From Janibacter indicus (GTDB taxonomy: Bacteria > Actinomycetota > Actinomycetes > Actinomycetales > Dermatophilaceae): a DNA stretch of 64,000 nucleotides. Each line of letters begins with the position of its first letter. Position 1 is the stretch's first letter. The position numbers were made by a program, and so were the translations under genes. Below, piece after piece: positions 1-64,000 of this stretch. The stretch is taken from positions 62,001-126,000 of the forward strand of contig NZ_FWXN01000001.1 in the NCBI RefSeq assembly GCF_900176385.1. Reading direction: 5' to 3'. The notes beneath the pieces are model-generated. The model was given only the letters and a program-made list of their open reading frames with translations, did no database searches and was not told where the DNA came from.

Positions 1-2
1 CA

Positions 3-3000
3 TCAGCGATCGAAGGCGCGGGCGATGAGGTCCGCCTGCTCCTGCGCGTGCTTCTTTGCGGTACCGGCGGCGGGGGAGGCGCTCGGCGGGCGGGTCACCG
101 CGGTCAGACCGCGGGTCTCGCCGTGCTTGGCCAGATCGGCCGGCAGGTTCATCGCCAGGAAGGGCCACGCACCCTGGTTCTCCGGCTCCTCCTGCACGAG
201 CACGAGCTCGGCATCGGGGTACTTCGCCAGCTCGGCCGCGAGCTCCTCACCCGGAAGCGGGTAGAAGCGCTCGAGATGCAGGATCGCGGTCTGCTCGTCG
301 CCGCGCTTCTTGCGCTCGGCCTCGAGGTCCCACGTGACCTTGCCCGCGGCGATGAGCACCCGGGTGACCTGGTCCCCCTTCGGCTGGGTCATGTCGGGCA
401 GGACCGCGCGGAAGCCACCGGAAGTGAAGTCCTCGGGCTGGCTGCTCGCGGCCTTGAGGCGCAGCATCGACTTCGGGGTGAAGACGATGAGCGGACGACG
501 CGGCCGCTGATAGGCCTGACGACGCAGCAGGTGGAAGTAGCTCGCCGGCGTCGACGGGAAGGCGACCGTCATGTTGTTTTGTGCGCACAGCGCGAGGAAG
601 CGCTCGATGCGGGCGGAGGAGTGGTCCGGCCCCTGGCCCTCGTAGCCGTGCGGCAGGAGGAGGACGACCGAGGAGTTCTGGCCCCACTTCTGCTCGGAGG
701 AGGAGACGAACTCGTCGATGATCGTGGCCGCGCCGTTGACGAAGTCACCGAACTGGGCCTCCCACAGCACGAGCGCGTCGGGGCGCTCGACGGAGTAGCC
801 GTACTCGAAGCCGAGGGCCGCGAACTCCGACAGCAGCGAGTCGTAGACCCAGAAGCGGGCCTGCCCACCACCGAGGTAGTTGAGCGGCGTCCACTCCTCG
901 CCGTTGTTCTTGTCGATGAGGACCGCGTGCCGCTGCACGAAGGTGCCGCGACGCGAGTCCTGACCGGCCAGACGCACCGGGGTGCCGTCCATGAGGAGCG
1001 AGCCGAAGGCGATCATCTCGCCGGTGCCCCAGTCGATGCCGCCCTCGCTGACCGAGGCGGCGCGCTTCTGCATGGCCTGCTGCAGCTTGGGGTGGATCGT
1101 GAAGTCGGCCGGCGGGGAGTCGAAGACGTCACCGATGTGCTTGAGGTCGGTCTCGGAGATGCCGGTCTCGTCGGCCGAGCGGGTCGTCGCGTCACTGGTC
1201 TGCGACGACGGACGCTCGAGACCGGCGTTGTCCGGCGCGTCGGAGCCGGTGTCGCCCGAGTCGCTGCTCGCGTCGGCGGGCGACGCGGGGGCCTTGAGGG
1301 CCTCCTTGGTCTCGACGAAGACCCGCTCGAGCTGCGCCTGGTAGTCGCGCAGCGCGGCGTCGGCCTCCTCCGGGGTGATGTCCTTGCGGCCGATGAGGCT
1401 CTCCGTGTAGAGCTTGCGCACCGAGCGCTTGGACTCGATGAGCTTGTACATCAGCGGCTGGGTCATCGACGGGTCGTCGCCCTCGTTGTGACCGCGGCGG
1501 CGGTAGCACACGACGTCGATGACGACGTCCTTGTGGAAGCGCTGGCGGAACTCGAAGGCGAGCTCGGCGACCCGCACGCAGGCCTCCGGGTCGTCGCCGT
1601 TGACGTGGAAGATCGGCGCCTGGATCATCCGCGCGACGTCGGTCGAGTAGACCGACGAGCGGCTCGCGGACGGCGAGGTGGTGAAGCCGACCTGGTTGTT
1701 GACGACCACGTGGATCGTGCCGCCGGTGCGGTAGCCGCGCAGCTGGCTCTGCTGCAGCGTCTCGGCCACGACACCCTGACCGGCGAAGGCCGCGTCACCG
1801 TGCATGAGGATCGGCAGCACCGGGAAGTCCTCGCCGCCGTGGTTGAGGCGGTCCTGCTTGGCGCGCGCGATGCCCTCGAGGACGGGGTTGACCGCCTCGA
1901 GGTGGCTCGGGTTGGCCGCGAGGTAGACCTTGGTCGTCTCGCCGTCCTCGCCGGTGAACTCGCCCTCGGTCCCGAGGTGGTACTTGACGTCGCCGGAGCC
2001 CTGGACGGACTTCGGGTCGAGCTGGCCCTCGAACTCGCGGAAGATCTGCGCGTAGGACTTGCCGGCGATGTTGGCCAGCACGTTGAGGCGGCCGCGGTGC
2101 GGCATGCCGATGCAGACCTCGTCCATGCCCTCGCCCGCCGCGCGGGTGAGGATGCGGTCGAGCACCGCGATGACCGACTCGCCGCCTTCGAGGGAGAAGC
2201 GCTTCTGCCCGACGAACTTCGTCTGCAGGAAGGTCTCGAAGGCCTCGGCGGCGTTGAGTCGACGCAAGATGCGCAGCTGCTCGTCGCTCGTCGTCTTGGC
2301 GTAGCCGACCTCGACGCGCTCCTGCATCCAGCGGCGCTGCTCGGGGTCCTGGATGTGCATGTACTCGATGCCGGTGGTGCGGCAGTAGGAGTCACGCAGG
2401 ATGCCGAGGATCTTGCGCAGCTTGAGGAAGGGCTCGCCGCCGAAGCCGCCGGTGGCGAAGTGCCGGTCGAGGTCCCACAGCGTCAGGTCGTGGCTCGTGA
2501 TGTCGAGGTCCTCGTGGCGACGCTGCTTGTACTCCAGCGGGTCGATGTCGGCCATGAGGTGACCGCGCACGCGGTAGGCGTGGATGAGCTCCTGGACACG
2601 TGCGACCTTGTTGATGTCGTCGTCGTGCGTGGTGGAGATGTCCTGCACCCAGCGCACCGGCTCGTAGGGGATGCGCAGGCTCTCGAAGATCTCGTCGTAG
2701 AAGCCCTCGGCACCCAGCAGCAGCTGGTGGACGATCCGCAGGAACTCGCCCGACTGCGCACCCTGGATGATGCGGTGGTCGTAGGTCGAGGTCAGCGTGA
2801 CGATCTTGGAGACGGCATTGCGGTTGAGCGTCTCGGTGCTCGCGCCCTGCCATTCGGCGGGATAGTCGAGGGCACCGACGCCGATGATCGCGCCCTGGCC
2901 CTTCATCAGGCGCGGGATCGAGTGGACGGTGCCGATGCCGCCGGGGTTGGTCAGCGACATCGTCGTGCCCTGGAAGTCCTCGACGGTCAGCTTGCCGTCG

Positions 3001-3806
3001 CGCGCCTTCTTGACGACGACCTCGTAGGCATTCCAGAAGGCGGTGAAGTCCATCGTCTCGGCCGGCTTGACCGCGGGCACGAGCAGCTGGCGGGAGCCGT
3101 CGTCCTTCTGCAGGTCGATGGCGATGCCCAGACCGATGTGCGCGGGCTGGACGACGACCGGCTTGCCCTTGTCGTTCGTCGTGTAGCCGACGTTCATCTC
3201 GGGCATGGCGCGCAGCGCCTTGACCAGGGCGTAGCCGATGAGGTGGGTGAAGGAGACCTTGCCACCGCGGCTGCGCTTGAGGTGGTTGTTGATGACGATG
3301 CGGTTGTCGATGAGCAGCTTCGCCGGGACGGCGCGCACCGACGTGGCGGTCGGGACCTCGAGCGAGGACTCCATGTTGGTCACGACCCGGGCGGCAGCAC
3401 CGCGAAGGGGGGTGTGCACGTCATCCTCGACCGGCTTCTGGGCGGCCGCGGGCTTCTGCTCGTCACGCGGGGTGGGCTCGGCCTTCTTGGCCTCGGCCGT
3501 CTTCGGCTCGGCCTTGGGCTCCGCCTTGGCGGGCTCGGCCTTCTTCGCCTCGGCCTTGGGCTCGGCCTTCTTCGCCTCGGGGGCGGGGGCGGCCTTGGGC
3601 TCGCTCGCGGCCGGCGCATCCCCCTTCGCGCTGGTGCCGTTGCTCCCGCCGGTGCCCTGACCCGGGGTGTAGTTCTCGAAGAACTCCCACCAGGCCTTGT
3701 CGACACTGTTGCGGTCCTTCTTGTACTGCTCGTACAGCTCGTCGACCAGCCACTCGTTGGGGCCGAAGTCGTTCAGGGACACGGAGCCATCCTGGGGGTC
3801 AGGCAC
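3..3806 (-). CDS. kgd: Kgd-type 2-oxoglutarate decarboxylase/dehydrogenase E1 with fused E2-like domain
   Basis: This 1267-residue enzyme is the actinobacterial ThDP-dependent 2-oxoglutarate decarboxylase of the TCA cycle, which acts as E1 of the oxoglutarate dehydrogenase complex. Order seen: an N-terminal helix (about 1-46), an Ala/Lys/Glu/Pro-rich linker (about 50-130), an E2-type succinyltransferase domain (about 135-365) ending in DHRIIQGA with its catalytic His, then the E1 module with GMPHRGRLN, the ThDP/Mg motif GDAAFAGQG...NN near residue 672, and [10 protein letters not shown]. Length is close to the mycobacterial and corynebacterial homologues. A Ser/Asp/Thr-rich, probably disordered stretch lies at about 832-885. 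The start is GTG (3806) with an AAAGAGG-like ribosome site upstream. The stop is the third base of the window, so the gene is complete. The fold and family are certain; the balance between decarboxylase and dehydrogenase activity is not visible. Confidence 0.96.
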
Positions 3807-3911
3807 GGCGCATACGCCTCTTTCGTCACAGTCGCGAATAGGGGCCCGAAGTCAGCGCGGACCCCACCGGGTCAGCCTAACGTGACGGGCGCCATGCGCC
3901 ACCCTCGGGGC

Positions 3912-3963
3912 GCGGCCTTGATACGGCCGCGGGACCGCCCCCCTTCGTCAGGGAAGCGGTCCC
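3912..3963 (-). terminator. Hairpin terminator after the ABC-2 permease
   Basis: Two adjacent inverted repeats lie between the end of the permease and the start of kgd. GGGACCGC pairs with GCGGTCCC (3931-3938/3956-3963), and GCGGCC pairs with GGCCGC (3912-3917/3925-3930). The loop of the first carries a CCCCTTCG motif. No clear T-run follows, which is usual at this base composition. It probably separates the ABC operon from kgd. Confidence 0.5.
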
Positions 3964-3987
3964 GCAGACCGAGGTGGGCGCCGGACG

Positions 3988-4814
3988 TCAGGTGATGTCC
4001 TTGCGGTTGGACAGGACCGACCCGGCGACCGTGAGGACAGCGGCGTACCCGATGAGGATCAGCGCGCTCAGCCACCACGAGAAGTAGTAGCTGTCCGAGG
4101 CGCCTTCCGCGGCCCCGCCGGTCGGGTCGGCGGTGACGAGCATGCCGGTCGTGAGGTTGCCGGGGATGAACTTCGCGGCGGTCGTCCACCCGAGGATCGC
4201 GAAGGCGATGTTGGCGATGAACTGACCGAGGAAGCCGAAGGCCACCGCGATGAGCACCGCCGCGATCTGGTTGCGCACGAGCATGCCGAAGCCGAAGCCG
4301 ATGAGCGCCCAGACGACCGTGGCGACGATCGTCGTGCCGAAGGACATGAGGACCTCGCCGTCGGTCAGCAGCAGCGGCGCGTCCTTGAAGACCGTCAGCA
4401 CGAGACCACCGCCGGCAACCGCCGCGATGATGTGCACGACGCCGAGGACGGCGCCGACGACGACGACCGACAGGGTCTTGGCGACGGCCACGACCCAGCG
4501 GCGGGGGGTCGCCAGGTAGGTCGCGGTGGCGGTCTTGTGGCGGTATTCCGTCGTGATGAGCAGGACGCCCAGCGCGAGGGGGAAGAGCGCGGTGAGGCTG
4601 CCGAACTCACCGAAGAGCCCGAAGGTGTAGACGAACTGGGCCGCAGCGGGGGACATCTCGACGAAACCCGTGGTCTCGCCGTCCGGGCCGGTCAGGCCGA
4701 TGAGCGAGGCCGCGGCCATCGACATGAGGAAGGCGAGGACGGCCATCCCCAGGCCCATGCCCCACCACAGCTTGGTCGTGAAGATCTTGCGGATCTCGGA
4801 CTGGATGGCGCCGA

Positions 4815-4818
<4 letters not shown>
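3988..4818 (-). CDS. ABC-2 type transporter permease
   Basis: A 276-residue integral membrane protein with about six hydrophobic segments, starting with a short cytoplasmic N-terminus (SEIRKIFTTKLWW) typical of ABC-2/DUF-type permeases in drug, lantibiotic or cell-envelope exporters. The start is a GTG overlapping the TGA of the upstream ATPase gene (GTGA, 4-base overlap), so the two are translationally coupled and surely form one transporter. Substrate cannot be read from the sequence. The middle contains LLITTEYRHKTATATYL, a segment common in this permease family between TM2 and TM3. Confidence 0.88.
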
Positions 4819-5801
<983 letters not shown>

Positions 5802-5882
5802 CACGTCCCCTTCATGGTTGTGGTCGGGGACCATGCAACCATCCCGGCCGAAGGGGGGCATCCGCCTTTCGGCTGAACCTCA

Positions 5883-5902
5883 CCTCCCCCCACGGGGGGA
5901 GG
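5883..5902. repeat. Perfect short inverted repeat between divergent genes
   Basis: A nine-base C-rich arm (5883-5891) and its complement (5894-5902) sit in the 149-base gap between the divergent ABC ATPase and CNNM genes. It could be a hairpin or a regulatory site. The -10-like TAGAAT at 5935-5940, ten bases before the next start codon, follows it. Confidence 0.4.
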
Positions 5903-5950
5903 GGCGTCTCAGGCAACACACAGGCGGCGTTCCGTAGAATCTCGGCCACC

Positions 5951-7306
5951 ATGACCATAGGTCTACTCATCCTGGCCCTGGTGCTCACTCTGGGTACCGC
6001 CCTCTTCGTGGCTGCCGAGTTCTCCCTCGTCGCCCTCGACCGACCAGCTGTCCAGCGCGCCGTCGACGCCGGCGACACCGCAGCCAAGCCCGTGCTCGGC
6101 TCCCTTCGACGGCTCTCCACCCTGCTCTCCGCTTGCCAGATCGGCATCACGGTCACGACCCTCGCGCTGGGCTTCATCGCCAGCCCGGCGGTCGGCTCGC
6201 TCATCCAGCCCGCCCTCGAGGCGGTCGGCCTGCCGGAGCGCGTGGCGTCCTCGTCCGCCGACGGCCTGGCGCTGATCCTCGCCACCGTCTTCTCGATGAT
6301 CCTCGGCGAGATGGTCCCCAAGACCCTCGCCGTCTCCGAGCCGCTCGGCACGGCCAAGGTCGTCGCGATGCCGATGCGGGTCATCGGCGTGCTCTTCAAG
6401 CCGCTGATCTTCGTGCTCAACGGCTCGGCCAACTGGGTGCTGCACCGCATGGGCGTCGAGCCGCAGGAGGAGCTGTCCGCCGCCCGCAGCCCCGCCGAGC
6501 TCGCCTCGCTCGTGCGCACCTCCGTCGAGGCCGGCACGCTCGACTCCGGCACCGCGCGTCTGGTGACGCGCTCGCTCGGCTTCGGCGAGCAGACCGCGGC
6601 GGACGTCATGACGCCCCGCAACCGCGCGAGCGCCATCGACCGCACTGCGTCCGCCGAGGACCTCGTCTCGCTCGCGCGCCGCACCGGTCACTCGCGCTTC
6701 CCCGTCACGGGGGAGGACTGGGACGACATCGACGGTGTCGTCCACGTCAAGAAGGCCATCGCCGTCCCGCACGAGCGTCGGGCCGCCGTGCCCGTCTCGG
6801 CCCTGATGATCGACCCGGTCGTCGTGCCCGAGACGCTGCGCCTGGACCCCCTGCTCATCCAGCTGCGTGACTCCGGTCTGCAGATGGGTGTCGTCGTCGA
6901 CGAGTACGGCGGCACCGCGGGTGTCGTCACGCTCGAGGACCTCGTCGAGGAGATCGTCGGCGAGGTCAGCGACGAGCACGACCTCGCGCAGACCACCGGC
7001 CGCGCCCACGGTGACGGCGTGTGGACCGTGCCCGGCCTGTGGCGCCCCGACGAGGTCCGCGACCGCCTGGGGGCCGAGGTGCCCGAGGGCGCGGCCTACG
7101 AGACCGTCGGTGGCTGGGTCATGGCCGAGCTCGGCCGCGTCCCCGAGGTCGGCGACGTCGTCGAGCTCGACGGCTGGCAGGTCACCGTGACCGACATGGA
7201 CACCCGTCGCGTCGACCGGTTGCGCTTCGTCCAGCACGAGCCGGCCACCGACGGTGGTGCCGTCACGGACGGCGACGCCATGACGAAGGGGGGTGAGCCG
7301 GCATGA
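5951..7306 (+). CDS. CNNM/CorC (HlyC) family membrane protein with CBS pair and C-terminal CorC domain
   Basis: A 451-residue protein of the CNNM/DUF21 family. An N-terminal DUF21 membrane domain (about 1-185, roughly four hydrophobic segments, with the conserved GEMVPKTLAVS) is followed by a CBS pair (about 205-335) and a CorC_HlyC transporter-associated domain (about 345-435). Characterised relatives act in Mg2+ efflux or tolerance; the old name haemolysin is not supported by structure. No Shine-Dalgarno precedes the ATG; instead a TAGAAT -10-like hexamer lies ten bases upstream, so the message may have almost no leader. It overlaps the next gene by ATGA, forming a tandem paralogue operon. 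Confidence 0.92.
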   Translation: MTIGLLILALVLTLGTALFVAAEFSLVALDRPAVQRAVDAGDTAAKPVLGSLRRLSTLLSACQIGITVTTLALGFIASPAVGSLIQPALEAVGLPERVASSSADGLALILATVFSMILGEMVPKTLAVSEPLGTAKVVAMPMRVIGVLFKPLIFVLNGSANWVLHRMGVEPQEELSAARSPAELASLVRTSVEAGTLDSGTARLVTRSLGFGEQTAADVMTPRNRASAIDRTASAEDLVSLARRTGHSRFPVTGEDWDDIDGVVHVKKAIAVPHERRAAVPVSALMIDPVVVPETLRLDPLLIQLRDSGLQMGVVVDEYGGTAGVVTLEDLVEEIVGEVSDEHDLAQTTGRAHGDGVWTVPGLWRPDEVRDRLGAEVPEGAAYETVGGWVMAELGRVPEVGDVVELDGWQVTVTDMDTRRVDRLRFVQHEPATDGGAVTDGDAMTKGGEPA

Positions 7307-8334
7307 CGACGGTCCTGATCACCGTGGGCCTCCTGCTGGCCAATGCCTTCTTCGTCGGCGCCGAGTTCGCCGCGATGTCCGCCCGCCGCTCGCAGCTGGA
7401 GCCGCTGGCCGACGCCGGCAACAAGCGCGCGGCCATCGCCGTCGACGCGCTGCAGCACACCGGTGTCCTGCTGGCGACCTGCCAGCTCGGCATCACCATC
7501 TGCTCGGTGCTCCTGGGCGCCATCTCCGAGGCCGCGCTGCACCACGCGCTGCACCCGGTGATGGAGCGCATCGGCGTGCCGCCCGCCTTCACCGACGCCA
7601 GCTCGCTGGTGCTCGCGATCCTCATCGTCGTCTACCTGCACGTCGTCGTCGGCGAGATGGTCCCCAAGAACCTCGCCATCGCCAGCCCCGAGCGCTCGGC
7701 GATCATCCTCGTCCCGCCGCTCATGTGGGTCATGAAGATCGCCAAGCCGGTCATCCTCGTCATGGACTGGGTGTCCAAGGCCTTCGTCAGGGCGATGGGC
7801 ATCGAGCCCAAGGACGAGGTCGGTTCGGCCTTCACCGCCGAGGAGGTCCAGCACATCGTCACCGAGTCCCACAAGGAGGGGCTCGTCGAGGCCGAGAAGT
7901 ACGGCCTCGTCGGCGCGGCGCTCGAGTTCTCCGACAAGGACGCTCGGGACGTCGGCGTGCCCGTCGACCAGCTCGTCACCGTCCCGCGCGAGGCGACGCC
8001 CGACGACATCGAGCGACTCGTCGCCCGCTACGGCTACTCGCGCTACCCGACGACCGACGAGGCCGGCGAGCTCATGGGGTACCTGCACCTGAAGGACGTG
8101 CTCTACGCCGACGAGACCGAGCGCGGCGAGCCGGTGCCGCGCAAGCGACTGCGCCGGATGGCGACGGTCCAGCCGGCCGACGAGGTCGAGGACGTGCTCG
8201 CGACGATGCAGCGCACGGGTACCCACCTGGCCCGCGTCGTCGACGACGCCGGCTCCACGCTGGGCATCGTCTTCCTCGAGGACGTCATCGAGGAGCTCGT
8301 GGGCGAGGTGACGGACTCCACGCAGCGGGGGTGA
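7303..8334 (+). CDS. Second CNNM/DUF21-CBS membrane protein
   Basis: A 343-residue paralogue of the preceding gene. It has a DUF21 membrane domain (about 1-180, GEMVPKNLAIA) and a CBS pair ending in GIVFLEDVIEELVGEV, but it stops right after the second CBS motif and lacks the CorC_HlyC domain of its partner. The start ATG overlaps the upstream stop codon (ATGA), so the pair is co-translated, as in many Actinobacteria, and may form a heteromer. The role is probably in divalent cation (Mg2+) homeostasis, inferred from family. Confidence 0.9.
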   Translation: MTTVLITVGLLLANAFFVGAEFAAMSARRSQLEPLADAGNKRAAIAVDALQHTGVLLATCQLGITICSVLLGAISEAALHHALHPVMERIGVPPAFTDASSLVLAILIVVYLHVVVGEMVPKNLAIASPERSAIILVPPLMWVMKIAKPVILVMDWVSKAFVRAMGIEPKDEVGSAFTAEEVQHIVTESHKEGLVEAEKYGLVGAALEFSDKDARDVGVPVDQLVTVPREATPDDIERLVARYGYSRYPTTDEAGELMGYLHLKDVLYADETERGEPVPRKRLRRMATVQPADEVEDVLATMQRTGTHLARVVDDAGSTLGIVFLEDVIEELVGEVTDSTQRG

Positions 8335-8358
8335 TCCCCTTCGCCCAGGTCTGGCGAG

Positions 8359-8416
8359 TCAGGTGGTCGGGTCGTGCTTCGTACCCGCGGGTATGCAGCA
8401 CCACGTGACCACCTGA
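8359..8416. repeat. 58-bp imperfect intergenic palindrome
   Basis: TCAGGTGGTC (8359-8368) is exactly complementary to GACCACCTGA (8407-8416). Inside, GTGCT/AGCAC and TACCC/GGGTA also pair, so the whole element can fold into a long interrupted hairpin. It follows the second CNNM gene and may act as its terminator or be a mobile REP-like sequence. The rest of the gap up to 8552 shows only two CGAAGGGG-type motifs. Confidence 0.5.
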
Positions 8417-8551
8417 CCTCTGGATGTGCACAACCTCGCGGCGGCCCCGGCGACTCCGGCACGCTGAGGAGGTGGCCCGACCTCGAGACCTTCCCGACCC
8501 CTTCGCCCAGGGGGCCTTCGCCGTGCGCGTGGCGAAGGGGCCAAGGTCCCG

Positions 8552-9410
8552 ATGAGCAGTGTGCGGACCCTGCCCAACCCCTATCGCGGGGTCCGGGCCC
8601 ACGCCCCGCCGGTGACGATCGCCGAGCGCTTCGCGATGCTCTCGCTCGTGCGGCCCGGCCTGCTGCTGTCGCACTGCTCGGCGGCCCTGGTGTGGGATCT
8701 GCCGGTCCCACGCTCCTGCGAGCACTTGGCCCTGCACGTCACAGCACCGGACACGCGGCTGCGTCGACCGGGGGTGGTCGCACACCGGGGCGCGCGCGAG
8801 GCGGACCGGGTCGCGGGAGTGCCGGTGACCTCTCTCGCCGACACGTGGATCGACCTCGCGGCGAGGCTGCCCCTCGCCGACCTCGTCATGCTCGGGGACG
8901 CGGTCGCCCGACGCCTGAGGAGCATGGACCCCCTTCGCCAGCGGGCGGGGCGCCGGGGTGCCGGGAGCGGTCCGCGCGCGGGAGGCGCTCGAGTGGATCC
9001 GGCTGGGCAGTCGGTCGGCGATGGAGACCCGATCGCGGGTGCTCTTCGTGCGAGCGGGTCTGCCGGAGCCCGCGCTCAACGTCGAGATCCACGACCCCGA
9101 CGGCGGCTGGCTCGCCACGAGCGACCTCGTCTGGCGCGAGGGGCGGGTCGTGGGGGAGTACCAGGGCGCCCACCATTTCGGCGACTACGGGCGCGGTGAC
9201 GACGACATCGCGCGGCGGCGACTGATCGAGGGCAGCGGGTGGCTCTTCGTCGACTTCACCAAGGGTGACTACTACGCGCGGCCACGGCGACTGGCCCTGC
9301 TCCGGCGGCTGGCGGGACATCTCGACTGCGCGCTCGATCCGGCGGGCCTGGCCGCGATCGAGGACTCCCTCGAGCTCCCCGGGCCTCCCGTCCGCCCGTG
9401 CGGGGCGTGA
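8552..9410 (+). pseudogene. Frameshifted AbiEi/DUF559-like protein gene
   Basis: Two halves of one familiar actinobacterial protein lie in different frames. From 8552 the first frame gives an N-terminal part containing SHCSAALVWDLPVP and VTSLADTWIDLAARLPLAD, typical of AbiEi antitoxin-like/DUF559 proteins. From about 8955 the next frame gives METRSRVLFVRAGLPEP, VVGEYQGAHHFGD and SGWLFVDFTKGDYY, which matches the endonuclease-fold C-terminal half (E...E.D/Q pattern). One base gained or lost in the G-rich stretch 8935-8958 would restore a protein of about 285 residues. This is either a genuine disruption or an assembly/sequencing error. Function in the family is poorly known. Confidence 0.6.
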
Positions 9411-9435
9411 CCACGGTGCGAGAGCGCTGACAACG

Positions 9436-9457
9436 CCATCAGCTGACCACCTGATGG
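9436..9457. terminator. Short hairpin between convergent genes
   Basis: CCATCAG (9436-9442) pairs with CTGATGG (9451-9457) in the 75-base gap between two convergent genes. A 7-bp stem is weak; terminator function is a guess. Confidence 0.35.
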
Positions 9458-9485
9458 AGCGCTTGGCAGGGAGACGGCCAGTCGC

Positions 9486-9932
9486 TCAGTACTCGTAGCC
9501 GGCGCAGTGCGGGCTGGTCTGGATGCGGCCGGGCGTGATCGGGCCGTCGCCGATCGAGTAGGTGATGTCGAGCCAGGTCGCGCTGGAGCCACCCTCGACG
9601 ACGTACTCGTAGACGCCGGGCTTGCCGGAGACGGCGAGCGGGCCGCGGACGACGGTCTGGGTGTCGCCGCTGCCGTTGACCACGGACACGAGGACGGGGG
9701 CGGGGGCGGTCGCCGGCTCGACGGCGAGGAAGACGCGGTAGCCCTTGTTGTAGCCGGCCGGCTCCTGGGAGGCGCCCTGGCAACGGGTGCCGTGGCTCAG
9801 GCTCTCGTCGACGGTGGGGGGCTCGCCAACGGAGGCGGCGAGCGACGGGGCGGCGGCCGCGATCGTCACGGCGGGGGCTGCCCAGGCGACGCCCTTGGCG
9901 AGGCTGCGGCGGGAGATCTGGGGGGTGCTCAT
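9486..9932 (-). CDS. Tat-exported protein of unknown function
   Basis: A 148-residue protein whose N-terminus carries a twin-arginine signal: SRRSLAKG followed by a hydrophobic Ala-rich stretch ending in a likely ASLAAS cleavage region (about residue 30). The mature part (about 115 residues) has a beta-rich look with two Cys (near TRCQGAS and the C-terminal SPHCAGYEY), which might form a disulfide outside the cell. I recognise no named domain. The ATG at 9932 has AGGAG about ten bases upstream; a longer in-frame reading to 10085 lacks this support. It is divergent from the PucR-type regulator. Confidence 0.75.
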   Translation of the reverse strand: MSTPQISRRSLAKGVAWAAPAVTIAAAAPSLAASVGEPPTVDESLSHGTRCQGASQEPAGYNKGYRVFLAVEPATAPAPVLVSVVNGSGDTQTVVRGPLAVSGKPGVYEYVVEGGSSATWLDITYSIGDGPITPGRIQTSPHCAGYEY

Positions 9933-10060
9933 GAAGACGGGCTCCTGGTGCGATCGGGGTCTCGCGGGAGTCCGTCCGATCGGCCCCCGGCCACGAGACA
10001 TGCTGGCCAGCAGATGGCGACGTCGCCTTCGCCTGAGGTGACAGTCGCGAGGGTCGCGCA

Positions 10061-10075
10061 TATCACGACCTGATA
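10061..10075. promoter_or_regulatory. Candidate operator (TATCA-N5-TGATA) in divergent region
   Basis: TATCACGACCTGATA is a perfect 5-5-5 inverted repeat, A/T-rich against its surroundings, and lies between the Tat-exported protein gene and the regulator gene starting at 10166. GATAGT (10072-10077) could serve as a -10 for the rightward gene. It may be the binding site of the regulator itself. The region 9933-10165 shows nothing else. Confidence 0.35.
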
Positions 10076-10165
10076 GTTCTCGCATCTCCGCCGAGGATGT
10101 GTGACGATCCTCCGGACGACGGGACCTGGGGAGGGGCCCGCGAAGACCGCGAGAGAGGCGGCGGG

Positions 10166-11314
10166 ATGACGGGGACCACCGCGGCCGCCAACCGGCTGGC
10201 GAGCGAGCTCCTGGCCACCCACGCGGGGCAGGTCGAGCAGCTGACGCCCGGGCTCGTGCGTGACGTCGCCCGCCGGCTCGGGCGCCTCGACGTCCCCGCG
10301 GACAGCCAGTGGCCCGGCCTCGTGACCGAGCTGCTCCGCGACTTCTTCGACGTCCTCGTGGCCGACGACCTCCAGCGCATCGACGCCCCGGGCAGCATCT
10401 ACGAGCGCGTCGGGACTGGCGCCGCCGGCGCGGGCATCTCCGCCGACGACCTGGCCGTCGGGATCCGGCTGTCGGCCATGCGAACCCAGGCGCAGGTCCA
10501 CCGCTTCATCCTCGCCGGGGCCACCCCTGCCGACCCCGAAGCCGTCGTCGGGCTCCTCGCGCGCGTCGTCGCCGCGGGGGAGGCGGTCGTCGTCGCCGCG
10601 CTGCGCGGCCACGCCCTCGCGGCAGGCGACGGTGACGCGGTGCAGGCGCGGCGCCTCGGCGAGCTGCTCGTCGCGGGTGCGCCCGGCGCGGCCGACCTCG
10701 CCGCCCTCGTCGGGTGGCCGGCGGGCACCCACGTGAGCGCGGTCGTCGTCGCGCCCGAGGACGCCGACCGGCTACGGGGCCGGGGGGACCTCCCCTTCGC
10801 CCGGCACGAGCGGGAGCGCGACGTCGTCCTCGTCGCGCCCGTGACCGAGGGGCTGCTCGCCACCACGCTGCGTCCGCTCGTCGCCGACGTCGACTGCACC
10901 GTCGGCCCCGTCGTGCCGCTGGCCGGGCTGCCCGACTCGCTCGCGCTGGGCGACCGGCTCACCCGACGCCGGGCGTCGGGGGCGGGTCCGGTCTTCGTCG
11001 ACGACGAGCTCCTCGAGCTGGCCAGCACTGCCGACCGTTCGGTGCTCGAGGCGTTGCGGCGCAAGTACTTCGTCGAGATCGACCGCCTGCCCGCGGAGGT
11101 CCGCGAGCCGCTGCTGCAGACCCTGCACGAGTGGCTGCGGCACTGGGGCCACCGGCCTGCGACCGCCAAGGCGCTCGGGGTGCACCCGCAGACGGTGAGC
11201 GGCCGGATCAACCGGCTGCGCGACCTGCTCGCCGACGAGCTCGAGGACGCCCGGGTGCGGTCGGAGCTGCTCGTGCTGCTCACGGCGCTCGCCGCGGAGG
11301 GGTCAGCGGCCTGA
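10166..11314 (+). CDS. PucR-type helix-turn-helix transcriptional regulator
   Basis: A 382-residue regulator. The last 60 residues match the PucR C-terminal HTH (HTH_30): LLQTLHEWLRHWGHRPATAK, then ALGVHPQTVSGRINRL. Residues about 1-150 are helical, Ala-rich and resemble the N-terminal domain of other actinobacterial PucR/CdaR-like regulators; the middle (150-300) is a GGDEF-like/CdaR-type domain of unclear ligand. The start ATG at 10166 has GAGAGG eight bases upstream; a longer GTG-type start at 10097 is less likely. The next gene downstream, an amino-acid importer, is an obvious candidate target. Effector unknown. Confidence 0.85.
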   Translation: MTGTTAAANRLASELLATHAGQVEQLTPGLVRDVARRLGRLDVPADSQWPGLVTELLRDFFDVLVADDLQRIDAPGSIYERVGTGAAGAGISADDLAVGIRLSAMRTQAQVHRFILAGATPADPEAVVGLLARVVAAGEAVVVAALRGHALAAGDGDAVQARRLGELLVAGAPGAADLAALVGWPAGTHVSAVVVAPEDADRLRGRGDLPFARHERERDVVLVAPVTEGLLATTLRPLVADVDCTVGPVVPLAGLPDSLALGDRLTRRRASGAGPVFVDDELLELASTADRSVLEALRRKYFVEIDRLPAEVREPLLQTLHEWLRHWGHRPATAKALGVHPQTVSGRINRLRDLLADELEDARVRSELLVLLTALAAEGSAA

Positions 11315-11402
11315 TCTGGCCAAAACTCGGCGTGGCGTGGACCACATTCTGGGCGGATACTGGAACATGCTGGGGTTCTCAGCCACGACCAGGAGTGTGA
11401 GC

Positions 11403-12953
11403 ATGTCCAGCACGCAGGCCCCAGAGGTCAAGCCCAAGGAGGGCTTCTCCTCGCGCAAGGTCTTCATCTTCGCAGCCATCGGATCGGCGGTGGGCCTCGG
11501 CAACATCTGGCGCTTCCCGTACGTGGCCTACGAAGGTGGCGGCGGCGCCTTCATCATCCCCTACCTGTGCGCGTTGCTCTTCGCGGGCATCCCGCTCCTC
11601 TACCTCGACTACGCCATCGGCCACCGCTTCCGCGGATCGGCCCCGCTCTCCCTTCGCCGGCTGCACCGCGGCGCCGAGTGGCTCGGCTGGTGGCAGGTGC
11701 TCATCTGCGTCGTCATCGCCATCTACTACGCCGCGATCCTCGCCTGGGCGGCGAAGTACACCGTCCTGTCCTTCACCAAGGGCTGGGGCGATGACCCCAA
11801 TGCCTACTTCTTCGGCGACTACCTGCAGGCGGCCGGGACCCCCGGGCCGACCTTCGACTTCGTCCCCGGCATCCTCATGACGATGATCCTCGTCTGGGTC
11901 GTGACCATCGGCGTGCTCGCCATGGGCGTCCAGACCGGCATCGGGCGCACCGCGGTGGTCTTCATCCCCGTGCTCGTGCTCGCCTTCATCGTCCTGGTCA
12001 TCCAGGCGCTCACCCTCGACGGCTCGATGGAGGGCCTCAACGCCCTCTTCACCCCCGACTGGGGCGCGCTCACGCACGGCAGCGTGTGGATCTCGGCGGT
12101 CGGCCAGATCTTCTTCAGCCTGTCCGTCGGCTTCGGCATCATGATCACCTACGCCAGCTACGTCGACCGCAAGACCGACATGACCGGCTCGGGTGCCGTC
12201 GTCGGCTTCTCCAACTCCGGCTTCGAGCTGCTCACCGGCATCGGTGTCTTCGCCGCACTCGGCTTCATGGCCCAAGCGGCCGGCACCGAGGTCAGCGAGG
12301 TCGTGACCAACGGCATCGGCCTTGCCTTCGTCGCCTTCCCGACGATCATCAACGAAGCCCCCGGCGGCGTCGTCATCGGCGTGCTCTTCTTCGTCTCGCT
12401 GCTGCTCGCCGGCGTCACCTCGCTCATCTCGATCGTCGAGGTCGTCATCGGCGCTGTCCGCGACAAGGTCGGCATCTCGCGCACCGCCGCGACCTTCGTC
12501 GTCGGCGTGCCGATGGCTGTGGTCAGCGTCCTGATGTTCTCGACGACCGGCGGCATCTACGTGCTCGACACGATGGACGCCTTCGTCAACAGCTTCGGCA
12601 TCATCGCCGTCGCGGCCGTGATGATGCTCGCCATCACCTACGTCTTCCGCAAGCTCGGTGTGCTGCAGCGTCACCTCGACGCCCGCAGCTCGATCAAGCT
12701 GCGCGGCTGGTGGCCGGCGCTCGTCGCGGTCGTGGTGCCGCTGCTGCTCATCGCCATGCTGTGGCAGGAGCTCAAGGCCAAGATCGACACGCCCTACGAG
12801 GAGTACCCGGCCGACCTGCTCAACGTCTTCGGCTGGGGCATGGTCGTCGCGCTGCCGATCCTGGCGATCGGGCTCTCGCTCATCCCGTGGCGCAAGGACG
12901 TCTCGCTCGAGGACCCCACCACGGTCGAGGTCGACGGAGGTGAGCAGGCATGA
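11403..12953 (+). CDS. metP: Sodium-dependent amino-acid transporter, NSS/SNF family (MetP-like)
   Basis: A 516-residue secondary transporter of the neurotransmitter:sodium symporter family. The TM1 signature GLGNIWRFPY, which forms part of the substrate and Na+ site, is intact, and about twelve hydrophobic segments follow. It ends in a short hydrophilic tail and overlaps (ATGA) a 47-residue single-TM protein. In Corynebacterium glutamicum the equivalent MetP-MetS pair imports methionine and alanine. Substrate assignment here rests on that architecture only. The ATG at 11403 has GGAGTG six bases upstream. The 88-base gap before it holds no clear operator. Confidence 0.9.
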   Translation: MSSTQAPEVKPKEGFSSRKVFIFAAIGSAVGLGNIWRFPYVAYEGGGGAFIIPYLCALLFAGIPLLYLDYAIGHRFRGSAPLSLRRLHRGAEWLGWWQVLICVVIAIYYAAILAWAAKYTVLSFTKGWGDDPNAYFFGDYLQAAGTPGPTFDFVPGILMTMILVWVVTIGVLAMGVQTGIGRTAVVFIPVLVLAFIVLVIQALTLDGSMEGLNALFTPDWGALTHGSVWISAVGQIFFSLSVGFGIMITYASYVDRKTDMTGSGAVVGFSNSGFELLTGIGVFAALGFMAQAAGTEVSEVVTNGIGLAFVAFPTIINEAPGGVVIGVLFFVSLLLAGVTSLISIVEVVIGAVRDKVGISRTAATFVVGVPMAVVSVLMFSTTGGIYVLDTMDAFVNSFGIIAVAAVMMLAITYVFRKLGVLQRHLDARSSIKLRGWWPALVAVVVPLLLIAMLWQELKAKIDTPYEEYPADLLNVFGWGMVVALPILAIGLSLIPWRKDVSLEDPTTVEVDGGEQA

Positions 12954-13093
12954 CCACCACCGCCATCATCATGTTGATCGTCGCGACCCTCGTCATCTGG
13001 GGCGGGCTCGCCCTGGCGATCGCCAACCTCGCCACCCGCGGCGACTCCGCCTCCGCGGACGTGACCGAGTTCGAGGTGCACCGCGACCTGTAG
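12950..13093 (+). CDS. metS: MetS-like small subunit of NSS importer (47 aa)
   Basis: The ATG overlaps the stop of the transporter gene (ATGA), and the frame gives 47 residues ending at TAG 13091-13093. Residues 4-28 are one hydrophobic segment (IIMLIVATLVIWGGLALAI) followed by a short polar tail. Size, single membrane span and coupling match the small subunit (MetS) of methionine/alanine NSS importers. It is easily missed because of its length. Confidence 0.85.
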   Translation: MTTTAIIMLIVATLVIWGGLALAIANLATRGDSASADVTEFEVHRDL

Positions 13094-13112
13094 CCCCGGC
13101 TGCCCCGCAGGC

Positions 13113-13153
13113 CCGAAGGGGGTCGACGACCAGGTGTCGTCGGCCCCCTTCGG
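13113..13153 (+). terminator. Terminator hairpin of the metP-metS operon
   Basis: CCGAAGGGGG (13113-13122) pairs with CCCCCTTCGG (13144-13153), and CGACGAC/GTCGTCG extend the stem. The arms are inverted copies of the window's repeated CGAAGGGG motif. It sits 20 bases after the metS stop. Confidence 0.75.
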
Positions 13154-13221
13154 CGTGCGGGCCGGGTCCATGTTCGTCCCGGCGCTCGGCAGTGGCCGGG
13201 CCAGGACGCAAGGGGAGTCAC

Positions 13222-13558
13222 ATGCGCAGGACGTCGGCAACCCTCCGGTCGGGAGCGCTGGGGAACGATGCTGGTCGTCGTCGACGGTCAGCCCCTCGGC
13301 GAGAGCATCATCAGCCCCGGTTCGGCGGGCACCGACGAGGTCTCGATGAGCGAGGGCGAGCACGCCTACATCCTGCTCGACCAGGACGTGGTGGTCGACG
13401 AGACGACGCAGACCGCTCCCGACTGCTCGACGCACGATCCGGGGACCGCCGAACCCGGGGGCGATGCCGACGGCACGGGGGAGCCGGGCGACGACACCGG
13501 GACCCCCGTGACCAGTGCACCGACCCCGGAGATCCCCAGGGTCGTCCACACCGGCTGA
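13222..13558 (+). pseudogene. Possible broken small acidic protein gene
   Basis: The ATG at 13222 has an ideal AAGGGGAG ribosome site six bases upstream, but its own frame gives an Arg-rich nonsense-like protein. One frame over, from 13268 to 13558, the translation is coherent: LVVVDGQPLGESIISPG, EHAYILLDQDVVVDE, then an Asp/Gly/Pro/Thr-rich tail, 96 residues in total. A frameshift or small deletion between 13222 and 13268 would join the good start to the good frame. Product unknown. The 13268 ATG could also be used on its own. Confidence 0.35.
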
Positions 13559-13602
13559 GCTTCGGCCCCCTTCGCCCTGACGTCGTTGACGCCACCTGGC
13601 TG

Positions 13603-13652
13603 CGTTGGTGTCACGTGGTTGCCCGGAGAAGGGGGACCAGGTGACACCAACG
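13603..13652. repeat. Dispersed inverted repeat, copy 1 (TTGGTGTCAC family)
   Basis: CGTTGGTGTCAC (13603-13614) is perfectly complementary to GTGACACCAACG (13641-13652). The left arm continues as GTGGTTGCCC, and nearly the same string recurs at 49841 with matching arms, so this is a dispersed repeat and not only a local hairpin. Confidence 0.65.
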
Positions 13653-13664
13653 ACGGCGGGCACG

Positions 13665-13700
13665 ACGAAGGGCCGCCAGCGAGTGCTGGCGGCCCTTCGT
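13665..13700 (-). terminator. Strong 16-bp hairpin downstream of tRNA-Arg
   Basis: Bases 13665-13680 pair perfectly with 13685-13700 around a GAGT loop. On the minus strand it follows the tRNA after a run of six T (13701-13708 region), so it most likely ends tRNA transcription. It may also stop readthrough from the left. Confidence 0.7.
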
Positions 13701-13709
13701 GAAAAAACG

Positions 13710-13782
13710 CGCCCCCGGCAGGATTCGAACCTGCGGCCCCTGGTACCGGAAACCAGTGCTCTATCCCCTGAGCTACGGAGGC
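13710..13782 (-). tRNA. tRNA-Arg (anticodon CCG)
   Basis: Read on the minus strand, the 73-base sequence folds as a cloverleaf: acceptor GCCTCCG pairs with CGGGGGC (one T-G pair), discriminator G; D-arm TAGCTCAGGGGATAGAGC; anticodon stem CTGGT/ACCAG with loop TTCCGGT, giving anticodon CCG that reads CGG Arg codons; T-arm GCAGGTTCGAATCCTGC. CCA is not encoded. It lies divergently 95 bases from argS, which charges it. Confidence 0.95.
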
Positions 13783-13863
13783 GGGGTGGTGCCCGGTGAG
13801 ATTAGCACCGGGGGTGGGCGTCCCGAGAATCGGCCAGCGCATCGACGCACGTGGTAGCGCACC

Positions 13864-13869
13864 TAGACT
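13864..13869 (+). promoter_or_regulatory. -10-like TAGACT eight bases before argS start
   Basis: TAGACT lies eight bases upstream of the GTG start of argS, and there is no ribosome site, which fits transcription starting at or next to the start codon. No convincing -35 is seen. Confidence 0.45.
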
Positions 13870-13877
13870 GAGCGACC

Positions 13878-15521
13878 GTGACCCCCGAAGAGCTTGTCGA
13901 CGCCATCCGTGCCGCCCTCACTGCCGCCGTCGAGGCCGGCGACCTGACCGTCGAGGTGCCCGCAGACATCCGTGTCGAGCGACCCAAGGCCAAGGGCCAC
14001 GGCGACTGGACGACCAATGTCGCGATGCAGCTCGCCAAGCCCGCCGGCATGAAGCCCCGTGACGTCGCGACCGCGATCGCAGCCCGCCTCGAGCAGGCCG
14101 AGGGAGTGGCCTCCGTCGAGGTCGCCGGCCCCGGCTTCCTCAACATCACCCTCGAGGCCGCCTCCGCGGGTGCCCTCGCGCGCACCATCGTCGAGGCCGG
14201 CGCCGACTATGGCCGCAACGACGCGATGGCCGGCCACGTGGTCAACCTCGAGTTCATCTCGGCCAACCCGACCGGCCCGCTGCACATCGGCCACACCCGC
14301 TGGGCCGCGCTCGGCGACTCGATGCGCCGCCTGCTCGCCGCCTCCGGCGCCGACGTCACGGCCGAGTACTACATCAACGACGCGGGCGCCCAGATGGACA
14401 ACTTCGGCGCCTCGGTCCTCGCCCGGGCGAAGGGGGAGCCGACCCCCGAGGGCGGGTACCCCGGCGCCTATGTCGACGACCTGGCCGCGACCGCCCTCGA
14501 GCAGCGCCCCGACCTGCTCGAGCTGCCCGCCGACGAGGCCCTCGCGACCGCCCGTGCCATCGGCTACGAGGCGCAGCTCGCCGACATCCGCAGCACCCTC
14601 GAGGACTTCGGGGTGATCTTCGACGTGTGGTTCTCCGAGCGGACGCTGCACGACGGGGGAGCGGTCGAGCTGGCCATCGCCCGCCTACGCGAGCAGGGGC
14701 ACGTCGACGACCGCGACGGTGCCGTCTGGCTGCGCACGACCGACTTCGGCGACGACAAGGACCGCGTGCTCGTGCGCGCCGACGGTGTGCCGACCTACTT
14801 CGCCGCCGACGCCGCCTACTACCTGAGCAAGAAGGATCGCGGCTTCCCGGAGAAGATCTACCTCCTTGGCGCCGACCACCACGGCTACGTCTCCCGGCTC
14901 AAGGCGATCGCCGCCTGCGCCGGCGACGACCCGACGAAGAACATCGAGATCCGCATCGGGCAGCTGGTCAACCTCGACGGGGCCAAGCTGTCCAAGCGCG
15001 CCGGCAACATCGTCGAGCTGCGCGACCTCATCTCGTGGATCGGCTCCGACGCCGTGCGCTACTCGCTGGCCCGCTACCCCGCGGACAGCCCGCTCAGCCT
15101 CGACGGCGAGGAGCTGCGCAAGCAGACCAACGACAACCCGGTCTTCTACGTGCAGTATGCCCACGCCCGCACCTTCAACGTCGCCCGTCTGGCGGCCGAG
15201 GACGGCGTGCGTCGTGAGGACGCCTTCGACCCGGGCCTGCTGTCGCACCCGACCGAGGCGACCCTGCTCGCGACGCTCGGCGACTTCCCGCGGGTCGTTG
15301 CCCATGCCGCCGAGCTGCGTGAGCCGCACCGGGTTGCGCGCTACCTCGAGACACTCGCCGGCCACTTCCACAAGTGGTACGACACCTGCCGCGTGCGCCC
15401 GCGCTCCGACGAGGAGATCACCGACACGCACCGCACCCGCCTGTGGCTCAACGACGCCACCCGCCAGGTGCTCGCCAACGGCCTCGACCTGCTCGGCGTC
15501 TCCGCGCCCGAGCGGATGTGA
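13878..15521 (+). CDS. argS: Arginyl-tRNA synthetase
   Basis: A 547-residue class I aminoacyl-tRNA synthetase that charges tRNA-Arg. The N-terminal tRNA-binding domain (about 1-90) is followed by the HIGH motif in GPLHIGHTRW (about residue 136), the KMSKS-like loop KLSKRAG (about 373) and the C-terminal DALR anticodon domain (about 430-547). Start GTG at 13878, without a Shine-Dalgarno, and with a -10-like hexamer eight bases upstream. It opens the argS-lysA-hom-thrC-thrB run and is divergent from its own substrate tRNA-Arg(CCG), a layout seen elsewhere in Actinobacteria. Confidence 0.97.
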   Translation: MTPEELVDAIRAALTAAVEAGDLTVEVPADIRVERPKAKGHGDWTTNVAMQLAKPAGMKPRDVATAIAARLEQAEGVASVEVAGPGFLNITLEAASAGALARTIVEAGADYGRNDAMAGHVVNLEFISANPTGPLHIGHTRWAALGDSMRRLLAASGADVTAEYYINDAGAQMDNFGASVLARAKGEPTPEGGYPGAYVDDLAATALEQRPDLLELPADEALATARAIGYEAQLADIRSTLEDFGVIFDVWFSERTLHDGGAVELAIARLREQGHVDDRDGAVWLRTTDFGDDKDRVLVRADGVPTYFAADAAYYLSKKDRGFPEKIYLLGADHHGYVSRLKAIAACAGDDPTKNIEIRIGQLVNLDGAKLSKRAGNIVELRDLISWIGSDAVRYSLARYPADSPLSLDGEELRKQTNDNPVFYVQYAHARTFNVARLAAEDGVRREDAFDPGLLSHPTEATLLATLGDFPRVVAHAAELREPHRVARYLETLAGHFHKWYDTCRVRPRSDEEITDTHRTRLWLNDATRQVLANGLDLLGVSAPERM

Positions 15522-15528
15522 GGCCCGC

Positions 15529-17004
15529 ATGGCGACCAACATGAGGGCCCACGAGGCCGGCATCCTCCACGCCGACGGCTACGGCGCCGCACCCCAGTGG
15601 CTGCCGACGCCGCAGGACGTCAACGAGCTCCTGCCGCAGCTGTGGCCGGCCAACGTCGAGCGCAACACCGATGGCGTCCTGGCCGTCTCCGGCCTGCCCG
15701 TCACCGACATCGCCCGTGACTTCGGCACCGCGGCCTACGTGCTCGACGAAGACGACTTCCGTTCTCGCGCAAGGGCGTTCAGGGACGACTTCACCGCTCC
15801 CTTCGATGCCGTGGCCGGCGCCGACGTCTACTACGCGGGCAAGGCCTTCCTGTGCTCCGCGGTCGCCCGCTGGGTCATGGACGAGGGCCTCAACCTCGAC
15901 ACCTGCAGCGGCGGCGAGCTCGCCGTGGCGCAGCGCGTCGGCTTCCCCGGCGAGCGCATCGCCCTGCACGGCAACAACAAGTCCGTCGCCGAGCTGCGCC
16001 AGGCCCTGTCCTACGGCGTCGGCCGGATCGTCGTCGACTCCTTCGCCGAGATCGACCGGGTCGCCGAGGTCGCGGCCGAGCTCGGCGTCGTCGCGCCCGT
16101 CATGGTCCGCGTGACCGTCGGTGTCGAGGCGCACACCCACGAGTTCATCGCGACGGCCCACGAGGACCAGAAGTTCGGCTTCTCCCTCGCCGGTGGCCAG
16201 GCGCGCGCCGCCATCGACGCCATCGTGGCGAAGGGGGACCGCCTGCGCCTGCTCGGGCTGCACAGCCACATCGGCAGCCAGATCTTCGACGTCTCCGGCT
16301 TCGAGATCGCGGCCCGGCGGCTCGTCGCGCTGCACACCGAGGTCGCCGACGTGCACGGCATCGCCATGCCCGAGATGGACCTCGGCGGTGGCTACGGCAT
16401 CGCCTACACCTCGGAGCACAGCCCGCTCACGCCGGGCGAGCTCGGCACCCAGATGGCCGCGCTCGTCGACCGCGAGCTCAAGGAGCTGCGCGACGGCCAC
16501 CCCGACGCCCCGCTGCCGCGGATCTCGATCGAGCCGGGCCGGGCGATCGCCGGGCCGAGCGCCTTCACCCTCTACGAGATCGGCACGGTCAAGGATGTCG
16601 AGGTCGCCCACGACGCGATCCGCTCCTACGTGAGCGTCGACGGGGGCATGAGCGACAACGTGCGCACCGCCCTCTACGGCGCCGACTACTCGTGCACCCT
16701 CGCCGGCCGCACCTCGACCGCCGGCCCGCGGCTCGTGCGGGTCGTCGGGCGGCACTGCGAGAGCGGCGACATCGTCGTCATGGACGAGTACCTGCCCGCC
16801 GACATCGTCCCCGGTGACCTCATCGCGGTCCCCGGCACCGGTGCCTACTGCCGCAGCCTGTCCAACCAGTACAACCACACGCCCCGACCGCCGGTCATCG
16901 CCGTGCGGGACGGCGTCGCGCGGGTCATCGTGCGACGCGAGACGATCGACGACCTGCTCGCCCTCGACGTGGACGAGCCCGCCCCGCTCCAGGAGGTCCG
17001 ATGA
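15529..17004 (+). CDS. lysA: Diaminopimelate decarboxylase
   Basis: A 491-residue PLP enzyme of the ornithine/DAP decarboxylase family that makes lysine from meso-diaminopimelate. The PLP lysine lies in YYAGKAFLC (about residue 105), followed by the HSHIGSQ barrel motif, the phosphate-binding GGGYG and the GTGAYC C-terminal motif that places the substrate-binding Cys/Tyr. The start ATG at 15529 lies eight bases after the argS stop. It overlaps hom by ATGA. Together with hom and thrCB this is the aspartate-family block conserved in Actinobacteria. Confidence 0.97.
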   Translation: MATNMRAHEAGILHADGYGAAPQWLPTPQDVNELLPQLWPANVERNTDGVLAVSGLPVTDIARDFGTAAYVLDEDDFRSRARAFRDDFTAPFDAVAGADVYYAGKAFLCSAVARWVMDEGLNLDTCSGGELAVAQRVGFPGERIALHGNNKSVAELRQALSYGVGRIVVDSFAEIDRVAEVAAELGVVAPVMVRVTVGVEAHTHEFIATAHEDQKFGFSLAGGQARAAIDAIVAKGDRLRLLGLHSHIGSQIFDVSGFEIAARRLVALHTEVADVHGIAMPEMDLGGGYGIAYTSEHSPLTPGELGTQMAALVDRELKELRDGHPDAPLPRISIEPGRAIAGPSAFTLYEIGTVKDVEVAHDAIRSYVSVDGGMSDNVRTALYGADYSCTLAGRTSTAGPRLVRVVGRHCESGDIVVMDEYLPADIVPGDLIAVPGTGAYCRSLSNQYNHTPRPPVIAVRDGVARVIVRRETIDDLLALDVDEPAPLQEVR

Positions 17005-18323
17005 CCACCGACCAGCAGACCCCCCTTCGCGTCGCCCTGCTCGGGGGCGGTGTCGTCGGCGGCAGCGTCGCCCGCCAGCTCATCGCCCAGGCCGACGACC
17101 TCGCCCAGCGCGTCGGTCGGCCGCTCGAGCTCGTCGGGGTCGCGGTGCGCCGCGCCGGCCGTGACCGGTCCGACCTCGGGCTCGACCCCGCGCTCTTCAC
17201 GACCGACGCAGAGGAGCTGGTCACCCGCGCCGACATCGTCGTCGAGGTCATCGGCGGCATCGAGCCGGCCCGCAGCCTCATCCTCTCCGCGATGGCGCAC
17301 GGCGCCTCGGTCGTCACGGCCAACAAGGCCCTGCTCGCCGAGGACGGCCCGACGCTCTACGCCGCGGCTGCCAACCACGGCGTCGACCTCTACTACGAGG
17401 CTGCCGTCGCCGGCGCGATCCCGATCCTTCGGCCGATCCGCGACTCGCTCGCCGGCGACTCGATCCGGCGGGTCATCGGCATCGTCAACGGCACGACCAA
17501 CTTCGTGCTCGACGCCATGGACTCCACCGGGGCCGGCTTCTCCGAGACGGTCGAGCGGGCCCAGGCCCTCGGCTACGCCGAGGCCGACCCGACGGCCGAC
17601 GTCGAGGGCTTCGACGCGGCGGCCAAGGCCGCGATCCTCTCCTCGCTGGCCTTCCACTCCCGGGTGAGCAGCGCCGACGTGCACCGCGAGGGCATCACCG
17701 AGGTCAGCGCCCGCGACATCGCCGCCGCACGCGAGATGGACTGCACCGTCAAGCTGCTCGCGATCTGCGAGCGCGTCGAGGGCCCCGACGGGCAGCCGGG
17801 TATCTCGGCGCGCGTGCACCCGGCGCTCATCCCGCTCACCCACCCGCTCGCCTCGGTCCGTGAGGCCTACAACGCCGTCTTCGTCGAGGCCGACGGGGCG
17901 GGCGACCTGATGTTCTACGGCCAGGGCGCCGGCGGCGACCCGACGGCCAGCGCGGTCCTCGGCGACATCGTCGCGGTGGCGCGGACCCGGGTCACCGGTG
18001 GCCGCGGGCCGGGGGAGAGCGCCTACGCCGACCTGCCCGTGCTCTCGATCGGTCAGGCCATCACGCGCTACCACGTGAGCCTCGACGTGGCCGACCGGCC
18101 GGGCGTCCTCGCCTCCGTCGCCACGGTCTTCGCCACCCAGGGTGTCTCCATCGAGACCGTGCGCCAGCAGGTCGTCACCGACGACCACGGCGAGGCACGG
18201 GCGATGCTCATCATCGTCACCCACGCGGCGACCGATGCCGCACTCTCCGCGACCGTCACCGAGCTCGCCGGGCTCGACACCGTCAACGAGGTCACCTCCG
18301 TCATGCGCGTTGAAGGGAACTGA
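17001..18323 (+). CDS. hom: Homoserine dehydrogenase
   Basis: A 440-residue NADP-dependent enzyme converting aspartate semialdehyde to homoserine. It has a Rossmann N-terminus (LLGGGVVGGSVARQL), the catalytic region with GYAEADPTADVEGFDAAAK, and a C-terminal ACT domain (about 355-435, YHVSLDVADRPGVLASVA), the usual site of threonine feedback inhibition. The ATG overlaps lysA's stop. In this context it feeds thrC/thrB. Confidence 0.97.
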   Translation: MTTDQQTPLRVALLGGGVVGGSVARQLIAQADDLAQRVGRPLELVGVAVRRAGRDRSDLGLDPALFTTDAEELVTRADIVVEVIGGIEPARSLILSAMAHGASVVTANKALLAEDGPTLYAAAANHGVDLYYEAAVAGAIPILRPIRDSLAGDSIRRVIGIVNGTTNFVLDAMDSTGAGFSETVERAQALGYAEADPTADVEGFDAAAKAAILSSLAFHSRVSSADVHREGITEVSARDIAAAREMDCTVKLLAICERVEGPDGQPGISARVHPALIPLTHPLASVREAYNAVFVEADGAGDLMFYGQGAGGDPTASAVLGDIVAVARTRVTGGRGPGESAYADLPVLSIGQAITRYHVSLDVADRPGVLASVATVFATQGVSIETVRQQVVTDDHGEARAMLIIVTHAATDAALSATVTELAGLDTVNEVTSVMRVEGN

Positions 18324-18326
18324 CAC

Positions 18327-19430
18327 ATGACTGCCCACCAGTGGCGCGGCGTCATCACCGAGTACTCCGACCGGCTGCCGATGCTCGCCGGCGCCCCGAC
18401 CGTCACCCTGCGCGAAGGGGGGACCCCCCTCATCCCCGCCGAGCACCTCAGCGAGCTCGTCGGCGCGCAGGTCCACGTCAAGTACGAGGGCCTCAACCCC
18501 ACCGGCTCCTTCAAGGACCGGGGTATGACGACGGCGATGTCCATGGCCGCGGCGAAGGGGGCCAAGGCCGTCATCTGCGCCTCCACCGGCAACACCTCGG
18601 CGTCGGCGGCCGCCTACGCGACCAAGGCCGGCATGACCTGTGCGGTGCTCGTGCCCGAGGGCAAGATCGCCATGGGCAAGCTCTCGCAGGCCATCGCCCA
18701 CGGCGCGACGCTGCTTCAGGTCGACGGCAACTTCGACCACTGCCTCGACGTCGCCCGCAAGCTCGCCGAGTCCTACCCGGTCGAGCTGGTCAACTCGGTC
18801 AACCCGGCGCGCATCGAGGGCCAGAAGACCGCGTCCTTCGAGATCGTCGACGCCTTGGGCGATGCGCCCGACATCCACTGCCTGCCGGTCGGCAACGCCG
18901 GCAACATCACCGCCTACTGGCGCGGCTACCGCGAGTACGCGACCGAGACCGAGGGCGTCTCCGGCGCCCTCGCGCCGGTGTCCACCCGCACCCCGCAGAT
19001 GTGGGGCTTCCAGGCCGCCGGCTCCGCGCCCATCGTCCTGGGCCACCCCGTCGACGAGCCCGACACCATCGCCACGGCGATCCGCATCGGCAACCCCGCG
19101 TCGTGGCAGCAGGCCGAGGCCGCGCGCGACGAGTCGGGTGGCCGGATCGAGGCGGTGACCGACGAGGAGATCCTCCGGGCGCACCGGATCCTCTCCTCGC
19201 GCGAGGGCATCTTCGTCGAGCCGGCCTCGGCCGCCTCGGTCGCCGGCCTGCTCAAGGCCTCCGCCGCCGGGCAGGTCCCCGCCGGCGCCACGATCGTGTG
19301 CACTGTGACCGGTCACGGGCTCAAGGACCCGCAGTGGGCCCTGAAGAACGCCGACGGGTCGGACGTCGCGCCGGTGAGCGTGCCCGCCGAGGCCTACGCC
19401 GTCGCCCGCGAGCTCGGTTTGCAGGACTGA
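18327..19430 (+). CDS. thrC: Threonine synthase
   Basis: A 367-residue PLP enzyme converting O-phosphohomoserine to threonine. The PLP lysine is in [10 protein letters not shown] (about residue 62), with the glycine loop [11 protein letters not shown] near 190. Three bases separate it from hom, with a GAAGGGAACTG ribosome site. The reading frame is continuous and of normal length for the short bacterial form. Confidence 0.96.
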
Positions 19431-19432
19431 GC

Positions 19433-20374
19433 GTGACGATCGCCGTCGGGACGTCGGTCACCCTCGAGGTGCCCGCGTCGAGCGCCAACCTCGGCCCGGG
19501 GTTCGACTGCGTCGGTCTGGCCCTGGGCGTCTGGGACCAGTGCACCGTGCGCGTCACCGAGGCACCCGGGCTGGTCGTCGACGTGAGCGGCTCGGGCGCC
19601 GACTCCGTGCCGCGCGACGAGAGCCACCTCGTCGTGCGCACGATGGTGACAACCTGGCAGCACCTCGACGTCGAGCCGCCGGCCGGCCTGCACCTGAGCG
19701 CGACCAATGCCGTCCCGCACGGCCGCGGTCTGGGGTCCTCGGCGACCGCGATCGTCACCGGTGTCGCCGCCGCCCACGCGCTCGCCGTCCGCGGCGGTGC
19801 GCTCGCGGGGGAGGAGCTCGACCTCGACGTCATCAACTCGATCGCGGCCGCGCTCGAGGGCCACCCGGACAACTCGTCCGCGAGCGTCCACGGCGGCGCG
19901 ACGCTGTCCGTCACCGAGGCCGCTGAGCCGCTGCCGCGGACCCGGACCGTCCCCCTTCGTCTCGACCCGCGGATCACGCCCGTGGTGCTCGTGCCGGAGA
20001 CCACGCTGAGCACGCACACCGCCCGGGCGGTCCTGCCCGAGGTCGTGCCGCTGGCCACGGCGGCCGCCAACTCAGCGCGGACCGGGCTGCTCGTGCACGC
20101 CCTCACCAGCGCGCCGGAGCTGCTCGTCGAGGCCACGACGGACCTGCTCCACCAGGAGCCGCGACGTCCGAGCTACCCGCAGAGCATGGAGCTCGTCGAC
20201 GCGCTGCGGGCCGCCGGATGCGCCGCGACGATCTCCGGCGCGGGGCCCTCGGTCCTCGTGCTCACCGACGTCGGCCGCCTCGACGAGGTCCGCGGCATCG
20301 CGGCCGGGACCTCCGCCGCCTGGCAGGTCCTCACCCCCGGCGTCCCCACCGACGGCGTGCGCCTGCTGGGGTGA
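19433..20374 (+). CDS. thrB: Homoserine kinase
   Basis: A 313-residue GHMP kinase phosphorylating homoserine for ThrC. The GHMP ATP-loop is PHGRGLGSSATAIV (about 100-113), the N-terminal motif is PASSANLGPGFD, and the C-terminal GHMP motif is ISGAGPSVLV. I use the GTG at 19433, two bases after the thrC stop. The order hom-thrC-thrB is typical of Actinobacteria. Confidence 0.96.
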   Translation: MTIAVGTSVTLEVPASSANLGPGFDCVGLALGVWDQCTVRVTEAPGLVVDVSGSGADSVPRDESHLVVRTMVTTWQHLDVEPPAGLHLSATNAVPHGRGLGSSATAIVTGVAAAHALAVRGGALAGEELDLDVINSIAAALEGHPDNSSASVHGGATLSVTEAAEPLPRTRTVPLRLDPRITPVVLVPETTLSTHTARAVLPEVVPLATAAANSARTGLLVHALTSAPELLVEATTDLLHQEPRRPSYPQSMELVDALRAAGCAATISGAGPSVLVLTDVGRLDEVRGIAAGTSAAWQVLTPGVPTDGVRLLG

Positions 20375-20402
20375 CGTCGCCAGGGCGACGCAGTGATACA
20401 TT
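20375..20402 (+). promoter_or_regulatory. Hairpin and -10-like element ahead of the rho leader
   Basis: CGTCGCC (20375-20381) pairs with GGCGACG (20384-20390) immediately after thrB. TACATT (20397-20402) is a good -10 candidate for rho. A start here would give a leader of about 190 bases before the rho GTG, a length in keeping with the autogenous control known for rho genes. No other gene is seen in 20375-20599. Confidence 0.45.
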
Positions 20403-20599
20403 GGCGGTGCTCCTTCAGGTCCGGTGCGTCGACCAGCCGGTCGAGTCGCACATGAGGGCCGGAGCCCCCTCCCACGTGAGTGCCATCGGCCTTGCGCCCT
20501 GGCACGCAGCCGTGGGGATCAGATGCACATCATCCCGCTCTTGACGGGACTCATCAGGCCTGCCCGACCCGGGTGGCCCCAACGAGGGAAGGGTCCTTC

Positions 20600-22537
20600 G
20601 TGACCGACACCACGACCGGCGACAACGCCGCTCCCGCGAACAGCGAGCAGCCCCGTCGCTCCGGCGCCCTGAGCGCCATGCGCCTCGCCCAGCTCCAGCA
20701 GCTCGCCTCGAGCATGGGGATCACCGGCACCGCCAAGATGCGCAAGAGCGACCTCATCGCCGCCATCCGCGCCCAGCAGTCCGGCTCCTCCGCCCCCGCC
20801 GCCTCGGCCCCCGCCAAGCGGTCGGCCAAGACCGAGCAGCCGAAGGGGGAGGACGCCCCCTCCGCGCCCCGCGAGGAGACCGCGTCGCCGGCCCCCCGCG
20901 ACGACAAGCCCGCCGAGCGTGCGCAGGGCGAGCGCGAGCAGCAGGGTGGCCAGGACCGCCAGCAGCAGGACCGCCAGCAGGGCGAGCGTGAGCAGCAGGG
21001 CGGCAACGACCGCGCCGAGCGCAACGACCGCACCAACCGTGGCGGCGACGACCGCCAGGGTGGCCGCAACGACAACCAGGGCGGCCGCAGCGACCGCGAC
21101 CAGGGCGGCAACCAGCAGGGTGGCCGTGGCGGCGACAACCGCCAGGGTGGCCGCAACGACACCCAGGGCGGCGACAACCGCCAGGGTGGTCGCAACGACA
21201 ACCAGGGTGGCCGCAACCAGGGTGGCGGCCAGGGCGGCAACGACGACGAGCGCGGGGGCCGGCGCAACCGCAACCGCAACCGCAACCGCAACCGCGACAA
21301 GCGCCGCGGGGGCCAGCAGTTCGACGACACCGAGCCGCAGATCAACGACGACGACGTGCTCGTCCCCGTCGCGGGCATCCTCGACGTCCTCGACAACTAC
21401 GCCTTCGTGCGCACCTCGGGCTACCTGCCCGGTCCGGGCGACGTCTACGTGCCGCTCGGCATGGTCAAGCGCAACGGCCTGCGCAAGGGTGACGCCGTCA
21501 CCGGTCAGGTCAAGGCCGCCCGCGAGGGTGAGGAGCCGCAGCAGCAGACCGTCGGGACCAAGGGCAACCGCGGCAAGTACAACCCGCTCGCCAAGCTCGA
21601 GACGGTCAACGGCCTGACGCCCGACGACGCCAAGCGCCGCGCCGAGTTCGGCAAGCTCACGCCGCTCTACCCGCAGGACCGTCTGCGCCTCGAGACCGAG
21701 TCCAATGTCCTCACGACGCGGATGATCGACCTCGTCGCCCCGATCGGCAAGGGCCAGCGTGGGCTCATCGTCGCGCCGGCCAAGGCCGGCAAGACGATGG
21801 TCATGCAGTCGATCGCCAACGCGATCACGACCAACAACCCCGAGTGCCACCTCATGGTCGTCCTCGTCGACGAGCGCCCCGAGGAGGTCACCGACATGCA
21901 GCGCGCGGTCAAGGGTGAGGTCATCGCCTCCACCTTCGACCGCCCGGCCGACGACCACACGACGGTCGCCGAGCTGGCCATCGAGCGCGCCAAGCGCCTC
22001 GTCGAGATGGGCCACGACGTCGTCGTGCTCCTCGACTCGATCACCAAGCTCGGTCGCGCCTACAACCTTGCCGCCCCGGCGAGCGGGCGCATCCTCTCCG
22101 GTGGTGTCGACTCCGCGGCGCTGTACCCGCCGAAGAAGTTCTTCGGTGCGGCCCGCAACATCGAGAACGGCGGCTCGCTGACGATCCTCGCCACCGCGCT
22201 CGTCGAGACCGGCTCGCGCATGGACGAGGTGATCTTCGAGGAGTTCAAGGGCACCGGCAACATGGAGCTCAAGCTCGACCGTGGCCTGGCCAACCGCCGC
22301 ATCTTCCCTGCGGTCGACGTCAACGGCTCCGGCACCCGTCGCGAGGAGATCCTCCTCGCGCCGGAGGAGCTGAAGATCATGTGGAAGCTGCGTCGCGTGC
22401 TCGCGGCCCTCGACACCCAGCAGGGCGTCGAGCTGCTCATCGACCGGCTGCGCAAGACGAAGACCAACTACGAGTTCCTCATGCAGGTCCAGCAGACGAG
22501 CTCGATCAAGCTCGACGACGAGGACGAGACGGCCTGA
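20600..22537 (+). CDS. rho: Transcription termination factor Rho with long disordered N-terminal insert
   Basis: A 645-residue hexameric RNA helicase that ends transcription. A Rho N-terminal SAP-like domain (about 18-55, MRLAQLQQLASSMGITGTAK) is followed by a low-complexity insert at about 77-247, dominated by Gly, Arg, Asn, Gln and Asp with GGRNDNQGG-type repeats and an alternating Arg-Asn run. Then come the cold-shock RNA-binding domain (about 250-320) and the RecA-like ATPase with Walker A VAPAKAGKTMVMQ and Walker B VVVLLDSITKLGRAYN. The GTG start at 20600 has GAGGGAAGGG upstream. Such inserts are known in Rho of Micrococcus and other high-G+C bacteria, where they alter RNA binding. Confidence 0.97.
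   Translation: MTDTTTGDNAAPANSEQPRRSGALSAMRLAQLQQLASSMGITGTAKMRKSDLIAAIRAQQSGSSAPAASAPAKRSAKTEQPKGEDAPSAPREETASPAPRDDKPAERAQGEREQQGGQDRQQQDRQQGEREQQGGNDRAERNDRTNRGGDDRQGGRNDNQGGRSDRDQGGNQQGGRGGDNRQGGRNDTQGGDNRQGGRNDNQGGRNQGGGQGGNDDERGGRRNRNRNRNRNRDKRRGGQQFDDTEPQINDDDVLVPVAGILDVLDNYAFVRTSGYLPGPGDVYVPLGMVKRNGLRKGDAVTGQVKAAREGEEPQQQTVGTKGNRGKYNPLAKLETVNGLTPDDAKRRAEFGKLTPLYPQDRLRLETESNVLTTRMIDLVAPIGKGQRGLIVAPAKAGKTMVMQSIANAITTNNPECHLMVVLVDERPEEVTDMQRAVKGEVIASTFDRPADDHTTVAELAIERAKRLVEMGHDVVVLLDSITKLGRAYNLAAPASGRILSGGVDSAALYPPKKFFGAARNIENGGSLTILATALVETGSRMDEVIFEEFKGTGNMELKLDRGLANRRIFPAVDVNGSGTRREEILLAPEELKIMWKLRRVLAALDTQQGVELLIDRLRKTKTNYEFLMQVQQTSSIKLDDEDETA
21036..21300 (+). repeat. rho: Degenerate in-frame repeats inside rho
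   Basis: About ten imperfect copies of a 21-27 base unit encode the GGRNDNQGG-type blocks of Rho, ending in a run of CGCAAC hexamers (about 21264-21294) that encodes alternating Arg-Asn. This is coding low complexity and not a CRISPR or a mobile element, and it is likely variable in length between strains. Confidence 0.8.
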
Positions 22538-22556
22538 CGCCGACCCGACCACGGCT

Positions 22557-22590
22557 GGGGGGCCGCTGCGCTACGTGCGCGGCGGCCCCC
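22557..22590 (+). terminator. rho terminator hairpin
   Basis: A G-rich arm (about 22557-22571) pairs with its complement (22576-22590) around a short TACG loop, 20 bases after the rho stop, and is followed by TTCGTCGTCC. Confidence 0.7.
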
Positions 22591-22685
22591 TTCGTCGTCC
22601 CGAAACCCTCACCGCGCGCGACCCGACCATGAGACATAGGGTTGTGGCACACCACGCTTCACGGGCTCGGGGGGTGCCCGACCCT

Positions 22686-22705
22686 GCATTGCCGTAGGGC
22701 AATGC
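22686..22705. repeat. 20-bp palindrome, copy 1 (GCATTGCC family)
   Basis: GCATTGCC and GGCAATGC flank a GTAG loop. Identical arms recur three times at 55554-55646. Here it sits at the 3' end of the GNAT gene. Confidence 0.7.
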
Positions 22706-22719
22706 GAAGGGGGAGGAGG

Positions 22720-23232
22720 TCAGGCCTCGTCGGGGCCGGGCGAGTCCTCGTCGGAGAGCCCCTCGGCCGGGCGCTGGACCACGCGGCGCATCTCGGGGAA
22801 GCGGGCCTCGACGAAGCCGTAGTCGTCGTAGATGTCGCGGCCGACCTCGGTCGCGTTGAGCGAGATGACCTCGACATCGGTCTCTTCCTCGAACCACGCG
22901 ATGAGCTCGCCGAGCACCGCGTGGGTGAACCCGAGCCGACGGTGCCGCGGGAAGGTCGCGATGTTGGAGACGTGACCACCGGCGCCGCGGCGGGTGGGCC
23001 CGGGCATGAGGTCGACGACCTGACCCATCGCGCACGAGACGACGGTGCCGTGGGCCTCGGCGACGACGACCCGCACGTCGTCGTCGGCCAGGTGCAGCTG
23101 CAGCCAGCGGGCGGCGTCCTGCTGCCACCCGATGTCGGAGACCTCCTCGGAGGAGGCGCCCATGGCCTCGTACATCAGCGCCCGCAGGGCGACGATCGTG
23201 CCGATGTCGCCGGCCGTGGCCGGGCGGATCAC
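22720..23232 (-). CDS. GNAT family N-acetyltransferase
   Basis: A 170-residue acetyltransferase using acetyl-CoA. The fold motifs are [20 protein letters not shown] at the start, [20 protein letters not shown] (the acetyl-CoA pyrophosphate loop, with RRLGF in place of the canonical Q/RxxGxG/A) and [18 protein letters not shown] at the C-terminus. I choose the GTG at 23232, which has GGAGGG five bases upstream and begins at the domain edge; an ATG at 23316 would add 28 Pro/Arg-rich residues. Substrate unknown. It is divergent from rpmE. Confidence 0.82.
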
Positions 23233-23377
23233 CGAGCCCTCCACGGGGCCGGGGGTGGACTCCCTTCGTCGGTCACGGGTGGAGCGACGCGGGAGGCGGG
23301 GGGCTCGAGGTGCCATGCGCCCATCCTGCCGCAGCCGCTTCGCCGGGTGCGGGGAACAACCACCGCCGACGGTGTGT

Positions 23378-23406
23378 TTGGACCACCGTGTCGGCTCTGG
23401 CACAAT
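23378..23406 (+). promoter_or_regulatory. Promoter of rpmE
   Basis: TTGGAC (23378-23383) and CACAAT (23401-23406), 17 bases apart, form the best classical sigma-A-type promoter in the window and imply a leader of about 95 bases before rpmE. Confidence 0.6.
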
Positions 23407-23508
23407 CGACTGCTGGCCCGGTTCACGGCACGCGGCACAGACGTCCGCAGTTGTCGGCCCCAGCGAGGGCGCAACGCCGACCCGGGCACCACGACCAAGG
23501 AGCACCAC

Positions 23509-23727
23509 GTGAAGAAGGACATCCACCCCACCTACGAGGCCACCAGCGTCTCGTGCACCTGCGGCAACACCTTCACCACCCGCAGCACCAAGCCGGGCGG
23601 CGAGATCCGCGTCGAGATCTGCAGCAACTGCCACCCCTTCTACACGGGCAAGCAGAAGATCATGGACACCGGTGGTCGCGTGGCCCGCTTCCAGAAGCGT
23701 TACGGCCAGAAGACCGAGGCCAAGTAA
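23509..23727 (+). CDS. rpmE: 50S ribosomal protein L31 (zinc-binding form)
   Basis: A 72-residue ribosomal protein. Four cysteines in SCTCGN and [15 protein letters not shown] mark the zinc-binding C+ form, not the zinc-independent RpmE2 type. The GTG start at 23509 has AAGGAG eight bases upstream. It is followed by a hairpin terminator and then prfA, the conserved actinobacterial order rho-rpmE-prfA. Confidence 0.97.
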
Positions 23728-23734
23728 CCCACTC

Positions 23735-23771
23735 GATGCGCCGGTCAGCCCACTGGGCTGGCCGGCGCATC
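23735..23771 (+). terminator. rpmE terminator hairpin
   Basis: GATGCGCCGG (23735-23744) pairs with CCGGCGCATC (23762-23771), and CAGCC/GGCTG extend the stem around a CACTG-type loop. It lies eight bases after the rpmE stop and is followed by AGTCTTCCC. Confidence 0.7.
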
Positions 23772-23814
23772 AGTCTTCCCACCACCTCCACCCACCGACC
23801 GCCGGGAGGCCACC

Positions 23815-24900
23815 GTGCTCGAGTCCGTCGAGGCGCTGCTCGCCGAGCACGCCGAGCTCGAGGCATCACTGGCCGACCCCGCCGTCATCGGTGACCCCGA
23901 CCGGCTGCGCGAGGTCAACCGCCGCTACGCGGAGCTCACCCCCGTCGTCACCGCCCAGCGCGAGCTCGAGCTGGCCGTCGGTGACCTCGAGGCCGCCCGC
24001 GAACTCGCGACCGAGGACGCCGCCTTCGCGGCCGAGGTCCCGGCCCTCGAGGAGAGCGTGGCCGCCGGCGAGGACCGGCTGCGCCGGCTGCTCATCCCGC
24101 GCGACCCCGACGACGACCGTGACGTGATCCTCGAGATCAAGGCGGGCGAAGGGGGCGAGGAGTCCGCCCTCTTCGCCGGTGACCTGCTGCGCATGTACCT
24201 GCGCCACGCGGAGAAGCGCGGCTGGAGCACCCGCCTGCTCGACGCCACCGAGTCCGACCTGGGTGGCTACAAGGACGTGCGGGTGGCGGTCGGCGCCAAG
24301 GGTGCGGCCGAGCCCGGCACCGCCCCGTGGGCCCGCCTCAAGTACGAAGGGGGAGTCCACCGCGTCCAGCGCGTCCCCGTCACCGAGAGCCAGGGCCGGA
24401 TCCACACCTCCGCGGCCGGCGTGTGGGTCATGCCGGACGTCGGTGACGTCGTCGAGGTGGACATCGACCCCAACGACCTGAAGATCGACGTCTACCGCTC
24501 CTCCGGGCCCGGTGGACAGTCGGTCAACACGACCGACTCCGCGGTGCGGATCACCCACCTGCCGACCGGCGTGGTCGTCTCCTGCCAGAACGAGAAGTCC
24601 CAGCTGCAGAACAAGGAGTCGGCGATGCGCGTGCTGCGCGCCCGGCTGCACCAGATGGCGATGGACGAGGCCGCGGCCGAGGCCAAGGAGGCGCGCGCCT
24701 CGCAGGTGCGCACCGTCGACCGCTCCGAGCGGATCCGCACCTACAACTTCCCCGAAAACCGGATCAGTGACCACCGCACCGGCTTCAAGGCCAACCGGCT
24801 CGACGCGGTCCTCGACGGTGACCTCGACGCCGTCGTCGACTCCGCGGTGCAGGCCGACGAGGAGGCGAGGCTCGCGGCTCTCGCCGGGGACGGGGAGTGA
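23815..24900 (+). CDS. prfA: Peptide chain release factor 1
   Basis: A 361-residue factor that recognises UAA/UAG and triggers peptide release. Domain 2 carries the stop-codon reading motif PVT (in [14 protein letters not shown]), and domain 3 the catalytic GGQ in [18 protein letters not shown]. The start GTG at 23815 has GGGAGG upstream. It overlaps prmC (GTGA), whose product methylates the Gln of this same GGQ. Confidence 0.97.
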
Positions 24901-25772
24901 CCTCCCTTCGCTCGGCGGTGGGAGAGGCAACGGCCACGCTCACCGCTGCCGGGGTGCCGACCCCTCGACCCGACGCCCTGCTCCTGGCAGCCCACGCGCT
25001 GGGCTGCGACCGCGGCGAGGTCGAGCGCCGCATGCTCCTGGGCGCCGACCTCGACGAAGCGGGCGCACGGCGACTCGCGGCGCTCGTCGAGGAGCGCGCC
25101 GCCCGGGTGCCGCTGCAGCACCTCACCGGGACCGCCCCCTTCCGCCGGCTCGAGCTGCACGTCGGGCCGGGCGTCTTCGTGCCACGCCCCGAGACCGAGC
25201 AGGCCGTCGACCACGTGCTCGCCGCGATCACCGGCCTCGAGGCACCCGTCGTCGTCGACCTGTGCACCGGCTCGGGCGCGCTCGCGCTGGGGGTCGCCGA
25301 CGAGGCGCCGGGCGCCGAGGTGACCGCCGTCGAGCTCAGCGAGCTCGCCGTGGCCTGGGCCGCGCGCAACATCGAGGCGACCGGACTGCCCGTGCGGCTC
25401 GTCGCCGCCGACGCCACCGCCGACCCGGCCACCGTGCCCGAGCTCGCCGAGCTCGTCGGCCGGGTCGACGTCGTCGTGTCCAACCCTCCCTACATCCCCG
25501 TCGGGATGGTGCCGCTCGAGCCGGAGGTCGCCGAGCACGACCCAGAAGTCGCGCTCTACGGCGGTAGCGCCGACGGGCTGGCGATCCCGCTCGCGGTCGC
25601 CGCGGCCGCCGCACGCCTGCTGCACCCGGGCGGGTTGCTCGTCATGGAGCACGCCGACAGCCAGGGCGAGAGCCTGCCCCGCGCGCTGGCGGCGACGGGC
25701 GACTGGGCGGACGCCACCGACCACACCGACCTCGCCGGACGCCCCCGCACCACGACCGCACGTCGCGCCTGA
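24897..25772 (+). CDS. prmC: Release factor glutamine methyltransferase
   Basis: A 291-residue SAM-dependent methyltransferase (HemK/PrmC) that N5-methylates the GGQ glutamine of release factors. An N-terminal helical recognition domain (about 1-85) is followed by the SAM-binding [16 protein letters not shown] and the catalytic NPPY in [11 protein letters not shown]. The GTG start overlaps the prfA stop by four bases, so enzyme and substrate are translationally coupled. Confidence 0.96.
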
Positions 25773-25789
25773 GCCCGGCACGAGCACGA

Positions 25790-25825
25790 CGAAGGGGGCG
25801 TGGCCGGTCGGCCACGCCCCCTTCG
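25790..25825. terminator. Bidirectional 16-bp terminator hairpin
   Basis: Bases 25790-25805 pair perfectly with 25810-25825 around a GGTC loop. The arms contain inverted CGAAGGGGG/CCCCCTTCG copies. It lies between convergent prmC and the 24-residue peptide gene and can serve both. Confidence 0.8.
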
Positions 25826-25840
25826 GTGGTGCTGGGGACT

Positions 25841-25915
25841 TCAGAGGATGTACATCAGCAGCACGATGATCAGCAGCACGCCGACGATCGTCCAGATGAG
25901 ACCTGAGCCTCGCAT
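25841..25915 (-). CDS. 24-residue single-span membrane peptide
   Basis: On the minus strand an ATG (25915-25913) is preceded by GAGGAGGAG, with AGGAGG exactly five bases from the start, the strongest ribosome site in the window. It opens 24 codons ending in TGA at 25841. The product is almost one continuous membrane helix: MRGSGLI then a run of Val, Leu, Ile, Met. A -10-like TAGGTT (25955-25960, minus) lies about 40 bases upstream and a strong hairpin terminator lies 15 bases downstream. No domain is known to me. Complete expression signals around so short a frame are the main evidence that it is real. Confidence 0.7.
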   Translation of the reverse strand: MRGSGLIWTIVGVLLIIVLLMYIL

Positions 25916-26045
25916 GTTCTCCTCCTCGAGGGGATCGGTTTTGGGCGGTTTTTCAACCTATCGCCGCGAGGGGCGCGTGGGGGCGAAGCGGCGTCACCAA
26001 TTCGGCGGCGTCCCGACCGGCCCCGTCCGCCGCGAGCCTGCGGCA

Positions 26046-26051
26046 TAGGGT
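26046..26051 (+). promoter_or_regulatory. -10 element seven bases before the sua5 start
   Basis: TAGGGT is separated by exactly seven bases from the ATG at 26059, and no ribosome site is present, the pattern of a leaderless transcript. Confidence 0.5.
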
Positions 26052-26058
26052 GGTCCCC

Positions 26059-26979
26059 ATGAGTCCCGTCGTCGATGCGACCACCGCAGACCGCGAGCAG
26101 AGCGTGACGGCGACGGTCGACGCCGTCCGCCGCGGCGAGGTCGTCGTCATCCCCACTGACACCGTCTACGGGATCGGGGCCGATGCCTTCGACCCCGAGG
26201 CGGTCGCCGCCGTCCTCAGCGCGAAGGGGAGGGGGCGCGACATGCCCCCGCCCGTCCTCATCCCCGACGTGCGCACCGTTGACGGACTGGCCCGCGCCGT
26301 GCCCGAGTGGGCCCGCCGGCTGGTCACCGAGCTGTGGCCGGGGCCGCTGACGCTCGTGCTGCTCGCCCAGCCGTCGCTCCACTGGGACCTCGGCGAGACC
26401 GCCGGCACCGTCGCGCTGCGCATGCCCGACGACGAGATCGCCCTCGAGGTCCTGCGCGAGACCGGCCCGCTCGCCGTGACGAGCGCCAACCGCACCGGCG
26501 AGCCGGCGGCCACCAGCGTCACCGACGCCGCCGTGCAGCTCGGCCCGGCCGTGAGCGTCTACCTCGATGGTGGTCCGCGCACCAGTCAGGAGCCGTCGAC
26601 GATCATCGACTGCACCGGCGAGCACCCCGTCGTCCTGCGTCTCGGCGCGATCGGCCGCGAGCGTCTCGAGGAGATCCTCGGCGTGGGCTTCGACCGGCCC
26701 GCCGACGCCGGTGAGGGCGTCGCCGACGTGGCGACGCCCGATGACACCGACTCCGCCGACGACGCCGGACCCGACCCGCAGCCGGGTGACCTGCCCGTCT
26801 ACGACGACGAGGACCCCGAGGTGGCGGCCGCCGAGGCGGCTCGTCACCACGAGGCCCGGCACGGCACCGCCGGTGACGCCGCCGACGCGCAGTGGGAGGA
26901 TCTCCCTTCGTCGGACCCGGCCCACCCCGAGACCGACCCGACCGACCCCACCACCCCGACCACGGAGGCCCCTCGATGA
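26059..26979 (+). CDS. L-threonylcarbamoyladenylate synthase (Sua5/YrdC)
   Basis: A 306-residue protein whose first 205 or so residues are a YrdC domain making threonylcarbamoyl-AMP for tRNA t6A37. IPTDTVYGIGADAF, the KGRGRDMPPP loop and TSANRTGEPAATS are the nucleotide and threonine-binding motifs. It lacks a typical Sua5 C-terminal domain and instead has an acidic, Pro/Asp/Thr-rich tail of about 90 residues that looks disordered. I start at 26059, directly after a -10-like TAGGGT; a start nine bases earlier is possible. It overlaps glyA by ATGA. Confidence 0.94.
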   Translation: MSPVVDATTADREQSVTATVDAVRRGEVVVIPTDTVYGIGADAFDPEAVAAVLSAKGRGRDMPPPVLIPDVRTVDGLARAVPEWARRLVTELWPGPLTLVLLAQPSLHWDLGETAGTVALRMPDDEIALEVLRETGPLAVTSANRTGEPAATSVTDAAVQLGPAVSVYLDGGPRTSQEPSTIIDCTGEHPVVLRLGAIGRERLEEILGVGFDRPADAGEGVADVATPDDTDSADDAGPDPQPGDLPVYDDEDPEVAAAEAARHHEARHGTAGDAADAQWEDLPSSDPAHPETDPTDPTTPTTEAPR

Positions 26980-28253
26980 CCGACGACACCTTCTACGGCT
27001 CCGACTTCGGTGCCCTGAGCGCCTTCGACCCGGAGATCGCCGGTGTCCTCACCAGCGAGCTCGACCGCATCCGTGGCGGCCTGCAGCTCATCGCCAGCGA
27101 AAACATCTCCTCGCCGGAGGTGCTCACCGCGCTCGGCTCGACCTTGAGCAACAAGTACGCCGAGGGCTACCCGGGGCGTCGCTACTACGGTGGCTGCTCC
27201 GAGGTCGACAAGGCGGAAAACCTGGCGATCGAGCGCGCCAAGAGCCTGCTGGGCGCCCAGCACGCCAACGTCCAGGCGCACTCCGGTGCCAGCGCCAACC
27301 AGGCCGTCTACGGCGCCTTCCTCCAGCCGGGCGAAAAGATCCTCGCGATGTCGCTGCCGCACGGTGGCCACCTGACCCACGGCACCAAGGTCTCCTTCTC
27401 GGGCAAGTGGTTCGACGCCGTCCACTACGGCGTGCACCCCGAGACGGAGGACGTCGACTACGACGAGATGGAGCGCCTGGCCAAGGAGCACCGGCCCAAG
27501 GTCATCTGCTCCGGCGGTTCGGCGATCCCGCGCCTGCTCGACTTCGAGCGCATCCGCGCCATCTGCGACGAGGTCGGCGCGATCATGTGGGTCGACGCGG
27601 CCCACTTCATCGGTCTCGTCGCCGGCAAGGCGATCCCGAGCCCGGTCCCGCTCGCCGACGTCGTCACCTTCACGACGCACAAGGTGCTCCGCGGCCCCCG
27701 CTCGGGTGCGCTGGTGTGCAAGGAGGAGCACGCCAAGGCGCTCGACAAGGCGATCTTCCCGATGATGCAGGGCGGGCCGCAGATGCACACGATCGCGGCC
27801 AAGGCGGTCAACTTCAAGGAGTGCGCGACGCCCGAGTACCAGCAGTACGCGGCCGACGTCATCGCCAACTCCAAGGTCCTCGCCGACGAGCTCCTGAAGC
27901 GCGGCATCCGCCCGACGACCGGCGGCACCGACACCCACCTGGCGCTGCTCGACCTGCAGGGCGTCGGCGTCACCGGGGTCGACGCCGAGGCGCGTTGCGA
28001 CGCGGCCGGCATCACCCTCAACAAGAACGCCATCCCCAACGATCCGCAGAAGCCCTCGGTCGCCTCCGGCATCCGCGTCGGCACCCCGTGCGTCACGACG
28101 CAGGGCATGGGCACCGACGAGATGGTCAAGATCGCCGAGCTCATCCACACCGCCGTGACGAAGGGGGACGCCGACCCCGAGCACGAGGTCTCCCGTGAGG
28201 TGCGTGCCCAGGTGAGCGAGCTCGTCACCACCTTCCCGGCCTACCCGCGCTGA
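26976..28253 (+). CDS. glyA: Serine hydroxymethyltransferase
   Basis: A 425-residue PLP enzyme converting serine to glycine with tetrahydrofolate, the main source of C1 units. SNKYAEGYPGRRYYGG contacts substrate, VDAAHFIGLVAGK holds the PLP-stacking Asp/His, and the Schiff-base lysine is in TTHKVLRGPRSG (about residue 238). The start ATG at 26976 overlaps the upstream stop. Length is normal. Confidence 0.97.
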   Translation: MTDDTFYGSDFGALSAFDPEIAGVLTSELDRIRGGLQLIASENISSPEVLTALGSTLSNKYAEGYPGRRYYGGCSEVDKAENLAIERAKSLLGAQHANVQAHSGASANQAVYGAFLQPGEKILAMSLPHGGHLTHGTKVSFSGKWFDAVHYGVHPETEDVDYDEMERLAKEHRPKVICSGGSAIPRLLDFERIRAICDEVGAIMWVDAAHFIGLVAGKAIPSPVPLADVVTFTTHKVLRGPRSGALVCKEEHAKALDKAIFPMMQGGPQMHTIAAKAVNFKECATPEYQQYAADVIANSKVLADELLKRGIRPTTGGTDTHLALLDLQGVGVTGVDAEARCDAAGITLNKNAIPNDPQKPSVASGIRVGTPCVTTQGMGTDEMVKIAELIHTAVTKGDADPEHEVSREVRAQVSELVTTFPAYPR

Positions 28254-28265
28254 AGGGGTAGCACG

Positions 28266-28320
28266 CCGGTGGTCGAGGTGCGACGAGCCCTGCGAGGAGC
28301 CTCGAGACCCGGGCCACCGG
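28266..28320. repeat. Intergenic palindrome resembling common actinobacterial repeats
   Basis: CCGGTGG and TCGAGG at the left pair with CCTCGA and CCACCGG at the right, with GCGACGAGC-like text in the loop. This kind of sequence, a CGAGG...CCTCGA palindrome with a GACGAG core, is something I recall as scattered between genes of many Micrococcales and Propionibacteriales. It may also terminate glyA. Confidence 0.5.
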
Positions 28321-28333
28321 ACGGGGGTCAGCG

Positions 28334-29476
28334 GTGAGGGAGTACGTCTTCGTCTTCCTCGTCGCGCTCGCCTCGACCTATGTCCTCGTCCCCCTGGTGC
28401 GCACCATCGCGGTGCGCGTCGGCGCCTTCACCGAGGTGCGGGAGCGCGACGTGCACGTCGTGCCGATCCCGCGCCTCGGTGGGGTGGCGATGTTCCTCGG
28501 CTACGCGGCCGCGACCCTCGCGGCGTCGCGGATGCCCTTCCTGCGGCAGGTCTTTGAGACCGGTGAGCTCATCGGGATCCTCGTGGGGGCGGGCGTCGTC
28601 TGCCTCGTCGGGGCGATCGACGACGTCAAGGAGCTCGACGCCCTGACCAAGCTCGGCGGTCAGCTCGTCGCCGCCGCGATCATCGCCTTCGCCGGGGTGC
28701 AGTTCTTCTCGCTGCCGCTCGGCACGGTGACCGTGCTGCCCGCGCCCGTGCTCGTGCTCATGACGATCTTCGTCGTCGTGCTGTGCATCAACGCGGTCAA
28801 CTTCATCGACGGGCTCGACGGCCTGGCGGCGGGCCTCGTCGCCATCGCCGCCGGTGCCTTCTTCATCTACAGCTACCTCATCTCGGGTGGCTACGACCCG
28901 CCCAACGTCTTCTCCTCGGCGACCTTCATCTCCGCGGCGCTCGCGGGCTGCTGCCTGGGCTTCCTGCCGCACAACGTCTTCCCGGCCAAGCTCTTCATGG
29001 GCGACTCCGGTGCCCTTCTGCTCGGGCTGCTGCTCGCGGCCGCGACGATCTCCAACGTCGGGCAGATCAACCCCGACCAGGTGAAGGTGAGCGCCAACGC
29101 GGTCGCCGCGACCGTGCTGCCGCTGCTCATCCCGATCTCGATCATGCTGCTGCCGCTCCTCGACGTCGTGTGGGCGGTCGCGCGACGGACCGCCCGCGGG
29201 CAGCGCCCGTGGGACGCCGACAGCCAGCACCTGCACCACCGCATGCTCCAGATCGGCCACGGCCACCGGCGCGCGGTGCTGCTGCTGTGGCTGTGGGCGG
29301 CCGTCGTCGCCCTGGGGGCGGTGAGCTTCGTCTTCCTGCCGCCGCTCGTCGCCGGCATCGGGGGAGTGATGATGCTCGGCGTCGCCGCGGTCCTGACGAT
29401 CTGGCTGCCGCGCTTCTCCCGACCCGGGCACCGACCCAAGAAGTACGATGCCCAGGGGCAGCGGATCGACGCCTGA
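28334..29476 (+). CDS. WecA/TagO-type polyprenyl-phosphate sugar-1-phosphate transferase
   Basis: A 380-residue polytopic protein of the MraY/WecA family with about eleven membrane segments. The catalytic Asp pairs and loops are visible: GAIDDVKEL, NAVNFIDGLDGLAAG, FMGDSGALLLG and the substrate loop SQHLHHRML. Relatives in this genomic position (rfe/wecA upstream of atp) transfer GlcNAc-1-phosphate to decaprenyl phosphate and start arabinogalactan-linker or teichoic/polysaccharide synthesis. Which polymer applies here cannot be told. The GTG start at 28334 is preceded by GGGGG. There is no nearby glycosyltransferase partner. Confidence 0.92.
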   Translation: MREYVFVFLVALASTYVLVPLVRTIAVRVGAFTEVRERDVHVVPIPRLGGVAMFLGYAAATLAASRMPFLRQVFETGELIGILVGAGVVCLVGAIDDVKELDALTKLGGQLVAAAIIAFAGVQFFSLPLGTVTVLPAPVLVLMTIFVVVLCINAVNFIDGLDGLAAGLVAIAAGAFFIYSYLISGGYDPPNVFSSATFISAALAGCCLGFLPHNVFPAKLFMGDSGALLLGLLLAAATISNVGQINPDQVKVSANAVAATVLPLLIPISIMLLPLLDVVWAVARRTARGQRPWDADSQHLHHRMLQIGHGHRRAVLLLWLWAAVVALGAVSFVFLPPLVAGIGGVMMLGVAAVLTIWLPRFSRPGHRPKKYDAQGQRIDA

Positions 29477-29518
29477 TTGGTGGCCTCCGCGGCGCTTGTG
29501 TAAACTTTCACAAGCGCC
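29477..29518 (+). promoter_or_regulatory. atp operon promoter overlapped by a Rex-type operator
   Basis: TTGGTG (29477-29482) and TAAACT (29501-29506), 18 bases apart, make a plausible promoter for the ATP synthase operon. The -10 lies in the middle of a ten-base inverted repeat, GGCGCTTGTG (29491-29500) and CACAAGCGCC (29509-29518). The 18-base core TTGTGTAAACTTTCACAA (29496-29513) matches the Rex consensus TTGTGAAN4TTCACAA at 13 of 14 defined bases. Rex is the NADH/NAD+-sensing repressor of Gram-positive bacteria. A repressor bound here would occlude RNA polymerase. Confidence 0.75.
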
Positions 29519-29578
29519 CGCCGGACCGTCTGGTCCGACCCGTAGAGCACCTGATGCTCCCGTTCCCGAAGTGAGCCG

Positions 29579-29998
29579 ATGACGACGACTCAGCGCCGCA
29601 GCCCCGTGCCGGGCATGCGCCGTGGTGTTCTCGTCGCCGGTGTCATCGGGACCGCGCTCACCACCGCTGTCGGCGCCTTCGCGAGGGGTTCCGACGGCGC
29701 GTTGAGCGCGCTGGTCGGTTCGCTCCTCGCTTTCTTCGTCGTCCTCACGGGACTCATGGCGATCTCGCTCATCGTGGCCGGTGACGTCGGGACGTCGATG
29801 GCCGGTGCCGGGGTGGTCTACCTCGGTCAGCTGATCATCCTCGTCGCGGCGATCGCCGTCGTGCGCGAGATGTCGTGGCTCGACGGCCGCACGGCCGCCC
29901 TCTCCGCCATCGTCGCGACCGTCGTCCTCCAGGCAGGTGTCGTGGCCGGCTACGTGCGCGGACGACACCTGATCCACCCGACCGGGGCCAGCGCATGA
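29579..29998 (+). CDS. Four-span membrane protein, first gene of the atp operon (AtpI-like)
   Basis: A 139-residue protein with four hydrophobic segments (about 18-36, 46-68, 74-98, 110-128). It occupies the position of the poorly conserved membrane proteins that precede atpB in actinobacterial atp operons and resembles AtpI-class proteins in size and topology; the sequence has no firm signature. AtpI-type proteins help assemble the c-ring. The ATG at 29579 has GAAGTGAG upstream, and its stop overlaps the next gene (ATGA). The TSS predicted from the Rex-controlled promoter gives a leader of about 65 bases. Confidence 0.75.
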   Translation: MTTTQRRSPVPGMRRGVLVAGVIGTALTTAVGAFARGSDGALSALVGSLLAFFVVLTGLMAISLIVAGDVGTSMAGAGVVYLGQLIILVAAIAVVREMSWLDGRTAALSAIVATVVLQAGVVAGYVRGRHLIHPTGASA

Positions 29999-30378
29999 GT
30001 GCCATCGCCCGGCGGCGGAAGGGGGAGACCCCTCGCTTCGTGACCAAGGCGCTCCCGAGCGCCGAGGAGTCGGCGGCGAGCGCCGAGCGCTACCGCACCG
30101 ACCCGACCCGGCCCCACCCGGCGGCCGCATCCGACGCGATGGCCGCAACGGTCCTCGCCCACCTGATCACCGGGCCCATCCTGTACGGCGCCATCGGCTG
30201 GCTGCTCGACCGGTGGCTGGGGACGTCGTTCCTCGTCATCATCGGGATCGTCGGCGGAATGGCTCTGTCGCTGTACGTGATCTGGCTCCGGTACGGTACG
30301 TCCCAGGCACCCACAGACGATGCCCCCTCCGCGGGGAAGAAGACGGCTGCCCAGCCACACAACGAGGAGAACCAGTGA
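29995..30378 (+). CDS. AtpZ/AtpI-family protein (two-span)
   Basis: A 127-residue protein with a cytoplasmic Arg/Glu-rich N-terminus, two membrane helices (about 58-78 and 82-100, LITGPILYGAIGWLLDRWLG) and a charged tail. The GWLLDRWLGT signature is that of AtpZ/AtpI-family F0F1-ATPase accessory proteins, proposed to help Mg2+ uptake or F0 assembly. It overlaps neighbours on both sides (ATGA before, GTGA after), so it is co-translated with atpB. Confidence 0.85.
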   Translation: MSAIARRRKGETPRFVTKALPSAEESAASAERYRTDPTRPHPAAASDAMAATVLAHLITGPILYGAIGWLLDRWLGTSFLVIIGIVGGMALSLYVIWLRYGTSQAPTDDAPSAGKKTAAQPHNEENQ

Positions 30379-31172
30379 TCCTGACTGCGCCCGTGCTGCC
30401 TGCTTCCGGTGGAGGGGAGTACGAGACCCCCACGCCGGAGATCTTCTGGCAGCCGCTCTTCGAGGTCGGCGGCATCGTCGTCACCAACCAGATGGCCTGG
30501 GCTGCCATCGTCACTGCGGTCGTCTCGATCGTCCTGGTCGTCCTGAGCCGCAAGGCCGCCGTCGTCCCGAGCAAGGGCCAGTGGCTGCTCGAGGGCTTCT
30601 ACAACTTCCCCCGCAACAGCGTGGCCAAGGACATGATCGGCACCAAGGAGTTCCGCCGGTTCGTCCCGCTCATCGTCACCCTCTTCACGATGGTGCTCTT
30701 CTACAACCTGATGGGCATCTTCCCCTTCGCCATGAACCCGGTGACGGGCAAGATCGGTTTCGCGATCGCCCTCGTCGCAGTCGTCTACGTCGTCTACCAC
30801 TGGGTGGGCTTCCAGAAGATGGGCTTCGTCGGCTACTTCAAGCACATGATCCCGCCGGGCCTGCCGGGCTGGATCGTCCCCGTGGTCTTCCTGCTCGAGC
30901 TGATCACCTACTTCATCACCCGGCCGTTGACCCTGGCGCTGCGACTCTTCGGCAACATGTTTGCCGGCCACATGGTCATCTACCTCTTCGTCACGGCTGG
31001 CGCCTACTTCCTGCTCGACGGCGGCGTCCTGCTCAAGGTGCTGTCGCTGCCGACCTTCCTCATGGCCGGCGTCATGGTCATCTTCGAGGCCCTGGTGCAG
31101 TTCCTCCAGGCGTTCGTCTTCGTCCTCCTGACCTCCAGCTACATCGCCGGAGCCCTGGCCGACGACCACTGA
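30375..31172 (+). CDS. atpB: ATP synthase F0 subunit a
   Basis: A 265-residue membrane stator subunit that forms the proton half-channels. The essential channel arginine is in [16 protein letters not shown] (about residue 188). It has about six hydrophobic segments. The start GTG overlaps the previous stop (GTGA), with GAGGAGAA upstream. It is part of the contiguous run atpB-E-F-H-A-G-D. Confidence 0.96.
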
Positions 31173-31272
31173 GTCGGCACCCCGCACCTACAACTGCATA
31201 GCACCAACACCCAGAACTTCCCCGTGGGACAGACCCCGCGGCGGATCACAGAAACACGAAAGAGGAAACATC

Positions 31273-31482
31273 GTGGAAATCTCCGGCAACCTCTCGCTCA
31301 TCGGTTACGGCCTCTCCGCCATCGGCCCGGCCATCGCCGTCGGTCTGATCTTCGCCGCGTACATCAACGGTGTCGCCCGTCAGCCCGAGGCCCGTGGCCT
31401 GCTGCAGCCGATCGCCATCCTCGGCTTCGCCCTCGCCGAGGCGCTCGCCATCTTCGGTCTGGTGCTCTTCTTCATCAACTGA
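31273..31482 (+). CDS. atpE: ATP synthase F0 subunit c
   Basis: A 69-residue hairpin of two helices that forms the rotor ring. The first helix is followed by the polar loop ARQPEARG, and the proton-binding carboxylate is the Glu in [12 protein letters not shown] (about residue 56). The loop lacks the Na+-binding pattern, so it is a proton-type ring. The GTG start at 31273 has GAGGAAA upstream. The 100-base gap before it shows no strong hairpin. Confidence 0.96.
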
Positions 31483-31523
31483 TCCGCCGGCAACGGCATC
31501 GTCAAACCGGCACCAGTCACTAG

Positions 31524-32179
<656 letters not shown>

Positions 32180-32180
<1 letters not shown>

Positions 32181-32989
32181 TGCGAGGCTCTTCCCGCGCC
32201 GCCGTCGCCGAGGGACGCCAGTCCTTCGAGACCGCGCTGACGACCGGGGACCCGGCCGTCCTGGCGGACGAGCTCTTTGCCGTCACCGCGCTGCTCGACG
32301 ACAACGTGGCACTGCGCCGCACCGTCGCCGACCCCTCGCGTGAGGGCAAGGAGCGGGCCGACCTCGTCACCCGGCTGCTCCACGGCAAGCTGTCCAACGA
32401 GACCGTGGGCGTCGTCTCGGTGCTCGTGACCCAGCGCTGGGCGCAGGACCGCGACCTCACCGACACGATCGAGCGCTTCGGCGTCGAGGCCCTCCTCAAG
32501 GGGGCCGAGGCCAGCGGCAGCCTCGACCAGGTCGAGGACGAGCTCTTCCGCTTCGAGCGTCTCGTCGACGGCAACCCCGAGCTGCGTGACGCCCTGGGCA
32601 ACCGTCAGGGCGACCCGGCCGGCAAGGCCGACCTCGTCAGCACCCTCCTGCAGGGCAAGGCCCGGCCGGAGACGGTCCGACTGGCTCGCCAGGCGGTCCT
32701 GGCGCCGCGGGGTCGTCGCTTCGACCGCACGCTCGAGGCCTACCTCGACATCGCGGCCGAGCGTCGCCAGCAGCTGACCGCCGTCGTGACGACCGCGGTC
32801 GACCTCACGCAGGAGCAGCGCACCCGCCTGGCCGGCGCGCTGCAGCAGATCTACAGCAAGCCCGTCCAGCTGCAGATCGTCCACGACGAGGACGTCATCG
32901 GCGGGATCCGGGTCCAGATCGGCGACGAGGTCGTCGACGGGACCGTCCTGCGACGTCTCGACGAGGCGAAGCGCCACCTGGCCGGCTGA
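32180..32989 (+). CDS. atpH: ATP synthase F1 subunit delta
   Basis: A 269-residue delta (OSCP) subunit linking the stalk to F1. At 269 residues it is longer than the usual 180, as in many Actinobacteria, because of an N-terminal extension. The C-terminal signature [19 protein letters not shown] is diagnostic of OSCP/delta. The ATG shares its first base with the stop of atpF. Confidence 0.95.
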
Positions 32990-33060
32990 GCCCGGGTCAG
33001 ACCCACCATGCAGACCACATATTCGGCCACCACAGCGGCCGGCAACGAGGAGAAGACAAC

Positions 33061-34698
<1,638 letters not shown>

Positions 34699-34705
34699 CC
34701 CACCA

Positions 34706-34737
34706 CCGGTCGGGCGTCGTCCGCGACGCCCGACCGG
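34706..34737 (+). terminator. Hairpin between atpA and atpG
   Basis: A 13-base arm (34706-34718) pairs perfectly with 34725-34737 around a six-base loop, inside the operon. It could be an mRNA processing or stability element, or a partial terminator that tunes subunit ratios, rather than an operon end. Confidence 0.5.
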
Positions 34738-34798
34738 GGGCAGCAGCCCCGACCGCCGGCCCTGAGCCGACCACAGACCACCAGAGAGGCGGAAGCAC

Positions 34799-35698
34799 AT
34801 GGGAGCGCAGATCCGGGAGTACCGGCAGCGCATCCGGTCCGTCAGTGCGACCAAGAAGATCACGCGCGCCATGGAGCTCATGGCGGCCTCGCGGGTCGTC
34901 AAGGCCCAGCAGGCCGTGCGTGAGTCCACGCCCTACGCCCGCGCCCTGACGCGCGCCGCGTCGGCCGTGGCCACGTACTCCGACGAGGACCACCCGCTGA
35001 CCACCGAGCCGGACAACGTGCGCCGTGCCGCGGTGCTCGTCATCGCCGCCGACCGCGGCCTCGCGGGCGGCTACAACTCCAACGTCCTCAAGGAGGGGGA
35101 GCGGGTCTCCGCCGCCCTTCGTGACCAGGGCAAGGAGGTCCAGACGTACCTCGTGGGTCGTCGCGCGGTCTCCTACTACTCCTTCCGCAAGAAGGAGTAC
35201 GTCGCCGAGTGGACCGGCTCGTCCGAGAAGCCCAGCTTCGACAACGCCCGTGAGATCGGCGAGCGGCTCGTCGCCGACTTCACCACGGACTTCGAGGACG
35301 GCGGCGTCGACGAGGTCCACGTCGTCTTCACCCGCTTCGTCTCGATGGTCACGCAGGAGGCCGAGGTCATCCGGCTGCTGCCGCTCGAGGTCGTCGAGGG
35401 CGTCGAGGAGCCGGGCGAGGAGGAGCTGTACCCGCTCTACGAGTTCGAGCCGAGCGGCGAGGAGCTGCTCGACACGCTGCTCCCGCGCTATGTCAACGCG
35501 CGCATCTTCAACTGCCTCCTCCAGGCGGCGGCCTCCGAGCTCGCGGCACGTCAGCGCGCGATGAAGTCGGCGACCGACAACGCCGAGGAGCTCATCAAGA
35601 AGTACACCCGACTGGCCAACCAGGCCCGTCAGGCCGAGATCACCCAGGAGATCTCCGAGATCGTCGGCGGGGCCGGGGCCCTTGCCGAGTCCAAGTGA
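34799..35698 (+). CDS. atpG: ATP synthase F1 subunit gamma
   Basis: A 299-residue central rotor subunit. N-terminal [20 protein letters not shown] and C-terminal [19 protein letters not shown] are the conserved coiled-coil ends. The start ATG at 34799 has AGAGGCGGAAG upstream. Normal length; no insertion of the mycobacterial type is obvious. Confidence 0.97.
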
Positions 35699-35706
35699 GA
35701 AGGTAG

Positions 35707-37170
<1,464 letters not shown>

Positions 37171-37180
37171 CCCCACCCCG

Positions 37181-37237
37181 CGTCAACGCGACGGCCGCCC
37201 CCTTCGTCCATCGAAGGGGGCGGCCGTCTCGTTGACG
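37181..37237 (+). terminator. 26-bp hairpin terminator after atpD
   Basis: Arms 37181-37206 and 37212-37237 pair with a single mismatch around a five-base loop, the longest hairpin in the window. Each arm includes CGAAGGGGG/CCCCCTTCG. It separates atpD from the TM2, DUF2752 and atpC genes, so atpC may depend on readthrough or on its own promoter. Confidence 0.85.
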
Positions 37238-37272
37238 TGGTAGGGCATTGGGGCGCGGGGGAGGGGGCCAGC

Positions 37273-37278
37273 TACACT
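37273..37278 (+). promoter_or_regulatory. -10 element seven bases before the TM2 gene
   Basis: TACACT followed by exactly seven bases and the ATG at 37286, with no ribosome site. It lies directly downstream of the atpD terminator, supporting an independent leaderless transcript for TM2-DUF2752-(atpC). Confidence 0.5.
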
Positions 37279-37285
37279 GGCGGCC

Positions 37286-37792
37286 ATGACGACTCCCGGC
37301 GACCAGCCGCACACGCCCGGCCCGCCCCCGCCCCCCGGGGTCGGCGGAGCCCAGGGTCAGCCCGGCCAGGGCCAGCCGCAGTCCGGCTACCAGGCGCCCG
37401 GATACCAGCAGGCTCCTCAGTTGACCGGTGCCGAGCGCTACCACCTCAACGTCATGGGGCAGGACTACGGGCCCTACGACCTCACCCAGCTGGCCGGCAT
37501 GGCCGTCGGCGGTCAGCTCAAGGGCGACACCCCGGTCCGTGCCGAGGGCCAGCAGACGTGGTTCCCCGCGTCGCAGGTGCCCGGGCTCTTCTCCAGCCGC
37601 GAGTGGATGACCACCCTGCTGCTGTCGATCTTCGTCGGGAGCCTCGGCGTCGACCGCTTCTACCTCGGCCAGACCCTGCTCGGGGTGCTCAAGCTCGTCA
37701 CCTGCGGCGGTGCCGGCATCTGGAGCCTCATCGACATCATCCTCGTCGTGACCCGCAAGATGGTCGACGTCGACGGGCGGCCGCTGCGATGA
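37286..37792 (+). CDS. GYF_2-TM2 domain membrane protein
   Basis: A 168-residue protein. The first 45 residues are Pro/Gly/Gln-rich; residues about 48-105 form a GYF_2-like domain (YHLNVMGQDYGPYDLTQLAG, a motif that binds proline-rich partners); residues about 110-160 are a TM2 domain of two helices joined by a short turn (SLGVDRFYLGQTLLGVLKLV). TM2 proteins are widespread and of unknown function. It overlaps the DUF2752 gene by ATGA. Its place between atpD and atpC is unusual. Confidence 0.88.
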   Translation: MTTPGDQPHTPGPPPPPGVGGAQGQPGQGQPQSGYQAPGYQQAPQLTGAERYHLNVMGQDYGPYDLTQLAGMAVGGQLKGDTPVRAEGQQTWFPASQVPGLFSSREWMTTLLLSIFVGSLGVDRFYLGQTLLGVLKLVTCGGAGIWSLIDIILVVTRKMVDVDGRPLR

Positions 37793-38256
37793 CCCAGCAG
37801 ACCGGCGGGCAGGTGCACTTCGCACGCGGCGTGAGCATCGCCGAGCGGACCATCATGCCGATCCTCGCCGTCATGAGTCTCGCGGGTCTGGTCATCGCCC
37901 GGCTGTGGCCGGTCCAGTCCGTCGAGTCGGGTGCTCCGACCTGTCTCCTGCGCATCGCGACCGGCCTGCCCTGTCCCGGGTGCGGCATGACCCGTTCGTG
38001 GGTCCATCTCGCCCACGGCAACGTCGGTACCGCTTTCGAGTACAACTTCTTCGGTCCGATCGCGATGGTGGCGGCCGCCGGCATCGTCCTGTGGACGGTC
38101 TACGCGCTGATCCGTCGGATCCCCACGGGCGCCCTCTTCGATCGGCTCAACCCACGCCTCCTCATCGCGCTCACCGTGGTCTGGCTGGGCTACTCCCTGG
38201 TCCGCGCGGTCAGCATCGGCCTGGGCCAGGACTACTTCGCGCTCGTCGTCGCCTGA
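37789..38256 (+). CDS. DUF2752 membrane protein
   Basis: A 155-residue protein with three to four hydrophobic segments. The DUF2752 signature CPGCGMTRSWVHLAHGN is at about 63-79. DUF2752 genes are often next to TM2 genes, and the ATGA overlap shows the two are made together here. Function is unknown; the Cys pair suggests metal binding or a redox role but this is speculation. A short hairpin (38268-38286) follows before atpC. Confidence 0.88.
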   Translation: MTQQTGGQVHFARGVSIAERTIMPILAVMSLAGLVIARLWPVQSVESGAPTCLLRIATGLPCPGCGMTRSWVHLAHGNVGTAFEYNFFGPIAMVAAAGIVLWTVYALIRRIPTGALFDRLNPRLLIALTVVWLGYSLVRAVSIGLGQDYFALVVA

Positions 38257-38329
38257 GGCGCGCGCAGGCCCGCACCACGCGCGGGCTACGATGGACACCC
38301 GCACCACCGAGACGAAGGACCCCCCTCCC

Positions 38330-38599
38330 GTGAGCTCCCTCAACGTCGAACTCGTCGCCGCCGACCGCAAGGTCTGGTCCGGCGAGGCCAGCATGGTCCG
38401 CGCCCGCAGCACCGAGGGCGAGATCGGCATCATGCCCGGTCACACCCCGCTGCTCGGCGTGCTGATCGAGGGTGACATCGTCATCCACACCACCGAAGGT
38501 GGGGACCAGGCCGCCACGATCGACGGTGGCTTCCTGTCCGTCGACCACGACAACGTCACGATCGTCGCCGAGACCGTCCAGACCCCGGCCAAGGCCTGA
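38330..38599 (+). CDS. atpC: ATP synthase F1 subunit epsilon
   Basis: An 89-residue epsilon subunit, consisting of the beta-sandwich domain (LNVELVAADRKVWSGEA, GEIGIMPGHTPLLGVL) with almost no C-terminal helical domain, a short form common in Actinobacteria. I start at the GTG 38330 with GAAGGA ten bases upstream; an ATG at 38291 (102 residues) is in frame but overlaps a -10-like TACGAT and has no ribosome site. It is separated from atpD by 1.1 kb, a terminator and two genes, unlike the usual atpD-atpC pairing. Confidence 0.92.
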   Translation: MSSLNVELVAADRKVWSGEASMVRARSTEGEIGIMPGHTPLLGVLIEGDIVIHTTEGGDQAATIDGGFLSVDHDNVTIVAETVQTPAKA

Positions 38600-38609
38600 C
38601 GCACGTTTC

Positions 38610-39044
38610 ATGTCCACCCTGCAGGCGGTCGAGCTCGTCCTGCTCGCAGGGTGTCTACTCCTCGCGCTGTGGCTGGTGCTGGTGTGGCTGCGTCGCCGAT
38701 CGTTGGCCGCCCACGGCCCCTTGAACCCGTGCGCCGTCAAGTTGCCCGAGTCGCCCCGGTGGCGACTCGGGTTGCTGCGTCTCGGGTCGGACCGGCTCGA
38801 CTGGTTCAGCGTCGGAAGAGTGACGACGCACCCGACGATGACCTGGCTGCGTGAGGGCCTGGAGATCTCCACCCCGCAGTCGGGCGAGACCGTCTCGATC
38901 CCGGGCCTCGACGGTGCCCTCTCGGTGACGCTCAGCGGCCGTGACGGGGTGCTCGCCCGCCTCGCGGTCGAGCCGAAGATCTACCCGGCGATCCGCTCCT
39001 GGCTGGAGTCGGCGCCGCCGGGCCACAACGTCAACGTGACCTGA
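38610..39044 (+). CDS. DUF2550 single-span membrane protein
   Basis: A 144-residue protein: one N-terminal membrane helix (about 5-28) and a soluble domain of about 110 residues (WRLGLLRLGSDRLDWFSVG), the DUF2550 family. In mycobacteria the homologue also follows atpC, so the neighbourhood is ancestral although function is unknown. ATG at 38610, ten bases after the atpC stop; no strong ribosome site. Confidence 0.9.
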   Translation: MSTLQAVELVLLAGCLLLALWLVLVWLRRRSLAAHGPLNPCAVKLPESPRWRLGLLRLGSDRLDWFSVGRVTTHPTMTWLREGLEISTPQSGETVSIPGLDGALSVTLSGRDGVLARLAVEPKIYPAIRSWLESAPPGHNVNVT

Positions 39045-39062
39045 GCCCCCCTTCGCCTCTCC

Positions 39063-39695
39063 TCACGGTCGTGCGTCCTTGGTGGGACGCTCCTCGCGGC
39101 CGCCGCCGGGCTGCCAGAGCACGTCGCCGCCGATCGGCAGGTTGGCCACCCGGGCGAGGATGAAGAGCAGGTCCGACAGGCGGTTGAGATAGGTCGTCGT
39201 CAGGGGGTTGACGCCGCCGGTCCCGCGCTCGTCGGCCGTCTCGGTGCCGTACTCCTCCCGGGCCGCCCACGCCGAGCGCTCCGCGCGCCGCACGACGGTC
39301 GTCGCGTGGTGCAGGTGGGCGGAACCGGCGGTGCCACCGGGGAGGATGAAGGAGCGCAGCTTCTCGACCTGGGTCAGGTAGTGGTCGCAGTCGGCCTCGA
39401 GCTCGTCGACCCACTCCTGCTTGACCCGCAGCGGTGGGTACTCGGGGTCGGCCTGCAGCGGCGTCGACAGGTCGGCGCCGAGGTCGAAGAGGTCATTTTG
39501 CACCCGGGTGAGGGTCGCGACGACCTCGTCGGTCAGGCCGCCGGTGGCCACGGCGACACCGATGACGGCATTGGCCTCGTTGGCGTCGGCGTAGGCCTGC
39601 AGACGGGAGTCGGTCTTGCTCGTGCGGCTGAAGTCGCCGAGCGCGGTCGTCCCCTCGTCGCCGGTGCGGGTGTAGATCCTCGTGAGGTTGACCAT
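39063..39695 (-). CDS. PduO-type cob(I)alamin adenosyltransferase
   Basis: A 210-residue ATP:corrinoid adenosyltransferase that makes adenosylcobalamin. The N-terminal ATP motif TRTGDEGTT, RxE-type residues in VVRRAERSAW and the C-terminal LNRLSDLLFILAR are diagnostic of the PduO/MMAB class. It lies tail-to-tail with DUF2550, as in mycobacteria, and 0.8 kb from the B12-dependent ethylmalonyl-CoA mutase that needs its product. The ATG at 39695 lacks a strong ribosome site. Confidence 0.95.
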   Translation of the reverse strand: MVNLTRIYTRTGDEGTTALGDFSRTSKTDSRLQAYADANEANAVIGVAVATGGLTDEVVATLTRVQNDLFDLGADLSTPLQADPEYPPLRVKQEWVDELEADCDHYLTQVEKLRSFILPGGTAGSAHLHHATTVVRRAERSAWAAREEYGTETADERGTGGVNPLTTTYLNRLSDLLFILARVANLPIGGDVLWQPGGGREERPTKDARP

Positions 39696-39882
39696 GGCGT
39701 CATCGTCGCAGACCCCCGCGAGCGACGTCCCGGGGTCGTCCGGATGGTGGCGCGAAGGGGGAGTCCTGACCTGACGCTGGTCATGGCGTGATGACATCGT
39801 GATTGGCAGGTGCAACCCCGGCGGTGTTTCGCACGTCACACTGGGTGACAACGGTTCACGCAGGGGAAAGCAGGTAGCCGTC

Positions 39883-40239
39883 ATGAGCGCAACGACCGCG
39901 CTGTCGCCCGTGGGTGGCGCAGGGACCACCCGCGTCCGAGTCCACGTGCCCTTCGACCTGCGGCACAGCGCAGACCTGCGGCAGGAGCTGGTCACCGCCG
40001 TGCGCGAAGGGGGTGACCTGGTCCTCGTGGACATCTCCGAGTCGACCGTGGTGGACCAGGTCGGCTTCGCGACGCTCGTCGCGGCGCATGCGCGCGCGGC
40101 GCGTGCCGGACGTCGCCTGCGCTACGTCGGGGCCGACGAGCGGACCACGCGCCTGCTGCGTCGGGCCGGGCTGGTGCGCCTCCTGCACGAGACGCCGTCG
40201 CCGGCCCTCGCGCTGCGCCGCCGCACCGTCGCGGTCTGA
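39883..40239 (+). CDS. STAS-domain protein without the phosphorylatable serine
   Basis: A 118-residue STAS (anti-sigma-factor antagonist type) protein. The core reads VRVHVPFDLRHSADLR, LVLVDISESTVVDQVGFATL and RRLRYVGADERTTRLLRRAG. In SpoIIAA/RsbV the loop after the second strand is D-S-[ST]-G with the Ser phosphorylated by a kinase; here it is D-Q-V-G, so this control point is absent. GGGGAAAGCAGG precedes the ATG. Upstream, GTTT (39826) and GGGTGA (39843) are loosely like stress-sigma promoter elements, but the 13-base spacing is short. It may be a scaffold or an always-active antagonist. Confidence 0.8.
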   Translation: MSATTALSPVGGAGTTRVRVHVPFDLRHSADLRQELVTAVREGGDLVLVDISESTVVDQVGFATLVAAHARAARAGRRLRYVGADERTTRLLRRAGLVRLLHETPSPALALRRRTVAV

Positions 40240-40447
40240 GCGCGCGCGGCCGCGCCGCCGCACCTAGACTCCCGGCGTCGAGACGGCGGGAGGACTGCAC
40301 GGTGACGAGCGAGACGGCGGGGCGCTACCCATGGCGCTGGTCACCGACCGCATCGGGTGACGTCGGCCCCCTTCGCCTGCGGGGTGGGGCGCCCGGGTGT
40401 GGCGTCATTCACCGCGGACAGGCCTACGCCACGCCGGGGCGCGCGGG

Positions 40448-40453
40448 TACCTT
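40448..40453 (+). promoter_or_regulatory. -10 element seven bases before the mutase start
   Basis: TACCTT is separated by seven bases from the ATG at 40461. A second -10-like TAGACT at 40264-40269 lies before a GTG (40302) with a good GGGAGGA site. The gap 40240-40460 otherwise holds one CCCCTTCG motif and nothing recognisable. Confidence 0.45.
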
Positions 40454-40460
40454 GCCACCT

Positions 40461-42544
<2,084 letters not shown>

Positions 42545-42548
<4 letters not shown>

Positions 42549-42802
42549 GCAGGGCCCGGGTCTCCTGGCTGCACGCGGTCGTCGCGGTCCCCGTCGCGGC
42601 GATCGCCTGGGTCGTCGTCGCCGGTGCGCTGGCGTACACCGGCAGTGACATCGCCTTCTCCGGGCTCGTCGCCTGCGGCGTCGGCGCGGCCATCGGTGCC
42701 GCGCTGCTGCTCGTGCCCCGCCCGGCCGCGCGTGGTCTCGGCCTGGGGACGATCGCGACGATGCTCCCGTGCGCGATCGGGCTGGCGATCAGCCTGATGT
42801 GA
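42545..42802 (+). CDS. Small hydrophobic membrane protein
   Basis: An 85-residue protein whose GTG start overlaps the mutase stop (GTGA). Three hydrophobic stretches (about 10-28, 36-54, 62-84) suggest an integral membrane protein. No domain is recognised. Coupling to the mutase gene may be incidental. Confidence 0.7.
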
Positions 42803-42824
42803 CCCGGCGTGGGGCTAGGGTCGA

Positions 42825-43145
42825 GTGGTGGCCCTGCACTGCCCGGCGACCCTGCTCGTCGCCACCCCACCCCGCGGAGCGAAGGGAGTGGCCTCCCTCG
42901 TCGACGCCCTCGCGGGCGCGCGGGTGCTCGCTGTCGTGCGACCACCCGACCTGGCGGTAGGGGAGGAGCTGGCGCAGCGGCTCGGCGCGCCGCTGGAGAA
43001 CGAGGAGGGACTCGCGGCCGGCGCGGCCCCGCCGGCCACGCTCGGTGCCATCGCCGACCTGCACCGCGGCGAGACCGTGCTCGTGCTGGCCAGACCACCC
43101 GGCGAGGTGACGGGCGCCCCCTTCGTCCGGCTGGAGCTGGACTGA
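42825..43145 (+). CDS. Short uncharacterised protein with faint histidine-phosphatase flavour
   Basis: A 106-residue protein. Segments such as SLVDALAGARVLAVVRPPDL and DLHRGETVLVLARPPGEV recall the layout of phosphoglycerate-mutase-like phosphatases (the GETVLVVSHG strand), but the catalytic RHG motif and the second His are missing, so any such fold would be inactive. TAGGGT (42816-42821) lies six bases before the second GTG (42828), which may be the true, leaderless start. It ends five bases from the convergent nucS gene. Confidence 0.6.
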   Translation: MVALHCPATLLVATPPRGAKGVASLVDALAGARVLAVVRPPDLAVGEELAQRLGAPLENEEGLAAGAAPPATLGAIADLHRGETVLVLARPPGEVTGAPFVRLELD

Positions 43146-43150
43146 ACCGG

Positions 43151-43846
43151 TCAGAAGAGGCGGTGCATGCTCGTGTCGATGCCCTTGAGCTCGTCGTAGT
43201 CGAGGGTGACGCAGCGGATGCCGCGGTCCTCGGCCAGGGTGCGCGCCTGCGGCTTGATGACCTGGGCGGCGAATACACCGGTGACCGGGCGCAGGGCCGG
43301 GTCGCGGTTCATCAGCTCGAGGTAGCGGGTCAGCTGCTCGACACCGTCGATCTCGCCGCGGCGCTTGATCTCGACGGCGACGGAGACGCCCTGGGCGTCC
43401 CTGGCGAGGATGTCGACCGGGCCGATGGCCGTCATGTACTCGCGGCGCACGAGCGTGTAGCCCTCGCCGAGGGTCTCGATGTGCTCGGCGAGCAGCTTTT
43501 GCAGGTGAGCCTCGACACCGTCCTTGACCAGGCCGGGGTCGACGCCGAGGTCGTGGGCGGAGTCGTGGTGCACCTCGTGGAGCTTGACCCGCAGGCGGTC
43601 CTCGGTCTTGGCGTGCTGGACGACCCAGACCGACTCGACCCCCTCGGCGGCCTCGGTCTCGTCGGGCTCGACCTCGGCCATGGAGCACGGCGGGGCCATC
43701 CAGTTGAGCGGCTTGTAGGAGCCGCCGTCGCTGTGGACGAGGACCGATCCGTCGGCCTTGACCATGAGCAGGCGGGTCGCCAGGGGCAGGTGGGCGTTGA
43801 GCCGCCCCTCGTAGTCGACACTGCACGTCGCAATCACCACTCGCAC
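43151..43846 (-). CDS. nucS: Endonuclease NucS/EndoMS (mismatch repair)
   Basis: A 231-residue mismatch-specific endonuclease that provides canonical-like mismatch repair in Actinobacteria, which lack MutS/MutL. The N-terminal dimerisation domain opens with [16 protein letters not shown]; the C-terminal RecB-like nuclease has the catalytic GPVDILARD and [17 protein letters not shown] (Asp...Glu-x-Lys). The C-terminus HRLF resembles the beta-clamp-interacting tail of other NucS proteins. The start GTG at 43846 has no ribosome site; TAGGGT (minus strand, 43854-43859) lies seven bases upstream, fitting a leaderless message. Confidence 0.96.
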
Positions 43847-43853
43847 CCCGCAG

Positions 43854-43859
43854 ACCCTA
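43854..43859 (-). promoter_or_regulatory. -10 element seven bases before nucS
   Basis: Minus-strand TAGGGT, spaced seven bases from the GTG start of nucS. Confidence 0.5.
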
Positions 43860-43941
43860 CGCGCACCACGGGTTCGCGCGTGATCGACCCTGTGCGGACC
43901 GTCACGCCGCGAACCCCTACCCGGGGGGTCAGGTGGACTGC

Positions 43942-43947
43942 GATAGT
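43942..43947 (+). promoter_or_regulatory. -10 element seven bases before the 3-hydroxyacyl-CoA dehydrogenase
   Basis: GATAGT, spaced seven bases from the ATG at 43955. The divergent nucS -10 lies 83 bases away. Confidence 0.5.
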
Positions 43948-43954
43948 GCTCGTC

Positions 43955-45163
43955 ATGTCAGACTCCCGCGCCCTTGCAGACGCCCTTGTCTTCCCGTACC
44001 TGAACCACGCCGCCTCGATGTTCGACGAGCAGTACGCCTCGCGTGAGGACCTCGACAACGGCATGCGCTTCGGCTGCGGCCTGCCCAAGGGGCCGCTCAC
44101 CGTCATCGACGAGCTCGGCCTCGAGACCGTCCGCGACGCGCTCGCCGCGCGCTTCGAGCAGACGGGCGACCCGCGTCACCAGCCCAGCGCCGCCATCGAG
44201 CGACTCATCGCCGAGGGGCGCACCGGCAAGGCGGCCGGCAAGGGCTTCTACACCTACGAGGGTGACGAGGTCGTCGCCGACGAGCTGACCCCGGCCGCGA
44301 CCGGGCAGGGCGCCGCCCGCCCGGTCAAGACGGTCGGCGTCGTCGGCTCCGGCACCATGGCCAGCGGCATCGTCGAGGTCTTCGCGGCCAACGGCTTCCC
44401 CGTGACCTACATCGCGCGCACCCAGGACAAGGTCGACGCCGTCGCCGCCAAGATCGCCAAGAACCTCGCCCGCCAGGTCGACAAGGGTCGGCTCGAGCAG
44501 GGCGACGCCGACGCGATCCTCGGCCGCCTCACCGGCGCGACCGAGCGCGAGGCCCTCGGTGACGTCGACATCGTCGTCGAGGCCATCGCCGAGGAGATCG
44601 GCATCAAGAACCAGCTCTTCGCCGACCTCGACCGCATCTGCAAGCCCGGGGCCGTCCTCGCGACGACGACCTCCTCGCTGTCCATCGCCGACCTCGCCGC
44701 CCAGACGAAGCGCCCCCAGGACGTCGTCGGCATGCACTTCTTCAACCCCGCGCCGGTGATGAAGCTCGTCGAGGTCATCAACCACCCGACGACCGGTCAG
44801 GACGTGCTCGACACGGTCCTCGACCTGTGCCGCAGCACCCGCAAGGTCGCCGTCAGCTGCGCCGACCGCGCCGGTTTCATCGTCAACGCGCTGCTCTTCC
44901 CCTACCTCAACGACGCCATCAAGGCGCACGAGGAGGGCGCAGAGATCGACACGGTCGACGGAGCGATCACCGAGCACTACGGCTACCCGATGGGGCCCTT
45001 CGCCCTGCTCGACGTCGTCGGCAACGACGTCGCCGTGGCGATCGAGGAGGAGCTCCTCGCGGAGTTCGAGCACGAGTCGCTCACCCCGGCCCGGCTGCTG
45101 CGCGAGGTCGTCGCCGCCGGCAAGCTCGGCCGCAAGACCGGTGAGGGCTTCCGCACCTACTGA
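43955..45163 (+). CDS. 3-hydroxyacyl-CoA (3-hydroxybutyryl-CoA) dehydrogenase with an extra N-terminal 3HCDH half-domain
   Basis: A 402-residue NAD(P)-dependent dehydrogenase. Residues about 110-290 are the Rossmann domain ([21 protein letters not shown]), and 290-402 the C-terminal 3HCDH domain ([29 protein letters not shown]). Before these, residues about 8-102 repeat the C-terminal domain: [32 protein letters not shown] and [13 protein letters not shown] mirror the later [15 protein letters not shown] and [11 protein letters not shown]. The protein is thus a truncated duplicate plus a full enzyme. It likely reduces acetoacetyl-CoA in the ethylmalonyl-CoA pathway or works in beta-oxidation. 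Confidence 0.9.
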
Positions 45164-45176
45164 TCGCCGCGCACGA

Positions 45177-45213
45177 CCACGGCCCCGGATCTCCCTTCGG
45201 TCCGGGGCCGTGG
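45177..45213 (+). terminator. Hairpin terminator after the dehydrogenase
   Basis: CCACGGCCCCGGA (45177-45189) pairs perfectly with TCCGGGGCCGTGG (45201-45213), 13 bases after the stop codon. Confidence 0.75.
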
Positions 45214-45214
45214 T

Positions 45215-45305
45215 GTGTCGCGCGGCAGTTCAGCGATACGAATCGGCGTGCCCCCGGATTCGCGGGGATAGCTCGGGCGGGCTGTGACGAACTGCCGCGT
45301 GACAC
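45215..45305. repeat. 91-bp element bounded by 17-base inverted arms
   Basis: The arm at 45215-45231 (GTGTCGCGCGGCAGTTC) and the arm at 45289-45305 (GAACTGCCGCGTGACAC) are complementary at 16 of 17 positions. The 57-base interior has its own CGAATC/GATTCG pair. It lies between two genes and resembles in design the TTGGTGTCAC elements at 13603 and 49841. No other gene is seen in 45164-45379. Confidence 0.5.
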
Positions 45306-45379
45306 GCGGCGGTCCGTGCGAGGGGTGGTGCGCAGAAGCGCGGTGCATCGTGCATCGCCACGTTTGCCAGACTGGAGTC

Positions 45380-45664
45380 ATGCCCCGCAGCAACCGCCGT
45401 CGCCGTGACGAGCACCGACCGCTCGCGCTGGGCCGGGCACCGCAGACGCGGGAGACGTGGATGGGCCGCGCGTGGATCGTGCGGCGGCTCGCCGGGCAGA
45501 CCTCCGAGCGCACCTACACGTGCCCCGGGTGCACGCACGAGATCCGACCGGGGACGCCCCACGTCGTCGTCTGGCCCGACGACGGGCTCGGGGGAGCGGA
45601 CGACCGACGGCACTGGCACTCGCGCTGCTGGCAGGCGCGCGACCAAGGGCGCTACGGACGCTGA
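45380..45664 (+). CDS. Small zinc-finger-like protein
   Basis: A 94-residue basic protein. The core YTCPGCTHEIRPGTPHVVVW and DDRRHWHSRCWQARDQ holds a CxxC pair and a His/Cys cluster suited to one zinc ion. Homologues are common in Actinobacteria and are often mislabelled as ATP/GTP-binding; I see no P-loop. The ATG at 45380 is preceded by GGAG, and CAGACT (45368-45373) could be a -10 six bases upstream. Role unknown, possibly nucleic-acid binding. Confidence 0.8.
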   Translation: MPRSNRRRRDEHRPLALGRAPQTRETWMGRAWIVRRLAGQTSERTYTCPGCTHEIRPGTPHVVVWPDDGLGGADDRRHWHSRCWQARDQGRYGR

Positions 45665-45720
45665 GGGGGCTGGCCCGCTCGGGCCGCCCCGTCGATCCGC
45701 GGGCCGAGAAGTCCTGACAT

Positions 45721-45797
45721 GGCCGGGATATCTGCTCCGGGCCGTGCAATTGCGCGGTCATCAGCGGATTTCCCGGCCAGCACCGGATATCCCGGCC
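45721..45797. repeat. Inverted repeat GGCCGGGATATC ... GATATCCCGGCC
   Basis: Twelve bases at 45721-45732 are perfectly complementary to 45786-45797, with a further TTTCCCGGCC copy at 45769-45778 between them. It is part of the 254-base, gene-free control region ahead of the ABC exporter. Confidence 0.6.
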
Positions 45798-45807
45798 TGA
45801 CCCTTCG

Positions 45808-45880
45808 AGACGGCCGCGGGCGGCCTCCTCAAGGACCGACAGCAAGACGGCCGCGGGCGGCCTCCTCTGGACCGAAAAGA
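45808..45880. repeat. Two tandem copies of a 37-bp repeat
   Basis: The unit starting AGACGGCCGCGGGCGGCC occurs at 45808-45844 and again at 45845-45880, identical over its first 23 bases and again at GGACCGA. Each copy has an internal GGCCGC/GCGGCC palindrome. The array ends two bases before the promoter of the ABC exporter. Confidence 0.75.
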
Positions 45881-45882
45881 TG

Positions 45883-45911
45883 TTGGTGCACTACCTGCAC
45901 GGTGCAACAAT
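45883..45911 (+). promoter_or_regulatory. Promoter with overlapping operator for the ABC exporter
   Basis: TTGGTG (45883-45888) and AACAAT (45906-45911), 17 bases apart, form a promoter; the GTG start at 45918 follows only six bases after the -10, so the transcript should be leaderless. The same bases contain an inverted repeat, TTGGTGCAC (45883-45891) against GTGCAACAA (45902-45910), matching at eight of nine positions. A MarR- or TetR-like repressor could sit exactly across -35 to -10. No such regulator gene is adjacent. Confidence 0.6.
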
Positions 45912-45917
45912 CGACCG

Positions 45918-47651
45918 GTGCTCATCAGCCTCGTGCGCCGCCACCTGAGCGGCACGGGCGGCCGGGTTCTGCTGCTCCTCGTCCTGCAGCTCGCCGCGAC
46001 CCTCGCCTCCCTCTACCTGCCCAGCCTCAACGGCGAGATCATCGACAACGGTGTGGCGACCGGCGACACCGGCTACATCGTGCGCCACGGCGGCGTCATG
46101 CTCGCCGTCTCCGTCGTCCAGATCGTCGCGACCATCGCCGCGACGTGGATCGGCGCCGGCCTGTCGGCGACGATGGCCGCGCGGCTGCGCGCGGCCGTCT
46201 TCTCGCGGGTGGGCAGCTTCAGCGCCCAGGAGGTCGCCCGCTTCGGTGCGCCGACGCTCATCTCGCGCACCACCAATGACGTCACCCAGGTGCAGACGGT
46301 CACCAACATGGCGCTGACGATGATGGTCACCGCGCCGATGATGATGATCGGCGGCGTGATCATGGCCCTGCGCGAGGACATCGGTCTCAGCTGGCTCGTC
46401 GCGGTCGCGGTGCCGCTGCTCGCCGTGTCGGTGGGTCTGGTGATCCGGGCGATGATCCCCAACTTCCGCCGCATGCAGACGAGCGTCGACACCGTCAACC
46501 GGATCCTGCGCGAGCAGATCACCGGCGTGCGGGTGGTGCGTGCCTTCGTGCGCGAAGGGAGCGAACGCGAGCGCTTCGAGGTGGCCAACACCGAGTACAC
46601 GGCCTCCGCGGTCGCCGTGGGCCGCCTCATGTCGCTCGCCTTCCCGATCGTCATGCTGATCCTCAACCTCTCGACCGTCGCCGTCCTGTGGTTCGGTGCG
46701 CACCGGATCGAGAGCGGGCAGATGCAGATCGGTGCCCTCACCGCCTTCATGACCTATCTCATGCAGATCCTCATGTCGGTGATGATGGCGACCTTCATGT
46801 CGATGATGCTGCCGCGGGCTGCCGTCTCCGCCGGGCGCATCGACGAGGTGCTGTCGACCGAGTCGAGCGTCGTCCCGCCGAGCGAGCCCCGGCCGATGGT
46901 CGAGCAGCGACCCTCCGTCGTCCTCGAGGGCGTGGAGTTCTCCTACCCGGGTGCCGACTCGCCCGTGCTGTGCGACGTGGACCTGCGGGCCGAGCCCGGC
47001 CGCACGACGGCGATCATCGGGTCGACGGGCGCCGGCAAGACGACGCTGCTCGACCTCGTGCCCCGACTGCACGACGTCACGGGCGGGCGGGTCCTCGTCG
47101 GTGGGGTCGACGTGCGTGAGCAGGACCCGGCCCTGCTGTGGTCGAGCATCGCGGTCGTCCCGCAGAAGGCCTTCCTCTTCAGCGGGACCATCGCCTCCAA
47201 CCTGCGCCAGGCCAAGCCCGACGCGAGCGACGACGAGCTGTGGGAGGCGCTGGGCGTGGCGCAGGCCGAGGACTTCGTCCGGGTTCTCGACGGAGGTCTC
47301 GAGGCACCCGTCGCCCAGGGCGGCACCAACCTCTCCGGCGGGCAGCGTCAGCGCCTGTCCATCGCCCGCGCCATCGTGCGGCGGCCGGCGATCTATCTCC
47401 TCGACGACTCCTTCTCGGCGCTCGACCTGACGACCGATGCCAGGCTGCGCGCCGCCCTTCGTCCCGTCGTCACCGACAGCGTCGTCATCGTCGTCGCCCA
47501 ACGCGTCTCGTCGATCGTCGACGCCGACCACATCGTCGTCCTCGACGACGGCCGGGTCGTCGGCGACGGCACCCACGACGAGCTCCTCGCGAGCTGCCCG
47601 ACCTATGTCGAGATCGTCGAGTCCCAGGCTTCGCGGGAGGAGGCCGCATGA
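45918..47651 (+). CDS. Heterodimeric ABC exporter, half A (degenerate Walker B)
   Basis: A 577-residue type IV ABC exporter half-transporter: six membrane helices (about 1-315) followed by an NBD. Walker A STGAGKTTLL and signature LSGGQRQRL are normal. However, the Walker B end is YLLDDSFSALD, with Asp in place of the catalytic Glu, and the switch His is replaced by Gln (VVAQRVSSI). These are the marks of the half that forms a non-hydrolysing site with its partner, as in TM287/288, LmrCD and BmrCD. The GTG start is leaderless-like. It overlaps half B by ATGA. Substrates of such pairs are often drugs or lipids. Confidence 0.93.
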   Translation: MLISLVRRHLSGTGGRVLLLLVLQLAATLASLYLPSLNGEIIDNGVATGDTGYIVRHGGVMLAVSVVQIVATIAATWIGAGLSATMAARLRAAVFSRVGSFSAQEVARFGAPTLISRTTNDVTQVQTVTNMALTMMVTAPMMMIGGVIMALREDIGLSWLVAVAVPLLAVSVGLVIRAMIPNFRRMQTSVDTVNRILREQITGVRVVRAFVREGSERERFEVANTEYTASAVAVGRLMSLAFPIVMLILNLSTVAVLWFGAHRIESGQMQIGALTAFMTYLMQILMSVMMATFMSMMLPRAAVSAGRIDEVLSTESSVVPPSEPRPMVEQRPSVVLEGVEFSYPGADSPVLCDVDLRAEPGRTTAIIGSTGAGKTTLLDLVPRLHDVTGGRVLVGGVDVREQDPALLWSSIAVVPQKAFLFSGTIASNLRQAKPDASDDELWEALGVAQAEDFVRVLDGGLEAPVAQGGTNLSGGQRQRLSIARAIVRRPAIYLLDDSFSALDLTTDARLRAALRPVVTDSVVIVVAQRVSSIVDADHIVVLDDGRVVGDGTHDELLASCPTYVEIVESQASREEAA

Positions 47652-49654
47652 GCGCGAGCGAAGTTCCCACCGCGGAGGAGAAGGCGGCCCAGGCCCGAAG
47701 GGGGCCGGGCGCCGCCGCGCGTCGCGGACCGATGCAGATGGGCACGCCGGGGGAGAAGTCGAAGAACTTCCTCCCTTCGGCCCAGCGCCTGCTCGGCCGG
47801 CTGCGCCCGCAGCGCTCCCGCGTGCTCACGGCGATCGTCCTGACCGTCGTCTCCGTCGGGCTGAGCGCGGTCGGTCCACTCGTGCTCGCCCGGGCGACCG
47901 ACCGGATCTTCGCCGGGTGGATCGGCGCGGAGCTGCCCGCCGGCGTCCCCCTCGACACGATCGTCGAGCAGCTGCGGGCGAAGGGGGAGGACCGCCAGGC
48001 CGACATGCTCGCGGCCATGCCGCACCTCGTCCCGGGGCAGGGCATGGACTTCGGGGCCATCGGTCACATCCTGCTGCTCGCGCTCGGGCTCTACGTCGTC
48101 GCCGCGGTGCTGTCGTGGCTGCATGGGCGGGTCATCGTCCACGCGGTCAACCGGGTCGTCTTCGACCTGCGCGCCGAGGTCGAGGCCAAGCTGCACCGGC
48201 TGCCGCTGCCGTACTTCGACAAGCAGCCGCGCGGCGAAGTGCTCAGCCGGGTGACCAACGACATCGACAACGTCGCGCAGTCGCTGCAGCAGACCCTCAG
48301 CCAGCTGCTGACGAGCCTCATCACGGTCGTCGCGATGGTCGCGATGATGGTGTGGATCTCCCCGCTGCTCTCGCTCATCGCCCTCGTGACGATCCCGATC
48401 TCGATCGTGCTCACCGGCGCGATCGGCAAGCGCAGCCAGCGGCACTTCATCCAGCAGTGGACGTCCACCGGAGAGCTCAGCTCGGTCATCGAGGAGACGT
48501 ACACGGGCCACTCGCTCGTCAAGGTCTACGGGCGGCAGGAGGAGGTCGACGCGGCCTTCGCCGAGCGCAACGAGCAGCTGCGGTCGGCGGGCTTCGGCGC
48601 GCAGTTCGTCAGCGGCATCATCATGCCGGCGATGATGTTCGTCGGGAACCTCAACTATGTCGTCATCGCCGTCGTCGGTGGCCTGCGGGTCGCCTCCGGC
48701 ACGATGACCCTCGGTGACGTGCAGGCCTTCATCCAGTACTCGCGGCAGTTCACCCAGCCGCTCACCCAGGTCGCGTCGATGGCCAACCTCATGCAGTCGG
48801 GGGTGGCGTCGGCCGAGCGGGTCTTCGAGGTGCTCGACGCGCCGGAGCAGGTCGAGGACCCGGAGGTGCCGGCCGCCCGAGGCGACGGGCACGGGCGGGT
48901 CGCCTTCGAGGACGTCTCCTTCAGCTACGACCCGGCGAAGCCGCTCATCGAGGGCCTCGACCTCGTCGTCGAGCCGGGCCAGACCGTCGCGATCGTCGGG
49001 CCGACCGGTGCCGGCAAGACGACGCTGGTCAACCTCACCATGCGCTTCTACGAGCTCGACTCCGGGCGGATCACCATCGACGGCGTCGACATCACGACCA
49101 TGTCGCGCGCCGAGCTGCGCTCGCGCACCGGCATGGTCCTGCAGGACACGTGGCTCTTCAGCGGGACGATCGGCGACAACATCGCCTACGGGCGGCCGGG
49201 CGCGACCCGCGAGCAGGTGCGGGCCGCCGCGGAGGCGACTTACGTCGACCGCTTCGTGCACTCGCTGCCCGACGGCTACGACACCCACCTCGACGACGAG
49301 GGCGGCAACATCTCCGCCGGGGAGAAGCAGCTGCTGACGATCGCGCGCGCCTTCCTCGCCGACCCGAGCCTGCTGATCCTCGACGAGGCGACGAGCTCGG
49401 TCGACACCCGTACGGAGCGCCTCGTGCAGCAGGCGATGGCCGCGCTGCGCGGCGACCGGACGAGCTTCGTCATCGCGCACCGGCTCTCGACCATCCGCGA
49501 CGCGGATCTCATCGTCGTCATGGAGGACGGGCACATCGCCGAGCAGGGCACGCACGAGAGCCTGCTCGCGGCCGAGGGCGCCTACGCCCGCCTCTACCGC
49601 AGCCAGTTCGCCGCCGCCGTGACGGAGCTGGACACCGCGGTCAGCCTCGCCTGA
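47648..49654 (+). CDS. Heterodimeric ABC exporter, half B (degenerate signature)
   Basis: A 668-residue half-transporter. A charged N-terminal extension of about 50 residues precedes six membrane helices. A long loop between TM1 and TM2 (about residues 95-140, GVPLDTIVEQLRAKGEDRQA) faces outward and is longer than in half A. The NBD has Walker A PTGAGKTTL, the altered signature ISAGEKQLLT, Walker B LLILDEATSSVD with catalytic Glu, and switch His in IAHRLSTI. The altered signature pairs in space with half A's altered Walker B, so exactly one of the two ATP sites is intact. Confidence 0.93.
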   Translation: MSASEVPTAEEKAAQARRGPGAAARRGPMQMGTPGEKSKNFLPSAQRLLGRLRPQRSRVLTAIVLTVVSVGLSAVGPLVLARATDRIFAGWIGAELPAGVPLDTIVEQLRAKGEDRQADMLAAMPHLVPGQGMDFGAIGHILLLALGLYVVAAVLSWLHGRVIVHAVNRVVFDLRAEVEAKLHRLPLPYFDKQPRGEVLSRVTNDIDNVAQSLQQTLSQLLTSLITVVAMVAMMVWISPLLSLIALVTIPISIVLTGAIGKRSQRHFIQQWTSTGELSSVIEETYTGHSLVKVYGRQEEVDAAFAERNEQLRSAGFGAQFVSGIIMPAMMFVGNLNYVVIAVVGGLRVASGTMTLGDVQAFIQYSRQFTQPLTQVASMANLMQSGVASAERVFEVLDAPEQVEDPEVPAARGDGHGRVAFEDVSFSYDPAKPLIEGLDLVVEPGQTVAIVGPTGAGKTTLVNLTMRFYELDSGRITIDGVDITTMSRAELRSRTGMVLQDTWLFSGTIGDNIAYGRPGATREQVRAAAEATYVDRFVHSLPDGYDTHLDDEGGNISAGEKQLLTIARAFLADPSLLILDEATSSVDTRTERLVQQAMAALRGDRTSFVIAHRLSTIRDADLIVVMEDGHIAEQGTHESLLAAEGAYARLYRSQFAAAVTELDTAVSLA

Positions 49655-49840
49655 GGGGTGCCGCGCAGCCGTCCCACTTCGTCCGGAGTGGGCGCTCCCG
49701 GAGAGGGGGTGGGCGCGCTGCCGACGTCCTTCGTGATCCCGTGGTCCGGTTGTCGTTCACGACGTCGGCATGACGCTGCGCCGACCCTCCTCGCCGTCCG
49801 CTCCCTTCGCTGCGGGCCATCTCAACCGAGCCCGGTGGCA

Positions 49841-49905
49841 TTGGTGTCACCTGGTTGCCCCTCTCGCGTCAGCCGGGTGACCACAACGCCACCAGGTGAC
49901 ACCAA
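49841..49905. repeat. Dispersed inverted repeat, copy 2 (TTGGTGTCAC family)
   Basis: TTGGTGTCACCTGGT (49841-49855) is perfectly complementary to 49891-49905. The left arm and the following TGCCC match the copy at 13605 nearly base for base. The rest of the gene-free stretch 49655-50004 holds three CGAAGGGG-type motifs and the terminator below. Confidence 0.65.
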
Positions 49906-49947
49906 CGACGCCGAGCACGCCCCCTTCGTCCGCAGGCTCCACACATG

Positions 49948-49989
49948 ACGAAGGGGGCCGCACCGGTGATCCGGTGCAGCCCCCTTCGT
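49948..49989 (-). terminator. Terminator of the crotonyl-CoA carboxylase/reductase gene
   Basis: Bases 49948-49966 pair with 49971-49989 around a TGAT loop, with one mismatch; both arms carry the CGAAGGGGG motif. It lies 16 bases beyond the stop of the leftward gene. Confidence 0.8.
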
Positions 49990-50004
49990 GTGGTGCTGGT
50001 GCGG

Positions 50005-51351
50005 TCAGACCGCCTGGAAGCGGTTGATCTGCTTCTCGAACTTCGCGCGCTTCTCGGTGTCGGTGACACCCAGGCCCGGCTCGGGGGCAAGGGCGAGGAC
50101 GCCGACCTTGCCCTGGTGCTTGTTGTGGTGCACGTCGAGGGTCGCCTGGCCGACCTCCTCGAGCTTGTAGGTCTTGCTGAGGGTCGGGTGGACGAGACCG
50201 CGGTTGATCAGCTCGTTGGCCTCCCACGACTCGCGGTAGTTGGCGAAGTGGCTGGAGATGATGCTCTTGAGGTTCATCCACAGGTAGCGGTTGTCGTACT
50301 CGTGCATGTAGCCCGAGGTCGACGCGCAGGTGACGATCTTGCCGCCCTTGCGGGTGACGTAGACCGAGGCGCCGAAGGTCTCGCGGCCGGGGTGCTCGAA
50401 GACGACGTCGACGTCGTGGCCACCCGTGAGCTCACGGATCTTCTTGCCGAGGCGCTGCCACTCCTTGGGGTTCTGCTCGGTGTTGTCGTCGTTCCAGAAC
50501 TTGTAGCCCTCGGCGTTGCGGTCGATGATCAGCTCGGCGCCCATGTCGCGGCAGATCTGGGCCTTCTCGGGGGAGGAGACGACGCAGATCGGGGTCGCGC
50601 CGGCCGCCAGGGCCATCTGCGTGGCGTAGGAACCGAGGCCACCCGAGGCGCCCCAGATGAGCACGCGGTCGCCGAGCTTGAGCGAGGCGCCGTTCTTGGA
50701 GATCAGCTGGCGGTAGGCGGTGGAGTTGACCAGACCGGGGGAGGCGGACTCCTCCCAGGTGAGGTGTGCCGGCTTGGGCATGAGCTGGTTGGCCTTGACG
50801 ATGGCCAGCTCGGCGAGGCCACCGAAGTTGGTCTCGAAGCCCCAGATGCGCTGCTGCGGGTCCATCATCGTGTCGTCGTGGCCGTCGGCGTCCTCGAGCT
50901 CGACGGACAGGCAGTGGGCGACGACCTCCTGGCCGGGCTTCCACTTCGAGACGTGGCCGCCGGTGCGCAGGACGACGCCGGAGAGGTCGGAGCCGACGAT
51001 GTGGTACGGCAGGTCGTGACGCTTGGAGTACTTGTTGAGCCGGCCGTAGCGCTCGAGGAAGCCGAAGGTCGAGACCGGCTCGAAGATCGAGGTCCACACG
51101 GTGTTGAAGTTGATCGCGCTGGCCATGACGGCGACGAGCGCCTCGTCGGGGGCGAGCTCGGGGATCGGCACGTCGTCGATGTGCAGCGACTTGCGCGGGT
51201 CCTTGTCGCGGCTCTGCAGACCCTTGAACATCTCGACCTCGTCCTTGTGGACGGTCGTCGCGCGGTAGGTGTCCGGCAGGGGGAGGTTGGCGTAGGTCTC
51301 TTCGCTGCGGTCACCGGAGAGGATCGCGTCGCGGATCTGGTCGATTGCCAT
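50005..51351 (-). CDS. ccr: Crotonyl-CoA carboxylase/reductase
   Basis: A 448-residue MDR-family enzyme that reductively carboxylates crotonyl-CoA to (2S)-ethylmalonyl-CoA with NADPH and CO2, the defining step of the ethylmalonyl-CoA pathway. NFNTVWTSIFEPVSTFGFLE, the NADP loop WGASGGLGSYATQMA and the CO2/crotonyl pocket region FEHPGRETFGASVYV are characteristic of Ccr and set it apart from ordinary enoyl reductases. The ATG at 51351 has only GGAG nine bases upstream. A TAGGTT -10 candidate (minus, 51405-51410) lies about 55 bases before it. In Actinobacteria Ccr also makes extender units for polyketides. Confidence 0.96.
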   Translation of the reverse strand: MAIDQIRDAILSGDRSEETYANLPLPDTYRATTVHKDEVEMFKGLQSRDKDPRKSLHIDDVPIPELAPDEALVAVMASAINFNTVWTSIFEPVSTFGFLERYGRLNKYSKRHDLPYHIVGSDLSGVVLRTGGHVSKWKPGQEVVAHCLSVELEDADGHDDTMMDPQQRIWGFETNFGGLAELAIVKANQLMPKPAHLTWEESASPGLVNSTAYRQLISKNGASLKLGDRVLIWGASGGLGSYATQMALAAGATPICVVSSPEKAQICRDMGAELIIDRNAEGYKFWNDDNTEQNPKEWQRLGKKIRELTGGHDVDVVFEHPGRETFGASVYVTRKGGKIVTCASTSGYMHEYDNRYLWMNLKSIISSHFANYRESWEANELINRGLVHPTLSKTYKLEEVGQATLDVHHNKHQGKVGVLALAPEPGLGVTDTEKRAKFEKQINRFQAV

Positions 51352-51694
51352 TGAAGGGGGCTCCTCGGCCTCGTCGGGGATGTCGGGGTGATGCGTCTGC
51401 GTGCAACCTAGGTCGTCACGGAGCCGAGGGGGGCCGACTCATGACTGAGTTCACACGGCAGGGGTGATGCCTGCCCACCTGGCGGACAGCATCCGTACCC
51501 ATCGTGTCCCGTCCACCGCGCTGGAGACGGACGTGCGGCCGTGACCTCCCTCTCACAGCCTCGGCACGGGCGGTGGCCCGGCCGTGTCATGGCACTCCCG
51601 GACCGGCGCCGACCCCTGCCGACGAGCCCTGCGGCGCACTAGGAATGAGGCAGTTGCCGGCGCAGGGCCGGTGACCGGACACAAGGGGAACACC

Positions 51695-52108
51695 ATGAAG
51701 AGCACCATGCGAGTCCTGGCGGTCGCGGCGTCGACCGCCGCCCTCCTCGGCAGCGGCCTGAGCGCCCAGGCGGCGCCGACGGCCAACACGGCGACGGCCG
51801 GGACCTCGGGGACCCAGGCCACCTCGGCTGCGTGGTCCTGCCCGGCCTACCGCCTGTGCGTGTGGACCGGCAAGAACGGCACCGGCACCCGAGCGGTCTT
51901 CAAGTACGGCGACGTCAACCTCGCCGACAGTGTGGGCCCGCGCGGGATGAACAACAAGATCAGCAGCTACCGCAACCGCACCGGTCGCAACTGGAGCTTC
52001 CACAACTACACCAACTACAACGGCACGACGCGCTACGCACACCCGTGGACCTACGGCAACGTCGGCTCGACGATGGACGACCAGGCCTCGTCGATCAAGC
52101 GTCGCTGA
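51695..52108 (+). CDS. Secreted peptidase-inhibitor family I36 protein
   Basis: A 137-residue exported protein. The N-terminal Sec signal (MKSTMRVLAVAASTAALLGS, cut likely after SAQA or shortly after) is followed by a linker and a domain of about 90 residues with CPAYRLCVWTGKNGTGTRAV, repeated aromatic/Asn turns and a C-terminal MDDQASSIKRR. This is the beta/gamma-crystallin-like I36 family, first known as a Streptomyces metalloprotease inhibitor. Two Cys in CPAYRLC may be bridged. AAGGGGAA precedes the ATG. The 343-base gap before it (51352-51694) shows no gene beyond promoter sequence for ccr. Confidence 0.85.
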   Translation: MKSTMRVLAVAASTAALLGSGLSAQAAPTANTATAGTSGTQATSAAWSCPAYRLCVWTGKNGTGTRAVFKYGDVNLADSVGPRGMNNKISSYRNRTGRNWSFHNYTNYNGTTRYAHPWTYGNVGSTMDDQASSIKRR

Positions 52109-52117
52109 CCACGGCAC

Positions 52118-52166
52118 GACGAAGGGGGCGTGGCACCGGTTCGTCCGGTGCCATGCCCCCTTCGTC
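52118..52166. terminator. Bidirectional terminator between convergent genes
   Basis: Arms 52118-52139 and 52145-52166 pair over 22 bases with one wobble-type mismatch around TTCGT. Inverted CGAAGGGGG copies form the stem base. It serves both the I36 gene and the epimerase gene. Confidence 0.8.
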
Positions 52167-52192
52167 CCCGGTGTCTCGTCGCGGCGTCGACG

Positions 52193-52624
52193 TCAGTGGG
52201 CGGCGTCGGCGGCCGGCTCGACGAGCTCGACGAGGATGCCGCGCGCGTCCTTGGGGTGGATGAAGTTGACCCGGGACTTGCTCGTGCCGCGCTTGGGGGT
52301 GTCGTAGAGCAGGCGCAGGCCGCGCTCGCGCAGGGTTGCGCACACGGCGTCGATGTCCTCGACGCGGTAGGCGAGCTGCTGGATGCCCTGGCCGTTGCGG
52401 TCGAGGAACTTCGCGATCGTCGACTCGGGGGAGAGCGGCGCCAGCAGTTGGATGCACGAGCCCGAGGCGCCGACGCGCATCATCGCCTCGCGCACGCCCT
52501 GCTCCTCGTTGACCTCCTCGTGGGCGAGCTCCATGCCGTAGGAGTCGCGGTAGAAGGCGATGGCCTCGTCGAGGTCGGGGACGGCGACGCCCACGTGGTC
52601 GATGGCGGTGAAGAGATCGGTCAT
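52193..52624 (-). CDS. mce: Methylmalonyl/ethylmalonyl-CoA epimerase
   Basis: A 143-residue VOC-fold epimerase that interconverts the 2S and 2R forms of methylmalonyl- and ethylmalonyl-CoA. Metal ligands are visible: His in AIDHVGVAV, Gln in QQLAYRV, His-adjacent NFIHPKDARG and Glu in LVELVEP. It links Ccr (2S product) with the 2R-specific mutase. The ATG at 52624 is followed upstream by a hairpin (52640-52672). Confidence 0.94.
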   Translation of the reverse strand: MTDLFTAIDHVGVAVPDLDEAIAFYRDSYGMELAHEEVNEEQGVREAMMRVGASGSCIQLLAPLSPESTIAKFLDRNGQGIQQLAYRVEDIDAVCATLRERGLRLLYDTPKRGTSKSRVNFIHPKDARGILVELVEPAADAAH

Positions 52625-52639
52625 GTCGGCAGCCTAGAG

Positions 52640-52672
52640 AGCCGAAGGGGGGCGGCGCGCCCCCCTTCGGCT
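52640..52672. terminator. 15-bp hairpin built of paired CGAAGGGG motifs
   Basis: AGCCGAAGGGGGGCG (52640-52654) pairs perfectly with 52658-52672 around a GCG loop. It stands just upstream of mce rather than after a gene, so it may shield mce from leftward readthrough or belong to a lost gene. Confidence 0.6.
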
Positions 52673-52859
52673 GTGGCCTGTCCCACCCGCGCGGGGCGGT
52701 CAGGAGCGGACGCGCTCCTCGTCGCCACCGGGCCAGCCGGTGGTGATCGGGCGGTCCGGCGATCCGGCGGTGACCTGATGGGTCGTGGTGGTGTCGCTCG
52801 TGACGGCCGCGGCCGGCGCGGCGGTGAGCGCCAGCCCCAGTCCGGCGATGGCCCGGGTG

Positions 52860-53252
52860 AGGCACTGACCGTCGAGCAGATCGAGTCCGCACTGATCAGT
52901 GACCGGGACATCGCCGGGCGCGGCCTCGACTGCCGGATGATCATCACGCCCGCCTCGCTCGGACCGGCGCACTGGGACGACTACCTCGGACAGCTGCAGT
53001 CCCTCGGGCACCAGCTGCGCCTGCCCAAGGCCGCGACCCAGGTCTGCCTCGTCTTCGACACGTCTCCACCGAGCGGGTCCGACAGGTCGTCGCCCTCCTC
53101 GCCCGCGGCATGAAGGACGAGGCGGTCGCCCGTCGCCTCGGGGTCTCCACCCGCACGATGCGTCGACTCGTCGCCGCGACGATGGACGAGCTGGGGCCCA
53201 GAGCCGCGTCGAGGCGGGGATCGAGGCGGTGCGGCGCGGCTTCGTCGAATGA
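52860..53252 (+). pseudogene. Degenerate LuxR-type HTH regulator
   Basis: The frame around 53060-53195 encodes a clear LuxR helix-turn-helix: RVRQVVALLARGMKDEAVA, RRLGVSTRTMRRLVAATMDE. One base lost near 53196 (GGGG run) moves the ending to another frame, where SRVEAGIEAVRRGFVE then a stop at 53252 completes a typical LuxR C-terminus. Upstream, a third frame (about 52866-53070) gives VEQIESALISDRDIAGRGLD and similar regulator-like text without a start. At least two frameshifts and a missing N-terminus mark it as a remnant. The gap 52673-52859 shows only a leftward frame ending at 52700 with a signal-like stretch but no start codon. Confidence 0.6.
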
Positions 53253-53378
53253 CCGGTCATGTGTCGTGCCCCACCCGGGCAGGGCTGCCCTCCCTTCGTC
53301 CTCGTCGCTAGGGTGAGCGCAAGCCGTGGCGCCGGGACCGGTGCCGCGAGACCACACACCGTTGTTGGAGGCATCCAG

Positions 53379-54578
53379 ATGTCCGATCGTCCCGTGTCCG
53401 TCATCGTCGCCGGGGCCCGCACCCCGATGGGCCGCATGAGCGGCTCCCTCAAGGGCTTCTCCGGCAGCGACCTCGGTGGCTTCGCCATCAAGGGCGCGCT
53501 CGACAAGGCCGGCGTCAAGGGCGAGGACGTCGACTACGTGATCATGGGCCAGGTGCTCACCGCGGGCGAGGGCCAGATCCCGGCCCGCCAGGCGGCGATC
53601 AAGGGCGGCATCCCCAAGGACGTCCCGGCCCTCACCGTCAACAAGGTCTGCCTCTCGGGCATCGACGCGATCGCGCTCGCCGACCAGCTCATCCGCGCCG
53701 GCGAGTTCGACATCGTCGTCGCCGGGGGCCAGGAGTCGATGACCAACGCCCCGCACCTGCTGCCCAAGAGCCGCGAGGGCATCAAGTACGGCGACACCAA
53801 GCTCAAGGACTCGATGGCCTACGACGGCCTGCACGACGTCATCACCGACCAGGCGATGGGCGCGCTCACCGAGGGCAAGAACGCCGAGGACTCCGCCTTC
53901 TCCCGCGAGGAGCAGGACGCCTTCGCCGCCGCGAGCCACCAGAAGGCCGCCCAGGCCTGGGCCGACGGCAAGTTCGCCGACGAGGTCGTCCCGGTCGAGA
54001 TCCCGCAGCGCAAGGGCGACCCGGTCGTCTTCGACACCGACGAGGGCGTGCGTGGCGACACCACCGCCGAGTCGCTGGGCAAGCTGCGTCCGGCCTTCGC
54101 CAAGGACGGCACCATCACCGCCGGCTCCGCCTCGCAGATCTCCGACGGTGCCGCCGCGGTCGTCGTCATGAGCAAGGCCAAGGCCGAGGAGCTCGGGCTG
54201 ACCTGGCTCGCCGAGATCGGCGCCCACGGCGTCGTCGCCGGCCCGGACTCGACCCTGCAGGCGCAGCCGGCCAATGCCATCGAGGCCGCCGTGGCCAAGG
54301 AGGGCATCGCCGTCTCCGACCTCGACGTCGTCGAGATCAACGAGGCCTTCGCGGCCGTCGGCCTGGCCTCGGCCAAGCAGCTGGGTCTGGCCGACGAGCA
54401 GGTCAACCCCAACGGTGGCGCCATCGCCATGGGGCACCCGCTCGGCATGTCCGGTGCCCGCATCACCCTCGCCCTCGCCCACGAGCTGAAGCGCCGCGGT
54501 GGCGGCGTCGGTGCCGCCGCCCTATGCGGTGGTGGCGGTCAGGGTGACGCGCTGATCATCCGCGCGCCGAGCGCCTGA
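53379..54578 (+). CDS. Acetyl-CoA acetyltransferase (thiolase)
   Basis: A 399-residue thiolase that condenses two acetyl-CoA to acetoacetyl-CoA or runs in reverse. The nucleophilic Cys is in [13 protein letters not shown] (about 89), the His in [16 protein letters not shown] region, and the acid-base Cys in [12 protein letters not shown]. The ATG at 53379 has TTGGAGGC eight bases upstream; TAGGGT at 53309-53314 is a likely -10 with a leader of about 60 bases. It sits beside mce, as in mycobacteria, and three bases before meaB. It supplies the entry step of the ethylmalonyl-CoA pathway. Confidence 0.95.
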
Positions 54579-54580
54579 GC

Positions 54581-55549
54581 TTGAGCCGCACGGTCGACGT
54601 CCCCGTCCTGGTCGAGGAGGCCAGGGCGGGGACGTCGCGCGCCGTCGGGCGACTCATCTCGCTCGTCGACGACCAGCACCCCGCCCTGCCAGAGGTCATG
54701 CGCCTGCTCGCGCCGCACACGGGTCGGGCGCACGTCGTCGGCATCACCGGCGCTCCCGGCGTCGGCAAGTCGACGACGACCAATGCCCTGGTCCGCGAGC
54801 TTCGGGCCCGCGGGCAGCGGGTCGCGGTCCTGGCCGTCGACCCCTCGTCGCCCTTCAGTGGTGGGGCGCTGCTCGGCGACCGGATCCGGATGACCGAGTC
54901 GGCCGGTGACCCCGACGTGTGGATCCGCTCGCTCGCCAGTCGCGGCCACCTCGGCGGCCTGTCCGTCTCGACGCCGCAGGCCGTGCGTGTGCTCGACGCG
55001 GCGGGCTTCGACACGGTGCTCGTCGAGACCGTGGGTGTCGGCCAGTCTGAGGTCGAGATCGCCGGCGCCGCCGACACCACTCTCGTGCTCCTCGCGCCGG
55101 GGATGGGTGACGGGATCCAGGCGGCCAAGGCCGGGATCCTCGAGATCGGCGACGTCTTCGTCGTCAACAAGGCCGACCGCGAGGGTGCCGACGCGACCGT
55201 GCGCGACCTGCGGCACATGATCCAGCTCGGCGAGGGCACCGCCCCGGGCGGCTGGCGCCGTCGGGTCGTGCGCGCCTCGGCGATGAACGGCGAGGGGGTC
55301 GACGACATCGCCGCCGCCGTGACCGACCACCTGCAGCACCTCGCCGCCAGCGGCGCCCTGCGGCGTCGCCGAACCGCCCGTGCGCGCGACGAGATCACCG
55401 CCCTGGCCATCGCCCGGCTGCGGGCCCGCATGGGCGACCTCGGGTCCGGCGGTCTGCTCGAGCGGCTCGCCGAGCAGGTCGTGGACGGTGGCCGCGACCC
55501 CTTCGCCGCGGTCGACGAGCTGCTCGAGACGCTCGACCTGTCCTCCTGA
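54581..55549 (+). CDS. meaB: MeaB GTPase chaperone of B12-dependent mutases
   Basis: A 322-residue G3E GTPase that loads adenosylcobalamin into, and protects, acyl-CoA mutases. P-loop GAPGVGKSTT, the Mg/base loop DPSSPFSGGALLGDR, the switch ETVGVGQSEVE and the guanine motif NKAD are all present. The only usable start is a rare TTG two bases after the thiolase stop, so it depends on translational coupling. Its client here is most likely the ethylmalonyl-CoA mutase 14 kb away, or a methylmalonyl-CoA mutase elsewhere. Confidence 0.93.
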   Translation: MSRTVDVPVLVEEARAGTSRAVGRLISLVDDQHPALPEVMRLLAPHTGRAHVVGITGAPGVGKSTTTNALVRELRARGQRVAVLAVDPSSPFSGGALLGDRIRMTESAGDPDVWIRSLASRGHLGGLSVSTPQAVRVLDAAGFDTVLVETVGVGQSEVEIAGAADTTLVLLAPGMGDGIQAAKAGILEIGDVFVVNKADREGADATVRDLRHMIQLGEGTAPGGWRRRVVRASAMNGEGVDDIAAAVTDHLQHLAASGALRRRRTARARDEITALAIARLRARMGDLGSGGLLERLAEQVVDGGRDPFAAVDELLETLDLSS

Positions 55550-55553
55550 CTCT

Positions 55554-55646
55554 GCATTGCCCTACGGCAATGCAGGGTCAGAGGGCATTGCCGTAGGGCA
55601 ATGCAGAGTCCGGCCACCGGGATGCTGCATTGCCGTAGGGCAATGC
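55554..55646. repeat. Three copies of a 20-bp palindrome (GCATTGCC family)
   Basis: Copies at 55554-55573, 55585-55604 and 55627-55646 share arms GCATTGCC/GGCAATGC; the first has loop CTAC and the others GTAG, so the first is inverted. A fourth copy is at 22686. They begin four bases after the meaB stop. A REP-like element or a protein-binding array is possible. Confidence 0.75.
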
Positions 55647-55689
55647 GGAGTCAGGGGTGGAGTGACGGCGCAGTGGGGGCAGGCAGGCT

Positions 55690-55739
55690 GCACGACGAAG
55701 GCCGACCGCACGGGATTGTGCGGTCGGCCTCGGTCGTGC
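55690..55739. terminator. Hairpin terminator between convergent genes
   Basis: Arms 55690-55711 and 55718-55739 pair over most of 22 bases, with GCCGACCGCAC/GTGCGGTCGGC as the perfect core. It serves the leftward membrane protein gene and possibly meaB. Confidence 0.75.
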
Positions 55740-55751
55740 CGGGGGCGTGGG

Positions 55752-56300
55752 TCAGAGGCCCTCGGAGACCCGGATCTCGTCGAAGCCGCCGATGTCCGAG
55801 ATGGCGCCGATGCAGGTGGGGTTGTAGTCGGAGCTGCCGGCATCGAGGTAGTCGGTGTTGCAGGTGACGTCGTCGATGACGCTGCCGTCCTTCATGAAGT
55901 AGAAGGTCAGGTAGAAGGACTCGCTGGACCCGCTGTCGTTGCGGACGGTCAGACCCGAGATGTCGTCACCGATGACGCTCCAGCCGGACTGGATCGCGGC
56001 GCCGCTGACATTGGCCGAGCCGCCCTCGCTGATCGTCGTCGCGCCGGCTGCGTCGGCGTCCTTGGACGAGTTGGCCGAGGAGGTGTAGCTCGAGATCTGG
56101 TCATCGGCCTCGTTGACCGCGAAGACGAAGAACCCGCCGACGGCGCAGCAGCACAGGATGATGACCGCGGCGATGATGCCGAGGATCCACCACAGGGTGT
56201 TGTCCTTCTTCTGCGGAGCGGCACCGAAGCCGGCGCCCGCCGGGGCCTGGTAGGGGTTGGGACCGGCGCCACCGGGCGGCGGCGGGGCTGGGTACGACAT
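55752..56300 (-). CDS. Membrane-anchored protein with proline-rich N-terminus
   Basis: A 182-residue protein. Residues 1-30 are Pro/Gly/Ala-rich and cytoplasmic; about 37-62 form one membrane helix with a Cys triplet (IILCCCAVGG); the external part of about 120 residues has a FxxLTFYF-type beta domain with two or three Cys (CNTDYL, PTCIGAI), like the DUF4352-type domains of other membrane-anchored actinobacterial proteins. The ATG at 56300 has AGGGGGAT upstream. It is divergent from the Ser/Thr kinase gene. Function unknown. Confidence 0.78.
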   Translation of the reverse strand: MSYPAPPPPGGAGPNPYQAPAGAGFGAAPQKKDNTLWWILGIIAAVIILCCCAVGGFFVFAVNEADDQISSYTSSANSSKDADAAGATTISEGGSANVSGAAIQSGWSVIGDDISGLTVRNDSGSSESFYLTFYFMKDGSVIDDVTCNTDYLDAGSSDYNPTCIGAISDIGGFDEIRVSEGL

Positions 56301-56403
56301 GGGTGGATCCCCCTGGAAAACGTGGCGTCTGGACCGGGCGAGTGCCCGTGCGCGCCAGTCTACGTGCCGGTAGCCCAGCCCGAGCATCTACGCTGGCCCG
56401 GAC

Positions 56404-57879
<1,476 letters not shown>

Positions 57880-57891
57880 CCGGAGGACCCC

Positions 57892-58203
57892 GTGCTGCTC
57901 GCCTTCAGCATCGCGCCGTCGTCGCCTGACGACAGCGGCTCCTACGCCGAGGCCGTGGCCGCGGCGCTGCGCATCGTCCGCGACAGCGGCCTGCCCCACG
58001 ACCTCGGGTCGATGTTCACGACGGTCGAAGGGGAGTGGGACGAGGTGATGGCCGTCGTCAAGCAGTGCGTCGACGCCATGGAGCCCTACGGCGACCGCGT
58101 CGGACTCGTCATGAAGGCCGACATCCGGGCCGGTCGCACCGGGCAGATGAGCGCCAAGGTCGAGCGGGTCCGGGGCCTGCTCGACGACCCCGGCACTTCG
58201 TGA
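57892..58203 (+). CDS. Thiamine-binding-type protein (MTH1187/YkoF family)
   Basis: A 103-residue ferredoxin-like-fold protein of the MTH1187/YkoF family: LLAFSIAPSSPDDSGSYAEA, VAAALRIVRDSGLPHDLGSM and a C-terminal helix. Members bind thiamine or related small molecules and form tetramers; physiological role is unsettled. The GTG at 57892 has CGGAGGA seven bases upstream, and it follows the kinase gene by 12 bases, so the two are likely co-transcribed. Confidence 0.85.
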   Translation: MLLAFSIAPSSPDDSGSYAEAVAAALRIVRDSGLPHDLGSMFTTVEGEWDEVMAVVKQCVDAMEPYGDRVGLVMKADIRAGRTGQMSAKVERVRGLLDDPGTS

Positions 58204-58292
58204 CGATTTTGTGACCTTCGGGGGTCTTTGGGATGGTGGACCGTCCGCCACGTCGGCGGGCACCCACTGATGTCCCACGGAAAGTCCCCGAT

Positions 58293-58934
58293 GTGAGCAC
58301 GCTCATCCCGCGCGTGGCCGGCGCCCTCCTGGCCGTCGTCGGCCTCGTCGCCGCGGTCGTCGGCGGTTGGTTCCTCGCCAACCTCGGTACCTCCGGCACC
58401 GCCACCTTCACCGCCGAGCCCGGCCAGCGCGTCGTCGTCCTCGAGCCCGACGTGCTCAACCGCGTCGACCACCCCGTCGAGGTCACCGCGACCGGCTCCG
58501 GAGAGCTGTGGTCGGGCACGGCCCGTCCCTCCGACGTCGAGGCACTCGTCGGTGACGGTGCCCGCGTGCACGTCGCCGGCGTCGACGTCTCCGACTGGGC
58601 CCTGACGTCCACCGACGAGGGCAAGGGTCAGTCCGTCGACCCCGGCAGCCTCGACGTGTGGCAGGAGAGCGCGACCGGCACCGATGAGGTCAGCCGCACC
58701 ATCGAGCAGGCGGACGCGCCGCAGACCCTCGTGGTCGCCGCGCCCGAGGGCGCCGAGATCGAGTCCGTCGAGATGACCGTCGTCGACGGCTCGTGGGGCA
58801 CGACCGCGCTCGTCACCCTCGTCGTCGGGATCCTGCTGCTGCTCGCCGGCCTGGCGCTGCTGCTTCGCTCCACCGGGCGCCTGCGGGGGCTGCGCCGGTC
58901 CGCCCGCCCGACCACCGAGGAGGGCTCCGCATGA
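58293..58934 (+). CDS. Two-span membrane protein with large external domain
   Basis: A 213-residue protein. Membrane helices at about 6-31 and 172-198 flank an external beta-rich domain of about 140 residues (FTAEPGQRVVVLEPDVLNRV). No domain name is recognised. I use the GTG at 58293 with GGAAAG about ten bases upstream; the in-frame ATG at 58233 lacks a site. TTGTGA (58209) and GATGGT (58232) 17 bases apart are a weak promoter. Its stop overlaps the lipoprotein gene (ATGA), so the two proteins probably act together in the envelope. Confidence 0.78.
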   Translation: MSTLIPRVAGALLAVVGLVAAVVGGWFLANLGTSGTATFTAEPGQRVVVLEPDVLNRVDHPVEVTATGSGELWSGTARPSDVEALVGDGARVHVAGVDVSDWALTSTDEGKGQSVDPGSLDVWQESATGTDEVSRTIEQADAPQTLVVAAPEGAEIESVEMTVVDGSWGTTALVTLVVGILLLLAGLALLLRSTGRLRGLRRSARPTTEEGSA

Positions 58935-59908
58935 GCCGCCGTCGTACTCCCTTCGTCATGACCGTGGTGGCCCTGCCGCTCGCCCTCGGGGGCTGCGGCC
59001 TCGGCTCCTCGATCGCCGGCATCCACGACGCTCCCGCCGAGCAGTCCGGCGGTGCGTCGGTCACCTCCGGCACCGCGACCAAGGTCGTCGAGCGCGTCGT
59101 CGGTGACGCCGCCGAGGTCAGCCGGGCCAAGGCCGACTCCGCCGCCCGCCGCAAGATCCTCTCCGGCCCGGCCCTGCGCGAGATCGAGGCGGCCGCGGTG
59201 AGCAAGGACTCGGCGGGCCGCACCTCGGCCAAGACCGAGGGCCTCGAGGTGCTTGCCGTGAGCCGTGGCACCGACTGGCCCCGCGCCGTCCTGGCGACCT
59301 CGCGCACCGGCGACGTCCAGTACCTGCACGTGCTCGTGGCCGAGAAGGCCGACCGGCCGTACACCCTCTTCGCCGACGTGCCCATGGCAGCCGGGGCCAG
59401 CGTGCCGGCACTGCCGGCCGTCGACGAGGGCGCACCCGTCAAGCTCTCCTCCGCGCCCAGCCAGGACGTGGCGACCGCGGCCACGTCGTGGGGCAAGGCC
59501 GTGGCCTTCCCCGCGCCGAAGAAGGCGCCGCAGGACGTGTCCGTCGCCGACGGCTTCTCCAGCGCGCTGAAGAAGAACGCGAGGGCGACCAACAAGGACC
59601 TCGGCGACCTCGCCGACTACACCCAGCGCCAGGCGATCGCCGACGGCGAGACGGTGAGCTTCGAGCTCGCCGACGGCGGGGCGATCACCTTCGTGCCGAT
59701 GACCCGGACGGACACGATCCGGGCGACTGACAAGCTCAAGGAGCTGAAGATCGAGCAGCAGGCGCTCAGGCGCGTGCTCGACGCCTCCACGGTCAAGCGG
59801 GCGCTGTCGGTCAAGCACGCCGAGACGCTCGCGCTCGTCACGCCCGCCGAGGGCAAGGCCCGCGTCGTCGGCGCGAGCGAGGTCGTGGAGTCGGCTGCGG
59901 GCAGCTGA
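58931..59908 (+). CDS. Secreted lipoprotein of unknown function
   Basis: A 325-residue exported lipoprotein: signal peptide RRRTPFVMTVVALPLALGG with lipobox LGGC, Cys at about 22. The mature part is Ala/Lys/Asp-rich with alternating strands (VQYLHVLVAEKADRPYTLFA, ITFVPMTRTDTIR), like the uncharacterised actinobacterial lipoproteins found near YbbN. It is translationally coupled to the two-span membrane protein. A role in envelope maintenance is guesswork. Confidence 0.82.
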   Translation: MSRRRTPFVMTVVALPLALGGCGLGSSIAGIHDAPAEQSGGASVTSGTATKVVERVVGDAAEVSRAKADSAARRKILSGPALREIEAAAVSKDSAGRTSAKTEGLEVLAVSRGTDWPRAVLATSRTGDVQYLHVLVAEKADRPYTLFADVPMAAGASVPALPAVDEGAPVKLSSAPSQDVATAATSWGKAVAFPAPKKAPQDVSVADGFSSALKKNARATNKDLGDLADYTQRQAIADGETVSFELADGGAITFVPMTRTDTIRATDKLKELKIEQQALRRVLDASTVKRALSVKHAETLALVTPAEGKARVVGASEVVESAAGS

Positions 59909-59951
59909 TCCCGGGTGACCGGCGGCCCCGCGGGTGGGGGACAATGAGGTC

Positions 59952-60959
59952 ATGAACGACCCGACCCGAGCCCTCCGCGGCGCCGTCGATCTCTCCGGCC
60001 TCGGCGGCCCCGCCCGCCCCTCGACCCCCGCGGGTGCGCCCGCCGGCCCGACGCAGACCGGCGCTGCCGGCCCCGCCGCTCCGGCAGCCCCTGGTGCGCC
60101 AGGCGGGTCGCCCGGTGGTGCGCCCGCACCTGCGGCCGGTGGGTCGCTCGACGCGCTGCTCGTCGAGGCGACCGATGCGACCTTCAACCAGGTGGTCAGC
60201 CGCTCCGGTGTCGTCCCGTCCGTGGCCGTCGTCTGGTCCTCGCAGCACCCCGAGAGCCAGGCGCTGCTGCGCGACGCCCTCGACATCGCCACCGGCCTCG
60301 AGGGGCGCCTGCAGGTCGTGAGCATCGACATCGCGACCAACCCGCAGATCGCCCAGGCGATCCAGCCGCCCGAGGTGCCGCTCGCCCTCGGGCTCGTCGG
60401 CGGCCAACCGGTCCCGCTCTTCAGCGGGCTCGTCGACCGCGAGCAGTTCCGTCAGGTCCTCGACCAGCTGCTGCAGGTCGCCGTCCAGCACGGCATCACC
60501 GGGCGGGTCAGCGCCGACCAGGTGCCCGAGGGGGCCGAGGAGGAGCTGCCGCCGCTGCACCAGGAGGCCTACGACGCCATCGAGCGTGGTGACCTCGACG
60601 CCGCGGCCGCGGCCTACGACAAGGCGATCGCCGCCGACCCCAAGGACACCGACGCCCAGCTCGGGCTGGCCCAGGTCGGCCTGATGAAGCGCACCCAGGG
60701 GGTCGACCTCCAGGCCGCCCGGGCAGCCGCGGCGGGCGACCCGAGCGACGTCGACGCCGCGCTCGTCGTCGCCGACCTCGACGTCCTCGGTGGCCATGTC
60801 GAGGACGCCTTCACCCGGCTCATCGACCTCGTCCGGGTCACCGCGGGCGAGGAGCGCGACCGGGTCAAGACCCACCTGCTCGATCTCTTCGCCGTCGTCG
60901 GCAACCATGACGAGCGCGTGCGCAAGGGCCGCACGACGCTGATGAGCGCGCTCTTCTAG
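59952..60959 (+). CDS. YbbN-like thioredoxin-fold/TPR co-chaperone without CxxC
   Basis: A 335-residue cytoplasmic protein. The Pro/Ala/Gly-rich N-terminus (about 15-65) precedes a thioredoxin-fold domain (about 68-180) in which the usual WCxxC is VVWSSQHPESQ, so no redox centre remains. TPR-like helices (about 195-335, AYDAIERGDLDAAAAAYDKA) follow. This is the YbbN/CnoX class, seen as chaperone holdases. GACAAT lies six bases before the ATG at 59952, suggesting a leaderless start. The homologue keeps the same place near glgB in mycobacteria. Confidence 0.9.
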   Translation: MNDPTRALRGAVDLSGLGGPARPSTPAGAPAGPTQTGAAGPAAPAAPGAPGGSPGGAPAPAAGGSLDALLVEATDATFNQVVSRSGVVPSVAVVWSSQHPESQALLRDALDIATGLEGRLQVVSIDIATNPQIAQAIQPPEVPLALGLVGGQPVPLFSGLVDREQFRQVLDQLLQVAVQHGITGRVSADQVPEGAEEELPPLHQEAYDAIERGDLDAAAAAYDKAIAADPKDTDAQLGLAQVGLMKRTQGVDLQAARAAAAGDPSDVDAALVVADLDVLGGHVEDAFTRLIDLVRVTAGEERDRVKTHLLDLFAVVGNHDERVRKGRTTLMSALF

Positions 60960-60979
60960 GCGACATCGCGCCGGACCCA

Positions 60980-61016
60980 CGAGGGCCGCACTCGCCGCGA
61001 GGGAGTGCGGCCCTCG
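60980..61016 (+). terminator. ybbN terminator hairpin
   Basis: CGAGGGCCGCACTC (60980-60993) pairs perfectly with GAGTGCGGCCCTCG (61003-61016), 20 bases after the stop. Confidence 0.75.
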
Positions 61017-61102
61017 ACGCATGGTGACACGCCGCCCGTGATCTCGACTTGACCTCTCCGTGATCCATCTGTGCGCCCCTGCTCCGACCGGAAGTCCTGA
61101 TC

Positions 61103-61597
61103 GTGCGCCACATCCTGCCCAAGACCACCACCGCCCTGGCCGCCGTCGCGGTCGCCGCCACCGGCGGCATCGCCGTCGAGACCGCGGCCCCGCAGACGGC
61201 CGAGGCGGCCTCGACCGGCACCACCTCCCGCGTCACCGCCAACTCCAGCGACCGCTGGCAGGCGACCAAGCTCGCCTCCGCGCGCGTCAACAAGACGCCC
61301 TACCGCTATGGCGGCACCTCGCTGTGGACCGGCGCCGACTGCTCCGGCTTCGTCCAGACCGTCTTCAAGAAGCAGGGCGTGAGCCTGCCGCGCACCGCGG
61401 TCCAGCAGAAGTCGGCCGTGCGCAAGATCCACCGCACGTGGCTGCGCGCCGGCGACCTCGTCTTCTACGGCAGCTACCACGTCGGCGTCTACGTCGGCAA
61501 CGGCTACATCGTCGACGCCCCGTCCTCCGGCCGCATGGTCAGCAAGCACAAGATGTGGTCCGGCTCGCGGACCTACGGCACGCTGCGCCCGGCCTGA
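61103..61597 (+). CDS. Secreted NlpC/P60 peptidoglycan endopeptidase
   Basis: A 164-residue exported cysteine peptidase. The signal peptide (about 1-36, TTTALAAVAVAATGGIAV, ending near AEAAS) leads into an NlpC/P60 domain with the catalytic Cys in GADCSGFVQ (about 76) and His in SYHVGVYVGNGY (about 131). These enzymes cut D-Glu-diamino-acid bonds in wall peptides. It has no SH3 or LysM module, so it is a minimal form. GTG start at 61103 with GGAAG upstream. It ends ten bases from the convergent glgB. Confidence 0.92.
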   Translation: MRHILPKTTTALAAVAVAATGGIAVETAAPQTAEAASTGTTSRVTANSSDRWQATKLASARVNKTPYRYGGTSLWTGADCSGFVQTVFKKQGVSLPRTAVQQKSAVRKIHRTWLRAGDLVFYGSYHVGVYVGNGYIVDAPSSGRMVSKHKMWSGSRTYGTLRPA

Positions 61598-61607
61598 CCC
61601 GAGCCCG

Positions 61608-63796
<2,189 letters not shown>

Positions 63797-63800
<4 letters not shown>

Positions 63801-64000
63801 GAGCGTGCCTCCTGGAGCAGTCGGTCGATCGCGTCGGTCGGCAGGCCCAGCCAGGTCGGCCGGTTGCGGGCCTCGTAGACCACCTCGTAGAGCGCCTTGT
63901 CGAGGACGAAGGCGGTGAACAGCGGCCCGTGCGAGCGCGGGTCGACACCGACGTCGGCGTAGCCGTCGAGGAAGGCGGTCTGGGCGTCGGTGCACCAGCG
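63797..64000 (-). CDS. Maltokinase, C-terminal end (gene runs off the window)
   Basis: The last 67 residues of a protein whose 5' end is beyond the right edge. RSHGPLFTAFVLDKALYEVV followed by YEARNRPTWLGLPTDAI is the conserved C-terminus of maltokinase (Pep2/Mak) or of TreS-maltokinase fusions, which phosphorylate maltose to maltose-1-phosphate for GlgE. It overlaps glgB by four bases. Whether it is fused to TreS cannot be seen. Confidence 0.85.

Follow-up and report, generated by a model that had tools for sequence, protein, structure and literature searches.

A dispersed word in Janibacter genomes is probably a DNA-uptake sequence

Janibacter genomes are marked throughout by a dispersed word with the consensus GRCGAAGGGRG and the core CGAAGGGGG, which is probably the DNA-uptake sequence of this genus. 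Support for preferential uptake is circumstantial and comes from the balance of the word between strands, its placement, its hairpins, its dialects, word-free acquired DNA, and the presence of competence genes. We hypothesize that, at the cell surface, the Janibacter competence apparatus recognizes the word on free DNA, that conspecific DNA would thereby be taken up preferentially, and that biased uptake followed by recombination may have spread the word across the genome and repaired it there.

Abundance and form of the word

The window, by which we mean the whole 64-kb stretch of DNA analyzed, contains 53 copies of an 8-mer when both strands are read (28 CGAAGGGG and 25 CCCCTTCG), compared with 3.3, 6.3, 6.9, and 9.3 expected at Markov orders 1 to 4. 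The excess at order 3 is ∼8-fold, with 53 copies against ∼7, which confirms the over-represented dispersed 8-mer of a preliminary description and indicates that its abundance had been understated; the coordinates given there for individual copies were correct to within 3 bases. When the 8-mers of the window are ranked by over-representation, GAAGGGGG and CGAAGGGG take the top two places. Extension to CGAAGGGGG is seen in 44 of the 53 copies, and CGAAGGGAG contributes 14 more, for a total of 58 CGAAGGGRG, which our own simple gene caller divides into 29 within called genes and 29 outside.

A Janibacter genome of 3.42 Mb holds 1,715 copies of CGAAGGGGG (∼0.5 per kb), compared with 20 (10 + 10) of the reversed-word control; the strand counts of 850 and 865 say nothing by themselves, since contigs are arbitrarily oriented. 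Between 797 and 1,939 copies are found in all 16 genomes of the Janibacter genus g1 and in both genomes of g38 (the J. melonis clade), and the remaining 129 of the 147 genomes of the order have 3 to 80. Agreement with a third-order Markov or codon-pair expectation, raised earlier as grounds for dismissing the motif, was not what we found: samples of two genomes contained 252 copies against 11.7 expected and 257 against 13.2 at order 3, and synonymous-codon shuffles were also exceeded.

Placement in genes, hairpins, and strands

Copies inside genes make up 67 to 72% of those in two genome samples and occupy all six reading frames, so the enrichment is not confined to terminators, as the preliminary description had allowed; word density is greater in intergenic DNA than in genes. 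In the window, the word lies within unrelated genes, as had been claimed, and NCBIfam upholds the names of three of them that carry CGAAGGGGG in sense: argS (14428..14436, +), thrC (18413..18421 and 18553..18561, both +), and prfA (24147..24155 and 24345..24353, both +). NCBIfam names further carriers, with sense copies in rho (20841..20849, +) and glyA (28159..28167, +) and an antisense CGAAGGGAG variant in atpA (33202..33210, −); the gene earlier called STAS has no NCBIfam match at 1e-20. Other sense copies of CGAAGGGGG lie at 374..382 and 3620..3628 (both −, gene 3-3782), 7284..7292 (+), 16229..16237 (+, gene 15529-17004), 40005..40013 (+, gene 39946-40239), 47979..47987 (+), and 56735..56743 (+), with antisense copies at 3403..3411 (+, gene 3-3782), 17021..17029 (−, homoserine dehydrogenase gene), 19951..19959 (−), and 57290..57298 (−), and one in a called gene at 43117..43125 (−). 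The CGAAGGGAG variant is likewise antisense in genes at 6100..6108, 11648..11656, 15797..15805 (gene 15529-17004), 26902..26910, and 47771..47779 (all −), sense at 46553..46561 (+), and within a called gene at 42880..42888 (+). Outside called genes, CGAAGGGGG occurs at 5849..5857, 22705..22713, 39753..39761, and 47696..47704 (all +) and at 3939..3947, 8929..8937, 13566..13574, 22586..22594, 39047..39055, 40367..40375, and 49920..49928 (all −), and the variant at 23260..23268, 24902..24910, 45191..45199, 49801..49809, 53290..53298, and 58947..58955 (all −). We note that the homoserine dehydrogenase gene (17001-18323, NCBIfam) has 91 to 92% identity to its counterparts in J. anophelis, J. terrae, J. 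hoylei, and J. limosus, which places the window in Janibacter and not in Micrococcus.

All six inverted-pair hairpins of the preliminary description exist. The first is a terminator-like hairpin of paired CGAAGGGGG at 13113..13153 (13114-13122 + and 13144-13152 −; −40.9 kcal/mol), followed by hairpins at 25790..25825 (25790-25798 + and 25817-25825 −; −41.5 kcal/mol), 37178..37240, quoted before as 37181 (37198-37206 − and 37212-37220 +; −63.6 kcal/mol), 49948..49989 (49949-49957 + and 49980-49988 −; −41.1 kcal/mol), 52118..52166 (52120-52128 + and 52156-52164 −; −52.5 kcal/mol), and 52640..52672 (52643-52651 + and 52661-52669 −; −34.9 kcal/mol). A close inverted pair also lies inside a gene at 61775..61803 (61775-61783 − and 61795-61803 +). 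Close facing pairs number 44 in Janibacter against 8.5 expected and same-orientation pairs 3 against 17, and 28 of the 29 facing hairpins measured begin within 29 nt of a stop codon. Some of the inverted pairs are terminator-like hairpins and putative terminators.

That some pairs form such hairpins is what would be expected if the word were a part of terminators, one of a group of explanations that also includes a dispersed repeat of the REP or MITE kind and a by-product of codon usage. This group is largely refuted, and we give it almost no credence. The intragenic share of the sampled copies, in all frames, argues against the group, and a repeat is disfavored by information of ≤0.19 bits per position outside word positions −2 to +8, with no conserved sequence well past the word. 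Synonymous-codon shuffles yielded 7.4 sense and 14.7 antisense copies against 84 and 87 observed in one genome (G008) and 7.1 and 25.2 against 73 and 109 in another (G000), that is, values 4- to 11-fold lower, with the caveat that the comparison word GTGCGCACC likewise exceeded its shuffle about 3- to 4-fold, so that, for G000, an antisense excess of 4.3-fold does not settle the matter alone.

Three readings had been left open for the word: an uptake signal, a Chi-like recombination site, and a polar chromosome-organizing motif. Chi and KOPS of Escherichia coli are short, over-represented words in coding DNA that are polar relative to replication. The Janibacter word is non-polar: the strand-bias check found 179 versus 162 copies across 20 stretches of G008, where the replichores were taken as the two halves from dnaA at base 1 and the terminus position was not located, and, taken overall, the word is shared evenly between the two strands within both contigs and replichores. 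This lack of polarity disfavors the second and third readings. Uptake, which agrees with almost all of the checks made, is the one supported by the features named at the outset.

A non-polar relative of Chi, in which the word would modulate a repair nuclease-helicase and thereby steer self DNA into recombination instead of degradation, would likewise mark the core genome, be missing from acquired islands, and could vary by genus. We nevertheless regard it as unlikely, since E. coli Chi is strongly polar and the Janibacter word is not, and since neither the stop-proximal hairpins nor the link to a Tad pilus ATPase (below) would be explained. Considerably less probable still is a motif for chromosome organization or segregation, read in the manner of KOPS, SMC, or a nucleoid protein; the genome-wide spread of the word fits such a role, but KOPS-type motifs are polar, and neither inverted pairs near stop codons nor a change of word between genera would be expected of it.

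Conservation and word-free DNA

Sites are kept within Janibacter more often than matched words, the orthologous-position check giving exact conservation in 389 of 602 comparisons against 1,310 of 4,860 for the controls. In genera without the motif, sites are exact in 0 of 282 comparisons and match at 5.73 of 9 bases versus 6.73 in controls. Window sites are barely above controls in J. melonis (2/8 versus 12/51) and Marihabitans (3/11 versus 12/68).

The suggested comparison with acquired DNA showed the word to be missing or scarce in three accessory stretches. A 36-kb strain-specific island in G000, with conserved flanks on either side, has 0 copies against ∼29 expected; an 11-kb stretch of G008 is also without the word, and an 11-kb insert in G022 has 1 copy against 13 expected. 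An Eco29kI-type restriction-modification system sits in a motif-free stretch of G008. A phage origin was considered and rejected for the island in G000: 1 of 10 proteins, nine of them inside the island, matched PHROGs, to a family of unknown function, and the three stretches searched for tRNA had none. We leave the island as accessory DNA.

Comparison with known systems

The closest parallels to the word are the DNA-uptake sequences (DUS) of Neisseriaceae, whose dialects are reported at 2,245 to 5,918 copies per genome and which share with it genic and intergenic copies, terminator-associated inverted pairs, clade dialects, and some members without any (PMC3630211). The difference lies in another word and another phylum, and in that the Janibacter family is nearly devoid of PilT-type type IVa pili and has Flp/Tad genes. 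The uptake signal sequences (USS) of Pasteurellaceae are described as having a 9-base core, strong enrichment, and types at the family level, but they differ in word, with the types AAGTGCGGT and ACAAGCGGT, and in apparatus (PMC12616744). The same paper gives CTG and GCGG as the conserved core of DUS and USS; neither is found in CGAAGGGGG or its complement, and the word is therefore not a DUS or USS proper. HIP1, a cyanobacterial octamer, is reported to be similarly frequent in its genomes, and orphan methyltransferases are presented as pointing to its function (PMC4390886). A site of this kind, maintained by methylation or mismatch repair and having no role in uptake, is a most improbable account of the Janibacter word, since HIP1 is palindromic and methyltransferase-linked, whereas CGAAGGGGG differs from its reverse complement, CCCCCTTCG.

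The 2025 paper on uptake specificity describes Neisseriaceae and Pasteurellaceae as the only families in which it is known (PMC12616744), and because of this the Janibacter case would be new. Both are proteobacterial families with type IV pili, so that, if the uptake reading is true, Janibacter would provide a third, convergent case in a high-G+C Gram-positive with a Tad pilus. It would then serve as an independent replicate on the old question of why uptake sequences evolve, whether through molecular drive, through selection for recombination, or because they help to clear mobile DNA. It would also tell which members of the group are capable of natural transformation, or were so until recently, and what DNA they can use for it. 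Literature searches whose scope left out preprints and most subscription journals returned no actinobacterial uptake sequence among the titles and abstract starts listed and no publication on natural transformation in Janibacter. Among the matches listed for the letters CGAAGGGG, the titles indicate detection assays and other unrelated work.

Other words in related genera

Dispersed words of other sequence, GTATGCCG, GTATGACG, and GGATGCCG, are found in sister genera of the family and in one further family, and they stand above synonymous shuffles in all 6 genomes tested; an excess of facing pairs was not found for them in small samples (8 facing, 6 diverging, and 8 same-orientation). Taking one genome per genus, some word is present in 36 of the family's 53 genera. 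Genomes were scored as positive with ≥150 CGTATGCCG, with ≥150 CGGATGCCG and three times its control, or by membership of g1 or g38. Weak positives under this scoring are G061 (200 copies) and G016 and G062 (445 and 244 CGGATGCCG), and in G030 the ratio of word to control is just 2.1. Word-rich genomes also have elevated counts of the reversed control of CGTATGCCG, a consequence of the 7-mer CGTATGC that word and control have in common.

Competence and Tad pilus genes

Homology indicates that comEA, comEC, and Tad pilus clusters are present. Almost every genome of the order has comEC (82 of 88), so that it does not serve as a discriminating marker. In Micrococcus luteus, an actinobacterium, natural transformation is reported to require comEA and comEC homologues and two tad clusters (PMC4322843), a likeness to the present case, and the phrase "uptake sequence" is absent from the main text of that paper. 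We considered a type IVa pilus as the reader of the word and rejected it: PilT is above the cut-off in 26 of 147 genomes, but G040 is the sole member of the family (f1) among them, and G020 has two partial pieces that fall short of the cut-off. The DNA-capturing filament would instead be a pilus of the Flp/Tad type, as in the transformation of M. luteus; its pilin or an accessory protein may read the word, and differences in this reader among genera could give rise to the dialects.

Across all 89 genomes of the family, with other families left out, carriage of a word, of whichever dialect, is associated with one type of Tad ATPase (L105): genomes with and without a word number 60 and 18 where the ATPase is present, interrupted or partial genes being scored as present, and 2 and 9 where it is absent (P 0.0003, a value that ignores kinship). 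With one genome per genus the counts are 34 and 11 versus 2 and 6 (P 0.0096), or 35 and 11 versus 1 and 6 (P 0.003) when G088 replaces G052 for g38. Exceptions occur in both directions, as 18 family genomes have the ATPase and none of the searched words, and 2 of the 11 genomes without it are word carriers, including J. melonis G052 (1,939 copies). In a set of 54 family genomes, four (G021, G028, G029, and G052) lack this ATPase, and among these a word is present only in G052. A second Tad ATPase (L104 type), taken as a control, is missing at E 1e-60 from G019, G021, G045, G046, and G048 of the same 54 genomes and is not associated with the word, since 4 of these 5 genomes carry one; three of those 4 (G045, G046, and G048) are incomplete assemblies.

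Taken together, the balance tips narrowly toward a broader proposal, in which two actinobacterial families would have an independently evolved uptake system whose dialects, at least four in number (CGAAGGGRG, GTATGCCG, GTATGACG, and GGATGCCG), would be recognized by a competence pilus of the Flp/Tad type.

Under this proposal, the word-poor DNA that lies within the ATPase gene of that pilus in some genomes is what would be expected if transformation otherwise removed such mobile DNA.

Abundance and form of the Janibacter word

The dispersed word of Janibacter, with the 9-mer core CGAAGGGRG (CGAAGGGGG or CGAAGGGAG), has every feature of a DNA-uptake sequence that could be tested in silico, consistent with the uptake-like signal suggested in the preliminary description, and preferential uptake, the decisive property, is predicted. 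We classify it as a putative uptake sequence that would work like the DUS of Neisseriaceae and the USS of Pasteurellaceae but is a member of neither, because it differs from them in word, phylum and pilus type.

The top 8-mer of the window, together with GAAGGGGG, is CGAAGGGG/CCCCTTCG, with 53 copies against 6.9 expected under an order-3 Markov model, which agrees with an earlier estimate of about 50 copies, far above chance. Forty-four of the window copies are CGAAGGGGG, and CGAAGGGAG adds another 14. A 9-kb stretch with atpA (28168-37197) is sparse, holding a single CGAAGGGRG copy at 33202. The enrichment holds at genome scale, as had been proposed for checking: in samples from another, complete Janibacter genome (G008; 400 kb) and from the J. 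indicus genome (G000; 456 kb), CGAAGGGGG occurs 257 and 252 times, respectively, against 13.2 and 11.7 expected, and the whole 3.42-Mb J. indicus genome contains 850 + 865 copies, with 10 + 10 of the reversed word. In the same two samples CGAAGGGAG is also raised (84 versus 10.2 and 104 versus 9.7), with CGAAGGGGA (44 versus 6.8 and 40 versus 6.5) and CGAAGGGGT (23 versus 11.7 and 24 versus 10.4) less so. G stands two positions ahead of the core in 73-75% of copies, and G or A directly ahead of it in 77-79%, giving the consensus GRCGAAGGGRG; each remaining flanking position carries at most 0.19 bits, which rules out a longer repeat element.

Placement in genes, on strands and in hairpins

The word is scattered inside coding regions, as first noted, and is denser between them. 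Outside called genes lie 86 of 257 copies in the G008 sample and 70 of 252 in the G000 sample (22.4 versus 4.7 and 12.5 versus 4.6 per 10 kb outside and inside genes, a 4.7-fold and 2.8-fold excess), and 29 of the 58 CGAAGGGRG copies in the window. Genic copies in both samples occur in both orientations and all three frames, above what synonymous-codon shuffling yields: sense/antisense counts of CGAAGGGGG were 84/87 against 7.4/14.7 in G008 and 73/109 against 7.1/25.2 in G000, and those of CGAAGGGAG were 22/40 against 1.3/0.8 and 31/51 against 1.3/1.7. The reversed word sits at its shuffle level, but GTGCGCACC, another over-represented word, exceeds its shuffle count 3- to 4-fold. A polar chromosome-organising motif, biased in strand relative to the origin, had also been considered, but across 20 stretches of G008, with the two halves of the genome taken as replichores and dnaA at base 1, 179 copies run with replication and 162 against it, which does not bear this out.

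Neighbouring copies no more than 60 nt apart are strongly arranged, with 44 facing, 19 diverging and 3 same-direction pairs (8.5, 8.5 and 17 expected). The facing pairs lie between convergent genes (17), tandem genes (12) or divergent genes (4), in genes (9) or at edges (2), and 28 of the 29 with a measurable stop-codon distance begin within 29 nt of the stop; 11 of the 19 diverging pairs are in genes. All six window hairpins named in the preliminary description are real inverted pairs, with folds much more stable than those of shuffled sequence (z -4.5 to -10.5).

Clade limits and conservation of sites

The word marks a narrow clade. All 16 genomes of the genus (g1) carry 797-1,860 copies, and the counts in the J. 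melonis clade (two genomes, g38) are 1,939 and 1,317, against 3-80 in the other 129 of the 147 genomes of the family and order; Marihabitans asiaticum shares the word, with 20 copies in 21 kb. An unprompted 9-mer ranking placed it first in all 8 named Janibacter loci (15-21 kb each). The window homoserine dehydrogenase is 91-92% identical to its homologues in J. anophelis, J. terrae, J. hoylei and J. limosus.

Conservation at orthologous positions, suggested earlier as a check, was found within the genus, in comparisons that share sites and are not independent of one another. Aligned to nine other clade loci, 53 of 90 window sites were exact, versus 146 of 514 same-composition control words, with the most distant loci little above controls (J. 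melonis 2/8, Marihabitans 3/11), and all-against-all comparison of nine Janibacter sequences gave 389 of 602 exact motif sites versus 1,310 of 4,860 controls. At four loci of other genera 0 of 36 window sites were exact, versus 20 of 171 controls, and motif sites match other genera worse than controls do (5.73 versus 6.73 of 9 bases). This pattern means that the sites arose by substitution in this lineage and were then kept, as expected if uptake is biased or the word is under selection.

Acquired DNA

In line with the proposed comparison of acquired and core DNA, the one strain-specific island examined lacks the word. On contig C7 of J. indicus, CGAAGGGRG is absent between 73,614 and 111,418; DNA conserved with G008 runs to ~75,057 and resumes at 110,945, with ~640 bases between in G008. 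The 36-kb island thus defined (75058-110944, L101-L103) has 0 copies versus 29 expected at sample density, the order-3 background giving 1.7. Its tested 20-kb part (86,001-106,000) is not matched over its full length in any of the 15 other genomes of the genus, which hold pieces only, the longest ~1.5 kb at 65-69% identity; for a motif-bearing 20-kb neighbour the main alignments are ~75-91% among the matches listed. The G+C of 71,280-111,417 (0.698) is near that alongside (0.714 and 0.709), so composition is not the reason for the missing word. The island encodes a sortase, a CAP protein, a DUF4192 protein and a GlnE-like paralogue, with no phage function among the proteins scanned.

Competence genes and Tad clusters

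In J. indicus, comEA (helix-hairpin-helix and SLBB) adjoins comEC on C22, the contig of the window. The three Tad clusters examined combine an ATPase and T2SSF proteins with small proteins resembling pilins or TadE, some of these last scoring below the Pfam cut-off, and a fourth ATPase locus lies on C20. Within the family, PilT exceeds its cut-off in a single genome. In Micrococcus luteus, tad genes are needed for transformation (PMC4322843).

The ATPase of the C28 cluster (L105 type) is missing at E 1e-60 in 11 of 89 family genomes, 9 of which carry none of the words, and is present in 78, of which 60 have a word (P 0.0003); with one genome per genus, the word/no word split is 34/11 with this ATPase versus 2/6 without (P 0.0096), an association in which kinship is handled crudely and interrupted ATPase genes are scored present. 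The exceptions include 18 genomes with the ATPase and no known word, and one J. melonis-clade genome (G052) with the word and no ATPase.

In some genomes this gene is also a site of foreign DNA. In G022 (L200, C43) it is split inside the Walker A motif by 11 kb with a large serine recombinase and 1 copy of GTATGCCG versus 13 expected. In G043 (L201-L202, C23) the break falls at the same point, through an insert of ~35 kb that carries a D5-like protein and type I restriction genes; since G043 lacks any known word, this insert says nothing about one. In G032 (L203, C14) the match stops at the same place, and the rest of the gene was not found within the 15 kb read. In G008 (L094 and L206, C1) it stops at about residue 267. 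Next to this end lies an 11-kb stretch (2,231,031-2,242,170) with 0 copies of CGAAGGGRG versus 9 expected; it encodes ArdA, Vsr and an Eco29kI restriction-modification system but also a TadE-like protein of the cluster, and no integrase was seen among its scanned proteins. There are precedents for disruption of competence by prophage (PMC7029219, PMC4774983). These four genomes with a split or shortened ATPase gene are suggestive, no more, of the C28-type Tad cluster being a competence pilus.

Possible dialects in other genera

Single 20-kb stretches of other genera, searched with no prior word, yielded CGTATGCCG, CGGATGCCG, GGTATGACG and GGATGCCTC. CGTATGCCG reaches 3,218 copies per genome (G022), has at least 150 in 39 of the 73 family genomes outside genus g1, and has 1-13 in Janibacter. 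CGGATGCCG has 1,011-2,294 copies in four family genomes (G031, G041, G058, G078), and across 246 genomes sampled from the whole class one other family (f19) stands out, with 677-3,084 copies in 10 of 11 genomes and 175 in G276. De novo searches of 60-100 kb per genome gave the cores GTATGCCG (G022, 73 versus 3.2; G053, 56 versus 2.3; G074, 41 versus 3.5), GTATGACG (G042, 40 versus 3.2) and GGATGCCG (G041, 96 versus 9.7; G124, 75 versus 16.4). Within one genus (g26), CGTATGCCG has 527 copies in G040 versus 4 in G083, meaning either that the word is gained or lost quickly or that G083 has another.

These words use the strands about equally and exceed synonymous shuffles in both orientations in all six genomes (lowest excess 3.7-fold, G041 antisense). 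Their reversed forms are mostly at shuffle level, except in G053 (4 and 2 versus 0.7 and 0.4), with small excesses at single-digit counts also in G041, G124 and G022. In four of the six genomes their density is higher between genes than within them, G124 and G074 being the exceptions. Unlike the Janibacter word, they have no facing-pair excess (8 facing, 6 diverging and 8 same-direction within 60 nt), which slightly lowers our confidence that one uptake-sequence system uses different words across genera of two families; we regard this as close to evenly balanced, leaning marginally in favor.

Other repeats

A second dispersed repeat of J. indicus, with GCATTGCCGTAGGGCAATGC-like palindromes, has three consecutive copies at 55545-55655 of the window, and its words also occur in the J. 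indicus loci L100-L119. The G008 loci (L080-L099) contain the palindrome ACCCTAGGGT (42 counts versus 0.1 expected, both strands counted, hence ~21 sites), which does not appear in the list of top words for J. indicus. Inverted repeats with GTTGGTGTCAC-like arms lie at 13603-13652 and 49827-49919 of the window. Several Janibacter loci (L009, L010, L012, L021) have CCCTGGTTGCGGT-like words among their top 9-mers, and the 21 kb of Marihabitans asiaticum (L017) hold 24 copies of TCCCCGGGG alongside the 20 uptake-like words.
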